Shown: positions 1 to 64,000 of the stretch, piece by piece
How the letters are laid out: each line of letters starts with the position of its first letter
Numbering within the stretch: the first letter of the stretch is position 1
Assembly (NCBI GenBank): GCA_028554795.2
Contig: CM068830.1
Coordinates: 47,196,227 to 47,260,226 of the forward strand
Length of the DNA stretch: 64,000 nt
Direction of reading: 5' to 3'
Source: Sinohyriopsis cumingii
Lineage: Eukaryota > Mollusca > Bivalvia > Unionida > Unionidae
Translations under genes and position numbers: made by a program
Notes under the pieces: generated by a model
The model's database searches: none
The model's input: the letters and a program-made list of their open reading frames with translations, nothing else
Told to the model about the DNA's origin: nothing

Positions 1-2
1 GC

Positions 3-2321
3 ACCGAGCGTCCTAAAGTGACTTTGAACGGAGCCAAAATCATTTTCATGCAAGTGGGACAAGTGCAGTTTAAAGATTCGATGAGTTACTTGGCCATGCC
101 TTTGAGTCGAATGCCTAAAACGTTTGGAATGACAGAAATGGCTAAAGGGTACTTTCCACACTTTTTCAATACGGAAGCCAATCAACATGCCGTTCTACCC
201 CATTTGCCTGAGGCTCACTATTACGACCCCGACAACATGCGTACCGAACAACGAGAAGCTTTCTACGCTTGGTACCAGGCTCACGCCTCGGACTCTTTCG
301 ACTTTCAGGAAGAAATGCTAAAGTATTGTCGTTCCGACGTGGACATTTTACGACGTTGCTGTGGAAAATTTCGAGAACTGTTCATGGAACACGGAGGGGT
401 GGATCCTTTGAAAGAAGCTTGCACCATTGCCAAAGCGTGTTCCTTAGTGTATCGACAACGATTCATGCCTGAAAAGACCGTGGCTGTCATCAGTCCTCAA
501 ACGACCCACTTTGTCAAACGTCAATACTCGGTCAAAGCCCTACGTTGGTTACATTACTTGTGCGACAAGGAAGACAAGTGGATTGAGCATGCCCGCAACG
601 GAGGGGGCGAAAAGACCATCGGAACGTATTCGGTCGATGGCTGGGACTTAGAAAACCCCAAGATCGTGTACGAGTTTAACGGTTGCTTATTTCACGGATG
701 TCCCGTCTGTTACCCTGATCGTAGCACTAGAAATCAGTTTTTACAACGAACCATGGAAGACTTGTACCAGGACACTTGTCAGCGGCGCCGAAAGTTGGAA
801 CAGGAAGGATACCAAGTGGTGGAAATGTGGGAACACGAGTACGATCACCGTATGAAAACCGATTCCGAGTTTAAACGCCTCGTGGAAAGTTACCAGTTCA
901 TGGACCCGCTGAACCCGAGGGATAGTTTGTACGGAGGAAGGACCAATGCCACCTGTTTGCTGTACCAAGCCGACGAAGAGAAAGGAGAAGAAATCAAATA
1001 CTTGGACGTGTGTTCGCTGTATCCCTATGTGTGCAAATATTGTCGCTTTCCTGTAGGGCACCCGCAATTGCTGACGGAACACATCGACCTGGTCAACATT
1101 CGACAATACGAAGGCTTGATCAAGTGCAAAGTTTTGCCTCCCACGAACCTATACCATCCCGTCTTACCTCACCATTGTCAAGGCAAACTGATGTTTCCCT
1201 TGTGCCGTACTTGTGCCGAAACGTGCAACCAAGACCAACCTTGTCAGCACAGCCAGGAAGAACGGGCCTTGACGGGAACCTGGGTCAGCGTAGAATTGTT
1301 CAAAGCTCTGGACATGGGATACCAACTGTTAGAAGTGTACGAAATTTGCCACTTTCCCAAGACACAACGATACCGCAAGGGTGACCCTACTCAGAAAGGC
1401 ATTTTCGCCGACTACGTGGATGCCTTTTTGAAACTGAAGCAAGAAGCCAGCGGCTATCCTTCCTGGTGTCACACTCCCGAAGACCAAATACAATTCAAAG
1501 AGAAATACTACGAACAAGAAGGCATCTCTTTAGACCACATCGAGAAAAACGAAGGCAGGAGATCGTTTGCCAAAGTGATGTTAAATTGCTTGTGGGGTAA
1601 AATGGCACAACGACCGTGTTTACCCAAGACGGAATATTTGACAGAACCTTCCCGCTACTTCCAGATGATTCACGACAAAACCAAATACATGAAACACGTG
1701 GACGTCGTTCGAGAGAATTTGATCTTGGTCAATTACGAAGAAGATCTGGACTTTGTACAAGACGACCCTTTTGGAAATGTCATCATTGCGGCTTACGTGA
1801 CAGCCCATGCTCGCTTAAAATTGTACGAAGCTTTAGAACTGTTAGAAGAACGCGTCCTGTACTTTGACACGGACAGTTGCATTTACATCCATCACCCGAT
1901 TCAACATCACCCTAACATCGAAGGAGACCGTTTAGGAGCCTGGACAGACGAGCATCCCGACGACAAGATTCTAAGTTTCGTCAGTGGCGGTCCCAAAAAT
2001 TACGGCTACGAATACCGGGACAAACAAGGAGAAGTGCACACGACGTGCAAAGTGAAAGGACTGACTCTGAATTATCGTACCAGTCGAGTGGTCAACTTTG
2101 GGGTATTGAAAGAAGCCTTGCAATCGGGAGAGGATGGAAACTTTAAAGTGACCACTCACCAACCGAACAAGATTGTACGTTTACCCACTCACCACATCGT
2201 CAGTCGACCCTTGGAAAAAGTCTATCAAATCGTGTACCAGAAGCGAGTTCGACTTCCCAATCATTTCACCTTACCGTACGGTCACGTCGGTATTGGTCTG
2301 TATATAAAAAAGAAACCCTAG
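3..2321 (+). CDS. polB: Protein-primed type DNA polymerase B, C-terminal part (Polinton A)
   Basis: Replicative polymerase of the element; family B polymerases of this kind are thought to be protein-primed and to copy linear genomes. The frame is open to the window edge, so the true start lies outside. Visible: exonuclease motif YCRSDVDIL (about residue 105), polymerase motif A DVCSLYP (about 330), motif B KVMLNCLWGK (about 520), motif C FDTDS (about 617) and KVKGLTLNY after it. Cys pairs and histidines between motifs A and B (CRTCAETC, QPCQHS) suggest a metal site. The matching frame in B is 43181-46132. Family call is firm. Confidence 0.93.
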   Translation, partial: TERPKVTLNGAKIIFMQVGQVQFKDSMSYLAMPLSRMPKTFGMTEMAKGYFPHFFNTEANQHAVLPHLPEAHYYDPDNMRTEQREAFYAWYQAHASDSFDFQEEMLKYCRSDVDILRRCCGKFRELFMEHGGVDPLKEACTIAKACSLVYRQRFMPEKTVAVISPQTTHFVKRQYSVKALRWLHYLCDKEDKWIEHARNGGGEKTIGTYSVDGWDLENPKIVYEFNGCLFHGCPVCYPDRSTRNQFLQRTMEDLYQDTCQRRRKLEQEGYQVVEMWEHEYDHRMKTDSEFKRLVESYQFMDPLNPRDSLYGGRTNATCLLYQADEEKGEEIKYLDVCSLYPYVCKYCRFPVGHPQLLTEHIDLVNIRQYEGLIKCKVLPPTNLYHPVLPHHCQGKLMFPLCRTCAETCNQDQPCQHSQEERALTGTWVSVELFKALDMGYQLLEVYEICHFPKTQRYRKGDPTQKGIFADYVDAFLKLKQEASGYPSWCHTPEDQIQFKEKYYEQEGISLDHIEKNEGRRSFAKVMLNCLWGKMAQRPCLPKTEYLTEPSRYFQMIHDKTKYMKHVDVVRENLILVNYEEDLDFVQDDPFGNVIIAAYVTAHARLKLYEALELLEERVLYFDTDSCIYIHHPIQHHPNIEGDRLGAWTDEHPDDKILSFVSGGPKNYGYEYRDKQGEVHTTCKVKGLTLNYRTSRVVNFGVLKEALQSGEDGNFKVTTHQPNKIVRLPTHHIVSRPLEKVYQIVYQKRVRLPNHFTLPYGHVGIGLYIKKKP

Positions 2322-2338
2322 GCAAGATCGATAGTTCA
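2301..2338 (+). promoter_or_regulatory. TATA box and TCA initiator for the BIR gene
   Basis: TATATAAAAA at 2301-2310 lies in the last codons of the polymerase gene. A TCA initiator-like triplet follows at 2336-2338, 35 nt from TATAAAA, and the BIR start codon is at 2367. The same TATA-to-TCA spacing recurs before several other genes of the element. Confidence 0.5.
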
Positions 2339-2366
2339 TTGTGACTAGCAAGACCGAGCGAACAAG

Positions 2367-3110
2367 ATGAATACTTTGAAAGAGACATCGTTCCAGTTTG
2401 GGGATTGTAAAAAAGCTGTATCTTTCTCTAGTGTGACTAATACTGGATGGATAAGACCCAGACATTGCGACGGAAAATGTCCGGAAGGAAACTGCGATTG
2501 TCCATGTGGTTACCATTGTAATTGCGTAACGGAGTTTGCAGACGAGTGCGATTGTGAGCCTTGCGATGGGACCGATGCTGTACCTTGTGACCTGAGCGAT
2601 GCCGTAAAGCATCATGGGAACTTTAGTGCCCCTATCCCTGTCATGGAAAGTGATGCTGTGCGTGTCAAACCTGTGGGATGCGAAAGCGATGCTGCTCGTC
2701 CTCTTGGACATTTTACTGGGTTTCGTTTTAAAGGGGAATGTCGACCTTCACGTTTACCTCCCTACGGATGTCATCCAACCCTGAGCAAACTCCTGCCCAT
2801 TTCACTCAACCCTCATCGAAACGAACCTGTGAAAAACGAATATTCGTTTCCTGTGCGTTCGTCGGAATACTGCGACTTTGAAAATCGTCTTCAATCGTTC
2901 AAAGGAAAATGGCCAAAGTATCTGGGAGGACCGACCCCCGAAGAATTAGCCAGAGCCGGATTTTTCTACTTGGGCGAAGGAGATAAAGTCAAGTGCTTCA
3001 GTTGTGGTGTGTCACTTCACCACTGGGAACCACAAGATTCGGCCTACGTTGAACATGCTCGATGGTCACCGAATTGTCATTACTTACCCTTAGTGGGACC
3101 GAGACATTGA
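2367..3110 (+). CDS. BIR-domain (inhibitor of apoptosis-like) protein
   Basis: 247 aa. The C-terminal 80 residues form one BIR domain: R-x-x-SF..W, a GFFYLGEGDKVKCFSCG core (C-x2-C), then H and C in EHARWSPNC, giving the usual CCHC zinc site. BIR proteins bind caspases or pro-apoptotic ligands, so a role in blocking host cell death is likely (inference). The N-terminal third is very rich in Cys and Asp, followed by four spaced copies of (T/S)DA(V/A). No RING finger is seen, so it is shorter than a typical cellular IAP. Related to 41902-42639 in copy B. Confidence 0.88.
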   Translation: MNTLKETSFQFGDCKKAVSFSSVTNTGWIRPRHCDGKCPEGNCDCPCGYHCNCVTEFADECDCEPCDGTDAVPCDLSDAVKHHGNFSAPIPVMESDAVRVKPVGCESDAARPLGHFTGFRFKGECRPSRLPPYGCHPTLSKLLPISLNPHRNEPVKNEYSFPVRSSEYCDFENRLQSFKGKWPKYLGGPTPEELARAGFFYLGEGDKVKCFSCGVSLHHWEPQDSAYVEHARWSPNCHYLPLVGPRH

Positions 3111-3139
3111 AGTAACTTTTTTACCATAATAATTTGTTC

Positions 3140-3595
3140 ATGGATACTTTACAAGAGAACATTCGTGCTTTGCCTGTGGAGTTGAGAGAACGCATTTACC
3201 GAGAGCTGGTCAAAATACAAGTGAAACGTAAAGAACAATTGCATCCGTTACGTCACCGGTGTTTGAACCACTGGTACCTGAAGGCTATACAAGGACTGAT
3301 TCAATTGAAAGTGTTCCATTGGACAGACATTGATCAACGACCTCCTGGTTATAAAAAGGAATGGTTTGGTATTGACGATTTTATCTACTACATTGTAAAC
3401 GTACTGCATCGAATTCCAGAGGAAGAGTTAACGAATTACCAACATCTTAAACACAATGTCAACTTAGTGAAAGAGGAAACTTCTGAACGAATTGTAATGT
3501 GTAGATTAGTGATTCAACGATTTAAATTTGACACTGAAGTGAAACCATGTTTGTGCAAAGAGTACATTTCTTGTGTCAGACCAAAGAGGATTTAG
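3140..3595 (+). CDS. F-box-like N-terminus protein, paralogue 1
   Basis: 151 aa from ATG 3140 (copy B uses the same start). The first 32 residues contain LPVELRERIYRELV, which resembles the start of an F-box (LPxELRxxIY). If correct, the protein could dock host SCF ubiquitin ligase; this is inference from a short motif. The rest is charged, with HWYL and predicted helices, and has no family I recognise. The first 50 residues are nearly the same as in the next gene, with more divergence afterwards, so the pair arose by tandem duplication. Confidence 0.7.
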   Translation: MDTLQENIRALPVELRERIYRELVKIQVKRKEQLHPLRHRCLNHWYLKAIQGLIQLKVFHWTDIDQRPPGYKKEWFGIDDFIYYIVNVLHRIPEEELTNYQHLKHNVNLVKEETSERIVMCRLVIQRFKFDTEVKPCLCKEYISCVRPKRI

Positions 3596-3607
3596 TATGA
3601 CCTATTC

Positions 3608-4126
3608 ATGGATACTTTGCTAGAGTACATTTTGGGCTTGCCTGTGGAGTTGAGAGAACGCATTTACCGAGAGCTGGTGAAAATACAAGTCAAACGTAAA
3701 GAACAATTGCATCCGTTACGTCACCAGATCTTTAACCACTGGTACCTGAATGGTATAAGAGAACTGATTCGTCAGAAATTGTTTCAGTGGTCAGACCTTG
3801 TTCAACACTTTGAGTTAGTGAATGATCGAAATGTTCATGATTTTGGTTACTTCGAGATTCACCTACAGCAATACATTGAGGAAGACAAGTTAAAGGATTA
3901 TCAACATATTTTACGTGGAATCTACTTAGAGGAAGAGGAAACTTCTAAACGAACTCTGAAGTTTCGGTTACAGTATGCAAGATTTAGATTCCCTACTGGA
4001 GAACGAAGATCTCTGGCTAGAAAGTACGTGTATTGTTTCCGAAACAAAGAGACTATAAAAACAGGCTGCCATGCCACGACTTATGTCACATGTCATCCAA
4101 CAGATTCCGTGGAAGGAACTCAATGA
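3608..4126 (+). CDS. F-box-like N-terminus protein, paralogue 2
   Basis: 172 aa, 12 nt after paralogue 1. Begins MDTLLEYILGLPVELRERIY, so the F-box-like motif is conserved while the C-terminal two thirds has drifted. Its last codons overlap the next frame (from 4071), and a TATAAAA sits inside it at 4054-4060. Partner in B: 40652-41170. Confidence 0.7.
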   Translation: MDTLLEYILGLPVELRERIYRELVKIQVKRKEQLHPLRHQIFNHWYLNGIRELIRQKLFQWSDLVQHFELVNDRNVHDFGYFEIHLQQYIEEDKLKDYQHILRGIYLEEEETSKRTLKFRLQYARFRFPTGERRSLARKYVYCFRNKETIKTGCHATTYVTCHPTDSVEGTQ

Positions 4127-4295
4127 CCATATTCAAACCGTGGATCATTACCATCGATTATTACAAGAACTGTATCCATTCAATTTGGGACGACAAGTGG
4201 TGTGTGTCTTAGTGACTTGTTTTTTGGGATTTCGTTTACCAGCCGATTCTTTGTGGACTCTTTACGATCAGTACTTACCACCTCCATGGCCTTAA
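4071..4295 (+). CDS. Small protein of unknown function
   Basis: 74 aa, conserved in copy B (40483-40707) with a single visible substitution, which supports a real gene. It overlaps the genes on both sides: 56 bp upstream, 10 bp downstream. Contains a hydrophobic stretch QVVCVLVTCFLGFRL that could be a membrane segment. No family recognised. The TATA at 4054 is close to this ATG, so translation may start at Met5 (4083) or from a longer upstream transcript. Confidence 0.5.
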   Translation: MPRLMSHVIQQIPWKELNDHIQTVDHYHRLLQELYPFNLGRQVVCVLVTCFLGFRLPADSLWTLYDQYLPPPWP

Positions 4296-4609
4296 ATGGT
4301 CACGAAAAACTCCTTTTGCTCAAAGCCTTGCGTTTTCATCTGGATACTTCTCGACCTCTACGGGAAAAAAAGATTCGTCAACTTTTAGCTACCCAAGACG
4401 TGTATGACGATGTGTGTGTAGCTTGTGACTTACATCCCCATTGGACAGATGTCCGTGCCTGGAAAGAATGGGATTTTGAGGCTTGGACCCAAGAAGTGGC
4501 CCAGTATGCACGAGAGTTGTTCAAGGAAAAAAGTTACTTTTCAACCCGTGTTAGTGACGGTGCCAGAAGAACCCGTCACCCAGGACAGGACTGTCGTGGA
4601 CAGACCTGA
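4286..4609 (+). CDS. Small helical protein of unknown function
   Basis: 107 aa from ATG 4286, overlapping the previous gene by 10 bp and the next by 104 bp. Conserved in B (40169-40492). Charged and probably helical (LLLLKALRFHLD, WTQEVAQYARELFKEK), with a C-x2-C and two Trp. Middle link of three chained overlapping frames. No function can be given. Confidence 0.5.
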   Translation: MALNGHEKLLLLKALRFHLDTSRPLREKKIRQLLATQDVYDDVCVACDLHPHWTDVRAWKEWDFEAWTQEVAQYARELFKEKSYFSTRVSDGARRTRHPGQDCRGQT

Positions 4610-4814
4610 AAGACCCTTTCGGGAGGACACTTGTGTGACCTTACCCCCTGTTGAACTGGTTAGAACATTACCCAAAAGATGTGATTGTTGTACAGACACT
4701 TGTGTTTATTCCACGTTCATCGTTATCATGTGCCTTTTATCCTTGTACTTAAGCCTTTGGCTTTTATGTATTTTTTGTCTTTCGTATTCATGTTTGAAAA
4801 AAAACATTCAATAA
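4506..4814 (+). CDS. Small single-pass membrane protein
   Basis: 102 aa from ATG 4506, which overlaps the previous gene in another frame. The N-terminal part is polar with TVPEEPV, then a Cys cluster (CDCCTDTC) and a long C-terminal hydrophobic segment of about 28 residues (FIVIMCLLSLYLSLWLLCIF). The layout suggests a membrane or envelope-associated protein, or a viroporin-like one; this is inference. An AATAAA overlaps its end (4810-4815). Partner in B: 39982-40272. Confidence 0.55.
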   Translation: MHESCSRKKVTFQPVLVTVPEEPVTQDRTVVDRPERPFREDTCVTLPPVELVRTLPKRCDCCTDTCVYSTFIVIMCLLSLYLSLWLLCIFCLSYSCLKKNIQ

Positions 4815-4873
4815 ACGTGTTCTGAAAAAGTATATAAACTCTTGTCTTGTTTGTTTTCGTGTCACAAGTGACA
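4810..4873 (+). promoter_or_regulatory. Poly(A) signal followed by ATPase promoter
   Basis: AATAAA at 4810-4815 ends the upstream unit. TATAAA (4833-4838) follows, and an initiator-like TCA has its A at 4864, 31 nt downstream. The start region holds a short palindrome TGTCAC-AA-GTGACA (4860-4873). The ATPase ATG is at 4885, so this compact 75-bp segment both ends one transcript and starts the next. Confidence 0.6.
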
Positions 4874-4884
4874 TTTCTCACACC

Positions 4885-5628
4885 ATGGCTACCTCTGCTG
4901 TCTCTGCTCCCTCTTCCTCTACTGTCAAAGTCATCGACGAACACTTAGATCGTGCCAGTTGGGAGGCTTTGTATCTTCGCCATCCCTTTAACATGCTCAT
5001 TGCTGGACCTAGCGGTTCAGGCAAAACCGAATTCGTCAAACGTTTGATCGAACATAAACATCATTTGATCGATCGGCCCCCTCAACGGATCGTGTGGTGT
5101 TACAAAGAGTGGCAATCGGCGTACAGCCTCTTGCGAGAAAGTCAAGGTGATTCCATCGTGTTTGTGGAAGGCATTCCTAAAGAAGACGACGGCATCGTCT
5201 CTGACTCCCGTCAAACCCATTTGGTCATTTTTGACGACATGTTAGGAGAAGACGAAGAAGAAATTAAATTGTGGTTCACGCGCAAAGGGCATCACCGTAA
5301 TGCCAGTGTCATTTACATCACCCAAAATTTGTTTCAACAAAGTAAAGCCCATCGCACCATCAGTCTCAATGCGCATTACGTGGTCTTGTTTAAAAGCCCT
5401 CGAGATAAATCGCAAGTGCAAGTCTTAGCCAAACAGTTAGGAACGCCTTGGCTGACTCAGGCGTACGACGATGCCACTCAAGCGCCACACGCCTATTTAC
5501 TCGTCGATTTGAAACCTACGACCCCCGAGGATTTGCGATTTCGTACCCACTTGTTTCACCACTGGTGCCAAGACGGAGGGCCTGTCCTGTACATGTCTCC
5601 GTCCTCGACTTCATTTCACTCCCCATGA
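4885..5628 (+). CDS. FtsK/HerA-type genome packaging ATPase
   Basis: 247 aa. Walker A is AGPSGSGKTEF (about residues 39-49) and Walker B is LVIFDDML (about 113-120), with later Q and R residues typical of the HerA/FtsK packaging group (ITQNLFQQ, FKSPRDKSQ). In Polintons and adintoviruses this motor is thought to pump DNA into capsids. It has its own TATA-initiator promoter. The matching gene in B (39150-39893) differs at only a few residues. A distant relative in element C is split by copy B. Confidence 0.92.
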   Translation: MATSAVSAPSSSTVKVIDEHLDRASWEALYLRHPFNMLIAGPSGSGKTEFVKRLIEHKHHLIDRPPQRIVWCYKEWQSAYSLLRESQGDSIVFVEGIPKEDDGIVSDSRQTHLVIFDDMLGEDEEEIKLWFTRKGHHRNASVIYITQNLFQQSKAHRTISLNAHYVVLFKSPRDKSQVQVLAKQLGTPWLTQAYDDATQAPHAYLLVDLKPTTPEDLRFRTHLFHHWCQDGGPVLYMSPSSTSFHSP

Positions 5629-5636
5629 AAAAAATC

Positions 5637-5680
5637 TATAAAAACCTCAGACCCTTTTTCGTCTGTCTCACACAGTGTGA
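5637..5680 (+). promoter_or_regulatory. TATA box, initiator and palindrome for the core gene
   Basis: TATAAAAA at 5637-5644 overlaps the gap after the ATPase. A TCA initiator has its A at 5670 (33 nt on), inside the palindrome TCACAC-A-GTGTGA (5668-5680). The ATG follows at 5683, leaving a very short leader. Confidence 0.5.
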
Positions 5681-5682
5681 AC

Positions 5683-6636
5683 ATGACGTCCCTTCAGTCG
5701 CATCTTCCCGTCAAATTGATTCGTGCCTTGTATGGCATCAGTCGAGAAAAAGATCCACAAACACGAGCCCGTGTCTTAGAAGCTAGTCTCAAAGAAGTCT
5801 TACGATGGTTCACGGTGACGGCACGTCAATTACTCCAAGGAATCATTCAGATTCCTCATCAAACCCAACGCTTTTTCGATCGAAACAAAGTCGCTTTGGT
5901 CCAACTGGCCGATCCCCGCATCGACACTCAAACCAAAAAACAAATCATTTTGAAACCTGGAGGGAGCGGTACTCTAGGAGGGGTCATCATTCGCTCACTC
6001 TTAAGATGGGATCCTAATGCCCCCAAAGTTATCCCCAAGACAAAAGTCCAACGAAGCCCCAAGAAGAAAAAGAAAAAGACCAGGTCCCCAAGAAGAATAA
6101 CTTCTCCAGTGGCAGGACCCTCCTCTTACCAGACACCACCACCATCACCCCGGAAAAAGAAAAGAAGCCCCCAGAAAAAGAAACAGAGAAAAAGTCCCCA
6201 GAAAAAGAAAAGTCCACAGAAGAAAACTAGTCGCAAGAGAGGCACTTCGGCCAGGACGCAACCTTACACTCGCAAGCCACGACCTGCCACAGCGTCTCCG
6301 GCAGCCTCACGTTTGTCCACTTCTCCGTTGATGTCACCAGGAACTGAAGAGTACTTGGAGACGTTGATCACACCAAGAACATCTCCGTTGATGACCCCCA
6401 AAAGAACTTCCCCAGTGGCAGGACCTTCCAATTTAGCGGCAGTGGCTGCTGCTCACAAAGTACCTTCTCCCAAAATCAAAGTCCATGAAAGATCGGGCAT
6501 GTTACAAAGTTTACTGGATTTGTCCAAGCAAGAACTGGCTCGATTTAGTCCGTTACGTACCCCTGCACGACGTGTCATGCCTGTCCTCAAACTGATAAAA
6601 CGTAAAGACAATCAGTGGCGACGCGTTCCAGTATAA
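5683..6636 (+). CDS. Basic core-like (DNA-condensing) protein
   Basis: 317 aa from ATG 5683. The first 110 residues are a folded region of unknown family. The rest is a very basic, low-complexity tail with repeated (S/R)PxKKK blocks and TSPL(M)(T/S)P repeats, ending in a conserved patch (LARFSPLRTPARRVMP). Composition and place beside the ATPase suggest a virion core or DNA-condensing protein comparable to adenovirus core proteins (inference). TSPLM-type repeats differ slightly in number from the B partner (38139-39095). Confidence 0.65.
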   Translation: MTSLQSHLPVKLIRALYGISREKDPQTRARVLEASLKEVLRWFTVTARQLLQGIIQIPHQTQRFFDRNKVALVQLADPRIDTQTKKQIILKPGGSGTLGGVIIRSLLRWDPNAPKVIPKTKVQRSPKKKKKKTRSPRRITSPVAGPSSYQTPPPSPRKKKRSPQKKKQRKSPQKKKSPQKKTSRKRGTSARTQPYTRKPRPATASPAASRLSTSPLMSPGTEEYLETLITPRTSPLMTPKRTSPVAGPSNLAAVAAAHKVPSPKIKVHERSGMLQSLLDLSKQELARFSPLRTPARRVMPVLKLIKRKDNQWRRVPV

Positions 6637-6664
6637 AAAAGGCCTGTGACCGAGTAGGGTATCA
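6632..6664 (+). promoter_or_regulatory. TATA and TCAGT initiator inside the core gene's end
   Basis: TATAAAAAA (6632-6640) overlaps the stop region of the core gene; the initiator A is at 6664 (TCAGT), 32 nt on. Because this promoter lies downstream of an earlier in-frame ATG (6615), it favours ATG 6696 as the start of the next gene. Confidence 0.55.
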
Positions 6665-6695
6665 GTGTTTTTTAGGTGCTCCTAAAGACTCAAAG

Positions 6696-7082
6696 ATGTC
6701 ACCCTCCAGAAAACCCCAAGGAAAGAAAAGGAAAGGACTGCCACCACGTTTAGCCAAACATGGGGACCTGTTATCTGTCCTGTCCAAAGCTTCTCCACCC
6801 CTACGAAAAAAACTCATTCAAACGGCCTCCAAAGAGGTCATCGATACCGTGTGCGAATGTTGTTTGAACGTTTTGAAAGGCACGATCCCTTTGTCCAAAC
6901 ACCAGAAACAATGCTTAGGCAAACATCGTCACGTTCTTCGGAAAATGGTTCAAAAGAAAGTTCCCATTCGTCAGAAAAAGAAGATGTTGGTCCAACGTGG
7001 AGGTATTTTACCTCTCTTGTTAGGCCCCATACTGAAAGGAGTCTTGGGAACCATGTTGGGAGGACTGATGGGAGCAAGATAA
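6696..7082 (+). CDS. Small basic virion-like protein with hydrophobic C-terminal tail
   Basis: 128 aa from ATG 6696, chosen because the TATA-initiator lies just upstream. Basic N-terminus (MSPSRKPQGKKRKG), a middle with C-x-C-C and HxxxC (VCECCLNV, KHQKQCLGKH), then KKVPIRQKKKMLVQRGG and a Gly-rich hydrophobic tail (ILPLLLGPILKGVLGTML). That final pattern is widespread in adintovirus and Polinton small core or membrane-active proteins. Likely virion-associated (inference). Partner in B: 37693-38079. Confidence 0.7.
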   Translation: MSPSRKPQGKKRKGLPPRLAKHGDLLSVLSKASPPLRKKLIQTASKEVIDTVCECCLNVLKGTIPLSKHQKQCLGKHRHVLRKMVQKKVPIRQKKKMLVQRGGILPLLLGPILKGVLGTMLGGLMGAR

Positions 7083-7110
7083 AAAGGCCTTCGGAAGTCC
7101 CAAGATCTCA
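7079..7110 (+). promoter_or_regulatory. Weak TATA-like box and initiator
   Basis: GATAAAAAGGCC at 7079 matches the GGCC-flanked TATA at 6632 except at its first base. TCA follows with its A at 7110, 31 nt on, and the next ATG is at 7132. Confidence 0.35.
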
Positions 7111-7131
7111 GAATCGACCGCTGACAACCCC

Positions 7132-7782
7132 ATGGAAGGACGAAAACTAGCTTTAGTGCCTTACAAACGATGGATGGAATACCATCGGTGGCAAGAACAA
7201 CGCACCCCGCATTTACCTCCCAATCCCAATTTGAGCGAGATGTCCCAGTTACAACACGAATTGCAATCCTTGATGGATCGCCAAGATTTGTCCGAAACAG
7301 AAAAATCGCAAAAGTATGGTCAACTCTTGCAACGACTGCAACTCTTTCACCAGAAAGCTTTAGACGAAACAGCTTTACCCACTCTGAAAGATTTTAAGAC
7401 CTTGATGAAAAGTCCAACACCATCACCAGTACCAGTACCAGTACCAGTACCACCAGTACCCGTGACCAAGACAGAAAAAGGAAAAGAAGAAGAAGAAGAA
7501 GGGTTTCAAACTCCACCAGAAAAAGTACGCAAGTTAACAACACCACCTACCTCCAGAATTGGATGGATTAAAAAGATGATGGCCACCCCTTCTTCCTCAC
7601 AAGAGAAAAAGAAAGTGAAGACAGAAGTGAAGACAGAAGTGAAACAAGAACCTATATCCCCCGCTCAGACATCCTCCTCCTCTTCGACACCTATTGCTGG
7701 CCGCACACGCAAAGCCTTGCAATCCAAGAAAATACCCCAAGAGAAAAAGAGTAGCCTCTTCCAAGAGTGGGTGCCTTATTAA
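7132..7782 (+). CDS. Protein of unknown function with SUMO-like motif repeats
   Basis: 216 aa. The N-terminal 90 residues are helical (MSQLQHELQSLMDRQDLSETEKS), then a PVPVPV repeat, an acidic patch, and a tail with tandem VKTEVKTEVKQEP. Each V-K-x-E unit fits the SUMO acceptor consensus. Ends in a short conserved LFQEWVPY. No family recognised; the position between core and integrase suggests a virion or nuclear accessory role. The PV repeat differs by one unit in B (36999-37643). Confidence 0.65.
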   Translation: MEGRKLALVPYKRWMEYHRWQEQRTPHLPPNPNLSEMSQLQHELQSLMDRQDLSETEKSQKYGQLLQRLQLFHQKALDETALPTLKDFKTLMKSPTPSPVPVPVPVPPVPVTKTEKGKEEEEEGFQTPPEKVRKLTTPPTSRIGWIKKMMATPSSSQEKKKVKTEVKTEVKQEPISPAQTSSSSSTPIAGRTRKALQSKKIPQEKKSSLFQEWVPY

Positions 7783-7803
7783 GACACCAATCAACACAAA
7801 AAA

Positions 7804-8916
7804 ATGGAAAAAGTCTTAGCCAGCATTTACTACGATCCCTCCCATCCTGCAGGTTACGCAGGAGTTCAAAAATTGTATCGTGCTGCCAAAACTCGACTGA
7901 AAAGTCTCCGTTTACCTCAAGTGCAACGATGGTTACAAGAACAAGCTACCTACACTTTACACAAACCCATTCGACGCAAGTTTGCCAGAAGTCGCACCCG
8001 AGTGGAAGGCATCGATCATCAATGGCAAGCCGATTTAGCCGATGTCTCTCATTTAGCCAGCTACAATCGTGGCTACAAATATTTGTTTTGTGTCATCGAC
8101 GTCTTTTCCAAATTTGCCTGGGTCGTGCCCTTGACTTCCAAATCCAGCAGCGAGTTAGTGCGAGCCCTGCAACGGGTGTTGAAACAAAGCGGCCGTCACC
8201 CTCTTCGATGGCAAACGGACAAAGGCACCGAATTTCTGAACCAAGCTTTCCAAAAAGAATTAAAGAAACGTGACATTCATTTTTTTACCACCGAGAATCC
8301 CGAAACCAAAGCCAGCATCGTGGAACGTTTTCAACGCACTTTGAAAGAACGCATGTGGAAATATTTTACGCATCACCACACTCTGAAGTACATCGACATC
8401 TTACCTCACCTGGTGCAAGCGTACAACCAATCTTACCATCGAAGCATCGGACGTGCCCCGCAAGACGTGACTCCCGAGAACGAAGTGCTGGTGTTTGAGC
8501 GCCTGTTCGGTACGTCCCCGACGAGGGCTGTCCCCAAGAAAAGTGGAGAGTTGACCGTAGGAGATTGGGTGCGCATTGGCAAAACCAAACGCACTTTCGA
8601 CAAAGGTTACTTACCTAACTGGACGACCGAATTGTTTCGCGTCACTGGACGAGTGCATGGTCGTCATCCTGCCGTCTATAAATTGGAAGACATGAACGGA
8701 GAAGTACTCAAAGGAACGTTTTATTTGCCCGAGTTACAACGTGTCACCAAAAAAGAAGACGACGTGTACGACATCGAAAGCATTCTGGAACGCAGAACCC
8801 GTAAAGTGGGCAAACGACGTGTCAAAGAAGTCAAAGTACGTTGGAAAGGATATCCACCCAGTTTCGATTCTTGGATCGACGCTTCGCAAGTCATCGACTA
8901 TAAAAAGAAGAAGTGA
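7804..8916 (+). CDS. Retroviral-type integrase with C-terminal chromodomain
   Basis: 370 aa. The catalytic core starts near residue 75 with WQADLADVS (first D), then WQTDKGTEF (second D) and KASIVERFQRTLKER (catalytic E), the D,D-35-E layout of Polinton integrases. The C-terminus is a chromodomain: YDIESILERR ... VKVRWKGYPPSFDSWI, expected to bind methylated histone tails and steer integration. It joins the TIR ends to target DNA, making 6-bp duplications like the one seen for copy B. The stop lies 5 bp before the next ATG. Confidence 0.95.
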   Translation: MEKVLASIYYDPSHPAGYAGVQKLYRAAKTRLKSLRLPQVQRWLQEQATYTLHKPIRRKFARSRTRVEGIDHQWQADLADVSHLASYNRGYKYLFCVIDVFSKFAWVVPLTSKSSSELVRALQRVLKQSGRHPLRWQTDKGTEFLNQAFQKELKKRDIHFFTTENPETKASIVERFQRTLKERMWKYFTHHHTLKYIDILPHLVQAYNQSYHRSIGRAPQDVTPENEVLVFERLFGTSPTRAVPKKSGELTVGDWVRIGKTKRTFDKGYLPNWTTELFRVTGRVHGRHPAVYKLEDMNGEVLKGTFYLPELQRVTKKEDDVYDIESILERRTRKVGKRRVKEVKVRWKGYPPSFDSWIDASQVIDYKKKK

Positions 8917-8921
8917 CCATC

Positions 8922-9335
8922 ATGCCCTTTCACACAGCAGCAGACGCAGCTACGTCGACCAGTCCTTCTTCCCCTAGTTCTTCTGTGCAAGATTTACAAA
9001 AACAACCCTTGTGGGTGTGGTGTGGAGAACGTGTGCCTAAAACGCAAATCGTCTTTTTCTGCCAAATCTTCGTGGTGTATTGTGTCATCGGGGCAGCCAT
9101 CGCTAATTTGAGTTTGCAACAAGGAGACAAACAATTGTGGACCATTTTATTGAGCAGTTGCATCGGTTACCTACTTCCCAATCCCTCCCTGAAATTCTCC
9201 TCGAACGGGAACGTTGTGTCCAGTGCCAGTGCCAGTCACCAGTCCAACCACAATCAGAACCCCATTTTGGGCGGAGACACACCTCTGACATCCACTAATA
9301 TTCCCTCGGACAGCCACAGAACTCTGGAATTATGA
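8922..9335 (+). CDS. Conserved two-TM Polinton protein
   Basis: 137 aa from ATG 8922. Motifs RVPKTQIVFFCQIFVVYCVIG (TM1) and LWTILLSSCIGYLLPNP (TM2) are a signature I recognise from many Polintons and adintoviruses, with no agreed function. The tail is polar and Ser/Asn-rich. Its stop overlaps the penton start as ATGA (9332-9335), so both may be read from one mRNA. A TATAAAAA (8899-8906) lies in the integrase end. Confidence 0.8.
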   Translation: MPFHTAADAATSTSPSSPSSSVQDLQKQPLWVWCGERVPKTQIVFFCQIFVVYCVIGAAIANLSLQQGDKQLWTILLSSCIGYLLPNPSLKFSSNGNVVSSASASHQSNHNQNPILGGDTPLTSTNIPSDSHRTLEL

Positions 9336-10270
9336 GTCACCAAAACCAATTTTACTTAACCTTACCCAGTGACAGTTCCATGGAGGTGTTTCCCAACAAC
9401 ACGTTGTGCTGTTACACGGCCAAATTACCTCAAGCCATCCCCTTAGATCACGAAGCCCATTGGGAAGTGGCTTTAGTAGAAATGATTCACCCGACCCAAG
9501 TCCTCAATGTCCTTCCCAATCAAAATAAATTTGATGTGGAAGTTCATGACGAACAAATGCAACAGTACTTGGATACCCATGGCAAATATGACAAGAAAAC
9601 CCGTAACACACAAAATCCAAAGTGGACCACCTATCACTTGTTCATTCCCCCAGGCTATTATTTTAGTGGTCAACATTTGGTCAGCACCATAGCCACCAGG
9701 TTTAATGGTGTGTTTCTGAAAGCTTTGGAAAGTGTCAAAAAAAGTGTCACCCTGGAGTACCACAAAACAGCTCGTCGCTTCCTGATAAAATTTCCTGAGG
9801 GGCCCAAAATCATGTCTTTCTTATTTTGTCCTGAATTGTTTGACATGTTGGGCGGGGACATGGAGATGAAGAAGAAAGTAGAACAACAAAAAGGCGAATT
9901 ACTAGTCATTTCTGACAACGATACTTTTGCCAAGTATTTTCGTACCCCGGTAGAACTGAACCAAGGACTGAATTTGATGTTCGTGTACTCCGATGTGGTG
10001 GAATACAACGTGGTGGGACACACCTCCGTACCGTTACTGCGTGTCATTCCTTTCAAAGTGGATTCTGCCGCAAACGCTGACGAGGAAGGTGGAAACACTT
10101 ACCACGTCCACCGCGAATTTGTCCATCCTCACTATTTGCCGGTCAGCAAGTCGTATTTGGACACGGTCAACATTACTATAAAAGGAGATTTGGGACAAAA
10201 TATTCCATTCACCAAAGGAAAAGTCACGGTGAAACTCCATTTTCGAAAACGGTTCTCTCACGATTCGTAA
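9332..10270 (+). CDS. Penton (minor capsid) protein
   Basis: 312 aa. The start FYLTLPSDSSMEVFPNNTLCCYTAKLP ... HWEVALVE is the hallmark of the Polinton/adintovirus penton-like minor capsid protein, a single jelly-roll. PPGYYFSG and the C-terminal half are near identical to copy B (34508-35446), while roughly residues 50-150 differ strongly from B, as expected for an exposed region. It forms capsid vertices with the major capsid protein (family knowledge). Confidence 0.88.
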   Translation: MSHQNQFYLTLPSDSSMEVFPNNTLCCYTAKLPQAIPLDHEAHWEVALVEMIHPTQVLNVLPNQNKFDVEVHDEQMQQYLDTHGKYDKKTRNTQNPKWTTYHLFIPPGYYFSGQHLVSTIATRFNGVFLKALESVKKSVTLEYHKTARRFLIKFPEGPKIMSFLFCPELFDMLGGDMEMKKKVEQQKGELLVISDNDTFAKYFRTPVELNQGLNLMFVYSDVVEYNVVGHTSVPLLRVIPFKVDSAANADEEGGNTYHVHREFVHPHYLPVSKSYLDTVNITIKGDLGQNIPFTKGKVTVKLHFRKRFSHDS

Positions 10271-10277
10271 GTAAGTC

Positions 10278-10694
10278 ATGTATCCAGTGTACCGAGGGGT
10301 GGCTCGACAGCGAGGACACGGTTTAGGAGACATGTTAAAATCGGCCTTTCGTTCGGTGGCCCCGGTGTTGAAACCGATGGTGACACGCGGATTGCACGCC
10401 TTGAAAGATGCGGCACTGACGCAAGGCAAAGAATTTCTCCAAAATGTCATCATCGACAAACAAAACCCTAAAGAAGCCTTCATGAGGGCAGGCAAAAATG
10501 TCTTGCTGCAAACGGGTAAAGACATTTTGGGCCGACGAGACACACCTATAAATGCCCTGCACGATACCGAGTCAAGCATTCAGCAAGGACAAGGCAGAAA
10601 GAGACGAAGAAGAAAACACCCCTTCACCAGACTTCAAGCGAGAAAGGCCAAGAAAAGAAGAACCGTACGAGACTTAGACGTTTTCGATTATTGA
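10278..10694 (+). CDS. pVI-like / core virion protein
   Basis: 138 aa. MYPVYRGVARQRGHGLGDML is a start shared by a small Polinton protein often encoded beside penton and compared with adenovirus pVI. Helical middle (LKPMVTRGLHALKDAAL), then a very basic tail (RKRRRRKHPF) and an acidic end. Likely links capsid and DNA or helps membrane exit (inference). Lies 7 bp after penton and 15 bp before the major capsid gene. Confidence 0.75.
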   Translation: MYPVYRGVARQRGHGLGDMLKSAFRSVAPVLKPMVTRGLHALKDAALTQGKEFLQNVIIDKQNPKEAFMRAGKNVLLQTGKDILGRRDTPINALHDTESSIQQGQGRKRRRRKHPFTRLQARKAKKRRTVRDLDVFDY

Positions 10695-10709
10695 GAAAAG
10701 AGACAAAAA

Positions 10710-12020
10710 ATGATGCACCGAGAATCTTGCGCCTGTTCCAAGACGGAACTGGATCTGTTTGCCATGCCCCCCACCATGATGACCATGCAAGAATCCCAAT
10801 GGGTGGAATTTCACCCCGTCTCCTCATTGACAGCCTCAGCTCCCATCGAGTTTGAAATCAAAGGACAGCCCGAAGATTACATCGATCTGAATAGCAGTTA
10901 CTTGTACTTGAAAGTCAAACTTGTCGATGAGGACAATTCGACCCTAGATGGCGATGAGGTAATAGCTCCCGTCAACAATTTCATGCATTCCTTGTTTAGC
11001 GGAGTGGACTTGTACTTGAACAACAAACTGGTCAGCAGCAGCATGGATACTTACCCTTATCGAGCGTACCTGGAAAATCTCTTGACGTACGGAATAGACG
11101 CCAAGAACACTCATCTCAATGCCTGTGTGGTATGGGAAGCTGACGAAGCTGAAAAGTTTGAAAATTTAGAAACTGATGAAAAGAAAGAAAACAATGACGG
11201 ATTTATAGAACGAAGAAAGAGAATCAAAGATGGACAGAGTTTAGAACTGATGGATCGTTTACATCTGGACATGTGGTTGCAAGAGAAATATTTACTAAAC
11301 GGGGTCAATGTCCGCCTGAGACTGAATCGGAGCAGTGTCGCTTTCCATTTGATAGGTAATACTGTTTGCAAAACTGTCATCGAGGAAGCCAGGCTCTACG
11401 TACGTCGTGTGGAAGTGTTACCTAAAGTGGGTAACGATATCAGTCAAACGTTGAGCAGAACGACAGCCAAGTATCCCATACGACGCGTGGAAGTGAAAAC
11501 CTTCACCATTCCCAAGGGACAACGATCCATGATCGAAGATCATCTGTTCCAAGGACAGCTACCCAAGCGTTTGATCGTTGGTATCGTCGAAAATGAAGCC
11601 TTCAACGGAGCTTTGGCTAAAAATCCTTTCTACTTTCAACACTTTGGTGTGTCCAAGATCGAAGTCAGTCGCGATGGCAAGACCTTGTGTACCCGACCCT
11701 TTGAGCCTGACTTTGAGAAGAAGAATTACTTGAGATCGTACTTGTCCCTGTACGAAGCCACCGGTCAGTTAGGAACCAACACCAGTCACGGTATTACGTA
11801 CGAGGATTATGTAGGAGGCTATGCTTTGTGGGCTTTCGATTTCACTCCAGACCAAGGCAGCGACGAGGGACATTTCCACCCTATAAAATCAGGCCAGATT
11901 CGTGTGGAAATTCAGTTTGCAAACCGAGACCCTGATGTAACGGTGAACGTCATCCTGTATGCAGAATTCGATAATACCATAGAAATCAACAGTTTGAGAG
12001 AAGTCATCCTAGATTATTAG
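10710..12020 (+). CDS. Double jelly-roll major capsid protein
   Basis: 436 aa. Recognised by MMTMQESQWVEFHP, the IEFEIKGQPEDYIDLN strand, NNFMHSLFSGVDLYLNNKLV, YPYRAYLENLLTYG and the C-terminal ILYAEFDNTIEI. This is the family that builds icosahedral capsids. Framework strands are almost unchanged from B (32727-34064, 445 aa), but three loops differ in sequence and length (about residues 68-84, 145-165 and 205-225), plus a patch near 265-310. Confidence 0.93.
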   Translation: MMHRESCACSKTELDLFAMPPTMMTMQESQWVEFHPVSSLTASAPIEFEIKGQPEDYIDLNSSYLYLKVKLVDEDNSTLDGDEVIAPVNNFMHSLFSGVDLYLNNKLVSSSMDTYPYRAYLENLLTYGIDAKNTHLNACVVWEADEAEKFENLETDEKKENNDGFIERRKRIKDGQSLELMDRLHLDMWLQEKYLLNGVNVRLRLNRSSVAFHLIGNTVCKTVIEEARLYVRRVEVLPKVGNDISQTLSRTTAKYPIRRVEVKTFTIPKGQRSMIEDHLFQGQLPKRLIVGIVENEAFNGALAKNPFYFQHFGVSKIEVSRDGKTLCTRPFEPDFEKKNYLRSYLSLYEATGQLGTNTSHGITYEDYVGGYALWAFDFTPDQGSDEGHFHPIKSGQIRVEIQFANRDPDVTVNVILYAEFDNTIEINSLREVILDY

Positions 12021-12026
12021 AAAGCC

Positions 12027-12530
12027 ATGGAAGACTGTTGTCCCTCTTTACCTAGTGGAGAAACTTTGGAGATGGAATGTAAGGAGACCGTGGAAGGAGA
12101 AGAATCTCAAGACAAAGACGAAGAAGTTTTGATGAAGTCAAGATGGCCAGAACAAGAAGCCCATTTAGTCTCCTGTTTTGCCAAACACTTGGTCGACAAA
12201 ATGACAGAATTGATCAAGAAAAATTGCTATGGATGTCAAAACGATCATCCCAGTCAAATTCAACACGATAAATGCCTGATGTTAAGTCAAGAAGAAAAAT
12301 TGGACGAGTATCTGGACGAAGCTTGGAGCCTCATCTCGAACAAAGACGTGTTGCACCAGTGGTATAAAGACTTGCGTGAACATTCTTGTCCAGCATTAAC
12401 CACTCAAGAGATCCATCGTATCGAAGCTCTCCTGAATCAGAGTGAGGAAACAGAACGAATAACCGTTTATTCGTCAGACATTTTCAAGCAAAAAGTCAGG
12501 ATCGAATTGACGACGTATTATTACCTGTGA
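12027..12530 (+). CDS. Conserved Polinton Cys/His protein (NCYGCQ family)
   Basis: 167 aa. Contains KKNCYGCQNDHPSQIQHDKCLM, a C-x2-C...H...H-x2-C pattern likely to bind zinc, found in many animal Polintons beside the capsid gene. Acidic N-terminus; helical C-terminal half. Function unknown. Starts 6 bp after the major capsid stop. Partner in B: 32214-32720. Confidence 0.75.
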   Translation: MEDCCPSLPSGETLEMECKETVEGEESQDKDEEVLMKSRWPEQEAHLVSCFAKHLVDKMTELIKKNCYGCQNDHPSQIQHDKCLMLSQEEKLDEYLDEAWSLISNKDVLHQWYKDLREHSCPALTTQEIHRIEALLNQSEETERITVYSSDIFKQKVRIELTTYYYL

Positions 12531-12552
12531 AGAAGAAAACAAACACAAAACA

Positions 12553-13113
12553 ATGGATACCTGGGAACTTTATTACCTTTTGAACCACAGTTCGTATACG
12601 GCTTCTTGGAATCCTGTCGTCTGTGCTAAAGATGAACTCCCTCATCGCAAACCTAAAGACCATCAAGCTTACGTGATCAACACGGACGATAGTCATCTCC
12701 CAGGAACCCACTGGGTAGCCGTCTACTTTCCTCAAGAAGGATGTGTGGAATATTTCAATTCGTACGGATTGCCCCCTTTGGAAGACGATATCATCGACTT
12801 TATGAGAAGAAATGCTCAAACCACCCGATTCAATAACGTGAAATTACAAGGCACAGATTCCTTGGTGTGTGGACAGTACTGTGTGTATTTTCTGCATCAT
12901 CGCAGCCTGGGCTATTCCTTAGAACATTTAGTGACTCATTTTGATCCTCGTTCTTCTGCTAGAAATGATGTGAAAGTAGATCGATGGTTTTGTGACCATT
13001 ATGCTTATCTTTTGTCTCAAGCTAGGAAACGTAGTGTCCATCAATGGCCTAATGATTTCCAACAGTGGAAATCACAATTTCATTCACAACGTTGTAAGCC
13101 TTGTTTAAAGTAG
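12553..13113 (+). CDS. Adenain-like (Ulp1 family, C48/C5) cysteine protease
   Basis: 186 aa. GTHWVAVYF carries the catalytic His, CVEYF-SYGLPP the strand that holds the acidic position, and SLVCGQYCVYFLHH the nucleophile Cys. It matures capsid and core proteins in related viruses. Last gene of the virion block; followed by AATAAA at 13218. Partner in B: 31699-32190. Confidence 0.9.
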   Translation: MDTWELYYLLNHSSYTASWNPVVCAKDELPHRKPKDHQAYVINTDDSHLPGTHWVAVYFPQEGCVEYFNSYGLPPLEDDIIDFMRRNAQTTRFNNVKLQGTDSLVCGQYCVYFLHHRSLGYSLEHLVTHFDPRSSARNDVKVDRWFCDHYAYLLSQARKRSVHQWPNDFQQWKSQFHSQRCKPCLK

Positions 13114-13341
13114 ATTGTATTTGAAGAAAAAAATGTTTGTCATTTGAAAAAATTGTTTGATGTTATAGAGTTGGATTATTGTTAAAAATGTTGTTGTTTA
13201 GTGTTAAGTGATTTTTGAATAAAAAAATGTTGTGTTTAGAAAAAAATGCCTTTGTCTTTTGTTTAGCTATAAGAATGTTGGATTGATGCTCTTTCATTTC
13301 TTACTATCCCTCTCATGAACGTTGCGGCTCGAAAACCGTGT
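13114..13341 (+). other. 3' region of the virion gene block
   Basis: No gene seen. AT-rich with AATAAA at 13218-13223, about 105 nt after the protease stop, a plausible poly(A) signal for the capsid block. The same signal is seen in B (TTTATT at 31513-31518). This contrasts with the stem-loop ends of the three genes that follow. Confidence 0.5.
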
Positions 13342-13380
13342 GGGGGATGTTTTCCTTCACGTCCGCGCTTTCACTTTAAG
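13342..13380 (+). promoter_or_regulatory. Terminal-cassette control box, copy 1
   Basis: GGGGGATGTTTTCCTTCACG followed by TCCGCGCTTTCAC, then a weak TATA-like TTTAAG at 13375. The same box stands before each of the three terminal genes in both element copies, so it is very likely their shared promoter element. I do not recognise a known factor site beyond a partial CACGTC core. Confidence 0.7.
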
Positions 13381-13433
13381 AACCGGGTTGTTCCCAGTCT
13401 AGCCATCCATTGTCGACTCATCCTCCTAAGAAG

Positions 13434-13796
13434 ATGTGCTCCAAACTAGCTAAGCTCAACGAAGCCTACGTGAATTTGCATAGGGTCAGACACAGTCTGA
13501 TACCGAAGCCAGAAGAAATAGAGAATGTGAGAATGTTAAAAATCACTGAAGACCTGATAGAAGAGCTCTTCAGAGAAGAAATGAACAGGGAGAAAGAAGA
13601 ATGGACAGAGAAGTACAGACTTCAGAGACAGCAGCAACAGCAGCAACAGCAACAACAGCAGCAGCAGCAACCTGAAGCTGACAGAGGCTTTGTCGATTGT
13701 CGTATCGACACCAAAGAATTCTTCTTCTCTTTTCGAAGAAGCAGACCTATCGCCAGAAAGTCTATCCTCAGAGGACATCGCATTCTTAGAAACTAA
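13434..13796 (+). CDS. Terminal cassette gene 1: coiled-coil, polyQ protein
   Basis: 120 aa from ATG 13434. Helical, charged N-terminal 60 residues (LIEELFREEMNREKEEW), then a Gln run of about 17 residues and a tail with FFFSFRRSRPIARKS. Nearly identical in B (30938-31303) apart from the Gln run. No family recognised. It lies between a control box and a histone-type stem-loop, so it belongs to the terminal gene set. Confidence 0.7.
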   Translation: MCSKLAKLNEAYVNLHRVRHSLIPKPEEIENVRMLKITEDLIEELFREEMNREKEEWTEKYRLQRQQQQQQQQQQQQQQPEADRGFVDCRIDTKEFFFSFRRSRPIARKSILRGHRILRN

Positions 13797-13824
13797 AAAG
13801 AATGCCATAGCAAAACAAAAAAAC

Positions 13825-13864
13825 AGCCCTTTTCAGGGCTACCCAATACTCTAGAAAAGAAATA
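13825..13864 (+). terminator. Histone-type 3' stem-loop, A1
   Basis: AGCCCTTTTCAGGGCT (13825-13840) forms a 6-bp stem with the TTTC loop standard for replication-dependent histone mRNAs, followed by ACCCA and the purine element AGAAAAGAAATA. It begins 28 nt after the stop codon, the normal spacing. Such ends are cut via U7 snRNP and are not polyadenylated. Confidence 0.8.
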
Positions 13865-14208
13865 ACCATCAATTTGCCAATGTGTAGGTAGAGTAGTGTG
13901 AAAATAAACACTAACTCTTTTTCAAAAAAGTGAGGGTATGTGTTTGTGTGTTTGTGTGATTATGTTTGTAAGTGATAAAGTAGGTTGGTGTGGATAGTAG
14001 ATTAAAATGATGTTTGGTTTTTTTTGGCTGTTAGAGGTGTATATTTGGAGTTAGATTGGATTGATTTGAGTATGTGGATAGTCTATTGAAGTGATTTATA
14101 AAAAATTTTTACAATAGTGATGGGTAGCATAAAAAAGTGAGTGAATGTTTCTTTTAGGTCCGCGCGTTGTTTGGTCATGATCTAGGTAAGATGAATTTTA
14201 TGTTTTTA
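13865..14208 (+). other. Spacer between terminal cassettes
   Basis: No gene seen. Starts with a block (TTTGCCAATGTG, then GTAGGTAGAGTAGTGTG and ATAAACACTAACTCTTTTT) that recurs after stem-loop A2 and in B, so it moved with the cassette duplications. Ends with a second GTCCGCGCG stretch and TTGGTCATGATCTAGGTAAG, which also recurs at 14903. Confidence 0.6.
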
Positions 14209-14248
14209 GGGGGATGTTTTCCTTCACGTCCGCGCTTTCACTATAAAT
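14209..14248 (+). promoter_or_regulatory. Terminal-cassette control box, copy 2, with TATA
   Basis: The box runs 14209-14241 and is directly followed by TATAAAT (14242-14248). This is the clearest case of the box abutting a TATA. The gene starts at 14305. Confidence 0.75.
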
Positions 14249-14304
14249 TGAAACTCGTTCGGCAGTCCAGCTACCCTTGTTGATTGATCAACACAGCCAG
14301 AAGA

Positions 14305-14613
14305 ATGACTAGCAGAACAGTGAAACTGTTAGAACTCCAGATGCACCTGGAATATGCCAGGCGGATAGTAAATGAACTATCAGCGGAGGCTATAGTAGAA
14401 GAAGCAAGAATAAAGAAGGAAGAAGAGGAGAGAAGACAGAGGGAAGAGGAGGAAAAGAAAAGAGAAGAGATGATGTCGTTTAATATTCCTGAAACAGAGG
14501 ATTGGGGTGCTGAAGCGAATCATCCTCCCTCTGCGCTCCCCAGAAGAAAGGTGAAAGAAGACTGGGGAAGAAGATGCGTGTGCGGCGCCAGGCCAGGAAG
14601 GTGCAACCATTAG
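14305..14613 (+). CDS. Terminal cassette gene 2: coiled-coil protein
   Basis: 102 aa from ATG 14305. Leucine-rich helix (LLELQMHLEYARRIVNEL) then a long Glu/Arg/Lys coiled coil, then a tail with WG and CVCGARPGRC. Related in plan to cassette gene 1. The B relative (30258-30440) is shorter and looks broken. Function unknown. Confidence 0.6.
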   Translation: MTSRTVKLLELQMHLEYARRIVNELSAEAIVEEARIKKEEEERRQREEEEKKREEMMSFNIPETEDWGAEANHPPSALPRRKVKEDWGRRCVCGARPGRCNH

Positions 14614-14640
14614 ATAGGTGCATCTGGAGTTTTAAAAAAC

Positions 14641-14680
14641 AGCCCTTTTCAGGGCTACCCAATACTCTAGAAAAGAAATA
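14641..14680 (+). terminator. Histone-type 3' stem-loop, A2
   Basis: AGCCCTTTTCAGGGCT at 14641-14656, ACCCA next, and AGAAAAGAAATA downstream. It begins 27 nt after the stop of cassette gene 2. Confidence 0.8.
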
Positions 14681-14878
14681 ACGATCGATTTGCCAATGTG
14701 TGTAGGTAGAGTAGTGTGTATATAAACACTAACTCTTTTTAAGATAGTGTGAGGGTATGCGTTTGTGTGTTTGTGTGTTTGTAAGAGCTCAGGTATGTTA
14801 GTGTGAATAGTAGATTATGGGTTTCTTAGCGTATGTGAAGAGTATAGTTAGGGTTTTATTATATGAAATGAGAAAGTA

Positions 14879-14986
14879 GGGGGATGTTTTCCTTCACGTA
14901 CGCGCGATGTTTGGTCATCATCTAGGTAAGATCCATTTTATGTTTTAGGGGGATGTTTTCCTTCACGTTCGCGCTTTTCGTATAAG
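14879..14986 (+). promoter_or_regulatory. Tandem control boxes, copies 3 and 4, with TATA
   Basis: Two boxes in a row (14879-14906 and 14948-14975) separated by TTGGTCATCATCTAGGTAAG-type sequence, then TATAAG at 14981. The tandem arrangement is mirrored in B (29740-29839). Confidence 0.7.
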
Positions 14987-15035
14987 AACCCACAGTATTA
15001 GTTGTTCAAACCATTCTGCAAAGAATACAAAGAAG

Positions 15036-15419
15036 ATGGCGTCAAACCACCTTAACAAAATGGAAAAATTACAAAACGTCATGGACAATTTAGGAATGTT
15101 TGAGCAAATGTTGGTTAACCTAAACGAGGATCACTACTCATATAGTCCTCATAGAGTGAAGATGGAGATAAACAATTTATGAAAAATGAAGGTAATCATT
15201 AGTGATCTGTTGAAAGAAATAAAGGAGGAAAAGGAGGATGAAGAGGAAAGGATAAGGATGAGAGAATGGAATGAAAAAATTGAAAAAGAAGAAGAAAATG
15301 AAAAGAGGAAGAAAGAAGAGGAGGAAGAGAAGAAGAAAGAAGAGGAGAAGAAAAAAAAGAAAGAGAAGAAGAGTGTAGGAGATAAAATAAGAAGTTGGTG
15401 GAGGAAAAGAAGAAATTAG
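15036..15419 (+). pseudogene. Terminal cassette gene 3 (coiled-coil), looks broken in A
   Basis: Corresponds to the 126-aa gene 29302-29682 in B. Begins MASNHLNKMEKLQ, carries SYSPHRVKMEINNL, then an extreme Glu/Lys coiled coil, and ends GDKIRSWWRKRRN. About one break in this copy. It sits between the tandem control boxes and stem-loop A3. Confidence 0.6.
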
Positions 15420-15436
15420 AAGAAGAAGAAAACCCA

Positions 15437-15781
15437 AAGGCCCTTTTCAGGGCCAGCCATATTTCTCGAAAAGAGATAGTCTTTGAATTGCCTACCCCTT
15501 TTTTAAATTTAAATTTAAATTTAAATTTTAAAAAAACTTTTTAAAAAAAAAAAAAAATCCCATGTTAAATTCCCCTTGTACGTATAGTATCCCACGATTT
15601 ATTCCCATGTTAAATTCCCTTGTACGTATAGTATCCCACGATTTATTCCCATGTTAATTCCCCTTGTACGTAAAGTGTCCCACGATTTTTCTCCATGTTA
15701 AATTTCCATTATACGTAAAGTGTCCCAAGGGTGTTTTTAATGCTAATTCCCATTATACGTAAAGTGTCCCCCTTCACTACT
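15437..15781 (+). repeat. Terminal inverted repeat of copy A with subterminal iterons
   Basis: Same plan as the B TIRs: stem-loop, poly(A/T) palindromic stretch, then five iterons of about 45 bp built on CCATGTTAAATTCC and TTGTACGTAWAGTRTCCC, ending TTCACTACT. The iterons are probably integrase or terminal-protein sites (inference). Confidence 0.8.
15439..15478 (+). terminator. Histone-type 3' stem-loop, A3 (inside the TIR)
   Basis: GGCCCTTTTCAGGGCC (15439-15454) preceded by CCAAA and followed by AGCCA. AAAAGAG begins 15 nt after the stem (15469-15475), the usual place of the U7-paired element, and is complementary to the CUCUUUU of animal U7 snRNA. It starts 20 nt after the stop. Textbook histone 3' end layout. 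Confidence 0.85.
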
Positions 15782-15787
15782 CGTATT

Positions 15788-17590
15788 GCTGTAAAAACGT
15801 GCATTCAAATCGTATTGTCCTTGTGTTATTACCAGAAGCACATAACCCTAACCCTAAACCCTAACCCTAAGTCACAAGAATCCGATCTTCTAACGAATGC
15901 ATCGACCGGTTCTCACCAATGAGGTATTGTTGGATTACTCTCATGAAGACGCATCTTAGGACATAGGTATCATAGAATTCCGATGATCCGTCCGCTACCT
16001 TAGTACCAAACACTCGTTTCACATTATGGGGGCGTTGTATGTCGCAGACAGGCGGACGAACCATCCTTATGTTTGTCTCACCAAGGCCGATCTAGCAAAG
16101 CAAACCGCATGTCAAAATTCCAAGGCGGTTTCGAGATAATCAGAAAATATTGATGTGGCAACTTGGCCATATTACCTCCCGCAGACCGCCTTACGGTGTT
16201 TGTTTGGAAGACGGGCTTGATTCCAATTTATGTCGTACGTGGTCTGTTTTGTCACACGAATCCAAGTAACTCCATAAGCCCTCAAGCTACCTTCATAGGC
16301 TAGGTGTCTCAGTATGCGTATTTACTGGGCTCATCTGATTGGGCCAATGTCAGCAAGCAATTCAAAGGGGTTACCAAAATATTCACCGAAAAAGACGAAA
16401 TTCATCTAAAAACGCCTTAGTCAAAATTTTATTGGAAAGGCTATAACTTAGCCAAAAAAAATCAAGCTCTCTATCTCATCAAAGTATTAATAGATTTATC
16501 TCCTTAAGATCCGTCTTTTAATACAGGTATCATAAAACTCCGATGATCCGTCTGCTCACTACAATACCAAACACTCATTTCGCATTATAATGGGTGCTGC
16601 AGGTCGCAGAAAGATATACGTACCATCTTTACATAGGTTTACCCAAGGCAGATCAAGCAGAGCAAACCGCTTGAAAAATTCTCAAGATCTTGAGAAAATA
16701 ATTACTTCATGGGTAACCCTAAATCCTAACACAACATGACATAAAATTAATTTTTGCTCCAAAATCTCTCGACCGATTTTCATGAACCAAATACCTATAG
16801 ATCGGGGTCCCTGAGACACGTATTACAGTGAAAAGACCATAAAAATCGCCAGGTCCATTCTTACGTATCATCATAAAACTGCATCACTAACCCTAACCTA
16901 TGATAATCGTAAGGGAAATCACAAGAATCAAATTTTCTCCCAAAGCACTTGACCGATTTTCATGAAAGAAATACCTATCTATCGGGCTATATGACACACG
17001 TACCGCAGCAAAAAGCGCATTGAAATCGCCGGGTCAATTCGTACGTTATACCAGAAAACCATAACCCTAACCATAACCTATATAAACATATGGGAAATCA
17101 CAAGAATTCAATTTTCTCATAAACCACTCGACCAATTTTCATGAACGAAATACCTATCTAGCGGACTCCATGAGACAAGTATTTCAGTGAATACGGTATC
17201 CAAAATGGTTGTTGTTGTTGTAGGGTTTAACGCCATTTTTCAGCACACGATAGACTATACATGGCGGCCAGTATTAATGGTGGAGAAAGAACCCGGGAAA
17301 ACCCCGGAAAGAACCACCGACCCACGAGAAGCTGCTGGTAAGCTTTCTCACATACCCACATTGGCTGAATCTGAGACTCGAACCCACGCAGACAGAGGTG
17401 AGATGGCAATGATCCGTAACGGAGAGCACTTTAGACCACTCGGCCACTCGGGGCCCCCGTATCCAAAATGGTACTATCTGTTCGTACGTTACTACCGGAA
17501 AATCATAACCCTAAGTCACAAGAACACAATTTTCTCACAAATGCCTCAACTGATTTTCATCAGCGATGTATCACTGGATTCATCTCCTCA
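15788..17590. repeat. Satellite-like array with CCCTAA blocks
   Basis: No gene. CCCTAACCCTAA-type stretches occur at 15844-15871 and again near 16717, 16890, 17066 and 17506. From about 16.7 kb a unit of roughly 180 bp repeats with drift: CCCTAA, AATCACAAGAATC, TTTTCTC, CGACCGATTTTCATGAA, AAATACCTATCTA. A SINE interrupts the array. 15.8-16.7 kb holds older versions of the same unit. Confidence 0.6.
17196..17472 (-). mobile_element. tRNA-derived SINE (family 1) with 14-bp target duplication
   Basis: Body 17210-17458 on the minus strand: tRNA-like head with an A box (GGCCGAGTGGTCTAAAG) and B box (GGTTCGAGTCTC), a body with TTCTCCACCATTAATACTGG, and a tail GGCGTTAAACCCTACAACAA. Flanked by the perfect repeat GTATCCAAAATGGT (17196-17209 and 17459-17472), so a recent insertion into the satellite. 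Confidence 0.85.
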
Positions 17591-17842
17591 AGATGCATTT
17601 TTTCATTATAAATTCTCTACTTGATTATTTCGATTCAAGTCTCTCTGCTATTACCCCAGTACATAGTTTTAAAAAAAATATCAAAAAGGTGCAAAATGCT
17701 CTTTATTTTGTCAATGAAAACCTATCCGTGAGTACTTATCTTCTATGCGTGGCATCCTTCACAGGCTTATGGTTATATCAAGGATTAAATAAAAAATGAC
17801 TTCTTTGTTACAATATTTTCTATATGTCAAACCCTAAGTACA

Positions 17843-18100
17843 TTGTTCAGTTCATCGTGTATACACACTTTCCAGACACTTGCACTCATCTCCTGTATTC
17901 ATATCATCATTATTCCCAATGTTAGATTAAAATACATCGGAAAGCATCCTTTTGATTACCAGGGCCCAAATTTCTGGAATAGTCTGCCTCTTGAACTTAA
18001 TCATAATGTACCTGCAACACGATTCAAGAAAGCTCAGAAAACTTACCTTTTCTGCAGTGAATCGACTTGTGCTATTTTTCACCTGTATTCTTTTCTTTAA
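17843..18100 (+). mobile_element. LINE fragment: C-terminal tail of a non-LTR reverse transcriptase
   Basis: About 85 aa open frame with VRLKYIGKHPFDYQGPNFW NSLPLEL and FKKAQKTYLF, the GPxxWNSLP...F+xxLKxxLF signature found at the end of many animal LINE ORF2 proteins. No reverse transcriptase core is visible, so it is a 5'-truncated, old copy. Confidence 0.6.
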
Positions 18101-18172
18101 GCATTTTTGTCACAGTATGTGGTATTTTCCATTGATACATTTATCCAGACTATAATAATACTTGGACTTCAA

Positions 18173-18214
18173 TTATTATTATATTATTATTAGTAGTAGT
18201 AGTACAGTGTAGTA
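18173..18214. repeat. (ATT)n/(AGT)n microsatellite
   Basis: Runs of ATT then AGT trinucleotides, directly upstream of a SINE fragment. Confidence 0.8.
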
Positions 18215-18230
18215 GTACTTGTGCATACTA

Positions 18231-18337
18231 GTTACCTCTGTCTGCGTAGGTTTGAGTCTCGGATTCAGCCAATGTGGGTATGGGAGAAAGCTTGCCAGTA
18301 GCTTCTCTTGGGTTGGTGGTTCTTTCCGGGGTTTTGC
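18231..18337 (+). mobile_element. SINE family 1 fragment
   Basis: Matches the middle of the family-1 SINE (CCTCTGTCTGCGTAGGTTTG, GCCAATGTGGGTATG, AAGCTTGCCAGTAGCTTCTC) without head or tail. More diverged than the two full copies. Confidence 0.75.
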
Positions 18338-19556
18338 ATTGTACGTGTCCTTTACATGTTACACTGTTATCTTATTTTGTGTACAATGTAATTTTTGGTG
18401 TTTAACAAGCTCTTAAAGGAACTAATTGGCATCTTGTTTATGTTAAATTTCTATTTAGATTAAAAGAGATTTTTATTATTGGAAGATGATTTATGCATCC
18501 TTTCAAAACCTCTTCTCCGCTTAACAACTAATGTCATTATTAGAAGAATGGTAGCTCACCATGAAGTGTATTAAGTATTTTGAAGGAAAGATGTTAGCCT
18601 TCTTCTTTAAGTCAATGCAAACACTGATGGGACTGACCACTGGCAGCATGTGTCCCAGATAAATATTAATGTTTTATGCAGATGCTGTAAGAAATATTTA
18701 AGAATCTGTCTTCCCTGAATCATGTGGACGTTTATGGCAAATTTGTTCGATTAGATGTGTTATATCACACAAACATGGCATTAGTTCTATGAAACATTTA
18801 GTTTGTTGAATAAATCCTCAAGCCTCTTTCAGTTAACAAATAACCACAATTGATTGTTCTACTTGACTGATATTAATGTCATTGTCATTCACTTAGTCAA
18901 CAAATATTTTCTCAATCTTAAGTCTGTTAGCATGTTGATTGCCTTCATGTTTCAGTCATTCTCCTGTTCTCACCATGAAAGTAAGTCAGCATACATACAT
19001 TGTATGAAGCTGCTGAAATAGACAATGTATTTTCCTCAATACAGGACCCGCACTTGGGAGAAGTAGACAGTTAAGGTTTCGTAGTTTCAACTCAGGGGTG
19101 GGGTTGGGAAAGGAGTGTGCTGTTCTTTTAGCCATTTCTGCATTTGTAACTGTACTGAACTGGAGAGGAAAAAAACCAAATGCAATTATTGTCTGTGAAT
19201 TTAGCATGGGAAATTTTTTTCATAGTCATGCATGCCAACTACCAAACAAACATAATGCAAGAAATTATTCTGTCTATGAAGTGCTGGTTGGGGTGGAGTG
19301 GGGAATAGAAACAATAATGGTATAATGATATGCGAGAAGGTAAAGAAATCAGCTGAGGATCTCACTCCAATTAATTCAGAACCCTTTATTTATCATAATT
19401 CCTATGATACAAATGTAGGAATTGAATAGCGATGGAATATAATGACAGAGTTACCCAGGTTTCTGTGAGTTATTCGGGTTTCTGTAGCCTTACGTGTTGG
19501 CAATATTAATGATTATAAACCCAGAGCTTGTGATGTCTTACAGTAATCAGCTACAA
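18338..19556. other. AT-rich host DNA, no gene seen
   Basis: Only short chance frames; no domain, tRNA or repeat recognised. Intronic or intergenic. Confidence 0.5.
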
Positions 19557-19690
19557 GGGGCCTGTTGATAGTGGTGTCAAGCACTGGGGCATCACGATAC
19601 AGACATATGGCATGATATCCCTCTCAGTCACATTACCCTTACACTGGGCAATCAGACCACCAGAGCAGTCTGAGAAAATAGTAGTCTTGT
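19557..19690 (-). mobile_element. SINE family 2 fragment (old)
   Basis: Minus-strand remnant of the family-2 SINE body (GTCTAGCACTGGGGCATCAT and TGACTGGGTGGGACATCATG type sequences) with many differences from the fuller copies at 23904-24219 and 26855-27165. Confidence 0.65.
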
Positions 19691-22600
19691 AATATACATA
19701 CACATACATACACACATCTCCTGAAATGGAAAATAATTTAACGAAAGGAAAATATTTTGTCTTAATTATCATTTCCCATTATTAATTTTATGTCTTGGCC
19801 TGTGCACTTTATATATAGGGACTAATACTGATTTTAATTTTAATGATAAAAATACATTTGATAATTGTGAGAAGGTAATTGTGAGAAGACAGTAGATCTA
19901 CAATCTAGGACGGAAACAGATAAGTCAAATAAAATAATTTCTTTTGATTCAATTATTTCCCTATTTGAAGAAACATATTGTGGATTCTTAGAATTATGAC
20001 AATGTGTGGCCTAAAAGTATGGTCTTATGTACATGCAAGTAATCAAAGAAATATTTTATGATGTTAAATGTTTTATTAATTTTGTTTATTTCACATAGAA
20101 CATTAAAGACCACAACATCTGAATACAAAATGAATTTGAAATCATGCAATGAAAAAGATTTCAAATATAACTAAGACAGATAATGCCATTTTTTCATTTC
20201 TTTCCTTAATACTTATTACAAGACCTCTTAACATGTGAAACAAGTCTTTATTTAAATGCAAAAACTCAAGCACCAAAAATGCAACTTCTTAGTATATAAA
20301 TTTTAATTATGGTTACAACGAAATTAATGGTGTTTACAAATCACAATATAACTCATAAACTCGTCAAAAGCTGTCCAGGTGTGTAAATTCTTGAAAAACA
20401 TTTGGGGCATAATGGGGGTCAATGGAGGTGGGAGACTGGTACAAAGTTTTTGAAAAGCAGGACATCTTTTTTGTACAGCATCTTATCTACCTGAAAACAT
20501 TATGAAAGCATATACTGAATAAAATGGTAGCAAATTATGAAGAATGCAGTACAACTTGTCATTCATTTAAATCACTGTTGTAGACCTAAAGGACAGACAT
20601 GGTAGGCATTTGTAGGCTGGGAAAAAGCCTTTCAGTGTCCAGGGAAGCCATATAATGGTGGCTGTGACAAAAAGCCAATTCTAAATATTTCTAATGTAAA
20701 ATTGGAGTACAGCTTCAGCATTTATTGGGTATACATTTTTTTAAAGCTTAATTCCTCAATTATTCATTTGCAAACACTCAGTGTAACTTTCATTACATTA
20801 CTGTGTAGAGATTTAAAGTCAATAAAGCAATTAAAAGCCAAATACTGTATACTTACTGAAAAGAAAATTTACACTTACAAGGAATGTACCTCAGTAATTT
20901 TCATCTGCACCCACGTATTTTGTTTGCAGAGGTACATTGTACCATTATTTTAAAAGTTCAGGTGAAACACTTAACACGTATACTGTACTCTTACATTAAA
21001 GGACTGTACAATTTGCAATTGCAAATGACTTGCAGTCACGATTAGAAAATCTCAATGACAATGTTTGGACTGAATACAGAAAATATATACATTTCAAAAC
21101 ATGTTAAACTAGGTAAGTAAATTATGAAACAACAGTGTACATGTTTTATACACAATGGATTTTTGTTACCAAAAGAACAATTTTTCTGGGAAATTCATCA
21201 GACTAAATTTTCACCACGAAACAATGGTCATTTGGATGTCATTTTTCTAGAAAATCAATAAATGAAATTTTTGGTATCCAAAAGTGGTTTACTGTTGCAA
21301 AGGCAACATTCTATGCAAAGGCAACATTCTATCATGCATGCACATATTGTTCACTTTGTTACTTGACAGGAGGAACACATCCACTACCCACCGTTTCGTG
21401 CCCATAGGCAACTACTTTCTACCCAGATAGCCACCAAATATTTTATGTGAATACTCTTTGGATAACAATTATTGCCCATGGTTTGATGCCTGTTCATGTT
21501 TCATATATTTATGAACATATATACATATTTAGTGCTTTAAGCCAATTACTGACACAAGTACAAGATATAAAGCATGCACATATAATAATCTAATTATTTA
21601 AATAGTGGAGCTTCCCCCCACCCCCCAAGATTCATTTAAGTTTAGCTTCTTCACTACATGTTCCATATTTTTAAACTTTGCTTTTAGGGCTGTTCCATTT
21701 GAACATACACAGTACCCAGGGAAGGCAGTTTAAAAAAAATATATATACATTGATTTCCCAGATAAGAAAATTCTATACTGCATCAATGGGTGAGTATCCC
21801 ACTTTGAAAGTGCCTTCCTGGGTCCCATGTATGATTTAATGGAATAGCAATTAATCTGGCTGCCATCATTTAAATTTAATCAGCAATAAGAAGCAATCTG
21901 TAATATGCTTTTCACATTTCCCTTACATATATATAATCAGCACACTTAAAAGAATCCAAGGCCTGCTTGCTTTGAAAAAAAAACCTTTTTATTGATATCC
22001 TTTAAAAAATAATCGGCTTAAAAGTATCCAAAGTTGGTTTCCAAGGTCAGCTTGCTTTGCAATAAAAAATAACCTTTGTCTTTAATATCCTGCTGGCAAA
22101 ATGACAAGTAATGATTTTTATTTGCAAGACACTGTCATATAACTGAACTGGATATAATACAATCTTGGTTATTTTGCACATAACACTGCATCATGTGTGA
22201 ATGGCACATATCTTCAAGCAATCATTTCACTTTTTCACTCTCGTTTGTGACTTTGTTGGATCCAGTTTTCAATCAGATAAGACATTCAAACCTCTGAGTA
22301 CAACCAAACACGATTTGTTTCTCTATGTTCATGTCAGTAAACATTGTGTCTTGTGTAATATGATGTAAGTGAAACATGCTACAGTACAGATGTCTTTGCT
22401 GCATATATGGAGTTTGTGGATACATTTTCTTTAATGCTCATGATGGAAAAAAGAGAGGAATAAGTGATAACAATACAATGTTAATTGATAACAATACAAC
22501 GTTAATTTCTTTCATTTTATTATCAAATAAGCGTTTTAGTTATCAATTTTATGCAACATGGGGGTACAAATTAAACACAAATTTATTTCATTTTTTAAGT

Positions 22601-23212
22601 CTTGGAACATATGACCTAGGTGTAAAAATGTTTCACCATAAGATCTAGTACATGAAAAAATAATTATTTTATTGTGTCCAATATATACAGTTATTATTAA
22701 AAGGCAAGTAGCACTAATTTATAGTAATATTGATAGACAATGAAGCCTCTGCAATAACAATAATGTATATGTTCAACATAGATCATCCATTTATTAGAAC
22801 CACCACAATTGTCTCTCTAAAATGCTGCGAAATGTAGTAGATTGTTCATATGTTAGTTTAATTTTTTGATTATATAATACAGAGACAAAAAGTATCTCAT
22901 AAATATATGTCTTGAAATGAAGCAACATTGAACACTGATAAACTGAACTAATTTGTTTCAGCAGCTTAAACTATAAAAATTGATGTTAAAAAAGTAAACT
23001 AAGTCAAAGTGCTGTCAACAATGCTCATTACATTGCTATTGAGACAAATGATGACTCTAACTTGCATAATCTAAATTCAGATCAAAACTTGCTTTAACTG
23101 CATTCAAATACATGAAATTGGAGTGTTATCCATACAACTGAACCGGAATGACTGCAGTGAAAGTGTGCAGTATCCAGTGTGCTCAAGAAACAAAAATCTT
23201 AACATCCAAATC
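19691..23212. other. AT-rich host DNA, no gene seen
   Basis: About 3.5 kb with no convincing coding potential on either strand. One 18-bp direct duplication (GCAAAGGCAACATTCTAT) lies at about 21296-21331. Otherwise ordinary non-coding sequence. Confidence 0.5.
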
Positions 23213-23477
23213 AACATTCGTCGGGGACTCCGAGTGGCTGAGTGGTCTAAAGCGCCCTCCGTTATGGATCACTGCCATCTCACCTCTGTCTGCGTGGGTT
23301 CGAGTCTCGGATTCGGCCAATGTGGGTATGTGAGAAAGCTTGCCAGTAGCTTCTCGAGGGTCAGTGGTTCTTTCTGGGGATTTTCCGGGTTCTTCCTCCA
23401 CCATTAATACTGGCCGCCATGTATAGCCTATCGTGTGCTGAAAAATGGCGTTAAACCCTACAACAACAACATTCGTC
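23213..23477 (+). mobile_element. tRNA-derived SINE (family 1), full copy
   Basis: Body 23223-23467 flanked by AACATTCGTC on both sides. Head GGGGACTCCGAGTGGCTGAG looks like a Leu/Ser-type tRNA, B box GGTTCGAGTCTC. Tail GGCGTTAAACCCTACAACAA. Full-length relative of 17196-17472. Confidence 0.85.
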
Positions 23478-23886
23478 ATTCTGATTAAGTTACCCAAAAA
23501 ATCTAATTTAATCTGGTAACGCAGCATTTCCTTTTACCTTTGATGATGTAATCCTTCTGGAATTGCCCACTGCCTTTATTGGATCACTGAAAAAATGAAA
23601 GAAAAAGAAACATTTTGCATTAGATGTCTGAACACCTTGTATACCATTGGTGGAAACAAAAAGGAATCAAAACATGCCCATCTTACATAATTTATTTCAG
23701 CAACATAAAGCAGAGGTCACATTTAATTGCAAAAAGAGGTACCAAGTCTATTTGTAACTATCAGAAAATCTTGGTGATTAATATGTATATCGGAGTTAAC
23801 ATTAAGTCAGTACTCAGAATTTAGTCCCTACCATTCTTAACACAACCCCCCCCCCACTCCTGCTGGCTCAACAGTGTAAACATATT

Positions 23887-24236
23887 GTTTGTTTGTTGAC
23901 TGGTGTGTGTGTGACTTGGATTTTTAACGTAGCTTTAACACTTTTTCAGTCATATCGCTACAATGTCTGCAGTGTGGTAGTTTAAAGTGATGTCTAGCAC
24001 TGGGGCATCATGATGCAGACATGTAGCATGATGTCCCACCCAGTCACATTATCCTGACACCAGGCCGACCAGTCCTAACACGAACCTCTTAATGCTGAGC
24101 GCCAAGCGAGGCAGCTGTTAGTATCATTTTTGCACGTCTTTGGTATGACTCAGCCGGGGATCGAACACACGACCTCCCGCATCTGAGGAGGACGCTCTAA
24201 CCACTAGGCCACCGGAGCGGTTTGTTTATTGACTGG
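23887..24236 (-). mobile_element. tRNA-derived SINE (family 2) with 17-bp target duplication
   Basis: Minus strand. Head GCTCCGGTGGCCTAGTGGTT with an A box, B box GTGTTCGATCCCC, then a 200-bp body. Flanked by GTTTGTTTGTTGACTGG and GTTTGTTTATTGACTGG (one mismatch). Confidence 0.8.
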
Positions 24237-24569
24237 AAGGCATTTTAGTTACTCTTTGTAACAGTGTCGCTTTGGTACAGTTGTCTAAGTTAGAAGCTGT
24301 GCACAGTCAGTGATAAAGCATCTTTTTGAATCAAAACTGTTGCTACATAAGTTTTATCACAATACTTTGTGCTTTGATTTCATCTGGGACTTATTACAAT
24401 ATTGTCTATTTCTAAGCTTTTTGGACATAGGACAAAAGAGTTCTTTGTCTCTGTAGAATTAACACATGATATATTTTCGTAACTGGCAATTGTAAGATTA
24501 TTTGTTAGATGGTAATCTTTTGGGATACATGATACAAAGTTGTTTTTCAGTTTGGCCAGTGCCTGTGAA

Positions 24570-24591
24570 CTCTCTCTCTCTCTCTCTCTCT
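24570..24591. repeat. (CT)n microsatellite
   Basis: Eleven CT units in a row. Confidence 0.9.
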
Positions 24592-26854
24592 GTACTTATT
24601 ACCTACAATGTAAAATTGCTTTCACTCCGAACTTTAGGTAAAAGTTTGCTCTACTTGTGATATAGAGACTATCAATATACTAGAACAGCAGTAATTAAAA
24701 GCAACAGCGGTTTATAAACATTCAAACTCATCAGCTTACCCAGCATGTAAAGCTGGGTATTAAATGATACTAAATCATCACTACGAATACCCCCCCCCCC
24801 ATAAAGATTAAAATTAATACTGCACATAATAATACAATACGTGTGCAATAACTTATATTTACATGCGAACAATTCAAAGTGAAACATCTATGACATAATA
24901 GAATTAATGTGTTTAATCCAGAAATGCAGCATGTGATGCCGTTAGTGTTTGTAAGAAAAATTAATAATTGTTGCTCATAGAAGATTAAACCATTTAGTGT
25001 ATTGAAGTAATGACAAAAATATTGCACATTTTTAATGTTAATGTCAAAAATAATACATAATTCAAAATGCCGATCCATAGCTTAAGGAACGGAAAATGTA
25101 CAATTTTTTATGATAAATTAAAATCTTCCCACTCTATTACAAAATAAATAATATTTCCCTTATACACATTAATGTATAGCATATATGTTACGAGATGTGG
25201 CAGACAACTTTAGATAGCTTTTTCTGTCTCATGCAGAATATGGGATAGTCAGTCACATCCATACTTCTAGTATGGATGCTTATACGAGTCATCTATGATA
25301 TATCAAATGGAAAATATACCTTTGTAGCATCACATTTCTCAGCTTGTCCTTAGCCTCTGACTCATCTACACACCTTTATCAGAGGAATGGTCATATGAAC
25401 ATCTTTTGGACTATTAGGTGACAAGGCCCATTTGTAAAAGTCCATATAATTACCCAAATCAGCCGAATTCTACACTAATCTGCAAACAAAGTTAACATAA
25501 AGAAGAGAAAATAGTTATAATGTAGAAAGATATTTCAAGCACAAATGAACTATAATGACATTATGGTCAGTGGTTAAAACATTTCATCAATCCAACAACT
25601 TTACCCAAGAACAGTTACGCTGGCAATAATAATATTCTGATAATGATGTTAGGGGTTGCCCATAAAGCACATATGCAAACAATTGGTGATTTTTTACCCC
25701 CTTTCCCATTACTCATTGCAAAGCATACGTTTTGTATCCACCCTTGTGTATGTACATTGCTGAGTCACCACCCCCTTTCCAAGAATAGCTGGGACAATTG
25801 AAGTTTAAAAGATGAAGTTATTAGTAGTCATTAAAAATAAGCAGAGGTTTAAATTAATACCATGTAAAACAAACTTTGAAAATGAAAGTAGGAAAGTATT
25901 AACATTAACTATAATAGTGAAACAAAGGTTGAATTTTCCAGAAATCGTAACCAATGCTTTTCTAAGGCAAATATAAATATTTATCTCTAATAATAGTTTT
26001 AAACAAGTGACAGCAGCTAATATTTAGTGGACCTTAACTTTAATAGTCAAATATCACCCAGTGACTAAAATTTTGATATCAACTTTGCAAAATTGGAATA
26101 TTATCAGCCTTATCATCATTTGGAATGACTGGACCTCAAATTTTTATCATCAGCTTTGATATCATCAAAATCATGAACCATAACAGTTCTTTTCTCGGGT
26201 GACAATTTTTGTAAGGTGTGTGCGATCATGTGACATTTCATGTTGGCTTAGGATGGGTAATTAATTTAAGACACGCTTCTGAATCTCACTCTTATAAAAG
26301 TAAAGGACAATAGGTGTCAAAAAGGCAATCCATGTGTCTATCCAAGTACAATACTGTCCCAGTCTGGCAAGGTATGGCTTCACAAATTCGCATGAGGCAC
26401 CAGGGTCTGGAATACATAATCTGTCGGAATCATGGGATAAAATAACTGGTCATGTCAGAAAATGAAGAGGAAAAAATGTCTGCAAAGTGCACTAAAACTA
26501 CAACATATCACACTTCATAATTCTAAGCAGATATTGGCTCTGCCTGACATGGCATACCAGCCACTTTGCATCTAACTCATCTGCTAGTTATGTTTCTGAC
26601 TTGACTACTCTTCATAAACAATACAGTTACCAAGGAATATTGATCCCTACCGCTGCAGAACATACTTAATAGTTACCCTGCCACATAAACAGGCTAATGC
26701 TTTTTGAATTTTTTCAACACCTCCCACCTCCACTCAATGAATACATACTTTATGCACGACCTATTAGTGTCACAGAAAAAATAAAGTGACAGAATGAACT
26801 AATCATGTCATTATCACAAGATTTACCAGTACATACATTATATAATATGCAGGT
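24592..26854. other. AT-rich host DNA, no gene seen
   Basis: No coding region, RNA gene or clear repeat recognised in about 2.3 kb, apart from a short C run near 24790. Confidence 0.5.
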
Positions 26855-27165
26855 GACCGCTCTGGTGGCCTAGTGGTTAAAGCGTCCGCCTCGGATGTGG
26901 AAGGTCGTGGATTCAAACCCCGACTGAATCATACCAAAGACTTTAAAAATGATACTAACAGCTGCCTCGCTTGGTGCTCAGTATCAAGAGGTTAGTGTTA
27001 GGACTGATCGGCCTGGTGTCAGGATAATGTGACTGGGTGGAAGATGATGCTATATGTCTGGGGAATGATAAACCAGTGCTAGACATCACTATAAACTGTT
27101 ACTGCAGACATCATACTGATATGACTTAAAAATTGTTAAAGCTATGCTAAAAATCTAAAACACAT
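26855..27165 (+). mobile_element. tRNA-derived SINE (family 2)
   Basis: Head GACCGCTCTGGTGGCCTAGT with B box GGATTCAAACCCC and the family-2 body (CCTGGTGTCAGGATAATGTG). Ends near TTAAAGCTATGC and AAAATCTAAAAC. Somewhat diverged. Confidence 0.8.
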
Positions 27166-28437
27166 ACTATAATATACAGGCAAATGTACATTTATATGGA
27201 CATGTTATTCGTAAAACTCGAACAGTACTGATTGTTATTGTCACCAGATATGGATGTGCACTGACAAAGTTATCATTCAACTTAAAGTATCCGCTGAACA
27301 GACTTCTGATGTTAATGATCTGTAAAATATCAATATCAAAATATCAATACGATTACCAACAAGGTTGTAAAATGTTGGTTTTAGGAGATTTTTGGATGGA
27401 TTTTGGTACATATAGGATATGGGAAGATTTGGACCAGTATATAGACCCAGCAAAGTCTTTACAACTACTACGGTAACATACTTTTGAGTGATGTAGCTGT
27501 ATAATTTATATTTATCATTTAAGCAGACCAAAAAGGGTCTTAAAACTTGTGTAGTTATGTCATAAAATTTATGAGACTCAGTCAATTCAGTTTTTGATTT
27601 AAAATGATTCAAAATTCGAATTATTTCTTTCCTTTTGTTTTGATTTTCTGTTATCTACTATACATGAGTGCTTTGATATTTCAGGTCATAAAGTCTGCAA
27701 TCAGCAAATAAGTTAATAAAAACAACGACCCTCAAGATATAATTTAAGTCTGTTGTTGTTTGTATTAAAATGAATTTATTTTCCACTATAAATCAGATGG
27801 CTGTGGGAAACAAACAATAAACAGACGTTATGTACAGTCCTAGTTGTGAAAGGGGAGTTACTCTGATATTGCAGTAAGACCAACAACAAAAAAATAATCT
27901 GATAATGGCATATACTTGTATTAATGTTGGAAATTTAATGTATGTGTTGCACAAAGTGTAATCAACTTGAAAAATGGATGCTACTTCTATGGCACTCATT
28001 ATGCCACCTGTGCCCTACAACAATAGAAACTTATAAGAAAGAATTAAAGAAATGCATTTGTAAATAACCACCCATGATGATTGGAGTTGCTCTGTGATTG
28101 TTGCTGAGAATGAACAATCAACATAAGGATGAAAGTACATATTAACCTAAGACTGTTTAAACAACAACCGGTGTTCAAATGAAAAGTAATAAATCCTGTA
28201 CAATGCAGCTTTCAAGTCAACACCTGTTAAATGCGAAAGCCACCAAAAAAACGACATTAACATGCTTCACATTATGACTCTTATTTGCTACCATAGAATC
28301 GATTTCCTAGTCCTTGACCATCACAGTAATCATATGATCTGACTCTTGTATAACATTATCAGACAACAAACTGGCTAAACAATTTGTTAAAGTGATAGAA
28401 ATTTTAAGAAGATATTGATTCTATCTGAGAACATAGG
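27166..28437. other. AT-rich host DNA, no gene seen
   Basis: Only short chance frames. Separates host repeats from the MITE and the remnant of element C. Confidence 0.5.
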
Positions 28438-28439
28438 TA

Positions 28440-28658
28440 GCAGCAGAGGGGGCGAACAGAGCGACTTTGGAAGCGTCCAAAAACCGAAGCCTTCCTAAGA
28501 AAAAGGATTAATAACCTTAAAAATCAAAATAACTAACTACAGAGACTGCTGCTCTCAAAGAGTCTCTAGAGTCCCTAGGTTAGTCCATGTTATTTCTCCG
28601 CGATGGCGAGTATATTACAAAAAACGAACCAACTTGAGGTCATGGCCCCCTCTGCTGC
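28440..28658. mobile_element. Short MITE-like element with 14-bp inverted ends
   Basis: GCAGCAGAGGGGGC (28440-28453) and its reverse complement (28645-28658) bound a 219-bp segment without coding potential. TA flanks both sides, which would fit a Tc1/mariner-type target duplication. It abuts the end of element C's ATPase. Confidence 0.55.
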
Positions 28659-28659
28659 T

Positions 28660-28962
28660 AATAATTTATCCAAATATTTTATCAAGTCCAATACGATATC
28701 TTGTTCTAGGATCGTGCAAATTTATTGTTATAAACCCATGCGGAGTAGCTTGCGCTCGTGAAAAGAAATTTCTGAATTTAATTATATCCATGTCACCGCT
28801 GCACCAAGTTTGATGAATATTTCGCAACGTATGTGTATCAACTCCATTAAACACAACTAAAATATTACAGTTATCTCTAATCACTTTTGGTATTTGTGTG
28901 TATCGTTGAGTAACGTAAATAACGTCGGTGTTTTTATGTCTACCTCGAGAAAAAATCCTAGC
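28660..28962 (-). pseudogene. Element C packaging ATPase, C-terminal side
   Basis: Minus-strand frame with RHKNTDVIYVTQRYTQIPK and FFSRAQATPHGFITINL, typical of the second half of Polinton/adintovirus HerA-type ATPases. It stops exactly where copy B begins, and the first half lies on the other side of B (49483-49763). Part of an older, decayed element. Confidence 0.8.
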
Positions 28963-28968
28963 TGGATT
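28963..28968. repeat. 6-bp target site duplication, left
   Basis: TGGATT immediately before the left TIR; identical to 49477-49482. Six bases is the length usual for Polinton integration. Confidence 0.92.
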
Positions 28969-29294
28969 AGTAGTGAATGGGGCCACCCTACGGACAATGG
29001 GAATTAGCATTAAAAACACCCCTGGGCCACTCTACGGACAATGGAAATTTAACATGGCGAAAAATCGTGGGCCACTCTACGGACAAGGGGAATTTAACAT
29101 GGCAATAAATCGTGGGCCACTCTACGGACAAGGGGAATTTAACATGGGGAATAGAGTTTGGGGTTGTTTAGGGACAAAGGGAATGGAACATGGGATTTTT
29201 TTTTAAAAAAAATTTTTTTTAAAAAAAAGGGGTAGGCAATGGAAAGGCTATCTCTTTTCGAGAAATATGGCTGGCCCTGAAAAGGGCCTTTGGG
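28969..29294. repeat. Left TIR of copy B
   Basis: About 325 bp, inverted match to 49155-49476. From the tip: AGTAGTGAATGG, five iterons on CGTGGGCCACTCTACGGACA and AATTTAACATGG, a poly(T/A) stretch, GGGGTAGGCAATGG, then the stem-loop of terminal gene 3. Because the stem-loop is part of the TIR, both ends carry one. Confidence 0.9.
29250..29288 (-). terminator. Histone-type 3' stem-loop, B3 (in left TIR)
   Basis: Minus strand GGCCCTTTTCAGGGCC at 29273-29288, 13 nt after the stop of 29302-29682. CTCTTTTCG on plus (GAAAAGAG on minus) follows at the usual distance. Confidence 0.85.
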
Positions 29295-29301
29295 TTTTCT
29301 T

Positions 29302-29682
29302 CTAATTTCTTCTTTTCCTCCACCAACTTCTTATTTTATCTCCAACACTCTTTCTCTTCTTTTTTTTCTCCTTCTCTTCTTTCTTCTCTTCCTCCTCTTC
29401 TTCTTTCTTCCTCTTCTCATTTTCCTCTTCTTTTTCAATTTTTTCGTTCCATGTTCTTATTCTTATCTTTTCCTCTTCATCCTCCTTCTCCTCCTTTATT
29501 TCCTTCATCACACCACTAATCTTGTCCTTTGCTTTTCTTAAATTGTTAATTTCCATCTTTACACGATGGGGACTATAGGAATAATGGTCTTCAACGAGTC
29601 TTATTAGCATCTGTTCCATTATTCCTAAGTTGTCTAAAACGTCTTGCAAGGTTTGTATTTTGTCCATTTGGTTTGACGCCAT
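29302..29682 (-). CDS. Terminal cassette gene 3: coiled-coil protein
   Basis: 126 aa. MASNQMDKIQTLQDVLDNLG, then HYSYSPHRVKMEINNLRK, then about 55 residues of Glu/Lys coiled coil, ending KSVGDKIRSWWRKRRN. Transcribed outward toward the left tip of the element. The basic Trp-containing tail could bind nucleic acid or membrane; function unknown. Confidence 0.7.
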   Translation of the reverse strand: MASNQMDKIQTLQDVLDNLGIMEQMLIRLVEDHYSYSPHRVKMEINNLRKAKDKISGVMKEIKEEKEDEEEKIRIRTWNEKIEKEEENEKRKKEEEEEEKKEEKEKKKKRKSVGDKIRSWWRKRRN

Positions 29683-29739
29683 CTTCTTTTTATTCTTTGC
29701 AGAATGGTTTGAACGACGAATACTGTGGGTTCTTATACG

Positions 29740-29839
29740 AAAAGCGCGGACGTGAAGGAAAACATCCCCCTAAAACATAAAATGGATCTTACCTAGATCA
29801 TGACCCAACAACGCGCGTACGTGAAGGAAAACATCCCCC
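29740..29839 (-). promoter_or_regulatory. Tandem control boxes before cassette gene 3 (B)
   Basis: Two minus-strand copies of the GGGGGATGTTTTCCTTCACG box (about 29740-29770 and 29811-29839). A TATAAG lies nearer the gene (29733-29738). Confidence 0.7.
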
Positions 29840-30044
29840 TACTTTCTCATTTCATATAATATAACCCTAACTATACTCTCTACATACGCTAAGAATCAAT
29901 AAAGAAATCCATAATCTACTATTCACACAAACTTACTTCAGCATTTACAAACACACAAACACACAAACACATACACTTCCACTATTAATAAAGAGTTAGT
30001 GTTTATATTCACACTACTCTACCTACACACATTGGCAAATTAAT
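29840..30044. other. Spacer between terminal cassettes (B)
   Basis: No gene. Contains the reverse complement of the post-stem-loop block (AGTGTTTATATTCACACTAC) seen after A1, A2 and B1, plus short (ACACAA) repeats. Confidence 0.5.
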
Positions 30045-30087
30045 AGTTATTTCTTTTCTAGAGTATTGGGTAGCCCTGAAAAGGGCT
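30045..30087 (-). terminator. Histone-type 3' stem-loop, B2
   Basis: Minus strand AGCCCTTTTCAGGGCT at 30072-30087 followed by ACCCA and AGAAAAGAAATAA. Confidence 0.8.
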
Positions 30088-30257
30088 GTTTTGTTTGGAA
30101 CTTCATGGACACCTGGTTAATGGTGGCACCTTCCAGGCCTGGCGCCACATACACATCTTATCCCCCAGTTACTTTTTACCTTTTGGGGGGAGAGAGCAGA
30201 GGCAGGATATGTCGCTTCAGAATCCCAATTTTCACTCTCTGGGATTCTGAAATTTTT

Positions 30258-30440
30258 TCATCTCTCCTTTTCCTCCTCCTCTTCTTTATATCTTCTCTCC
30301 TCCTCTTCTTTTTTTCTTCTTTCCTCCTCTCTTATCCTTCCCTCCTCGACAATGGCTTCAGCGGCCAGTTCATTTAATATGCGCCTGGCATATTCCAGAT
30401 GCACATGAAGCTCCAACAGTTTCTCAAGTCTCGTGTTCAT
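30258..30440 (-). pseudogene. Terminal cassette gene 2, visible part in B
   Basis: Frame of 60 aa: LLELHVHLEYARRILNELAA then Glu/Arg coiled coil. Shorter than the copy-A partner (14305-14613) and probably broken (about one break). Lies between control box B2 and stem-loop B2. Confidence 0.5.
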
Positions 30441-30500
30441 TTTTGGTGTTGATCAATCAACAAGGGTAGCTGGACTGCCGAACGAGTTTCAATTTATACT

Positions 30501-30531
30501 GAAAGCGCGGACGTGAAGGAAAACATCCCCC
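30501..30531 (-). promoter_or_regulatory. Terminal-cassette control box before gene 2 (B)
   Basis: Reverse complement of the GGGGGATGTTTTCCTTCACG box with the TCCGCGCTTTC extension; the TATA-like position is at about 30493-30499. Confidence 0.7.
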
Positions 30532-30860
30532 TAAAAACGTAAAATTCATCTTACCTAGATCATGACCGAAAAACAACAACGCGCGGACCTAAAAGAAACA
30601 CTCACTCACTTTTTTATGCTACCCATCACTATTATAAAATTTTTTATAAATCACTTTAATAGACTATTTACATATGCAAAGCAATCCAATCTAACCCCAA
30701 ATTTACACCTCAAACAGCCCAAAAAACAAACATCATTTTAATCTACTATCCACACCAACCTACTTTATCACTTACAAACACAAACACATACCCTCACATT
30801 TTTTAAGAAAGAGTTAGTGTTTATTTTCACACTACTCTACCTACACACATTGACAAATCG
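30532..30860. other. Spacer between terminal cassettes (B)
   Basis: No gene. Carries the same recurring block as 13865-14208 in copy A, including the isolated GCGCGGACC stretch near 30590. Confidence 0.5.
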
Positions 30861-30865
30861 ATCGT

Positions 30866-30905
30866 TATTTCTTTTCTAGAGTATTGGGTAGCCCTGAAAA
30901 GGGCT
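30866..30905 (-). terminator. Histone-type 3' stem-loop, B1
   Basis: Minus strand AGCCCTTTTCAGGGCT at 30890-30905, 32 nt after the stop of cassette gene 1; ACCCA and AGAAAAGAAATAA follow. Confidence 0.8.
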
Positions 30906-30937
30906 GTTTTTTTTGTTTTTGCTATGGCATTCTTTTT

Positions 30938-31303
30938 TTAGTTTCTAAGAATGCGATGTCCTCTGAGGATAGACTTTCTGGCGATAGGTCTGCTTCTTCG
31001 GAAAGAGAAGAAGAACTCTTTGGTGTCGATACGACAATCGACAAAGCCTCTGTCAGCTTCAGGTTGCTGCTGCTGCTGCTGTTGCTGTTGTTGCCGCTGT
31101 TGCTGCTGTCTCTGAAGTCTGTACTTCTCTGTCCATTCTTCTTTCTCCCTGTTCATTTCTTCTCTGAAGAGCTCTTCTATCAGGTCTTCAGTGATTTTTA
31201 ACATTCTCACATTCTCTATTTCTTCTGGTTTCGGTATCAGACTGTGTCTGACCCTATGCAGATTCACGTAGGCTTCGTTGAGCTTAGCTAGTTTGGAGCA
31301 CAT
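30938..31303 (-). CDS. Terminal cassette gene 1: coiled-coil, polyQ protein (B)
   Basis: 121 aa from the ATG ending at 31303; partner of 13434-13796. Differs chiefly in the Gln run, which here has an Arg in it. The rest is almost unchanged, suggesting constraint or very recent divergence. Confidence 0.7.
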   Translation of the reverse strand: MCSKLAKLNEAYVNLHRVRHSLIPKPEEIENVRMLKITEDLIEELFREEMNREKEEWTEKYRLQRQQQQRQQQQQQQQQQPEADRGFVDCRIDTKEFFFSFRRSRPIARKSILRGHRILRN

Positions 31304-31365
31304 CTTCTTAGGAGGATGAGTCGACAATGGATGGCTAGACTGGGAACAACCCGGTTCTTAAAGTT

Positions 31366-31395
31366 AAAGCGCGGACGTGAAGGAAAACATCCCCC
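31366..31395 (-). promoter_or_regulatory. Terminal-cassette control box before gene 1 (B)
   Basis: Minus-strand copy of the shared box, with the TTAAAGC/CTTTAAC transition seen also at 13370 in copy A. Confidence 0.7.
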
Positions 31396-31698
31396 ACACG
31401 GTTTTCGAGCCGCAACGTTCATGAGAGGGATAGTAAGAAATCAAAGAGCATCAATCCAACATTCTTCTAGCTAAACAAAAGACAAAGGCATTTTTTTTCT
31501 AAACACAACATTTTTATTCAAAAATCACTTAACACTAAACAACAACTCTAACATTTTTAACAATAATTCAACACTATAACATCAAACAATTTTTTTCAAA
31601 TCACAAACATTTTTTTCTCAATGGACAATCTACTTTAAACAGGGCTGACAACTTTGTGAATGAAATTGTGATTTCCACTGTTGGAAATCATTAGGCCA
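31396..31698 (-). other. 3' region of the B virion gene block
   Basis: No gene. AATAAA on minus at 31513-31518 is a likely poly(A) signal for the capsid block transcripts. Confidence 0.5.
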
Positions 31699-32190
31699 TT
31701 AATGGACACTACGTTTCCTAGCTTGAGACAAAAGATAAGCATAATGGTCACAAAACCATCGATCTACTTTCACATCGTTTCTAGCAGAAGAACGAGGATC
31801 GAAATGAGTCACTAAATGTTCTAAGGAATAGCCCAGGCTGCGATGATGCAGAAAATACACACAGTACTGTCCACACACCAAGGAATCTGTGCCTTGTAAT
31901 TTCACATTATTGAATCGGGTGGTTTGAGCATTTCTTCTCATAAAGTCGATGATATCGTCTTCCAAAGGGGGCAATCCGTACGAATCGAAATATTCCACAC
32001 ATCCTTCTTGAGGAAAGTAAACGGCTACCCAGTGGGTTCCTGGGAGATGACTGTCGTCCGTGTTGATCACGTAAGCTTGATGGTCTTTAGGTTTGCGATG
32101 AGGGAGTTCATCTTTAGCACAGACGACGGGATTCCAAGAAGCCGTATACGAACTGTGGTTCAAAAGGTAATAAAGTTCCCAGGTATCCAT
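31699..32190 (-). CDS. Adenain-like cysteine protease (B)
   Basis: 163 aa from ATG at 32190. GTHWVAVYF, CVEYFDSYGLPP and SLVCGQYCVYF mark the His, Asp and Cys regions of the Ulp1/adenain fold. Almost the same as 12553-13113. Expected to process virion proteins. Confidence 0.9.
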   Translation of the reverse strand: MDTWELYYLLNHSSYTASWNPVVCAKDELPHRKPKDHQAYVINTDDSHLPGTHWVAVYFPQEGCVEYFDSYGLPPLEDDIIDFMRRNAQTTRFNNVKLQGTDSLVCGQYCVYFLHHRSLGYSLEHLVTHFDPRSSARNDVKVDRWFCDHYAYLLSQARKRSVH

Positions 32191-32213
32191 TGTTTTGTGT
32201 TTGTTTTTCTTCT

Positions 32214-32720
32214 TCACAGGTAATAATACGTCGTCAATTCGATCCTGACTTTTTGCTTGAAAATGTCTGACGAATAAACGGTTATTCGTTCTGTTTCCTC
32301 ACTCTGATTCAGGAGAGCTTCGATACGATGGATCTCTTGAGTGGTTAATGGTGGACAAGAATGTTCACGCAAGTCTTTATACCACTGGTGCAACACGTCT
32401 TTGTTCGAGATGAGGCTCCAAGCTTCGTCCAGATACTCGTCCAATTTTTCTTCTTGACTCAACATCAGGCATTTATCGTGTTGAATTTGACTGGGATGAT
32501 CGTTTTGACATCCATAGCAATTTTTCTTGATCAATTCCGTCATTTTGTCGACCAAGTGTTTGGCAAAACAGCAGACTAAATGGGCTTCTTGTTCTGGCCA
32601 TCTCGACTTCATTATGATATCTTCTTCGTCTTTGTCTTGAGATTCTTCTTTTTCCACGGTCTCCTTACATTCCATCTCCAAAGTTTCTCCACTAGGTAAA
32701 GAGGGATAACAGTCTTCCAT
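32214..32720 (-). CDS. NCYGCQ-family Cys/His protein (B)
   Basis: 168 aa; partner of 12027-12530 with the same KKNCYGCQNDHPSQIQH zinc-like motif and helical C-terminus. Differences fall in the acidic N-terminal 40 residues. Confidence 0.75.
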   Translation of the reverse strand: MEDCYPSLPSGETLEMECKETVEKEESQDKDEEDIIMKSRWPEQEAHLVCCFAKHLVDKMTELIKKNCYGCQNDHPSQIQHDKCLMLSQEEKLDEYLDEAWSLISNKDVLHQWYKDLREHSCPPLTTQEIHRIEALLNQSEETERITVYSSDIFKQKVRIELTTYYYL

Positions 32721-32726
32721 GGCTTT

Positions 32727-34064
32727 CTAATAATCTAGAATGACTTCTCTCAAACTGTTGATTTCTATGGTATTATCGAATTCTGCATACAGGATGACGT
32801 TCACTGTCGTTGGTAGTTTATTTGCAAACTGAAGTTCCACACGAATCTGGCCAGATTTTATAGGGTGGAAATGTCCCTCGTCGCTGCCTTGGTCTGGAGT
32901 GAAATCGAAAGCCCACAAAGCATAGCCTCCGTCATAATCGTCGTACGTAATGCCGTGACTGGTGTTGGTTCCTAACTGGCCGGTGGCTTCGTACAGGGAC
33001 AAGTACGACCTCAAGTAATTCTTCTTCTCAAAGTCAGGTTCGAAAGGTCGGGTACACAAGGTCTTGCCATCGCGACTGACTTCGATCTTGGACACATTGT
33101 AACGATGAAAGTTGAAAGGATTTTCAAGGAAGGCTCCGTTGAAGGCTGAATTCGAGACCATACCAAGGATTAAACGCTTGGGTAACTGTCCTTGGAACAG
33201 ATGATCTTCGGTTATGGATTGAAGGTTAGCGGGAATGGTGAACGTTTTCACTTCCACGCGTCGGATGGGATACTTGGCGGTCGTTCTGCTCAACGTTTGA
33301 CTGATGTCGTTACCTACTTTAGGTAACACTTCCACGCGTCGTACGTAGAGTTTGGCCTCCTCGATTTTGCTTTTAGGATTGCCACCACTAGTAGCATCAC
33401 CATCAGCCAACAAATGGAAAGCAGTACTGCTACGATTCAGTCTCAGGCGAATATTCACTCCGTTTAGCAAATATTTCTCTTGCAACCACATGTCCAAATG
33501 CAAACGATCCATCAGTTCTAAACTCTGTCCATCTAATATTTTCTTTCTTCGTTCTACAAATCCCTCATTGGTGGTTGTTTTTAATTTGGGGTCAGCTTCA
33601 AGACCTGTTTTATCAAATTCGCCCGCTTCGTCAGGTTGCCACACCACACAGGCATCGAGATGAGTATCCTTGGCATCTATTCCGTACGTCAAGAGATTTT
33701 CCAGGTAGGCACGGTAAGGGTAAGTATCCATGCTGCTGCTAACCAGTTTGTTGTTCAAGTACAAGTCCACTGAGCTGAACAAGGAATGCATGAAATTGTT
33801 GATCGGAGCTACTTTCTCTTCGCCGCTTATAATATCTCCTCCCTTATCTAGAACTTTGACTTTCAAGTACAAGTAACTGCTATTCAAATCGATGTAATCT
33901 TCGGGCTGTCCTTTGATGTCAAACTCGATGGGAGCGGAATCGATCAGTGAGGAGATGGGGTAAAATTCCACCCACTGGGATTCTTGCATGGTCATCATCG
34001 TGGGGGGCATGGCAAACAGATCCAGTTCCGTCTTGGAACAGGCGCAAGACTCTCGGTGCATCAT
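32727..34064 (-). CDS. Double jelly-roll major capsid protein (B)
   Basis: 445 aa. Framework matches copy A nearly residue for residue (QPEDYIDLNSSYLYLKVK, NNFMHSLFS-VDLYLNNKL, ILYAEFDNTIEI), while loops near residues 70-85, 145-170, 210-235 and 275-320 have different sequence and length (for example LADGDATSGGNPKSK here). The concentration in loops suggests exposed positions on the capsid. Confidence 0.93.
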   Translation of the reverse strand: MMHRESCACSKTELDLFAMPPTMMTMQESQWVEFYPISSLIDSAPIEFDIKGQPEDYIDLNSSYLYLKVKVLDKGGDIISGEEKVAPINNFMHSLFSSVDLYLNNKLVSSSMDTYPYRAYLENLLTYGIDAKDTHLDACVVWQPDEAGEFDKTGLEADPKLKTTTNEGFVERRKKILDGQSLELMDRLHLDMWLQEKYLLNGVNIRLRLNRSSTAFHLLADGDATSGGNPKSKIEEAKLYVRRVEVLPKVGNDISQTLSRTTAKYPIRRVEVKTFTIPANLQSITEDHLFQGQLPKRLILGMVSNSAFNGAFLENPFNFHRYNVSKIEVSRDGKTLCTRPFEPDFEKKNYLRSYLSLYEATGQLGTNTSHGITYDDYDGGYALWAFDFTPDQGSDEGHFHPIKSGQIRVELQFANKLPTTVNVILYAEFDNTIEINSLREVILDY

Positions 34065-34080
34065 TTTGTTCTGTTCTTTC

Positions 34081-34500
34081 TCAATAATCGAAAACGTCTA
34101 AGTCTCGAACGGTTCTTCTTTTCTTGGCCTTTCTCGCTTGAAGTCTGGTGAAAGGGTGTTTTCTTCTTCGTCGTCTCTTTCTGCCTTGTCCTTGTTGAAT
34201 GCCTGACTCGGTAGCGTGCAGGGCATTTATAGGTGTCTCTCGTTGGCCTAAAATGTCTTTGCCCGTTTGCAGCAAGACATTTTTGCCTGCCCTCATGAAG
34301 GCTTCTTTAGGGTTTTGTTTGTCGATGATGACATTTTGGAGAAATTCTTTGCCTTGTGTCAGTGCCGCATCTTTCAAGGCGTGCAATCCGCGTGTCACCA
34401 TCGGTTTCAACACTGGGGCCACCGAATGAAAGGCCGATTTTAACATGTCTCCTAAACCGTGTCCTCGCTGTCGAGCCACCCCTTGGTACACTGGATACAT
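34081..34500 (-). CDS. pVI-like / core virion protein (B)
   Basis: 139 aa; partner of 10278-10694. MYPVYQGVARQRGHGLGDML start, helical middle, basic GRKRRRRRKHPF tail. Very close to copy A. Confidence 0.75.
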   Translation of the reverse strand: MYPVYQGVARQRGHGLGDMLKSAFHSVAPVLKPMVTRGLHALKDAALTQGKEFLQNVIIDKQNPKEAFMRAGKNVLLQTGKDILGQRETPINALHATESGIQQGQGRKRRRRRKHPFTRLQARKAKKRRTVRDLDVFDY

Positions 34501-34507
34501 GACTTGC

Positions 34508-35446
34508 TTACGAGTCGTGAGAGAACCGTTTTCGAAAATGGAGTTTCACCGTGACTTTTCCTTTGGTGAATGGAATATTTTGTCCCAAATCTCCTTTTAT
34601 AGTAATGTTGACCGTGTCCAAATACGACTTGCTGACCGGCAAATAGTGAGGATGGACAAATTCGCGGTGGACGTGGTAAGTGTTTCCACCTTCCTCGTCA
34701 GCGTTCGTGGCAGAATCCACTTTGAAAGGAATGACACGCAGTAACGGCACGGAGGTGTGTCCCACCACGTTGTATTCCACCACATCGGAATACACAAAGA
34801 TCAAATTCAGTCCTTGGTTCAGTTCTACCGGGGTACGAAAATACTGGCCAAAAGTCTCGTTGTCGTAAATGACTGGTAATTCACCTTTTTCTTTTTCTAC
34901 TTTCTTCCTCATCTCCATGTCACCGCCCAACATGTCAAACAATTCAGGACAAAATTTAATGGACACGATTTTAGGTCGTTCAAATTTCATCAAGAAGCGA
35001 CGAGCTACTTTGTGGTACTCCATGGTGACACTTTTGTTCTTGACAATCTTAAAAGCTTCCCCAAACACGCCATTAAACTTGGAGGCTATGGCGCTGACCA
35101 AATGATGACCACTGAAATAATAGCCTGGGTTAATCAGAAAGTTGTAGGTGGTCGTTTTAGTGATTTGATTATAGATTTTATTGGTATATGTGCTACTAGT
35201 CTTATCCAACTCCTCTTGAAATTGTTTGTCATGAACTTCCACCGTAAAAGTATTTTGCTGGGCAATGACATTGTGGACTTGGGTCGGGTGAATTATTTCC
35301 ACTACAGCCACTTCCCAATGGGCTTCGTGATCTAAGGGGATGGCTTGAGGTAATTTGGCCGTGTAACAGCACAACGTGTTGTTGGGAAACACCTCCATGG
35401 AACTGTCACTGGGTAAGGTTAAGTAAAATTGGTTTTGGTGACTCAT
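34508..35446 (-). CDS. Penton (minor capsid) protein (B)
   Basis: 312 aa; starts and ends exactly like copy A, but roughly residues 52-155 are heavily changed (for example NVIAQQNTFTVEVHDKQF against NVLPNQNKFDVEVHDEQM). The ATGA overlap with the upstream two-TM gene is kept. Confidence 0.88.
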   Translation of the reverse strand: MSHQNQFYLTLPSDSSMEVFPNNTLCCYTAKLPQAIPLDHEAHWEVAVVEIIHPTQVHNVIAQQNTFTVEVHDKQFQEELDKTSSTYTNKIYNQITKTTTYNFLINPGYYFSGHHLVSAIASKFNGVFGEAFKIVKNKSVTMEYHKVARRFLMKFERPKIVSIKFCPELFDMLGGDMEMRKKVEKEKGELPVIYDNETFGQYFRTPVELNQGLNLIFVYSDVVEYNVVGHTSVPLLRVIPFKVDSATNADEEGGNTYHVHREFVHPHYLPVSKSYLDTVNITIKGDLGQNIPFTKGKVTVKLHFRKRFSHDS

Positions 35447-35859
35447 AATTCCAGAGTTCTGTGGCTGTCCGAGGGGATATTACTGGACGTCAGAGGCGTG
35501 TCTCCGCCCAAAATGGGGTTCTGGTTGTGGTTGTTGGAGTGGTGAGTGGCACTGGCACTGGACACAACGTTCCCGTTCGAGGAGAATTTCAGGGAGGGAT
35601 TGGGAAGCAGGTAACCGATGCAACTGCTCAATAAAATGGTCCACAATTGTTTGTCTCCTTGTTGCAAACTCAAATTGGCGATGGCTGCCCCGATGACACA
35701 ATACACCACGAAGATTTGGCAGAAAAAGACGATTTGCGTTTTAGGCACACGTTCTCCACACCACACCCACAAGGGTTGTTTTTGTAAATCTTGCACAGAA
35801 GAACCAGGGGAAGAAGGAGTGGTCGACGTAGCTGCGTCTGCTGCTGTGTGAAAGGGCAT
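35443..35859 (-). CDS. Conserved two-TM Polinton protein (B)
   Basis: 138 aa from ATG at 35859; partner of 8922-9335, with the RVPKTQIVFFCQIFVVYCVIG and LLSSCIGYLLPNP segments unchanged. A TATAAAAA on minus lies in the integrase end just upstream. Confidence 0.8.
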   Translation of the reverse strand: MPFHTAADAATSTTPSSPGSSVQDLQKQPLWVWCGERVPKTQIVFFCQIFVVYCVIGAAIANLSLQQGDKQLWTILLSSCIGYLLPNPSLKFSSNGNVVSSASATHHSNNHNQNPILGGDTPLTSSNIPSDSHRTLEL

Positions 35860-35864
35860 GATGG

Positions 35865-36908
35865 TCACTTCTTCTTTTTATAGTCGATGACTTGCGAAGC
35901 GTCGATCCAAGAATAAAAACTGGGTGGATATCCTTTCCAACGTACTTTGACTTCTTTGACACGTCGTTTGCCCACTTTACGGGTTCTGCGTTCCAGAATG
36001 CTTTCGATGTCGTACACGTCGTCTTCTTTTTTGGTGACACGTTGTAACTCGGGCAAATAAAACGTTCCTTTGAGTACTTCTCCGTTCATGTCTTCCAATT
36101 TATAGACGGCAGGATGACGGCCATGTACTCGTCCAGTGACGCGAAACAATTCGGTCGTCCAGTTAGGTAAGTAACCTTTGTCGAAAGTGCGTTTGGTTTT
36201 GCCAATGCGCACCCAATCTCCTACGGTCAACTCTCCACTTTTCTTGGGGACAGCCCTCGTCGGGGACGTACCGAACAGGCGCTCGAACACCAGCACTTCG
36301 TTCTCGGGAGTCACGTCTTGCGGGGCACGTCCGATGCTTCGATGGTAAGATTGGTTGTACGCTTGCACCAGGTGCGGTAAGATGTCGATGTACTTCAGAG
36401 TGTGGTGATGCGTAAAATATTTCCACATGCGTTCTTTCAAAGTGCGTTGAAAACGTTCCACGATGCTGGCTTTGGTTTCGGGATTCTCGGTGGTAAAAAA
36501 ATGAATGTCACGTTTCTTTAATTCTTTTTGGAAAGCTTGGTTCAGAAATTCGGTGCCTTTGTCCGTTTGCCATCGAAGAGGGTGACGACCGCTTTGTTTC
36601 AACACTCGTTGCAGGGCTCGCACTAACTCGCTGCTCGATTTGGAAGTCAAAGGCACGACCCAGGCAAATTTGGAAAAGACGTCGATGACACAAAACAAAT
36701 ATTTGTAGCCACGATTATAGCTGGCCAAATGAGAGACATCGGCTAAATCGGCTTGCCATTGATGATCGATGCCTTCCACTCGGGTGCGACTTCTGGCAAA
36801 CTTGCGTCGAATGGGTTTGTGTAAAGTGTAGGTAGCTTGTTCTTGTAACCATCGTTGCACTTGAGGTAAACGGAGACTTTTCAGTCGAGTTTTGGCAGCA
36901 CGATACAA
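35865..36908 (-). CDS. Integrase with chromodomain (B)
   Basis: 347-aa visible frame covering the whole catalytic core (WQADLADVS, WQTDKGTEF, KASIVERFQ) and the chromodomain (VRWKGYPPSFYSWID). Nearly the same as 7804-8916. The gene looks to have about one break overall, in contrast to the copy in A, which looks whole. Confidence 0.9.
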   Translation of the reverse strand: MYRAAKTRLKSLRLPQVQRWLQEQATYTLHKPIRRKFARSRTRVEGIDHQWQADLADVSHLASYNRGYKYLFCVIDVFSKFAWVVPLTSKSSSELVRALQRVLKQSGRHPLRWQTDKGTEFLNQAFQKELKKRDIHFFTTENPETKASIVERFQRTLKERMWKYFTHHHTLKYIDILPHLVQAYNQSYHRSIGRAPQDVTPENEVLVFERLFGTSPTRAVPKKSGELTVGDWVRIGKTKRTFDKGYLPNWTTELFRVTGRVHGRHPAVYKLEDMNGEVLKGTFYLPELQRVTKKEDDVYDIESILERRTRKVGKRRVKEVKVRWKGYPPSFYSWIDASQVIDYKKKK

Positions 36909-36998
36909 TTTTTGAACTCCTGCGTAACCTGCAGGATGCGAGGGATCGTAGTAAATGCTGGCTAAGACCTTTTTCCATTTTTTGTGTTGATTGGTGTC

Positions 36999-37643
36999 TT
37001 AATAAGGCACCCACTCTTGGAAGAGGCTACTCTTTTTCTCTTGGGGTATTTTCTTGGATTGCAATGCTTTGCGTGTGCGGCCAGCAATAGGTGTCGAAGA
37101 GGAGGAGGATGTCTGAGCGGGGGATATCGGTTCTTGTTTCACTTCTGTCTTCACTTCTGTCTTCACTTTCTTTTTCTCTTGTGAGGAAGAAGGGGTGGCC
37201 ATCATCTTTTTAATCCATCCAATTCTGGAGGTAGGTGGTGTTGTTAACTTGCGTACTTTTTCTGGTGGAGTTTGAAACCCTTCTTCTTCTTCTTCTTTTC
37301 CTTTTTCTGTCTTGGTCACGGGTACTGGTGGTACTGGTACTGGTACTGGTGATGGTGCTGGACTTTTCATCAAGGTCTTAAAATCTTTCAAAGTGGGTAG
37401 AGCTGTTTCGTCTAAAGCTTTCTGGTGAAAGAGTTGCAGTCTTTGCAAGAGTTGACCGTACTTTTGCGATTTTTCTGTTTCCGACAAATCTTGGCGATCC
37501 ATCAAGGATTGCAATTCGTGTTGTAACTGGGACATCTCGCTCAAATTGGGATTGGGAGGTAAATGCGGGGTGCGTTGTTCTTGCCACCGATGGTATTCCA
37601 TCCATCGTTTGTAAGGCACTAAAGCTAGTTTTCGTCCTTCCAT
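36999..37643 (-). CDS. SUMO-motif protein of unknown function (B)
   Basis: 214 aa; partner of 7132-7782. Same helical N-terminus, shorter PVPV repeat, and the VKTEVKTEVKQEP array. Repeat-number change is the main difference. Confidence 0.65.
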   Translation of the reverse strand: MEGRKLALVPYKRWMEYHRWQEQRTPHLPPNPNLSEMSQLQHELQSLMDRQDLSETEKSQKYGQLLQRLQLFHQKALDETALPTLKDFKTLMKSPAPSPVPVPVPPVPVTKTEKGKEEEEEGFQTPPEKVRKLTTPPTSRIGWIKKMMATPSSSQEKKKVKTEVKTEVKQEPISPAQTSSSSSTPIAGRTRKALQSKKIPQEKKSSLFQEWVPY

Positions 37644-37692
37644 GGGGTTGTCAGGGGTGAATTCTGAGATCTTGGGACTTCCGAAGGCCTTT

Positions 37693-38079
37693 TTATCTTG
37701 CTCCCACCAGTCCTCCCAACATGGTTCCCAAGACTCCTTTCAGTATGGGGCCTAACAAGAGAGGTAAAATGCCTCCACGTTGGACCAACATCTTCTTTTT
37801 TTGACGAATGGGAACTTTCTTTTGAACCATTTTCCGACGAACGTGACGATGTTTGCCTAAGCATTGTTTCTGGTGTTTGGACAAAGGGATCGTGCCTTTC
37901 AAAACGTTCAAACAACATTCGCACACGGTATCGATGACCTCTTTGGAGGCCGTTTGAATGAGTTTTTTTCGTAGGGGTGGAGAAGCTTTGGACAGGACAG
38001 ATAACAGGTCCCCATGTTTGGCTAAACGTGGTGGCAGTCCTTTCCTTTTCTTTCCTTGGGGTTTTCTGGAGGGTGACAT
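37693..38079 (-). CDS. Small basic protein with hydrophobic tail (B)
   Basis: 128 aa from ATG at 38079; partner of 6696-7082, with the GGILPLLLGPILKGVLGTML tail. The TATA inside the core gene's end is preserved. Confidence 0.7.
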   Translation of the reverse strand: MSPSRKPQGKKRKGLPPRLAKHGDLLSVLSKASPPLRKKLIQTASKEVIDTVCECCLNVLKGTIPLSKHQKQCLGKHRHVRRKMVQKKVPIRQKKKMLVQRGGILPLLLGPILKGVLGTMLGGLVGAR

Positions 38080-38138
38080 CTTTGAGTCTTTAGGAGCACC
38101 TAAAAAACACTGATACCCTACTCGGTCACAGGCCTTTT

Positions 38139-39095
38139 TTATACTGGAACGCGTCGCCACTGATTGTCTTTACGTTTTATCAGTTTGAGGACAGGCATGA
38201 CACGTCGTGCAGGGGTACGTAACGGACTAAATCGAGCCAGTTCTTGCTTGGACAAATCCAGTAAACTTTGTAACATGCCCGATCTTTCATGGACTTTGAT
38301 TTTGGGAGAAGGTACTTTGTGAGCAGCAGCCACTGCCGCTAAATTGGAAGGTCCTGCCACTGGGGAAGTTCTTTTGGGGGTCATCAACGGAGATGTTCTT
38401 GGTGTGATCAACGTCTCCAAGTACTCTTCAGTTCTGGGTGTCATCAACGGAGAAGTGGATGAACGTGAGGATGCCGGAGACGCAGTCACTGCCGTGGCAG
38501 GTCGTGGTTTGCGAGTGTAAGGTTGCGTCCTGGCCGAAGTGCCTCTCTTGCGACTAGTTTTCTTCTGTGGACTTTTCTTTTTCTGAGGACTTTTTCTCTG
38601 TTTCTTTTTCTGGGGGCTTCTTTTCTTTTTCCGGGGTGGTGGTGTCTGGTAAGAGGAGGGTCCTGCCACTGGAGAAGTTATTCTTCTTGGGGACTTGGTC
38701 TTTTTCTTTTTCTTCTTGGGGCTTCGTTGGACTTTTGTCTTGGGGATAACTTTAGGGGCATTAGGATCCCATCTTAAGAGTGAGCGAATGATGACCCCTC
38801 CTAGAGTACCGCTCCCTCCAGGTTTCAAAATGATTTGTTTTTTGGTTTGAGTGTCGATGCGGGGATCGGCCAGTTGGACCAAAGCGACTTTGTTTCGATC
38901 GAAAAAGCGTTGGGTTTGATGAGGAATCTGAATGATTCCTTGGAGCAATTGACGTGCCGTCACCGTGAACCATCGTAAGACTTCTTTGAGACTAGCTTCT
39001 AAGACACGGGCTCGTGTTTGTGGATCTTTTTCTCGACTGATGCCATATAAGGCACGAATCAATTTGACGGGAAGATGCGACTGAAGGGACGTCAT
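38139..39095 (-). CDS. Basic core-like protein (B)
   Basis: 318 aa from ATG at 39095; partner of 5683-6636. The basic SPQKKK tail and the TSPLMTP repeats show small insertions and losses relative to A, typical of low-complexity sequence. Confidence 0.65.
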   Translation of the reverse strand: MTSLQSHLPVKLIRALYGISREKDPQTRARVLEASLKEVLRWFTVTARQLLQGIIQIPHQTQRFFDRNKVALVQLADPRIDTQTKKQIILKPGGSGTLGGVIIRSLLRWDPNAPKVIPKTKVQRSPKKKKKKTKSPRRITSPVAGPSSYQTPPPRKKKRSPQKKKQRKSPQKKKSPQKKTSRKRGTSARTQPYTRKPRPATAVTASPASSRSSTSPLMTPRTEEYLETLITPRTSPLMTPKRTSPVAGPSNLAAVAAAHKVPSPKIKVHERSGMLQSLLDLSKQELARFSPLRTPARRVMPVLKLIKRKDNQWRRVPV

Positions 39096-39149
39096 GTTCA
39101 CACTGTGTGAGACAGACGAAAAAGGGTCTGAGGTTTTTATAGATTTTTT

Positions 39150-39893
39150 TCATGGGGAGTGAAATGAAGTTGAGGACGGAGACGTGTACAGGACAGGCCC
39201 TCCGTCTTGGCACCAGTGGTGAAACAAGTGGGTACGAAATCGCAAATCCTCGGGGGTCGTAGGTTTCAAATCGACGAGTAAATAGGCGTGTGGTGTTTGA
39301 GTGGCATCGTCGTACGCCTGAGTCAGCCAAGGCGTTCCTAACTGTTTGGCTAAGACTTGCACTTGCGATTTATCTCGAGGGCTTTTAAACAAGACCACGT
39401 AATGCGCATTGAGACTGATGGTGCGATGGGCTTTACTTTGTTGAAACAAATTTTGGGTGATGTAAACGACACTGGCATTACGGTGATGCCCTTTGCGCGT
39501 GAACCACAGTTTAATTTCTTCTTCGTCTTCTCCTAACATGTCGTCGAAAATGACCAAATGGGTTAGACGGGAGTCAGAGACGATGCCATCGTCTTCTTTA
39601 GGAATGCCTTCCACGAACACGATGGAATCGCCTTGACTTTCTCGCAAGAGGCTGTACGCCGATTGCCACTCTTTGTAACACCACACGATCCGTTGAGGGG
39701 GTCGATCGATCAAATGATGTTTATGTTCGATCAAACGTTTGACGAATTCGGTTTTGCCTGAACCGCTAGGTCCAGCAATGAGCATGTTAAAGGGATGGCG
39801 AAGATACAAAGCCTCCCAACTGGCACGATCTAAGTGTTCGTCGATGACTTTGACAGTAGAGGAAGAGGGAGCAGAGACAGTAGAGGTAGCCAT
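39150..39893 (-). CDS. FtsK/HerA-type packaging ATPase (B)
   Basis: 247 aa from ATG at 39893, chosen because the TATA (39943-39948) and initiator leave this as the first ATG as in copy A. Walker A GPSGSGKTEF and Walker B LVIFDDML intact; only a handful of residues differ from 4885-5628. Confidence 0.92.
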   Translation of the reverse strand: MATSTVSAPSSSTVKVIDEHLDRASWEALYLRHPFNMLIAGPSGSGKTEFVKRLIEHKHHLIDRPPQRIVWCYKEWQSAYSLLRESQGDSIVFVEGIPKEDDGIVSDSRLTHLVIFDDMLGEDEEEIKLWFTRKGHHRNASVVYITQNLFQQSKAHRTISLNAHYVVLFKSPRDKSQVQVLAKQLGTPWLTQAYDDATQTPHAYLLVDLKPTTPEDLRFRTHLFHHWCQDGGPVLYTSPSSTSFHSP

Positions 39894-39981
39894 GGTGTGA
39901 GAAATGTCACTTGTGACACGAAAAACAAACAAGACAAGAGTTTATATACTTTTTCAGAACACGTTTATTGAATGTTTTTTT

Positions 39982-40272
39982 TCAAACATGAATACGAAAG
40001 ACAAAAATACATAAAAGCCAAAGGCTTAAGTACAAGAATAAAAGGCACATGATAACGATGAATGTGGAATAAACACAAGTGTCTGTACAACAACCACATG
40101 TTTTGGGTAATGTTCTAACCAGTTCAACAGGGGGTAAGGTCACACAAGTGTCCTCCCGAAAGGGTCTTTCAGGCCTGTCCACGACAGTCCTGTCTTGGGT
40201 GACGGGTTCTTCTGGCACCGTCACTAACACGGGATGAAAAGTAACTTTTTTCCTTGAACAACTCTCGTGCAT
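39982..40272 (-). CDS. Small single-pass membrane protein (B)
   Basis: 96 aa from ATG at 40272; partner of 4506-4814. Cys cluster then hydrophobic C-terminus (FIVIMCLLFLYLSLWLLCIF). Conservation of this overlapping frame in both copies supports it being a gene. Confidence 0.55.
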   Translation of the reverse strand: MHESCSRKKVTFHPVLVTVPEEPVTQDRTVVDRPERPFREDTCVTLPPVELVRTLPKTCGCCTDTCVYSTFIVIMCLLFLYLSLWLLCIFVFRIHV

Positions 40273-40492
40273 ACTGGGCCACTTCTTGGGTCCAAGCCTC
40301 AAAACCCCATTCTTTCCAGGCACGGACATCTGTCCAATGGGGATGTAAGTCACAAGCTACACACACATCGTCATACACGTCTTGGGTAGCTAAAAGTTGA
40401 CGAATCTTTTTTTCCCGTAGAGGTCGAGAAGTATCCAGATGAAAACGCAAGGCTTTGAGCAAAAGGAGTTTTTCGTGACCATTTAAGGCCAT
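40169..40492 (-). CDS. Small helical protein (B)
   Basis: 107 aa from ATG at 40492; partner of 4286-4609 and overlapping both neighbours in the same way. No family recognised. Confidence 0.5.
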   Translation of the reverse strand: MALNGHEKLLLLKALRFHLDTSRPLREKKIRQLLATQDVYDDVCVACDLHPHWTDVRAWKEWGFEAWTQEVAQYARELFKEKSYFSSRVSDGARRTRHPRQDCRGQA

Positions 40493-40707
40493 GGAGGTGG
40501 TAAGTACTGATCGTAAAGAGTCCACAAAGAATCGGCTGGTAAACGAAATCCCAAAAAACAAGTCACTAAGACACACACCACTTGTCGTCCCAAATTGAAT
40601 GGATACAGTTCTTGTAATAATCGATGGTAATGATCCACGGTTTGAATATGGTCATTGAGTTCCTTCCACGGAATCTGTTGGATGACATACGACATAAGTC
40701 GTGGCAT
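40483..40707 (-). CDS. Small protein of unknown function (B)
   Basis: 74 aa; partner of 4071-4295 with a single visible substitution. Start overlaps the end of the F-box-like paralogue. Confidence 0.5.
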   Translation of the reverse strand: MPRLMSYVIQQIPWKELNDHIQTVDHYHRLLQELYPFNLGRQVVCVLVTCFLGFRLPADSLWTLYDQYLPPPWP

Positions 40708-41170
40708 AACAGCCTGTTTTTATAGTCTCTTTGTTACGAAAAGAATACACGTACTTTCTAGCCAGTGATGTTCGTTTTCCAGTTGGGAATGTAAATCTTG
40801 CATACTGTAACCGAAACGTCAGAGTTCGTTTAGGTGTTTCCTCTTCCGCTAAGTAGATTCCACGTAACAAATGTTGGTAATCCTTTACCTTGTCTTCCTC
40901 AATGGGTTGCTCTAGGTGAATCTCGAAGTAACCAAAATGATCAACACGTGAATCATCGGGGGCCTGGAAGTATTGAACAAGGTCTGACCACTGAAACAAT
41001 TTCTGACGAATCAGTTCTCTTATACCATTCAGGTACCAGTGGTTAAAAATCTGGTGACGTAACGGATGCAATTGTTCTTTACATTTCACTTGTATTTTCA
41101 CCAGCTCTCGGTAAATGCGTTCTCTCAACTCCACAGGCAAGCCCAAAATGTACTCTTGTAAAGTATCCAT
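40652..41170 (-). CDS. F-box-like paralogue 2 (B)
   Basis: 172 aa from MDTLQEYILGLPVELRERIY. More diverged from its partner (3608-4126) than most genes here: the middle and C-terminal parts carry many substitutions, so this family seems to evolve fast. Confidence 0.65.
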   Translation of the reverse strand: MDTLQEYILGLPVELRERIYRELVKIQVKCKEQLHPLRHQIFNHWYLNGIRELIRQKLFQWSDLVQYFQAPDDSRVDHFGYFEIHLEQPIEEDKVKDYQHLLRGIYLAEEETPKRTLTFRLQYARFTFPTGKRTSLARKYVYSFRNKETIKTGCYATTYVVCHPTDSVEGTQ

Positions 41171-41405
41171 AAGTATATACACTGTTTTTGGAATCGTTGG
41201 GTGGTAGCCAATAGCCTCGTTTAACTTTGTGCCTAATGTAATATCCACTCATAATCAGTCTTCTTGTACTTTGGAACAGAGCATAATTTAAAAACGGATG
41301 AATCACTTTGAGTTTGCGTTTCACTTGTATTTTGATCAGTTCTCGGTAAATGCGTTCTCTCAACTCCACAGGCAAAGCACGAATGTTCTCTTGTAAAGTA
41401 TCCAT
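41079..41405 (-). pseudogene. Partial third F-box-like paralogue, only in B
   Basis: Begins MDTLQENIRALPVELRERIY like its neighbours, then after about 32 residues the sequence departs and the frame runs into the next gene. Copy A has nothing between its two paralogues. Probably a remnant of an extra tandem duplicate. Confidence 0.5.
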
Positions 41406-41417
41406 GAATAGGTCATA

Positions 41418-41873
41418 CTAAATCCTCTTTGGTCTGACACAAGAAATGTACTCTTTGCACAAACATGGTTTTACTTCAGTGTCGAATTTAAATCGTTGAG
41501 TCACTAATCTACACATTACAATTCGTTCAGAAGTTTCCTCTTTCACTAAGTTGACATTGTGTGAAAGATGTTGGTAATTCGTTAACTCTTCCTCTGGAAT
41601 TCGATGCAGTACGTTTACAATGATGTAACTACAATCGTCCATACCAAACCAATCCTTTTTAAAACTAGAGGATCGTTGATCAATGTCTGTCCGATGGAAC
41701 ACTTTCAATTGAATCAATCCTTGTATAGCCTTCAGGTACCAGTGGTTCAAACACCGGTGACGTAACGGATGCAATTGTTCTTTACGTTTCACTTGTATTT
41801 TGACCAGTTCTCGGTAAATACGTTCTCTCAACTCCACAGGCAAAGCACGAATGTTCTCTTGTAAAGTATCCAT
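41418..41873 (-). CDS. F-box-like paralogue 1 (B)
   Basis: 151 aa; partner of 3140-3595. F-box-like LPVELRERIYRELV at residues 11-24. The middle (about residues 65-85) differs most from A. Confidence 0.7.
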   Translation of the reverse strand: MDTLQENIRALPVELRERIYRELVKIQVKRKEQLHPLRHRCLNHWYLKAIQGLIQLKVFHRTDIDQRSSSFKKDWFGMDDCSYIIVNVLHRIPEEELTNYQHLSHNVNLVKEETSERIVMCRLVTQRFKFDTEVKPCLCKEYISCVRPKRI

Positions 41874-41901
41874 GAACAGATTATTATGGTAAGAAGTTAC
41901 T

Positions 41902-42639
41902 TCAATGTCTCGGTCCCACTAAAGGTAAGTAATGACAATTCGGTGACCATCGAGCATGTTCTACGTAGGCCGAATCTTGCGGTTCCCAGTGGTGAAGTGA
42001 CACACCGCAACTGAAGCACTTGACTTTATCTCCTTCGCCCAAGTAGAAAAATCCGGCTCTGGCTAATTCTTCGGGGGTCGGTCCTCCCAGATACTTTGGC
42101 CATTTTCCTTTGAACGATTGAAGACGATTTTCAAAGTCGCAGTATTCCGACAAACGCACAGGAAACGAATATTCGTTTTTCACAGGTTCGTTTCGATGAG
42201 GGTTGGGTGACAGGAACAGGAGTTTGCTCAGGGCTGGATGACATCCGTAGGGAGGTAAACGTGAAGGTCGACATTCCCCTTTAAACCCAGTAAAATGTCT
42301 AAGAGGACGAGCGGCATCGCTTTCGCATCCCTCAGGTTTGACACGCACAGCATCACTTTCCATGACAGGGGCAGTGAGAACAAAGTTCCCATGATGCTTT
42401 ACGGCATCGCTCAGGTCACAACGTACAGCATCGGTCCCATCGCAAGGCTCACAATCGCACTCGTCTGCAAACTCCGTTACGCAATTACAATGGTAACCAC
42501 ATGGACAATCGCAGTTTCCTTCCGGACATTTTCCGTCGCAATGCCTGGGTCTTATCCATCCAATATTAGTCACACTAGAGGAAGATACAACTTTTTTACA
42601 ATCCCCAAACTGAAACGATGTCTTTTTCAAAGTATTCAT
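41902..42639 (-). CDS. BIR-domain protein 1 (B)
   Basis: 245 aa; partner of 2367-3110. Same Cys/Asp-rich N-terminus, SDAV-type repeats and single C-terminal BIR domain (VKCFSCGVSLHHW ... EHARWSPNC). Confidence 0.88.
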   Translation of the reverse strand: MNTLKKTSFQFGDCKKVVSSSSVTNIGWIRPRHCDGKCPEGNCDCPCGYHCNCVTEFADECDCEPCDGTDAVRCDLSDAVKHHGNFVLTAPVMESDAVRVKPEGCESDAARPLRHFTGFKGECRPSRLPPYGCHPALSKLLFLSPNPHRNEPVKNEYSFPVRLSEYCDFENRLQSFKGKWPKYLGGPTPEELARAGFFYLGEGDKVKCFSCGVSLHHWEPQDSAYVEHARWSPNCHYLPLVGPRH

Positions 42640-42698
42640 CTTGTTCGCTCGGTCTTGGTAGTCACAATGAACTATCGATCTTGACCATAGCCCCCTTT

Positions 42699-43157
42699 TT
42701 ATACTAGTCGCAATGCTGTCTCCAGCTTGTACATCTTTCCTTTTCTACGTTTTTTATGTCTTGTTTCGGAAGGTACCGTCTCTAAGGTACCGTCAACATT
42801 GTACCGTAGTGTGATGGGTGGAAAGGCCATAGAAAGGTAAGGGCAGTGCGGAGACCATCGAGTATGTTCCAGAATAGCTGAATCTTTATAGATACATAGA
42901 TCCATTCGTAACTTCAGTCCGCAAGCAAAACACTGTACCTCGTATCCCAATCCTGACTCAGGTCCCAAGTAGACAAATCCTGTTCTAGCTAAAACATGCG
43001 AAGAAGGTAATCCTTCCCTATCCGTAGGCCATTTCTGAAACGTGTCCAATCGACGGGCACAATCACAATAGTCAGGTAAGAAGACTGGAAAATGGTAGGG
43101 TTTGAACTTGGAGTGCTCATCGGGTTTCTCACTCGATTCTTGCTGTGGCGAAGTCAT
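42699..43157 (-). CDS. BIR-domain protein 2, present only in B
   Basis: 152 aa with one BIR domain: CARRLDTFQKWP, LARTGFVYLG, VQCFACGLKLR, EHTRWSPHCPYL (C-x2-C-H-C). A basic tail (RHKKRRKGK) follows. It lacks the Cys-rich N-terminus of BIR protein 1. In copy A the polymerase gene runs straight into BIR 1, so this gene was gained or lost between the two copies. Likely anti-apoptotic (inference). Confidence 0.85.
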   Translation of the reverse strand: MTSPQQESSEKPDEHSKFKPYHFPVFLPDYCDCARRLDTFQKWPTDREGLPSSHVLARTGFVYLGPESGLGYEVQCFACGLKLRMDLCIYKDSAILEHTRWSPHCPYLSMAFPPITLRYNVDGTLETVPSETRHKKRRKGKMYKLETALRLV

Positions 43158-43180
43158 CTTTCTGGTGGGTGGCTATCCTC

Positions 43181-46132
43181 TTACAACCAATGTTTTATAC
43201 CAACGTGTCCATACGGTAAGGTGAAATGATTGGGAAGTCGAACTCGCTTCTGGTACACGATTTGATAAACTTTTTCCAAAGGTCGACTGACGATGTGGTG
43301 AGTGGGTAAACGTACAATCTTGTTCGGTTGGTAAGTGGTCACTTTAAAGTTTCCATCCTCTCCCGATTGCAAGGCTTCTTTCAATACCCCAAAGTTGACC
43401 ACTCGACTGGTACGATAATTCAGAGTCAGTCCTTTCACTTTGCACGTCGTGTGTACTTCTCCTTGTTTGTCACGGTATTCGTAGCCGTAATTTTTGGGAC
43501 CGCCACTGACGAAACTTAGAATCTTGTCGTCGGGATGCTCGTCTGTCCAGGCTCCTAAACGGTCTCCTTCGATGTTAGGGTGATGTTGAATCGGGTGATG
43601 GATGTAAATGCAACTGTCCGTGTCAAAGTACAGGACGCGTTCTTCTAACAGTTCTAAAGCTTCGTACAATTTTAAGCGAGCATGGGCTGTCACGTAAGCC
43701 GCAATGATGACATTTCCAAAAGGGTCGTCTTGTACAAAGTCCAGATCTTCTTCGTAATTGACCAAGATCAAATTCTCTCGAACGACGTCCACGTGTTTCA
43801 TGTATTTGGTTTTGTCGTGAATCATCTGGAAGTAGCGGGAAGGTTCTGTCAAATATTCCGTCTTGGGTAAACACGGTCGTTGTGCCATTTTACCCCACAA
43901 GCAATTTAACATCACTTTGGCAAACGATCTCCTGCCTTCGTTTTTCTCGATGTGGTCTAAAGTGATGCCTTCTTGTTCGTAATATTTCTCTTTGAATTGT
44001 ATTTGGTCTTCGGGAGTGTGACACCAGGAAGGATAGCCGCTGGCTTCTTGCTTCAGTTTCAAAAAGGCATCCACGTAGTCTGCGAAAATGCCTTTCTGAC
44101 TGGGATCACCCTTGCGGTACTGTTGTGTCTTGGGAAAGTGGCAAATTTCGTACACTTCTAACAGTTGGTATCCCATGTCCAGAGCTTTGAACAATTCCAC
44201 GCTGACCCAGGTTCCCGTCAAGGCCCGTTCTTCCTGGCTGTGATGACAAGGCTGGTCTTGGTTGCACGTTTCGGCACAAGTACGGCACAAGGGAAACATC
44301 AGTTTGCCTTGACAATGGTGAGGTAAGACGGGATGGTATAGGTTCGTGGGAGGCAAAACTTTGCACTTGATCAAGCCTTCGTATTGTCGAATGTTTTTCA
44401 GGTCGATGTGTTCCGTCAGCAATTGCGGGTGCCCTACAGGAAAGCGACAATATTTACACACGTAGGGATACAGCGAATACACGTCCAAGTATTTGATTTC
44501 TTCTCCTTTCTCTTCGTCGGCTTGGTACAGCAAACAGGTGGCATTGGTCCTTCCTCCGTACAAACTATCCCTCGGGTTCAGCGGGTCCATGAACTGGTAA
44601 CTTTCCACGAGACGTTTAAACTCGGGATCGGTTTTCATACGGTGATCGTACTCGTGTTCCCACATTTCCACCACTTGGTATCCTTGCTGTTCTAACTTTA
44701 GGCGTCGCTGACAAGTGTCCTGGTACAAGTCTTCCATGGTTCGTTGCAAAAACTGATTTTTAGTACCACGGTCAGGGTAACAGACGGGACATCCGTGAAA
44801 TAAGCAACCGTTAAACTCGTACACAATCTTGGGGTTTTCTAAGTCCCAGCCATCGACCGAATACGTTCCGATGGTCTTTTCGCCCCCTCCGTTGCGGGCA
44901 TGCTGAATCCACTTGTCTTCCTTGTCGCACAAGTAATGTAACCAACGTAGGGCTTTGACCGAGTATTGACGTTTGACAAAGTGGGTCGTTTGAGGACTGA
45001 TGACAGCCACGGTCTTTTCAGGCATGAATCGTTGTCGATACACTAAGGAACACGCTTTGGCAATGGTGCAAGCTTCTTTCAAAGGATCGACCCCTCCGTG
45101 TTCCATGAACAGTTCTCGAAATTTTCCACAGCAACGCCGTAAAATGTCCACGTCGGAACGACAATACTTTAGCATTTCTTCCTGAAAGTCGAAGGGGTCC
45201 GAGGCGTGAATCTGGTGCCAAGCGTAGAAAGCTTCTCGTTGTTCGGTACGCATGTTGGCGGGGTCGTAATAGTGAGCCTCGGGTAAATGGGGTAGAACGG
45301 CGTGTTGATTGGCTTCCGTATTGAAAAAGTGTGGAAAGTACCCTTTAGCCATTTCTGTCATTCCAAACGTTTTAGGCATTCGACTCAAAGGCATGGCCAA
45401 ATAGCTCATCGAATCTTTAAACTGTACTTGTCCCACTTGCATGAAAATGATTTTGGCTCCGTTCAAAGTCACTTTAGGACGCTCGGTGCCTTGTTCCGTA
45501 TAGTATCTGAGAAGAAACTGTCCATCGTATCCGGAGAAATTGTGAGCCATCACCGTGGCATGACGATGACAATCTCCGTAACGTTCGATGTCCTCTTGGC
45601 TCCACGTCTTGTCGACGGGGTCTAAGACCCATTGGGCAAAATCGGCTAACGTGTTCGGTCCCCGAAAGATTTTTTCACGCCCTCCAGGAATTTTGCTGCA
45701 GTGAGGGCAATGACTGAAGATAGGTTCTTGAATGCACTTCTCGCACGCTCGATGAGCCACGCAAAAATTAGGAATGTGAATGCCGGTCTCTTGCATGCAT
45801 TCGAAATCGAAAAAGATGAAATTGCCTTTCTTCTTGTGACCGTCCTCTTTCTCTGGTGGGGGTTGGTATTTTTGCACGTAACATTCGTGTTCCAAGTCCA
45901 CGATGTGGTGACAAATGTGACATTTTTTCTTTCCTGAACATACGTGTGCCTTGACACTATTGGTACGTATGCCTTGTCCACACGTAGGGCACAATCTCAG
46001 CAGTTGACAAGCGCATTTCTTCTGTGAACCTTGCGTCTTCAAGTGTTGTTGGTAACAGGTAGGGCTGACAAACGTGCGCAGACAAGTGGAACAAGGCACT
46101 GGTTCTTCGCTCAGACAGGGTGGAGAGGCCAA
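43181..46132 (-). CDS. polB: DNA polymerase B, long visible frame (B)
   Basis: 983 aa. N-terminal Cys/His zinc-like region (CPTCGQGIRTNSVKAHVCSG, CHICHHIV), ExoI FFDFECMQETG (about residue 108), ExoII near HNFSGYDGQFLLRYY, ExoIII YCRSDVDIL, motif A DVYSLYP, motif B KVMLNCLWGK, motif C FDTDS. Complete exonuclease and polymerase domains of the protein-primed type. The full polymerase region, including 46470-47219, looks interrupted (about two breaks). Confidence 0.93.
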   Translation of the reverse strand: MASPPCLSEEPVPCSTCLRTFVSPTCYQQHLKTQGSQKKCACQLLRLCPTCGQGIRTNSVKAHVCSGKKKCHICHHIVDLEHECYVQKYQPPPEKEDGHKKKGNFIFFDFECMQETGIHIPNFCVAHRACEKCIQEPIFSHCPHCSKIPGGREKIFRGPNTLADFAQWVLDPVDKTWSQEDIERYGDCHRHATVMAHNFSGYDGQFLLRYYTEQGTERPKVTLNGAKIIFMQVGQVQFKDSMSYLAMPLSRMPKTFGMTEMAKGYFPHFFNTEANQHAVLPHLPEAHYYDPANMRTEQREAFYAWHQIHASDPFDFQEEMLKYCRSDVDILRRCCGKFRELFMEHGGVDPLKEACTIAKACSLVYRQRFMPEKTVAVISPQTTHFVKRQYSVKALRWLHYLCDKEDKWIQHARNGGGEKTIGTYSVDGWDLENPKIVYEFNGCLFHGCPVCYPDRGTKNQFLQRTMEDLYQDTCQRRLKLEQQGYQVVEMWEHEYDHRMKTDPEFKRLVESYQFMDPLNPRDSLYGGRTNATCLLYQADEEKGEEIKYLDVYSLYPYVCKYCRFPVGHPQLLTEHIDLKNIRQYEGLIKCKVLPPTNLYHPVLPHHCQGKLMFPLCRTCAETCNQDQPCHHSQEERALTGTWVSVELFKALDMGYQLLEVYEICHFPKTQQYRKGDPSQKGIFADYVDAFLKLKQEASGYPSWCHTPEDQIQFKEKYYEQEGITLDHIEKNEGRRSFAKVMLNCLWGKMAQRPCLPKTEYLTEPSRYFQMIHDKTKYMKHVDVVRENLILVNYEEDLDFVQDDPFGNVIIAAYVTAHARLKLYEALELLEERVLYFDTDSCIYIHHPIQHHPNIEGDRLGAWTDEHPDDKILSFVSGGPKNYGYEYRDKQGEVHTTCKVKGLTLNYRTSRVVNFGVLKEALQSGEDGNFKVTTYQPNKIVRLPTHHIVSRPLEKVYQIVYQKRVRLPNHFTLPYGHVGIKHWL

Positions 46133-46469
46133 ACATCCTGAGCATTTCCATCCACAATGTTTGTGTTGCTCTCGATTATTATAACCATAGTCACATTTCT
46201 CACAGTAATATCTGCATCCCAGGAATCCAGTGATACTGGTAATGGTATCGAAATGTTCATCGTGATGATAAAGGTGAATGTATTTTCCGTCCTTAAAATC
46301 TTGGCCTCGAAAACAACAGAGGCCCGCGCATTTCTTGAGGGTGCACTTTCAAGGTGTAGCGTGGAGCTAGGACATCTTGCAATTTTTGCATCTCGGGAAT
46401 GCCACAGGGTGTGTCTTTGGACAGTCCGACTTGTTGTAACAGGAGTTTTGCTTCGTTTCGTTGTTTGGC

Positions 46470-47219
46470 TCAGTCGGAACGTTGAATAGTGTCCCAGGTT
46501 CTTTTCCATTCTACCGTGTCGTTCTTGTTGGCATAGGTTCGTCCCACCACGATGGCACGGGCTAAACACATCTGGTCATGAGGGTTGTTAATTCGGACGA
46601 GACTCGTTTTGGTGTTGCGAAGGTCGTCCACCAATAACATCTTTTTGCGTCCTGTCCCTTGAGGAGGAGAGACGTGGGTCATGTTCAGTGTGGCTTTACC
46701 ATCGGTGATGTCAAACTGATCATTAGATTGTTGTACGTGTTGAATCTTGTCCATGACTTTGGAAGCGGTCAATTCTGCAGGGGTGCTAAACTCGATCCAA
46801 ACAGGGGATTTCAAACCGTCGTGTTGTATGGAAAGTCTCAAGCGATCGTCTTCTTTGGGTTGACATTGTCGCTTGAGTGCAGTGAGCAAAGAATCCCACA
46901 CCTCAGTGATGAACACTTCTGCTTTCTCTAACGGCACTTCAGCCTTGAAATCTTTAAACTTCACCGTGTATTTGTAAGCCGTGGTTCTAAATTTTCTAGA
47001 GGAGCGCTTTTCCGTCTCTCGAATGGAATAGTAATTTTCAGGGTTAACTAAGGGTGATGAACTTGGCTTAGAGGGTTCGGATTCTGGTTCACTCATGTCC
47101 TCTTCAAAATCACTGGCATGAATTTGTGCCAAGATTTCAGCCCTGGTACGAGGCGATAGATCACGTTTCTGCCTCTTACTTTCTTCTTCTTTCTTCTCGA
47201 ATGAATGGGATCGTTTCAT
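46470..47219 (-). pseudogene. N-terminal region of the Polinton polymerase locus (B)
   Basis: 249-aa visible frame: basic start (MKRSHSFEKKEEESKRQKRD), acidic linker, then KVMDKIQHVQQSNDQFDI, PPQGTGRKK and NNPHDQMCLARAIVVG, a stretch found at the N-terminus of many animal Polinton PolB proteins. It has its own TATAAAG (47267-47273 on minus). Read as part of the same locus, with breaks between; I list it separately. Confidence 0.6.
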
Positions 47220-47353
47220 CTTGAAAGCAAAAAGTCAAATGACTCAAGTTCAAACACCATAAACTACTTTATAGTCATGGCAGACCAGCGTATATAAAAG
47301 GGTGTGTGTCTTGTCCTTTCACTATTCATTTCACTCTCAAGCCGAGCACAACG
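47220..47353. promoter_or_regulatory. Divergent promoter between polymerase and zinc-knuckle gene
   Basis: Minus side: TATAAAG at 47273-47267, 48 nt before ATG 47219. Plus side: TATAAAAG at 47293-47300 and an initiator TCA with A at 47321. Two back-to-back TATA boxes about 20 bp apart drive both directions. Confidence 0.6.
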
Positions 47354-47824
47354 ATGGAAGAGACTAACCAGATGGAACGTTTCGTCAGAGCTTTGCGAGG
47401 GGTCATTAGAAAATTCTCTTCAGACCAGCCTACGGACTACTCTCCTTCCTTTAGAGATAAAAGTCAAGATACTTGCTATATCTGTCAGAAGAAAGGGCAT
47501 TGGTCTTCAGAGTGTCCAGACCGTCAAAAAAGAAAAAAAACAGGGGATAAAAAAGACAAAAGTCAAGATACCTGTTATTATTGTAAAGAAAAAGGACATT
47601 GGTCTCCAGATTGCCCAAAAAAGAAACAAGAGGAGTCAGAAGAAGAGAGGAATTCTTCAGAAGAAGAGAGGGATTCTTCAGAGGAAGAGAGGGATTCTTC
47701 TGAGGAAGAAAGAAGACAGGTGAAGAAAAAGAAACAGGAGAAAAAAAGAAGAAGGGAAGAAAGCGAGGAGGAAGAAGAGGAAAAGAGTGTGACGGTGAAG
47801 AAATTCAAAAAACAGAGAGATTAA
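47354..47824 (+). CDS. Double CCHC zinc-knuckle protein
   Basis: 156 aa from ATG 47354. Two knuckles CYICQKKGHWSSEC and CYYCKEKGHWSPDC (C-x2-C-x4-H-x4-C) separated by a basic linker, then three (E)SSEEER(D/N) repeats that look like casein kinase 2 sites, then a basic tail. Likely binds single-stranded nucleic acid. Unlike its neighbours it is followed by AATAAA (about 47910), not a stem-loop. Its copy-A partner would lie outside the window. Confidence 0.75.
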   Translation: MEETNQMERFVRALRGVIRKFSSDQPTDYSPSFRDKSQDTCYICQKKGHWSSECPDRQKRKKTGDKKDKSQDTCYYCKEKGHWSPDCPKKKQEESEEERNSSEEERDSSEEERDSSEEERRQVKKKKQEKKRRREESEEEEEEKSVTVKKFKKQRD

Positions 47825-48044
47825 ACAAGGAGAAAAGAAGAAGTCAATGAACTTTTTATTAAAGTGTTGTGTTGTGAATTGTGAATTGGATTGTAAAAAA
47901 ATGGAGAAAAGAATAAATGAATGATATAAGGTAAGAGTCTTTGAGTTTTGATTTTAAAATAAGAAGCTACACTCACGCACTCATACACAGACACGTACTA
48001 TAAGGGTAAAATGGGTGAGTTTTTTTTTGAGTTATTGGCAAATT

Positions 48045-48091
48045 GAAATTGTATTTCTTTTCGAGAAATGTGGGTGGCCCTGAAAAGGGCC
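48045..48091 (-). terminator. Histone-type 3' stem-loop, B4
   Basis: Minus strand GGCCCTTTTCAGGGCC at 48076-48091, 28 nt after the stop of 48120-48686, followed by ACCCA, then CGAAAAGAAATA at the standard distance and TTTGCCAAT further on. Confidence 0.85.
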
Positions 48092-48119
48092 TTTTTTTCT
48101 TTATGGTGCAGGGGTGAGT

Positions 48120-48686
48120 TTAAGCAATCAATTTTAACTGCCTTAAGCCTTTGCCACGGCCAAGGCCTACTTCTGGACTGCGTAATGATGATAATGATTG
48201 GGTTGAAATCACTAAGGGTGGTACGGTAGGCTTAGTCACAGGGTTGACATGTTTGGCTCGGGAAGGTCGTATTCTCTTCGGTCGTGATAAAGAAGTCTGA
48301 TACATTTGTTTCAGACTTCTTAACTCCGCTAAAATGTCCAACAGTACCGTGACCGTTTGATTTTCACCCTCTTGTTTCTTTGCTGCTACTTCTTCTTGCT
48401 GTTGTTTTTTTCTTACCTCTTCTTCTTGTTGCTGTTGCTGTAGGAGAAAAGCCTGTTCCGCTTCCTTTTGTCGTTGTATAAATTTCTCCAATTCTTCTTT
48501 CTGTCTCTGTCTAAAATTCTCCACTTGAGGTAATGAAGAAGGTAACGAAGGTTCCGGAACAAATTCTTGCGAGGAGAGAAAATCCACAAAATCCCAATTC
48601 ACCTCTTCTGAAAGTAAGTCCGGGTTCCCTTGGGCGGTCTCCCCTGCTGGTGCACCCCACTGGATCGTTTTCTGAGTTTCCGTCAT
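48120..48686 (-). CDS. Coiled-coil, Gln-rich protein of unknown function
   Basis: 188 aa. Acidic N-terminus, a helix-forming Gln/Glu/Lys coiled coil (about residues 55-105), a leucine-zipper-like LLDILAELRSLKQMY, then a basic Pro/Ser tail. Resembles cassette genes 1-3 in plan. Ends in stem-loop B4; shares a divergent promoter with 48906-49136. Confidence 0.7.
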   Translation of the reverse strand: MTETQKTIQWGAPAGETAQGNPDLLSEEVNWDFVDFLSSQEFVPEPSLPSSLPQVENFRQRQKEELEKFIQRQKEAEQAFLLQQQQQEEEVRKKQQQEEVAAKKQEGENQTVTVLLDILAELRSLKQMYQTSLSRPKRIRPSRAKHVNPVTKPTVPPLVISTQSLSSLRSPEVGLGRGKGLRQLKLIA

Positions 48687-48905
48687 GTTGAATCACTGTC
48701 GCATAGATTGACTGCACACAAGCGCTAGCGAATCTATATTGACTACGTGACGTCACAGACTGCTCTCTTCGGATTGGATGTGGGCTGACTGAATTCTGTA
48801 ACGCGTGTTCGGATTGGTGAATGAACTCAATCCGTTTCAATCCTTTCTGTCCCTATAAATAAGCGCAGTTCACTGCATTGATTCACCTATTCTCGGAGCC
48901 TCAAC
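48687..48905. promoter_or_regulatory. Divergent promoter with CRE and two CCAAT boxes
   Basis: A perfect TGACGTCA (48748-48755), two reverse CCAAT motifs (ATTGG near 48774 and 48814), and TATAAAT (48854-48860) for the plus gene with initiator A at about 48885. The minus gene has a weaker TATAGAT. CCAAT plus TATA upstream and a stem-loop downstream is the layout of animal histone genes. Confidence 0.65.
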
Positions 48906-49136
48906 ATGTGGACCGACGTTGAATCTTCAACTCTTGTGTCAACAATGATGTTCAGGACGGACATGCTCATGTATGTCCGGTCCAAGTGGACCGTTGTCCA
49001 CAGGACCAACAGCAGCCTGTGGATAAGAAGAGTCTATATAGAGAGACAAGGTTGCCTCAAGAGGACTCTGATGTATGGCCCTGCTGTAAGACGAAGTTTG
49101 AGGAAAAGAAGATGTCGCAAATGCCCTTTATGCTAA
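48906..49136 (+). CDS. Small Arg/Cys-rich terminal protein
   Basis: 76 aa. No family recognised; ends RRSLRKRRCRKCPLC, a basic Cys tail. Support comes from context: TATA and initiator at correct spacing upstream and histone-type stem-loop B5 22 nt after the stop. A second hairpin, ATGCCCTTTATGCTAAGGGCAT, overlaps the stop codon. Transcribed outward toward the right tip. Confidence 0.5.
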   Translation: MWTDVESSTLVSTMMFRTDMLMYVRSKWTVVHRTNSSLWIRRVYIERQGCLKRTLMYGPAVRRSLRKRRCRKCPLC

Positions 49137-49154
49137 GGGCATATTAACATAAAC

Positions 49155-49476
49155 CAAAGGCCCTTTTCAGGGCCAGCCATATTTCTCGAAAAGAGATAGC
49201 CTTTCCATTGCCTACCCCTTTTTTTTAAAAAAATTTAAAAAAAAAAAAATCCCATGTTCCATTCCCTTTGTTCCTAAACAACCCCAAACTCTATTCCCCA
49301 TGTTAAATTCCCCTTGTCCGTAGAGTGGCCCACGATTTATTGCCATGTTAAATTCCCCTTGTCCGTAGAGTGGCCCACGATTTTTCGCCATGTTAAATTT
49401 CCATTGTCCGTAGAGTGGCCCAGGGGTGTTTTTAATGCTAATTCCCATTGTCCGTAGGGTGGCCCCATTCACTACT
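49155..49476. repeat. Right TIR of copy B
   Basis: Inverted partner of 28969-29294, including the stem-loop, the poly(T/A) stretch and the five TGTCCGTAGAGTGGCCC iterons, ending CCATTCACTACT. Confidence 0.9.
49159..49200 (+). terminator. Histone-type 3' stem-loop, B5 (in right TIR)
   Basis: GGCCCTTTTCAGGGCC (49159-49174) preceded by CCAAA, followed by AGCCA and CGAAAAGAGATAG. Serves the outward-facing gene 48906-49136. Confidence 0.85.
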
Positions 49477-49482
49477 TGGATT
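49477..49482. repeat. 6-bp target site duplication, right
   Basis: TGGATT, identical to 28963-28968; confirms both ends of copy B. Confidence 0.92.
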
Positions 49483-49763
49483 TGATTGTTGTCCAGCATC
49501 ACATCATCATATACAACTAAATTATTAATAAATCCGTCTATGGAATCTGCTGATGGTGGTTCATCAATATCGGTTATAAACTCGATAAAATCGTCATCTT
49601 TATCTATTTGCGCGTTTTCATTAAAATCCTTGAGTACATCATAACATCGTTGATCATCAACTGACGGGGCTACCAAATACAATTTATCCCACTTTAACCA
49701 TCTCATTATAAGATTAAGTAACAACTGTGTCTTTCCACTTCCAGATGGTCCTATTATTATCAT
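49483..49763 (-). pseudogene. Element C packaging ATPase, N-terminal side
   Basis: IIIGPSGSGKTQLLL is Walker A and NNLVVYDDVML Walker B. Cut by copy B just after Walker B; the remainder is at 28660-28962. The reading continues a little upstream of the first Met (KHHPALPNSIR). Confidence 0.85.
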
Positions 49764-49856
49764 TCTGATGGAATTTGGTAACGCAGGATGGTGCTTGACA
49801 GGTTCTCGTTTCTTGTCGCTGAGAAATCAATTATATCCATGCTATATAAAATATCT

Positions 49857-50036
49857 ATGGATTTATATTGTGTGAAGTGCAGGACGCGTGCCCCGACGGA
49901 TACACTAACAAATATTACCACAAAACATAACAGATCAGCTATTACGGGTAAGTGTACGCAGTGTGGTACAAAGAAGTTTAAATTTATTCCCAGAGATATT
50001 TCAGGGACAAAGTCAGCATTAAAAATAAAGCAATGA
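49857..50036 (+). CDS. Zinc-ribbon protein (element C)
   Basis: 59 aa from MDLYCVKCRTRAPT; C-x2-C pair, then RSAITGKCTQCGTKKFKFI with a second C-x2-C. This small ribbon is common beside ATPase and PLA2 genes in Polinton-like viruses. TATATAAA at 49843-49850 lies just before. Possible transcription or DNA-binding factor. Confidence 0.65.
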   Translation: MDLYCVKCRTRAPTDTLTNITTKHNRSAITGKCTQCGTKKFKFIPRDISGTKSALKIKQ

Positions 50037-50042
50037 GGAGGT

Positions 50043-50333
50043 GATATTGCCGCAAAATTAACAAAATTACCCGGGACTCCGTGGGCTAAATACCCAGGAG
50101 AAAAACACCTACCAGGATATAATTATTGCGGTCCTGGTACTCGACTCGATATCAGGCTTGATAATCAGGATCAACCAAAACCAGGCGAGGAACCAATAAA
50201 CGCTATCGATAAAGCATGCCATGCTCATGATGTTGCGTATAAAAGCAATGACCTACAACATAGGCATATTGCAGATGTGAAATTAATTCATACGTTAAAT
50301 GCTATAAAAAATAAAAATGTCAAAGAAAATTAG
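50043..50333 (+). pseudogene. Parvovirus VP1-type phospholipase A2 domain (element C)
   Basis: LPGYNYCGPGTRLDIRL is the Ca-binding loop and AIDKACHAHDVAYKS the HD catalytic site of the VP1-type PLA2 used by parvoviruses and some Polintons to breach endosomes. No clear start codon is seen, so it may be fused or decayed. Confidence 0.8.
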
Positions 50334-50395
50334 CTAATTGGTTAGTAAGATCCGCCATGAAAGGTAAATTAGCACTAGGGGCTGGTAATATATAA

Positions 50396-51348
50396 ATGGA
50401 ACCGATTTATTATTCACCAATTGGATACTGGAAGGGTAAAGCAGCAATTAGTAAACTCGCTGATGCAGCAGCGGTTAAACATTCTACTGCTAAAGCGTGG
50501 TTATCCAAACAGGCAATATGGCAAATTTACCTACCGCCACGTAAGCAAATTCGATTTGCACATTTCAGTGTCAGTGTTCCTAATGAGGTTCATCAAGCTG
50601 ATATTCTGTTTTTACCACATGATACTGTGTGTAGAAAAACGTACAAATACGCGCTAACTGTTGTTGATGTTTCAAGTAGATATAAAGATGCAGAACCGCT
50701 ATCAACGAAAACAGCATCTGAGGTAGCCGATGGTTTTAAACGAATTTATCAACGAGGTGGTCTACGATGGCCACAGTTGCTACAGGTTGACCCTGGCAAT
50801 GAGTTTCTTGGTCCAGTATCATCGTTAATGAAGCAACATAATGTCAAAATACGACGATGACATACTGCAATTCATCGTGATCAGGCAATTGTTGAACGAT
50901 TTAATCGAACACTTGCTGAGCGGTTATTTGGATATCAGTACGCGAAGGAATTGATTCAAGATAAAAGATCTCGTGAATGGGTGGCAAGATTACCAAGTGT
51001 GATAGCAGCGTTAAATAATGAGATCACTCGAACAACCAACATGAAACCTATTAATGCAATTACAAAAAAAAATATACCTACACAACAACGTGATCTTTCA
51101 GCGCAACCATTATTAGGTAATATCACTGTCAGGTATTTATACAGCCCGGTGAACTTGAAGGTTGTAAAAAAAGAGCGACTGATCCTATTTGGAGTATTAC
51201 GACGCACAAGATATCCACCGTGACAAGATCCTCAGGTAGACCCGCAATCTACAGACTGGATTCAACTGCTCCTCAACGTGGATTTGTACGTAAACAATTA
51301 CAGATAATTCCCGATGACACACAATTACCACCCAAATCACTTAACTAG
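50396..51348 (+). pseudogene. Integrase of element C
   Basis: Starts MEPIYYSPIGYWKGKAAISK; core motifs VHQADILFLP (D), LLQVDPGNEFLG (D) and IVERFNRTLAERLF (E). Distinct from the A/B integrase, with no chromodomain seen. Looks broken (one or two breaks). Its end overlaps the convergent HNH gene by 8 bp. Confidence 0.8.
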
Positions 51349-51590
51349 CACTGGTGCCAGCTGCTCTAACTCGGTTACATTCAAGACAGGTCAACATGAT
51401 ATTTTCTCGTATATGACCAAGATTGTTATTTTTTCTATCTACGGTAAATTGTCTTGGATCATTTTTCAGATACCGCCATAACATTATACAATTACAACTT
51501 GCACAATGATTATTCTGTTGTTGTTTCAGCGCATTAATAAAATCAACATCAAGATCAAAATCGCGTTTGTTTATTTTTTGTCACCTTGTT
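51341..51590 (-). pseudogene. Treble-clef HNH / endonuclease VII-like domain (element C)
   Basis: Minus strand: HCASCNCIMLW, then FTVDRKNNNLGHIRENIML and TCLECNRVRA: two C-x2-C pairs with DRxNNxxGH between, an endonuclease VII/HNH pattern. Adjacent to the end of the polymerase-helicase gene, so it may be its C-terminal domain or a separate gene. Confidence 0.55.
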
Positions 51591-53872
51591 TATAACCAGA
51601 TAATTTTTTTTATTATTATATCGCTTTGACATTCGTCAATATCATCACTAGTCACTGACGAGCCCATGACGATTCGTCTCAATTGAGATATTTTTCTAAC
51701 TCGAGACACTGCAAGATAAACTAGGTTCGACCATTCGATACGATCATCAACGATCCAAACAACTGTATCAGTAATAGTTAATCCCTGAGATGAATGAATC
51801 GTCATCGAGTATCCAAGCGTCCACGGGGATTTATCAGCACGTAGAGCATCTTCAACAACATCAACATCAACTGCAACAATATCATTCAACACAAGATTCT
51901 GTTTCCTTGACTTGGTGTGTCCTGGTATATCAACGTCAATATTTTGCCGTCGCGTATCTGCTGGTCGATAACATAACGGAACTGGCAACGTTGGAAACTT
52001 TTCTCGTTGTAACTGGAACAACTCCCGCTGAAGTGTATCACGAACTATCTTTCTAATTGCAACTATCAAATCGTTTGGTCTCCACGAGCGCAAAATGTCT
52101 TTCATGGGTGTTTCTGAAATTATCTCGCGCATTACTTCACACTGAATTTTATTCGGTTGTAGTCTGATTAATTTTTTAAATTCCTTCAACGTTGCATCAA
52201 GTGCTCTATGATCATCAGCCACTTCTTCGAAGTGGTCAACGAAATTTTTCAGCCAATCATGTGGAGATGGTCCAGCTACGGGTGGTGGTTGACCGTGATC
52301 GCCGCACATTATCACAGCAGTATTTCTTGTTAATAACCAATCAAAAAATGTTTTTAGTGTTTCTAGCGGTACAGTGCATATTTCATCCCATATTATGATC
52401 CTTGGAATGTATTTCTCGCCCATCCTTAAAGATTTCCATGTATCACCCTTCCATCGGAAGAAGCTGTGATAAGTACATGATTGTACTCCTCGTTGTTTCA
52501 TTTCTCGTGCGAGTCTGTGTGTAGGTGTTAGCACAATCATATCTGAATTCTGAAATAGTTCGATAGCTCGAGTGGTTTTACCAGAACTGCCTAGTTCGTT
52601 TAGATAAACTGTTTTGTGTCTAGTTATTGCATCGTATACCGATGGTGCAGAAGATATCTGATTATTTCTGCCTGATTTTATCAGGTAAATATCTTTAACC
52701 GCAACATCAGCGGATTCGGAATAATCGGGTATATATTCCTTTTTATTCTCCACGAACCCCACGATGCACAATTTTTCTAACAGTATTGAATATTTTTTAC
52801 TTATATAAAACGAATCAGTAGCAACTCTGACAGCGAGTGTAGAAACCTTATTTATCATCGATAATAGGTTTATTGAAACGTACGCGAGCATCGATGATCT
52901 TAAATGAGTATACTGAGGTGACTCACCATCCATGTAGCTCACAATTGTACCTAGTTTAGTTCCATTTGACAAGAAAGCTATTTCTCGACTTATAAACGTA
53001 TTTCTGTTCGTTGTATCAGCGATTATAAAATCTAACTCAGCATCATCCATAATCAGTCTTGTACAATGTCGTCTGTGATCATATGCTCCTCCTTCGGTAA
53101 ACTTGCGGATTATTTTTCTACCAAGATCTTTTGTAATTTTATTCTCGTAATCGGCTTCATCCGAATACTCCTTTTGTTGTGGTAACCAAACTTCAGATTG
53201 TTTCCGGTGTGATATAATTGCTTCACTTACAATCAACCGTGTCAACATCGCACAATCAAGCATATATCCTAATAGTACTATTGGTGTCCACATTTTTTCT
53301 GAAAAATGTTTTCCAAACCAAACATAACAAATTGGATGAAGTCCTTTAGACATTTCGAATGACTCGATACGAGCGAATCCAGTTAGGTCAAAATCCGGTA
53401 ATGGTCCATTTATCGATACTCGCGTCATTTCGTGCGTCGGATGACCGAATCTTTTAAAGTACATAGAACAATCTCCGTATCCAAGAAAACTCCCGGGATA
53501 ACACGCAACCATATCAACTGAAATATCTCTGTGATTGTATTTAGTATTCCATAGTCCGCCGTGTCCATATTCGACACAACTCAGTATTATGTCATCAAGA
53601 AAATCAAACCTAGTTGGTTTCCACGAATTTTCCTTTCTAGCAAAATGAGCCGCAACTGACGGAACAGCAAAACAGTTGCTCAATAGTTCGTCAGTATCAT
53701 CAGTATATTGCAGTGCAAGATTTTTGATTTTCTCGTGAAGAAGATCTGTTCGATAAATAACGCCATTTGGTCTCACAAACTGATCAAATTTATTTTTTTC
53801 TTCCGCGCAAGACTGAAATAACCATACTGACACAAGATCGTTTTTACTTATTTCGTTAATAAAATAAAACAT
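51590..53872 (-). CDS. Polymerase-like plus SF1 helicase fusion protein (element C)
   Basis: 760-aa visible frame. The first half resembles a divergent family B palm: VDMVACYPGSF (motif A-like, about 119-129), FKRFGHP, and VATDSFYIS (motif C-like, 350-358). The second half is a Pif1/RecD-like SF1 helicase: GSSGKTT (428-434), IIIWDEI (492-498), GDHGQPPPV (524-532), SMTIHSSQGLT (689-699), VYLAVSRVR (718-726). A replicase combining polymerase and helicase would be unusual for an animal Polinton. The larger gene is probably broken, with more pieces at 54005-54749. Confidence 0.7.
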   Translation of the reverse strand: MFYFINEISKNDLVSVWLFQSCAEEKNKFDQFVRPNGVIYRTDLLHEKIKNLALQYTDDTDELLSNCFAVPSVAAHFARKENSWKPTRFDFLDDIILSCVEYGHGGLWNTKYNHRDISVDMVACYPGSFLGYGDCSMYFKRFGHPTHEMTRVSINGPLPDFDLTGFARIESFEMSKGLHPICYVWFGKHFSEKMWTPIVLLGYMLDCAMLTRLIVSEAIISHRKQSEVWLPQQKEYSDEADYENKITKDLGRKIIRKFTEGGAYDHRRHCTRLIMDDAELDFIIADTTNRNTFISREIAFLSNGTKLGTIVSYMDGESPQYTHLRSSMLAYVSINLLSMINKVSTLAVRVATDSFYISKKYSILLEKLCIVGFVENKKEYIPDYSESADVAVKDIYLIKSGRNNQISSAPSVYDAITRHKTVYLNELGSSGKTTRAIELFQNSDMIVLTPTHRLAREMKQRGVQSCTYHSFFRWKGDTWKSLRMGEKYIPRIIIWDEICTVPLETLKTFFDWLLTRNTAVIMCGDHGQPPPVAGPSPHDWLKNFVDHFEEVADDHRALDATLKEFKKLIRLQPNKIQCEVMREIISETPMKDILRSWRPNDLIVAIRKIVRDTLQRELFQLQREKFPTLPVPLCYRPADTRRQNIDVDIPGHTKSRKQNLVLNDIVAVDVDVVEDALRADKSPWTLGYSMTIHSSQGLTITDTVVWIVDDRIEWSNLVYLAVSRVRKISQLRRIVMGSSVTSDDIDECQSDIIIKKIIWL

Positions 53873-54004
53873 ACCTCCATCAGAATTATCTATGGGATAA
53901 CATTTAACAGTTCGATCTCGTGGAAATATTTTTACTGCGTTAGTCCATGCGTGTGCGTTATGATCAATAATTTCGATCGAAGCTCCTTTTGATCTATATT
54001 TTGA

Positions 54005-54577
54005 TTAATACAAAATCTCTCCTGTTATCGTCGCTACGGTTATTGGAAATTTTAATCTTTTTCCTAACTCAGCGACATCTTTGATAGACGCACCTGTATC
54101 TTTAACCATTTCTCCCCACGTGTTTATTATTTTACGTCTTTTATCCGTTAGACCGTTTCCACGAGTCGAAACGGTAAAATGTTCTGTTACTCGTTCAGCC
54201 ACACAATGTATTTTTGAAAATTTCATCGGCGCCAGTTTATCAACGCTGGGTTTTTCATTTATCACATAGATTCCATAAATAACCTCTTTCACAGGATATG
54301 CTCGTTCATAATACGGTTTGTCAATACCTGTTAATAAACCTGGTTTGGAATCTTTACTTAGTACGACAGTTTTTTTATTACCGTGGACAGGATCATATTT
54401 GTCACGGATAATCCAATCATCTGTTTCTGTCAGCACGACAAATTTTATTCTGAAAAGATATTTGCGATTATCAAGATAGTTAATGATAATTTCTGCTCGT
54501 TTGTCGTTCATCACAGCGTCGATGATATCTTTGTTGCGTATAATCTTGAACGTTGACCAGACACTAAGATGCACCAT
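54005..54577 (-). pseudogene. Upstream piece of the element C replicase locus
   Basis: 190-aa frame (TFKIIRNKDIIDAVMNDKRA ..., TFxVSTRGNGLTDKRRKIINTWGE). No domain recognised with confidence; position suggests the N-terminal part of the polymerase-helicase locus. Confidence 0.45.
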
Positions 54578-54749
54578 CTGTGTGAAATTCTTTCTTGGCG
54601 TCGTGAATTTTATTAATCAAACCTTTGTTTTTCGGATCAACCAGATCTTGCATCGGTAGGTTAGGAGATATTCTGTCGAGATTAAATTTATCTCCGCTCA
54701 AGGGCTTTATTCGGAATAATCTATCGAATTCGTTCATATTATATTTCAA
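54564..54749 (-). pseudogene. Possible start of the element C replicase locus
   Basis: 61-aa frame (MNEFDRLFRIKPLSGDKFNL). Lies directly upstream of the preceding piece, on the same strand. Confidence 0.35.
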
Positions 54750-54900
54750 GCAAATATTTAAATTAAAATATTATGTATACAATGTCTCAATGCAAATGGC
54801 TCATGGTGGGTTCATTGACTCGTTGAAATGAATCCTGTAAAAAGGAATTCTGCAGACAACACATGCAAAACGTTCACCGTGGAAGCTTAGGACCAATACC

Positions 54901-55068
54901 ATGTCTGCGATGTGGTGCTGGAGTGCGATGAAAAACACAGTTGTGTGTGTGTGTGGTGGTAAACGATACAGAGAGCTTAAAAGATATTATGACAAAAGAA
55001 ATAACGTCAATAACAAAGCTATAAAATCCGTGGAGGATTATCTAACTAAGTTTTCAGACAAATTATGA
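54901..55068 (+). CDS. Small protein, unknown (element C)
   Basis: 55 aa with C-x-C (VVCVCGG) and a helical basic tail (YRELKRYYDKRNN). Directly upstream of the HNH gene. Weak support. Confidence 0.3.
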   Translation: MSAMWCWSAMKNTVVCVCGGKRYRELKRYYDKRNNVNNKAIKSVEDYLTKFSDKL

Positions 55069-55093
55069 TTTAAACAAATAATATTATTGTCTG

Positions 55094-55492
55094 ATGGAGC
55101 AAAATAAGTTTATTCCACATCCTACAATAACAAACTACGAATCAAATATTGATGGTATGATAAGACACTGTCGATTGAAAAAACCAGTTGGTTCTGTTAA
55201 TAATACTGGCTATCTATTGTTTACTGCAGCGAAGAAAACTTATCTCTGTCATCGTTTCACATACGAGTGTGACAAGGGGTTGATCAAAGACGGTCTTGTG
55301 ATCGATCACATTAATGGCGTGAAAACCGACAATAGTTTATCCAACCTTCAGGCTGTAACACAGAGTGATAATTCTGCACATGGTAATACTGGGAGATGTA
55401 AAACAACTGTAAGGAGGGCGGTAAAATCCACAAACATAGAAACTGGCGAAAAAATTATTTCAATCAATGAACGCGGTCGCGATATACTTTGA
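55094..55492 (+). CDS. HNH endonuclease, homing type (element C)
   Basis: 132 aa. HRFTYECDKGLIKDGLVIDH, then INGVKTDNSLSNLQAVTQSDN: the VIDHING...N-L...T-x-x-x-N pattern of HNH_3 nucleases common in phages and giant viruses. May be a selfish gene or part of genome processing. The frame is open. Confidence 0.75.
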   Translation: MEQNKFIPHPTITNYESNIDGMIRHCRLKKPVGSVNNTGYLLFTAAKKTYLCHRFTYECDKGLIKDGLVIDHINGVKTDNSLSNLQAVTQSDNSAHGNTGRCKTTVRRAVKSTNIETGEKIISINERGRDIL

Positions 55493-55759
55493 TATTAACT
55501 CGCGTGTGGTAAAATACGTCGCAGAAAATATGACCAAATCTACTCTTTCCAGTAAATATAAACAGAAAATCAGCTTCCAATATTCAGTGTTTCCCTTTAC
55601 GCACATTTGTGCGTCAGGGACGCACGCTGCAGAAAATTGACGCGCACATTTTGTTACCGTGCATTTTTTTTGACGCAAAGGATTTTCATAATATGATCAT
55701 GATTTATTTAATACCCAATGCATTGAACGATAGATGGCATCGTATATACTTCGCGTATA
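55493..55759. other. No gene seen
   Basis: AT-rich with a short GTGCGT-based inverted repeat near 55600-55655. Nothing else recognised. Confidence 0.4.
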
Positions 55760-55868
55760 GGCATTGACTGGTTCCCCGCTTTGTTTGCTCCCTGCCTTGC
55801 ACTCCTCTATTCGTATAGCAAAGTGCAACGCAGGGAACATATAAAACAATGAACCAGGCTAGCATAGG
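55760..55868. repeat. Long imperfect hairpin
   Basis: Arms of about 48 nt: CTGGTTC/GAACCAG at the base, TTGTTT/AAACAA, and TCCCTGCCTTGCACT pairing with AGTGCAACGCAGGGA with one mismatch, around a loop of about 16 nt. The fold resembles a microRNA precursor or a small foldback element. Confidence 0.6.
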
Positions 55869-57300
55869 CAATGTTATGACGGAGTAGCTTCCACTAATCT
55901 CGCGAGCTTCTCGAAATTACCATCGAGCTCAGCAAGCTGTCATCCAGATATTTAACCTCAAGGCTTGTTGCACTAGAAAGTGATCGCCAGATTAAAACGT
56001 CATGCACTAAAAACATTAGCAAAGAAAGTGAAAGAAGCAGAACACATAAGAGTAACTGTGGATCTAACTTTAATAAAAAATGGAGAAAATTATTCCCTTG
56101 ACTGGAATATTCATTATGATTACCGGTGTGACTTCTGATCGTGTGATTGCAAAGACTGCAAAAGTGAATAATCCTTTCGTGACAGGATTCTAGAACTTTT
56201 AAAAATAGGCCCTCGTTCGCCATAAGATATCTGGAGAACACATTATAACCTAAGACATTATTTCACAACATAGAAATCAGTAAACGTGCAGAGACAAATG
56301 CGTTATTTGGATTACAAAATCAGCGGGTCATTGCAGATTTTGTTGGTTTTTAAGTTTTATTGCAATAAAAGAAAGATCTTAAAGTTCAAGTGTAACTTAT
56401 TAGAAAGAAGATGAATCATTATCCTCCTTGATATTTGGATAAATGTGTTCTAGGACGAAGTACAATGAAACCTATGATAGTACACATTTGATGAAAGGCA
56501 GTAAATTAACTCCCATTTGGTTAAAAAGATTTATTTGTTTTTTTGTATTGGCTTATATGTAATGTGCTGGGCTATAATATTGTTGAGGAGACTGTTAAAA
56601 GTACGACTTTAAAAGAAAAATAAACTAATAAAATTATTCTGTGAATGGACAATGCATTTGTTTATTAATTGTGCATGTTGGTGTATTTGTATGTTTAGAG
56701 AAAGAGAGAGAGAGAGAATGTTGTGCAAGTTCCAATATCCTATTTCAAGCTGAAAAAGTACGAGTCGAATGAAAATTTGTCAGTACATTTTTGACCCCCG
56801 CATTTTTTATTTCACCCCCAGTTTTGACACCTAGGGGATTTTTGTACCCTCAATTTTACACCCCTGGGGGATACACTGATATTGTTAATGAGATAAACTA
56901 TGGTCATTGTCAAGTAATTACCTCGAATTATATTTATCAACCATTTATTATTTTGGGTCGCAGAATTTCCCCCTTATACTACTGATTTTTCGATTACTTC
57001 TGTAATATATAGTTTTCTTCGTAGATTTCCGATTTTTATGGTCGTGATTGATTAATTAATCATCTACGTCGTAATTAATATCAATAATTATACCAAAGAA
57101 AGATATTTATGGTTTCTAACTTACAAAATAGAAAAATAAACGTATTTCACATCGTACAGTATAGCGAGTTATTTTTAGATCTGTTATGAGAAATCGAGGC
57201 AAAACATGCTTTTTTAAATGCAGATATTTACAATCTGTTCAGAAATACAGAAATATTTAAACCGATCTGTAGGTGGTAAAACGTTTGATGGTGCAGTGGT
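55869..57300. other. No gene seen
   Basis: AT-rich; a (GA)n run near 56700 and an imperfect 'cccc-tttttat' direct repeat near 56790-56870. Chance frames only. Confidence 0.4.
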
Positions 57301-57329
57301 AGTATGTAAATAGACAGAACACGCTGTTA

Positions 57330-57515
57330 GTGCAAGATATTTACAATCTGTTACGAGAAATCTTGGCAGAACACGCTGCTCTCATTTACATATTCAGAAA
57401 CCGCTGTTTTAATGCAGAAATATTTACAATCTATTCAGAAACCGCTGTTTTAATACAGAAATTTACAATCTATTCAGAAACCGCTGTTTTAATGCAGAAA
57501 TATTTAAACCGATCT
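57330..57515. repeat. Short tandem repeats of about 45 bp
   Basis: Units around ATTCAGAAACCGCTGTTTTA and TGCAGAAATATTTACAATCT occur about three to four times; a looser copy starts near 57215. Confidence 0.7.
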
Positions 57516-57554
57516 TGTAGCTATATAATAACCTTTGAAACATATATTGTTAGA

Positions 57555-57790
57555 TGGTTCGATAGCTCAGTTGATAACGCATCTGGCCGTGATACTCGAG
57601 GAGGCAGGATCGAATCCCATGACTGACAACTGTCGGTGGTTACGCATATTAGCGATTTTTATAATTAATTGGGGCACCGCCAGCCCCCCTCCGCTCAACA
57701 GAACCCTCCAACCACACGTCACTGGTGGTTGATACATGTTTTGTATCACCCACGGGCTGATTATTGGGTATGTGTGTGTGTGTTCTGTTG
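57555..57790 (+). mobile_element. tRNA-derived SINE (family 3)
   Basis: Head GGTTCGATAGCTCAGTTGAT (A box) with B box GGATCGAATCC; no good acceptor stem, so not a working tRNA gene. Body includes GGGGCACCGCCAGCCCCCCT. Lies in the decayed part of element C or in host DNA within it. Confidence 0.65.
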
Positions 57791-58276
57791 AGCGTAGAAA
57801 ATGGCCTCATATATGTTTGTGCCGTCCTTAATTAAGATTTCATTGATTGTATATAATTCATTTCATTCATTCATTGCATATATTTCATTTCATACTTACT
57901 GAACTTGCTAAAACACTTGAATAGAGGTTCATTTCATTTAAATATGTTTGTGCCGTCCTTAATTAAGATTGTCATTCATTCATGTCATTTATATATGTTT
58001 GTGCTGTCCTCCCTCTTGGACCTCTAGACCGTTGTTTGACGGGTTAGGGGCTCTCATGGGGGTAGTGTTTCGTGTGCCCGTTGAACTTGGTAGAATGCGG
58101 TGGCAAGCTACGAGTGCTGGGTTGTGCCGTCCTTAATTAAGATTGTCATTCATTCATTGCATACTTACTGAACTTGCTAAAACACTCGAATAGAGGTTCA
58201 ATCATTCATTGTATATGTTGTGCTGTGCCCCTTCCTGAACTTGCTAAAAGACTCGATTAGGGGTTCATAGGGTATA
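57791..58276 (+). repeat. Repeats of GTGCCGTCCTTAATTAAGATT type
   Basis: Four or so imperfect repeats of TTTGTGCCGTCCTTAATTAA with ATTCATTCATTG and CTTACTGAACTTGCTAAAAC segments. Probably the SINE tail and its duplications. No gene. Confidence 0.6.
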
Positions 58277-58283
58277 TTGTTTT

Positions 58284-58288
<5 letters not shown>

Positions 58289-58380
<92 letters not shown>
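58289..58380. repeat. (TA)n microsatellite, about 90 bp
   Basis: Uninterrupted TA dinucleotides. Any long frame here (Ile-Tyr repeats) is an artefact. Confidence 0.97.
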
Positions 58381-58382
<2 letters not shown>

Positions 58383-58390
58383 GTATAATA

Positions 58391-58838
58391 ATGAACTACG
58401 AAAATATTAATGATGTAATTGTTGCTATTAAAAATTTGGAAAAAGATGGAATTAATAAATCCTGAAAAAATAATTTCTGATTTTGAAATTTTACAAGAAC
58501 GTAAAAGCCAAGGAATACACACACTATCATCTGAATACAAGTTCATAAAACGGATTCAGGCGGCGATGTTGCGGTCACTAGCTACTAGAAGATGATCAAG
58601 TGAAGGAATTCGTTCCTCTCTCTCTGCCGCAGTAGAAAAAATTAGATTAGAGTTATCCCACGAATACGAGGCAAAGAAAATAATTAGTACTCGTATAAGA
58701 CAATTAAGAAAAATTATGTTAGCGAGTAACCTCGTTGGTGAAACGATCCAAAGTAACCTCGTTGGTGAAGTAGTACAAAATAATTCTTTTGAAAATGAAA
58801 ATGAAAGTTTCGGTAACTGGGGTCCCTGTCAACGCTGA
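58391..58838 (+). pseudogene. Decayed coiled-coil gene, unknown
   Basis: Plus strand shows ISDFEILQERKSQGIHTLSS and KIRLELSHEYEAKKIISTRI, coding-like and helical, with a few breaks. A short SNLVGE(T/V)(I/V)Q repeat lies near the end. May be a gene of element C. Confidence 0.35.
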
Positions 58839-58852
58839 CCACGTGTAATATT

Positions 58853-59872
58853 ATCATAGATCTTTGATCTTAATATTTTATTTATTCTGAAATATTATAC
58901 ATTTATTCTGAAATATTATGTATTTATTCTGAAATATTATATATTTATTCTGAAATATTTTATTTATTCTGTAATATTTTATATTTATTCTGAAATATTA
59001 TGTATTTATTCTGAAATATTTTATTTATTCTGAAATATTATATATTTATTTTATCATAGATTTTTGATCTTAATATTTTATTTATTCTGAAATATTATAT
59101 ATTTATTCTGAAATAATTTATTTATTCTGAAATATTATATATTTATTCTGAAATATTTTATTTATTCTGAAATATTATATATTTATTTTATCAAAGATCT
59201 TTGATCTTAATGTTTTATTTTTTTCTGAAATTGATGGGCTAGTTGGTACTTAGAATCATGCAAACCAATCAATTTCGTAATTTTGATGGGCTAGTTGGTA
59301 CTTAGAATCATGCAAACCAATCAATTTCGTAATTTTGATGGGCTAGTTGTTACTTAGAATCATGGAAACCAATCAATTTCGTAATTTTGATGGGCTAGTT
59401 GGTACTCAGAATCATGTAAAATGATCAATTTTTCAGAAAAAATAAGATATTCCAATATTTTTTAGTCAAATTTGTTATTTTTAGTCGATTTCTCAAGGAA
59501 AATTGATGAATTTTCCAATATCATTCGGGTCAAACCTCAAGCGGTTCTGTAATTGATTTATCGATAAATGATTTAAAATCAGTAAAATTAGCTCAAAAAA
59601 TGAGATTTTTCATGCGATTTTTGTTAATTTTTCTGGTAATTTTCGAAAAAAATGAGGATTTTTAACGATTTATCGATAAATCAATTAGAGAACCGCTTGA
59701 GGTTTGACCTGACGAAAAACTGTAATTTGACAAATCGACTAAAAATAACAAATCTGACTAAAAATGTTGGAATATTTCTGATAAAATAAAAATATTTCAG
59801 AATAAATATATAATATTTCTGATAAAATAAAATAAAATATTTCTGATGAAAGATCTATGACCAAAAATCATT
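58853..59872. mobile_element. Foldback element of about 1 kb with internal tandem repeats
   Basis: Outer arms: CATAGATCTTTGATCTT with TTTATTCTGAAATATT repeats (58855-59220) against AAATATTTCAGAATAAATAT...GATCTATG (59780-59862). Inner arms: GGTCAAACCTCAAGCGGTTC (about 59530) against GAACCGCTTGAGGTTTGACC (about 59690), extended by TTTATCGATAAAT. One arm also holds four 57-bp repeats of GATGGGCTAGTTGGTACTTA (59228-59430). No coding potential. Confidence 0.7.
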
Positions 59873-59913
59873 ACGATAAAAGTCTTTAAGACGAAGATCT
59901 ACAATAAAAGTAT

Positions 59914-61328
59914 TTAAGATTTTACTTGTAGATTGACAATCAATTCCTCCCCACGCAGGTCAATTAATCGTCCTATGTGGTCTGTTAGTTTGAAATTTAT
60001 TCGTGACAAATACTGATCATGTGTACGTAGATAAACAGGATTGGTTGGTACTTGCACGATCAAATCCCCAGGGGGAACTTGTGGTGTGAACGTGTATAGG
60101 ATATATCCTTGTTGAGCCTGATTTGATTTTCCAAGATCTATTTGATAACTGTCATCGATTACGTCACAAACAAGATTGACTGCGATTGTCGATGTTATAT
60201 TAACGATTCCCGGAGATACATGTCTGCCGCTGCCGTGTGGATCATTATTATATTTGAGGATAGGCTCGGGTGGAGCTATTTTTCTTCACGCATCGAGTAT
60301 TTTAGGAAAATATTCATCAATGACATCATTGACAGATTTTCTTAATCTATCTGGATTATAATCAGCGAACTTAAACGTTGCAATGTCAGCTTCGGGTATT
60401 TTGTATTTGGTTGCGAAAAACCTTCTATAATCGCCCGATGATTCAAAAACCAAGTTTATGATCCTATTATGAAAATATTCAATGGTATCAGCTATATGAT
60501 TTAAAATTTCTATTCGTTTAATAATTTCTTCACGCGCAGATGTCAAATCAGACAAATATTCATAAAAAAGAACACGTAAATTATCTAGTTGTTCTTTATG
60601 GTCTGAATTTATGATATTAATGACATTATTGATATTAATATCGTAAAATGAATTATACAGGTTATTACCGTTATCAGCGTTGTGTAAAAGTCAATAATAT
60701 TCACCAGTTCGCTCGACACGAAATTGATCCCGTTTATCCCATACCCGTTTTTCTATGTTCCACCAAAAACTCGTATAATTCATTTTAATATTATGATGAA
60801 AACTTTTCGTCGATGTAAAATCAGCCCGAGTTGGTTCTGGTATCTGTGCAGGTATTGGTGGTGCTATTTCAGGCCAACCTAGTACAGATCTTATCGTGGA
60901 CTGATAAATATCAACGACGTAATCAGGCGAGTTTATTTCGACTGCAGAAGACAGTGTTGGTTCATGAACATTAATTGATATTTTTGCTTCTTTTCCTGTT
61001 ATTGATTTATTCTACGAGCAAATTCATCATTGATTTGTTCGATCTCATAACTGCCAGTTGGTATTCCAACAACAACCCAGTCAGGTGTTCCATCTGGTTT
61101 GTTTTTATTAGCAAATATAAGCGAATTATTTGCTGGTGTACCATTAAATGATCTCGATCTGATATTTAGCCAACTATGGTATACTCGTAATTGCGCTAGT
61201 GCAATTTCATTTGAGCTAATTGCAGTTGGAAAATTGATGCTACATTCAGGATTAATCGAGCTTACCGAGATCATCGTTGTCTTGTGCGGGGTTGTGTTTG
61301 TCACGATCTGCTGGGGTAATTCCGTCAT
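59914..61328 (-). pseudogene. Penton-like minor capsid protein (element C)
   Basis: The N-terminal part has EIALAQLRVYHSWLNI and IPTGSYEIEQINDEF; the C-terminal end has SRINFKLTDHIGRLIDLRGE. Both are hallmarks of penton-like proteins in Polinton-like viruses. The region looks broken, with several breaks. Confidence 0.65.
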
Positions 61329-61569
61329 TATTAATACTCGTACCTTTAATACCAGCGCAGTTGTATATTTTAATCATCTCTGAAAACTCAAAATCGGATA
61401 TAATTCCATCTCTGAGACTCGCTGATAACAACGAGGATAACTTCGAGTATGCGACAGTTGCTATGTGTAATTTTATCATGTAATCGGATAATTTTTCATT
61501 CGTACAAGTACATACTTTTTTGCAATGATATTGAGCACACCTGCAATCGTTGTTGCAGCTGAAATACAA
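61252..61569 (-). CDS. Conserved helical Polinton protein (element C)
   Basis: 105 aa. Cys-rich start, then LSDYMIKLHIATVAYSKLSS and SASLRDGIISDFEFSEMIK, a pattern I have seen in many adintovirus-like elements (H-x-x-I..LA..KL..I...S.AL.DG.ISD.EF). Function unknown. Overlaps its neighbours on both sides. Confidence 0.6.
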   Translation of the reverse strand: MYFSCNNDCRCAQYHCKKVCTCTNEKLSDYMIKLHIATVAYSKLSSLLSASLRDGIISDFEFSEMIKIYNCAGIKGTSINNDGITPADRDKHNPAQDNDDLGKLD

Positions 61570-61790
61570 ATGGTTACAGCTACTGGTGCCATCATTGTTA
61601 CCGTGGATAATATTATTCCAGCTCCAGCAACAACAGAGGATACTGAATAAACAACAACGTCAATGATAACTAATCGTCGTTGATACTTTTTTATTTTTAC
61701 TGTATATTGTTCGACTCGATCTTTCAACGCTGTCTGCCATTCACGCGCTTGATTGTACCTAAATTTTTGAACGTCGATTGAGGTACTCAT
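61476..61790 (-). CDS. Two-TM protein (element C)
   Basis: 104 aa. Helical N-terminus (YNQAREWQTALKDRVEQYTV), two hydrophobic segments (VVVYSVSSVVAGAGIILSTV and VAVTICISAATTIAGVLNII), Lys-rich end. Similar in plan to SLATT-type membrane proteins (tentative). Confidence 0.55.
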   Translation of the reverse strand: MSTSIDVQKFRYNQAREWQTALKDRVEQYTVKIKKYQRRLVIIDVVVYSVSSVVAGAGIILSTVTMMAPVAVTICISAATTIAGVLNIIAKKYVLVRMKNYPIT

Positions 61791-61797
61791 TATATTT

Positions 61798-62804
61798 TAT
61801 GCAGTAACCAATTGAGGTGTTTCAGCTACAAATTCCAAACACCACCAGAAAGATGTTGCGGTTAATTTCTTATGAGCTGCTTCCAGAATAAATATTTCCT
61901 CGTTTCCGCTATTTAATATAACAGAGACAACCCCGGAAAACTTATCAGTTGAATGACACCATGGATACGTTGTAAATATTTCAAATTTTGCAGCACTAAA
62001 CACAGACAGCCTGTACACGCCAGTGACTGTTGCAGTATATTTGATAGTTTATTTTGCTGAGACCATGTTGCGAATCCCGATGATACTGTGTATACGATGT
62101 TGGTAATATGCCCAGGAGTAACCCCGCCGGGAATTTTAATCAAACTGGTTTTATTAACGATCTCAGGAATCCCCGCTACCATGTTTTGCTGTGTTTGTTT
62201 CATCGTGTCTAGGTTAGTTTTGATATCAACGAGTTTTACGTCAACGGTCAACGGATTACCAAAAATTCCTCTGCGGTTTCATTAATTTTTCTAAAGTTTC
62301 TGCTAAGATTTGTGAACGCGTTTGCGTGAACGTCTTATTCGGCCCGCAACGTGGATAATTTACCATCTACGGTGTTGATTGACGTCAACGTATTTTTTTG
62401 TTGCTGCGTCTTCGTCGGATGTTGGACCTCTTAAAACTACTATCTTATTTCCGTTCACGCTGAGTTCACCTGTCATTGTGTCACCGGTGTTTCTTACACG
62501 GTTAGCAACACTTGCTGTAATTTGACCTCTGATGGTTATAAACGATATACTTGAATCCCTGATTCTGCCGCTGTCAGTAAACAGGGATGTTATCCGTAAC
62601 TGCACCAAGTACTCGTCGAATTATATCATTCCATTTGATATTGCTCGTTTTTAGTTTTCCGTATCGGTCCTGAAAAATAACAACCTCATTTGGGTCAACT
62701 CAAGCAAGATTCATAATAACAGCTTTAGTCGCGTACTTCGACAGATCAATGTCATCTGACTTTTTCTTAACGCGTGAAGAAGATCTTCCGTAAATATCAA
62801 CCAT
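61798..62804 (-). pseudogene. Fibre-like gene (element C)
   Basis: Includes NTGDTMTGELSVNGNKIVVL and DEDAATKKYVDV, the MTG-(x)n-NKI-L...DAA-K-YVD signature of phage and viral tail-fibre shafts. Then a helical stretch and a C-terminal beta-rich segment (YRLSVFSAAKFEIFTTYPW) that could be a knob. Several breaks. Sits between the protease and the two-TM gene. Confidence 0.55.
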
Positions 62805-62821
62805 TATATAAGATCTAAGAT

Positions 62822-63169
62822 CTAAGATCTGTTTAAAACGAATTGGTTGCTTGTATAATCATGCACGACCTTATGTGGCGGTTTGGATGATTTTGATATA
62901 GCGTTAAGTACATTAATTACTTCACGGTCGCATATTGGCGGATCTGTCATTGTTTGTGTGGGTAGCGTTGAATACCAAACTTGCGCGTGAAGTGGTGCAA
63001 CATACTTGATAAACTCACGCGGTGGAGCTAACCCGTATGAATCAAAATAAACGATTCCACGTGGATCGACCGCGTATGATACCCAATGAGTACCAGGTCC
63101 TGAATTCGAATCAAGATTAATAATACCTGTTTCAAGTTTGTTCGGTTGTTTCGGTAATTGATCTCGCAT
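62822..63169 (-). pseudogene. Adenain-like protease (element C)
   Basis: GPGTHWVSYAVD (catalytic His region) and GIVYFDSYGLAPPREF (acidic region) place it in the Ulp1/adenain family. Visible frame of 115 aa; probably incomplete. Confidence 0.75.
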
Positions 63170-63179
63170 AAAAACACCT

Positions 63180-63612
63180 CTGAAGTTTTATTTTTTTTAA
63201 TCGCTTAGCAGCATCAAGTAAATCAAAATTTGATGCTGGAGCATCTAACGAAGTGATCCTGGAAGTCTCAGACCTCTTTCTCAACGAGATCATGGTAATC
63301 TTAGGCCGCGTCCCTTTTTTATATCCATTTCCTGTTGCTTTCTTTAGAGCCATTCCAGCAGCTGTTCCAACAGCACCTAACGCGGCTGCTTTTGCTACGG
63401 CTGGAGCGGCAGCAGCTATTAACGCCGGTATTGCTGCAAGAAGTGGAAAAATACCACCGGTTTTAACCGAGTCCTTAATCGCACCCGCAGAGAGATTAAG
63501 TTTGAGTCCTGTTTTTGATTGTTTTGCGCCGTTAAAATGTTTAAGCTGGCGTTCTCATAATGATAGTTTATTTTGACCACCCGTGATCTGATCTCGCTTT
63601 AGTGATATTTTC
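63180..63612 (-). pseudogene. Membrane-active / core protein (element C)
   Basis: Minus strand: TGLKLNLSAGAIKDSVKTGG, then GIFPLLAAIPALIAAAAPAV, then GNGYKKGTRPK. This basic helix, Ala-rich hydrophobic segment and Gly/Lys turn form a common adintovirus/Polinton virion protein, compared with adenovirus pVI/pX. Looks broken (about one break). The Ala-rich frame seen on plus is its shadow. Confidence 0.65.
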
Positions 63613-63730
63613 ATTCCGCAGTTTTTTGCTGAATTTGAGTGAAGGTTTTTAATCTGACCATGAGTCAGACTGACACTAACGTGATGATATGGCATTTTAT
63701 GATAAATATTTGCCACACTCCAAATAATGA

Positions 63731-64000
63731 TTAAAGATTTTCCACTGGTGCATCAACGACTCTCATTCGACCACTACCAACTTCAAGCAACATGGCTTTG
63801 TCACTGAGTATAACCGCGATTGCTCTATAATCAACACCACCTGTATTTAATTCTGCTTTAAGATGTATATCAACGACAGATTGTTTTGATAGATCAAGAT
63901 GCTCCAGTGAAAAATAATAAATCGGATACAAAGTTCTGAAATCATATTGTGATATTTGCAACCCAGCATCTACATTTTGATCATGTCCCATGAATGACAT
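63731..64000 (-). pseudogene. Capsid-like protein, C-terminal end (element C), cut by window edge
   Basis: SFMGHDQNVDAGLQISQYDF, then YPIYYFSLEHLDLSKQSVVD and YRAIAVILSDKAMLLEVGSG. The pattern resembles the C-terminal strands of a divergent double jelly-roll major capsid protein. Gene order (capsid, core, protease) supports this. The rest lies outside the window. Confidence 0.5.

Follow-up and report, generated by a model that had tools for sequence, protein, structure and literature searches.

We have analyzed a 64,000-nucleotide stretch of the Sinohyriopsis cumingii genome (the window), in which the five terminal genes (T1 to T5) of a Polinton are followed by stem-loops of the kind that end replication-dependent histone messages. 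These are probably working SLBP/U7 processing sites, with a probability that we put at roughly 0.83, and cleavage at them would generate non-polyadenylated messages linked to S phase. The sequence signals are consistent in position, strand and spacing, are conserved, and recur both elsewhere in the genome and in one distant Polinton. We favor the histone-type reading because of the fixed 15-nt spacing, the conservation of the module above that of its flanks, the exchange of proteins in the T3 slot, and the context of all ten genomic places that were read. The first-pass annotation, which interpreted these sites as histone-type 3′ ends, is supported by this analysis.

The window contains two inverted copies of one Polinton (Maverick), with five sites per copy. 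Copy B is an entire insertion (28969..49476, minus strand) with AGTAGT...ACTACT ends, flanked by the 6-bp target duplication TGGATT. Copy A occupies positions 1..15781 on the plus strand and starts outside the window, at C7:47192212 (position 2213 of record L012); its element ends were found, together with the 6-bp target duplication CGTATT. Both copies have terminal inverted repeats with AGT/ACT ends. Those of copy B lie at 28969..29293 (the T1–T3 end, where the inner edge, judged by eye from the ends, is CCAAA beside the stem-loop) and at 49154..49476 (the T4–T5 end), while the terminal repeat at the T1–T3 end of copy A (15434..15781) contains 44-bp tandem units. A further copy, C, has the end motifs without a matching target duplication. 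A very rough estimate of copy number, from one of 18 stretches, is ~136 to 26,000.

The gene content of copy B, read on the minus strand, includes a type-B DNA polymerase (43181..46348; PF03175, E 3.3e-40), an integrase with a chromodomain (35865..36998; PF00665, E 2.9e-14, and PF00385, E 1.6e-6) and an A32-like ATPase (39150..39941; PF04665, E 1.5e-7, over the cut-off). The ORF at 32727..34097, with no Pfam match and 872 homologues, is one that we take, from its position, to be a putative major capsid protein. An adenovirus-type protease was matched at 16.2 bits, below the cut-off of 21.3 (PF00770), and there are two BIR genes in the element.

In the window, RGCCCTTTTCAGGGCY has eight exact matches where 0.08 would be expected by chance, and none of 100 shuffles reached eight. 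A search of the window with RF00032 at E ≤ 1 returned the same eight stem-loops and nothing elsewhere; all eight had been named, with position and strand, in the first-pass annotation. On the plus strand of copy A, T1 (13434..13796; 120 amino acids, nine homologous proteins) is followed by a stem-loop at 13825..13840 and by the purine site GAAAAGAAAT at 13854..13863, a candidate for pairing with U7 at a core offset of 15. T2 (14305..14613; 102 amino acids) is followed by a stem-loop at 14641..14656 and GAAAAGAAAT at 14670..14679, and T3 (15036..15419) by a stem-loop at 15439..15454 and GAAAAGAGAT at 15468..15477. On the minus strand in copy B, T3 (29302..29682; 126 amino acids) has its stem-loop at 29273..29288 and GAAAAGAGAT at 29250..29259, T2 (30117..30440) has them at 30072..30087 and 30049..30058 (GAAAAGAAAT), and T1 (30938..31303; 121 amino acids, aligned with its homologues) at 30890..30905 and 30867..30876 (GAAAAGAAAT). 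At the other end of copy B, T4 (48120..48686, minus strand; 188 amino acids, 20 homologous proteins) precedes a stem-loop at 48076..48091 and GAAAAGAAAT at 48053..48062, and T5 (48906..49136, plus strand; 76 amino acids, divergent from T4) a stem-loop at 49159..49174 and GAAAAGAGAT at 49188..49197.

At all eight sites the stem-loop lies, as had been claimed, on the strand of the adjoining gene; its distance past the stop of the ORF is 13–32 nt. The genes are taken as intronless from single open frames, two of which (copy A T3 and copy B T2) are interrupted at a point farther upstream. No histone domain was found in T1–T5 by Pfam, the only matches being weak and below cut-off (SPT2_N, Drc1-Sld2 and Ribosomal_L6e), and no solved structures resembling T4 were found.

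The covariance model matches every one of the eight sites, but passes its cut-off of 34 bits at only four of them. A lack of RF00032-level hits had been named in the first-pass annotation as grounds for refutation, and these four sites clear that test. The T4 site scores 41.2 bits and the T3 and T5 sites (15439, 29273 and 49159) 35.6 bits, whereas the T1 and T2 sites (13825, 14641, 30072 and 30890) score 31.0 bits, just under the cut-off (E 6.4e-5). By sequence the sites form three classes: T1/T2, T4 and T3/T5. Only one pair of the stem is variable, through a single change common to the T1/T2 class; the number of pairs changed on both sides was equalled in 319 of 500 shuffles, and the covariation score was reached in two of 500. 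The eight stem-loops of the first-pass annotation are real, but since the two copies, which are cut by the window edge, are inverted versions of one element they represent five positions per element and not eight independent events.

The module consists of a 6-bp stem with a 4-nt loop, an A-rich 5′ flank, ACCCA or a variant of it, and then the purine core. Of 16 sites compared, 15 have a core that begins 15 nt from the stem, and in the remaining one the distance is 16 nt; all eight sites in the window have the offset of 15. It reads AAAGAA in T1, T2 and T4, and AAAGAG in T3 and T5. The latter has the same letters as the core of mouse, for which an excerpt of PMC7026596 describes U7 processing with AAAGAG as the core and cleavage 5 nt past the stem, preceded by ACCCA.

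An upstream box, GATGTTTTCCTTCACGTNCGCGC, has eight matches in the window where none is expected, and is found there only before T1–T3. That before T1 of copy A lies at 13346..13368 on the plus strand; the others are at 14213, 14883 and 14952 (plus strand), and at 29744, 29813, 30505 and 31369 (minus strand). The conserved TATAAACACTAACTC downstream of the T1 and T2 stem-loops was considered as the promoter of the next gene, and this was rejected because the next ATG is 300–390 nt away and a GATGTTTTCCTTCACGTNCGCGC box and a TATA-like stretch lie nearer to it.

For copy A, two further sites were predicted beyond the window edge, and both were then found there and match RF00032. At T5 the module keeps 46 of 47 positions between copies A and B, compared with 131 of 200 in the flanks, and the gene itself has dN 0.12 and dS 1.89. 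All five site positions are present in copy C, one of them decayed; two of the five score above the RF00032 cut-off, two reach 28.2 and 31.7 bits, and the decayed one 18.8. The distance from stop to stem-loop is longer here for T1 (39 nt) and T3 (85 nt). The T3 slot is occupied by two different proteins among the copies, and the identical kind of 3′ module follows both.

We also searched the whole genome with RF00032, scoring the best 75 of 589,472 first-look candidates; the window's own sites are absent from these 75 places, which are therefore a lower bound. Ten of the 75 were read, and all ten lie behind a Polinton terminal gene, 15–25 nt past the stop of T3, T4, T5 or a C-type T3. The motif at these places was selected by score, so that the independent evidence is their gene context. 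Judged by eye, the purine element is present at its spacing in eight of the ten, two lack the full purine core, and a stem pair is disrupted in one. That all ten of these high-ranking histone stem-loops belong to a mobile element is a warning for annotation. In the control genomes there was a single RF00032 match, below cut-off, in Lactococcus lactis. A place scoring 24.6 bits in G001 was set aside as below the cut-off.

The search for such 3′ ends in related Polintons, which the first-pass annotation had proposed, gave the signals in copy C and in a distant Polinton from another record (L004), while records L001–L003 had no RF00032 match. In L004 the match scores 35.8 bits and lies behind a zinc-finger ORF that faces outward, 28 nt past its stop. 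The terminal-repeat word CATTGTCC occurs six times in the outer 500 nt of L004 and not in the rest of it, and in the window there are two occurrences per terminal repeat of copy B and one elsewhere; this link is modest, because 11 occurrences of the shorter CCATTGT are scattered over other parts of the window. Searches of viral_contigs with the capsid ORF (used singly and as an alignment), the integrase, a piece of the polymerase, T4 and T1 gave no relatives. The pattern of stem-loop plus purine site had no match in the same collection, and a looser stem-loop pattern had five, none of which fitted RF00032. Comparison of the capsid ORF with phage records by tblastn also gave none.

Could the messages mostly end at ordinary downstream poly(A) sites, with the histone-type end used at times? 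We consider this unlikely. AATAAA does lie beyond the T1 stem-loop, 112 nt past the stop in copy B and at 13903 in copy A, making ordinary polyadenylation possible there, and some human histone genes carry both stem-loop and poly(A) signals, according to an excerpt of PMC9756948. However, in copy B both AATAAA and ATTAAA are absent from the 400 nt past the stops of T2 and T3, the nearest AATAAA after T4 and T5 is 259 and 390 nt away, and it is the stem and purine core that form the best conserved stretch. Among 21 other ORFs examined in copy B, AATAAA lies within 400 nt past the stop in five, two of the five sharing one site; neither AATAAA nor ATTAAA was found over that distance after the ORFs labelled as polymerase, capsid, penton, ATPase and integrase. 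The contrast drawn in the first-pass annotation, which assigned AATAAA to the polymerase and capsid blocks, is consequently weak, given that T1 has one.

That the hairpins act as DNA, as sites of replication, packaging or recombination at the ends of the element, is very improbable. Three of the eight (15439, 29273 and 49159, belonging to T3 and T5) do make up the inner boundary of the terminal inverted repeat, but those of T1, T2 and T4 lie outside it, and neither the uniform sense orientation close behind a stop nor the one-sided 15-nt spacing of the purine site fits such a role. We give least credence to a passive relic, namely an unused histone 3′ end that was acquired in a single event and then carried along as the terminal genes and repeats were copied. 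The classes probably have one origin, since their similarity extends past the core, to AATTTGCC or ATTGCC downstream. Yet in the comparison of copies A and B, 232 of 234 positions are unchanged in the module and 815 of 1012 in its flanks, and between the T3 sites of copies C and A the spacer is altered with the stem and core on either side unchanged. Moreover, the decayed stem-loop of copy C belongs to T5, the frame of which is also broken.

Under histone-type processing, host SLBP would bind the stem and the U7 snRNP would pair with the purine core, and the pre-mRNA would be cut a few nucleotides past the stem. The products would be short messages without poly(A), made and kept mainly while the histone machinery is active, in S phase or perhaps in the oocyte and early embryo. 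Polinton terminal genes would then be tied to S phase or early development, RNA-seq on poly(A)-selected material would underestimate their messages, and the timing and place of Polinton activity could be addressed directly. More tentatively, and with the odds somewhat against it, a large class of animal Polintons may express terminal genes through the host histone-message pathway, with other modes of expression for the core genes of replication and capsid. If so, terminal products would be confined to S phase, or to the oocyte and early embryo with their abundant SLBP, and numerous Polintons might divert SLBP and U7 from histone messages. On this reading the trait would be old, because L004 has it too even though its capsid-like protein is only 31% identical.

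In stem, loop, flank, ACCCA or its variant, and a core 15 nt on, the module resembles the 3′ ends of replication-dependent histone mRNAs (RF00032, SLBP, U7 snRNP), and as in those mRNAs it stands close behind the stop of a short ORF. Unlike histone genes, T1–T5 encode no histone and sit in a mobile element, and the likeness is one of sequence. To our knowledge, no mobile element or DNA virus has been described whose own messages end in histone fashion, and no Polinton with such 3′ ends was found in the literature searched. Adintoviruses are related in kind, with a Polinton-type gene set. Excerpts of two adintovirus papers (PMC11071296, PMC11071308) show no histone-type 3′ end. The element has the type-B polymerase, rve integrase with chromodomain, A32-like ATPase and, below cut-off, the protease match of an animal Polinton, and its terminal inverted repeat ends and target duplications correspond to the (AGT)2//(ACT)2 motif and 6-bp duplication given in an excerpt of PMC8097293. 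It differs from known Polintons in the histone-type 3′ ends of its terminal genes, in its two BIR genes and in the upstream box before T1–T3.

We examined the eight histone-type stem-loops proposed for the window in the first-pass annotation, at 13825, 14641 and 15439 (plus strand), 29273, 30072, 30890 and 48076 (minus) and 49159 (plus). All eight are exact and lie at these positions, against an expectation of 0.08. When the Rfam histone 3′ stem-loop model RF00032 was run as had been proposed, it matched all eight sites and nothing else within the window. Four exceed the 34-bit cut-off and four fall below it at 31.0 bits. The layout claimed for the sites also stands: the stem-loops lie on the sense strand, 13–32 nt past the stop codon, and a purine core begins 15 nt after the stem in every case. 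The stem is followed by ACCCA, or by AGCCA, ACTCA or ACCCC, and then by the core at fixed spacing.

The stem-loops occur in two inverted copies of one element, revealed by repeat comparison within the window. Copy A (plus strand) starts outside the window on the left and ends at 15781, and copy B (minus strand) occupies 28969–49476; both have AGTAGT...ACTACT ends, with 6-bp target duplications CGTATT and TGGATT, respectively. Among the proteins encoded by copy B are a type-B DNA polymerase, an rve integrase bearing a chromodomain, an A32-like ATPase and two BIR proteins; a protease match is below the Pfam cut-off. The gene set, together with an end motif and 6-bp duplication like those described for Polintons in the accessible text of PMC8097293, identifies the element, on its sequence, as a Polinton (Maverick). 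The two BIR-domain (inhibitor of apoptosis) ORFs, 41902–42744 and 42699–43172, adjoin the polymerase. Three related ORFs lie in tandem at 40652–41918 (repeats D3 and D6) with a common start resembling MDTLQE; one was run against Pfam, giving no match. A zinc-knuckle ORF (47354–47824), which runs in the opposite orientation to the main gene block, has no histone-type end. The putative capsid ORF, labelled mainly by its position, has no Pfam match; its homologues carrying an animal name, among the best 120 of 872 listed, come from bivalves and a periwinkle, and the host may accordingly be a mollusc. Copy B is inserted within an A32-like ATPase ORF (region 28666–29031 and 49212–50857; Pfam matches below cut-off), near which lies an integrase-like ORF (50396–50857), and copy B appears to be one Polinton-like element nested inside another. 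A telomere-like AACCCTAACCCTA repeat is found at 15844–15870, ~60 nt beyond the end of copy A.

Each element has five stem-loop positions, belonging to three tandem genes (T1, T2 and T3) at one end and to a divergent pair (T4 and T5) at the other. The inner border of the terminal inverted repeat falls at the T3 and T5 sites; by eye, the likeness of both ends stops at CCAAA before the stem. The sites fall into three sequence classes, the closing stem pair being G-C in two and A-U in the T1/T2 class, with the other five pairs invariant. The stem covariation score was equalled in 2 of 500 shuffles and the count of pairs changed on both sides in 319 of 500; the covariation is in effect one event. 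The terminal-gene proteins gave solely Pfam matches below cut-off; homologous proteins number 9 for T1 and 20 for T4. An upstream box GATGTTTTCCTTCACGTNCGCGC is common to T1–T3 (eight occurrences, 0 expected). The divergent T4 and T5 have in common a short upstream stretch (48690–48905), in which a TATA-like site and ATTGG motifs were seen by eye; a divergent pair with a common upstream stretch is also the arrangement of divergent histone gene pairs.

Between copies A and B, the 46–47-nt modules of stem-loop and purine site are the same at 232 of 234 positions and the 100-nt flanks at 815 of 1012 (Fisher p = 4.5e-17, although positions are not independent). T5 is the clearest case, with dN 0.12 and dS 1.89, and identities of 46/47 in the module and 131/200 in the flanks. 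T1 (dN 0, dS 0.09) and T4 (dN 0, dS 0.016) are near-identical between the copies and thus add little to the case for conservation.

If copies A and B are equivalent, copy A would be expected to carry T4 and T5 sites beyond the window; both were found there, at 41.2 and 35.6 bits. We also surveyed this chromosome in 18 stretches of 10 kb at even spacing, together with two stretches near the window (pattern scan in all 20, Rfam in 14). One of the 18 held a further element end, that of copy C, which was traced to the opposite end. Its stem-loops score 28.2 (T1), 31.7 (T2), 37.5 (T3) and 41.2 bits (T4), two of the four exceeding the cut-off, and a decayed stem-loop of 18.8 bits follows a broken T5 frame. 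The T1 frame is broken, with its site 39 nt past the stop; the T3 site is 85 nt past. No matching target duplication was found at the two ends of copy C, so that they may not represent one insertion. The protein in its T3 slot (2982–3506 of stretch L033) is not the one found there in copies A and B; the stem and purine core are kept, and the spacer between them is changed.

The RF00032 search of the whole 2.9-Gb assembly gave 589,472 first-look candidates. All 75 that were scored exceeded the cut-off, on many contigs, 69 of them at 42.6–45.6 bits. A Polinton terminal gene precedes each of the ten places examined among these (T3 four times, T5 three, the copy C-type T3 twice and T4 once), the stem lying 15–25 nt past its stop. 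By eye, the stem is unbroken in nine of the ten, and the purine core is full in eight, absent in one and cut short in one. The remaining 65 may include histone genes. The different protein in the T3 slot, in copy C and at two of the ten places, argues that this slot swaps genes and keeps its 3′ end.

Capsid alignment led to four Polinton-like loci (L001–L004) in contigs filed under bacteria, as MAGs (symbionts of Escarpia and Bathymodiolus, Breoghania, Bacteroidia). Their Polinton genes look animal; the contigs are probably animal DNA, and the genes probably host carry-over. In L004, a distant Polinton (capsid ORF 31% identity), RF00032 matches at 35.8 bits, 28 nt past the stop of a C2H2 zinc-finger ORF that faces outward; the core offset is 15. 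No match was found in L001–L003, which may stop short of the element ends. Across the four whole assemblies, RF00032 matches at E ≤ 0.001 occur in two and above the cut-off in one, at the L004 site. The L004 Polinton, in a contig filed under Bacteroidia, also has a TATA-binding protein ORF (L004:1129–1692, plus strand; PF00352, E = 1.9e-27) beside its integrase.

Judged from these sequences, the terminal genes are most likely short units, each expressed from a promoter of its own, with messages that end as those of histone genes do. Such messages would be cleaved at the histone-type 3′ end and would lack poly(A). The T1 message could possibly end at either a histone-type or a poly(A) site, since AATAAA follows its stem-loop. 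The suggestion that the polymerase and capsid blocks use AATAAA was poorly supported, this motif occurring ≤400 nt past the stop in 5 of 21 other copy B ORFs. With histone-type ends, terminal-gene expression would be timed to S phase, to which active U7 processing is confined according to the accessible text of PMC9756948. Among the papers listed in searches of mostly non-subscription literature, we found no case of such ends in a Polinton, an adintovirus or any other mobile element, and there was none in the accessible text of the Polinton and adintovirus papers PMC11071296, PMC11071308 and PMC8097293; no paper in the literature searched combined 'histone stem-loop' with 'Polinton'.

In the mouse, as described in the accessible part of PMC7026596, SLBP occupies the stem, the U7 sequence CUCUUU base-pairs with AAAGAG in the core of the purine element, and CPSF73 cuts ~5 nt past the stem, after ACCCA. 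The Polinton sites have the same layout as these animal histone mRNAs: a stem, ACCCA or one of its variants, and a spaced core.
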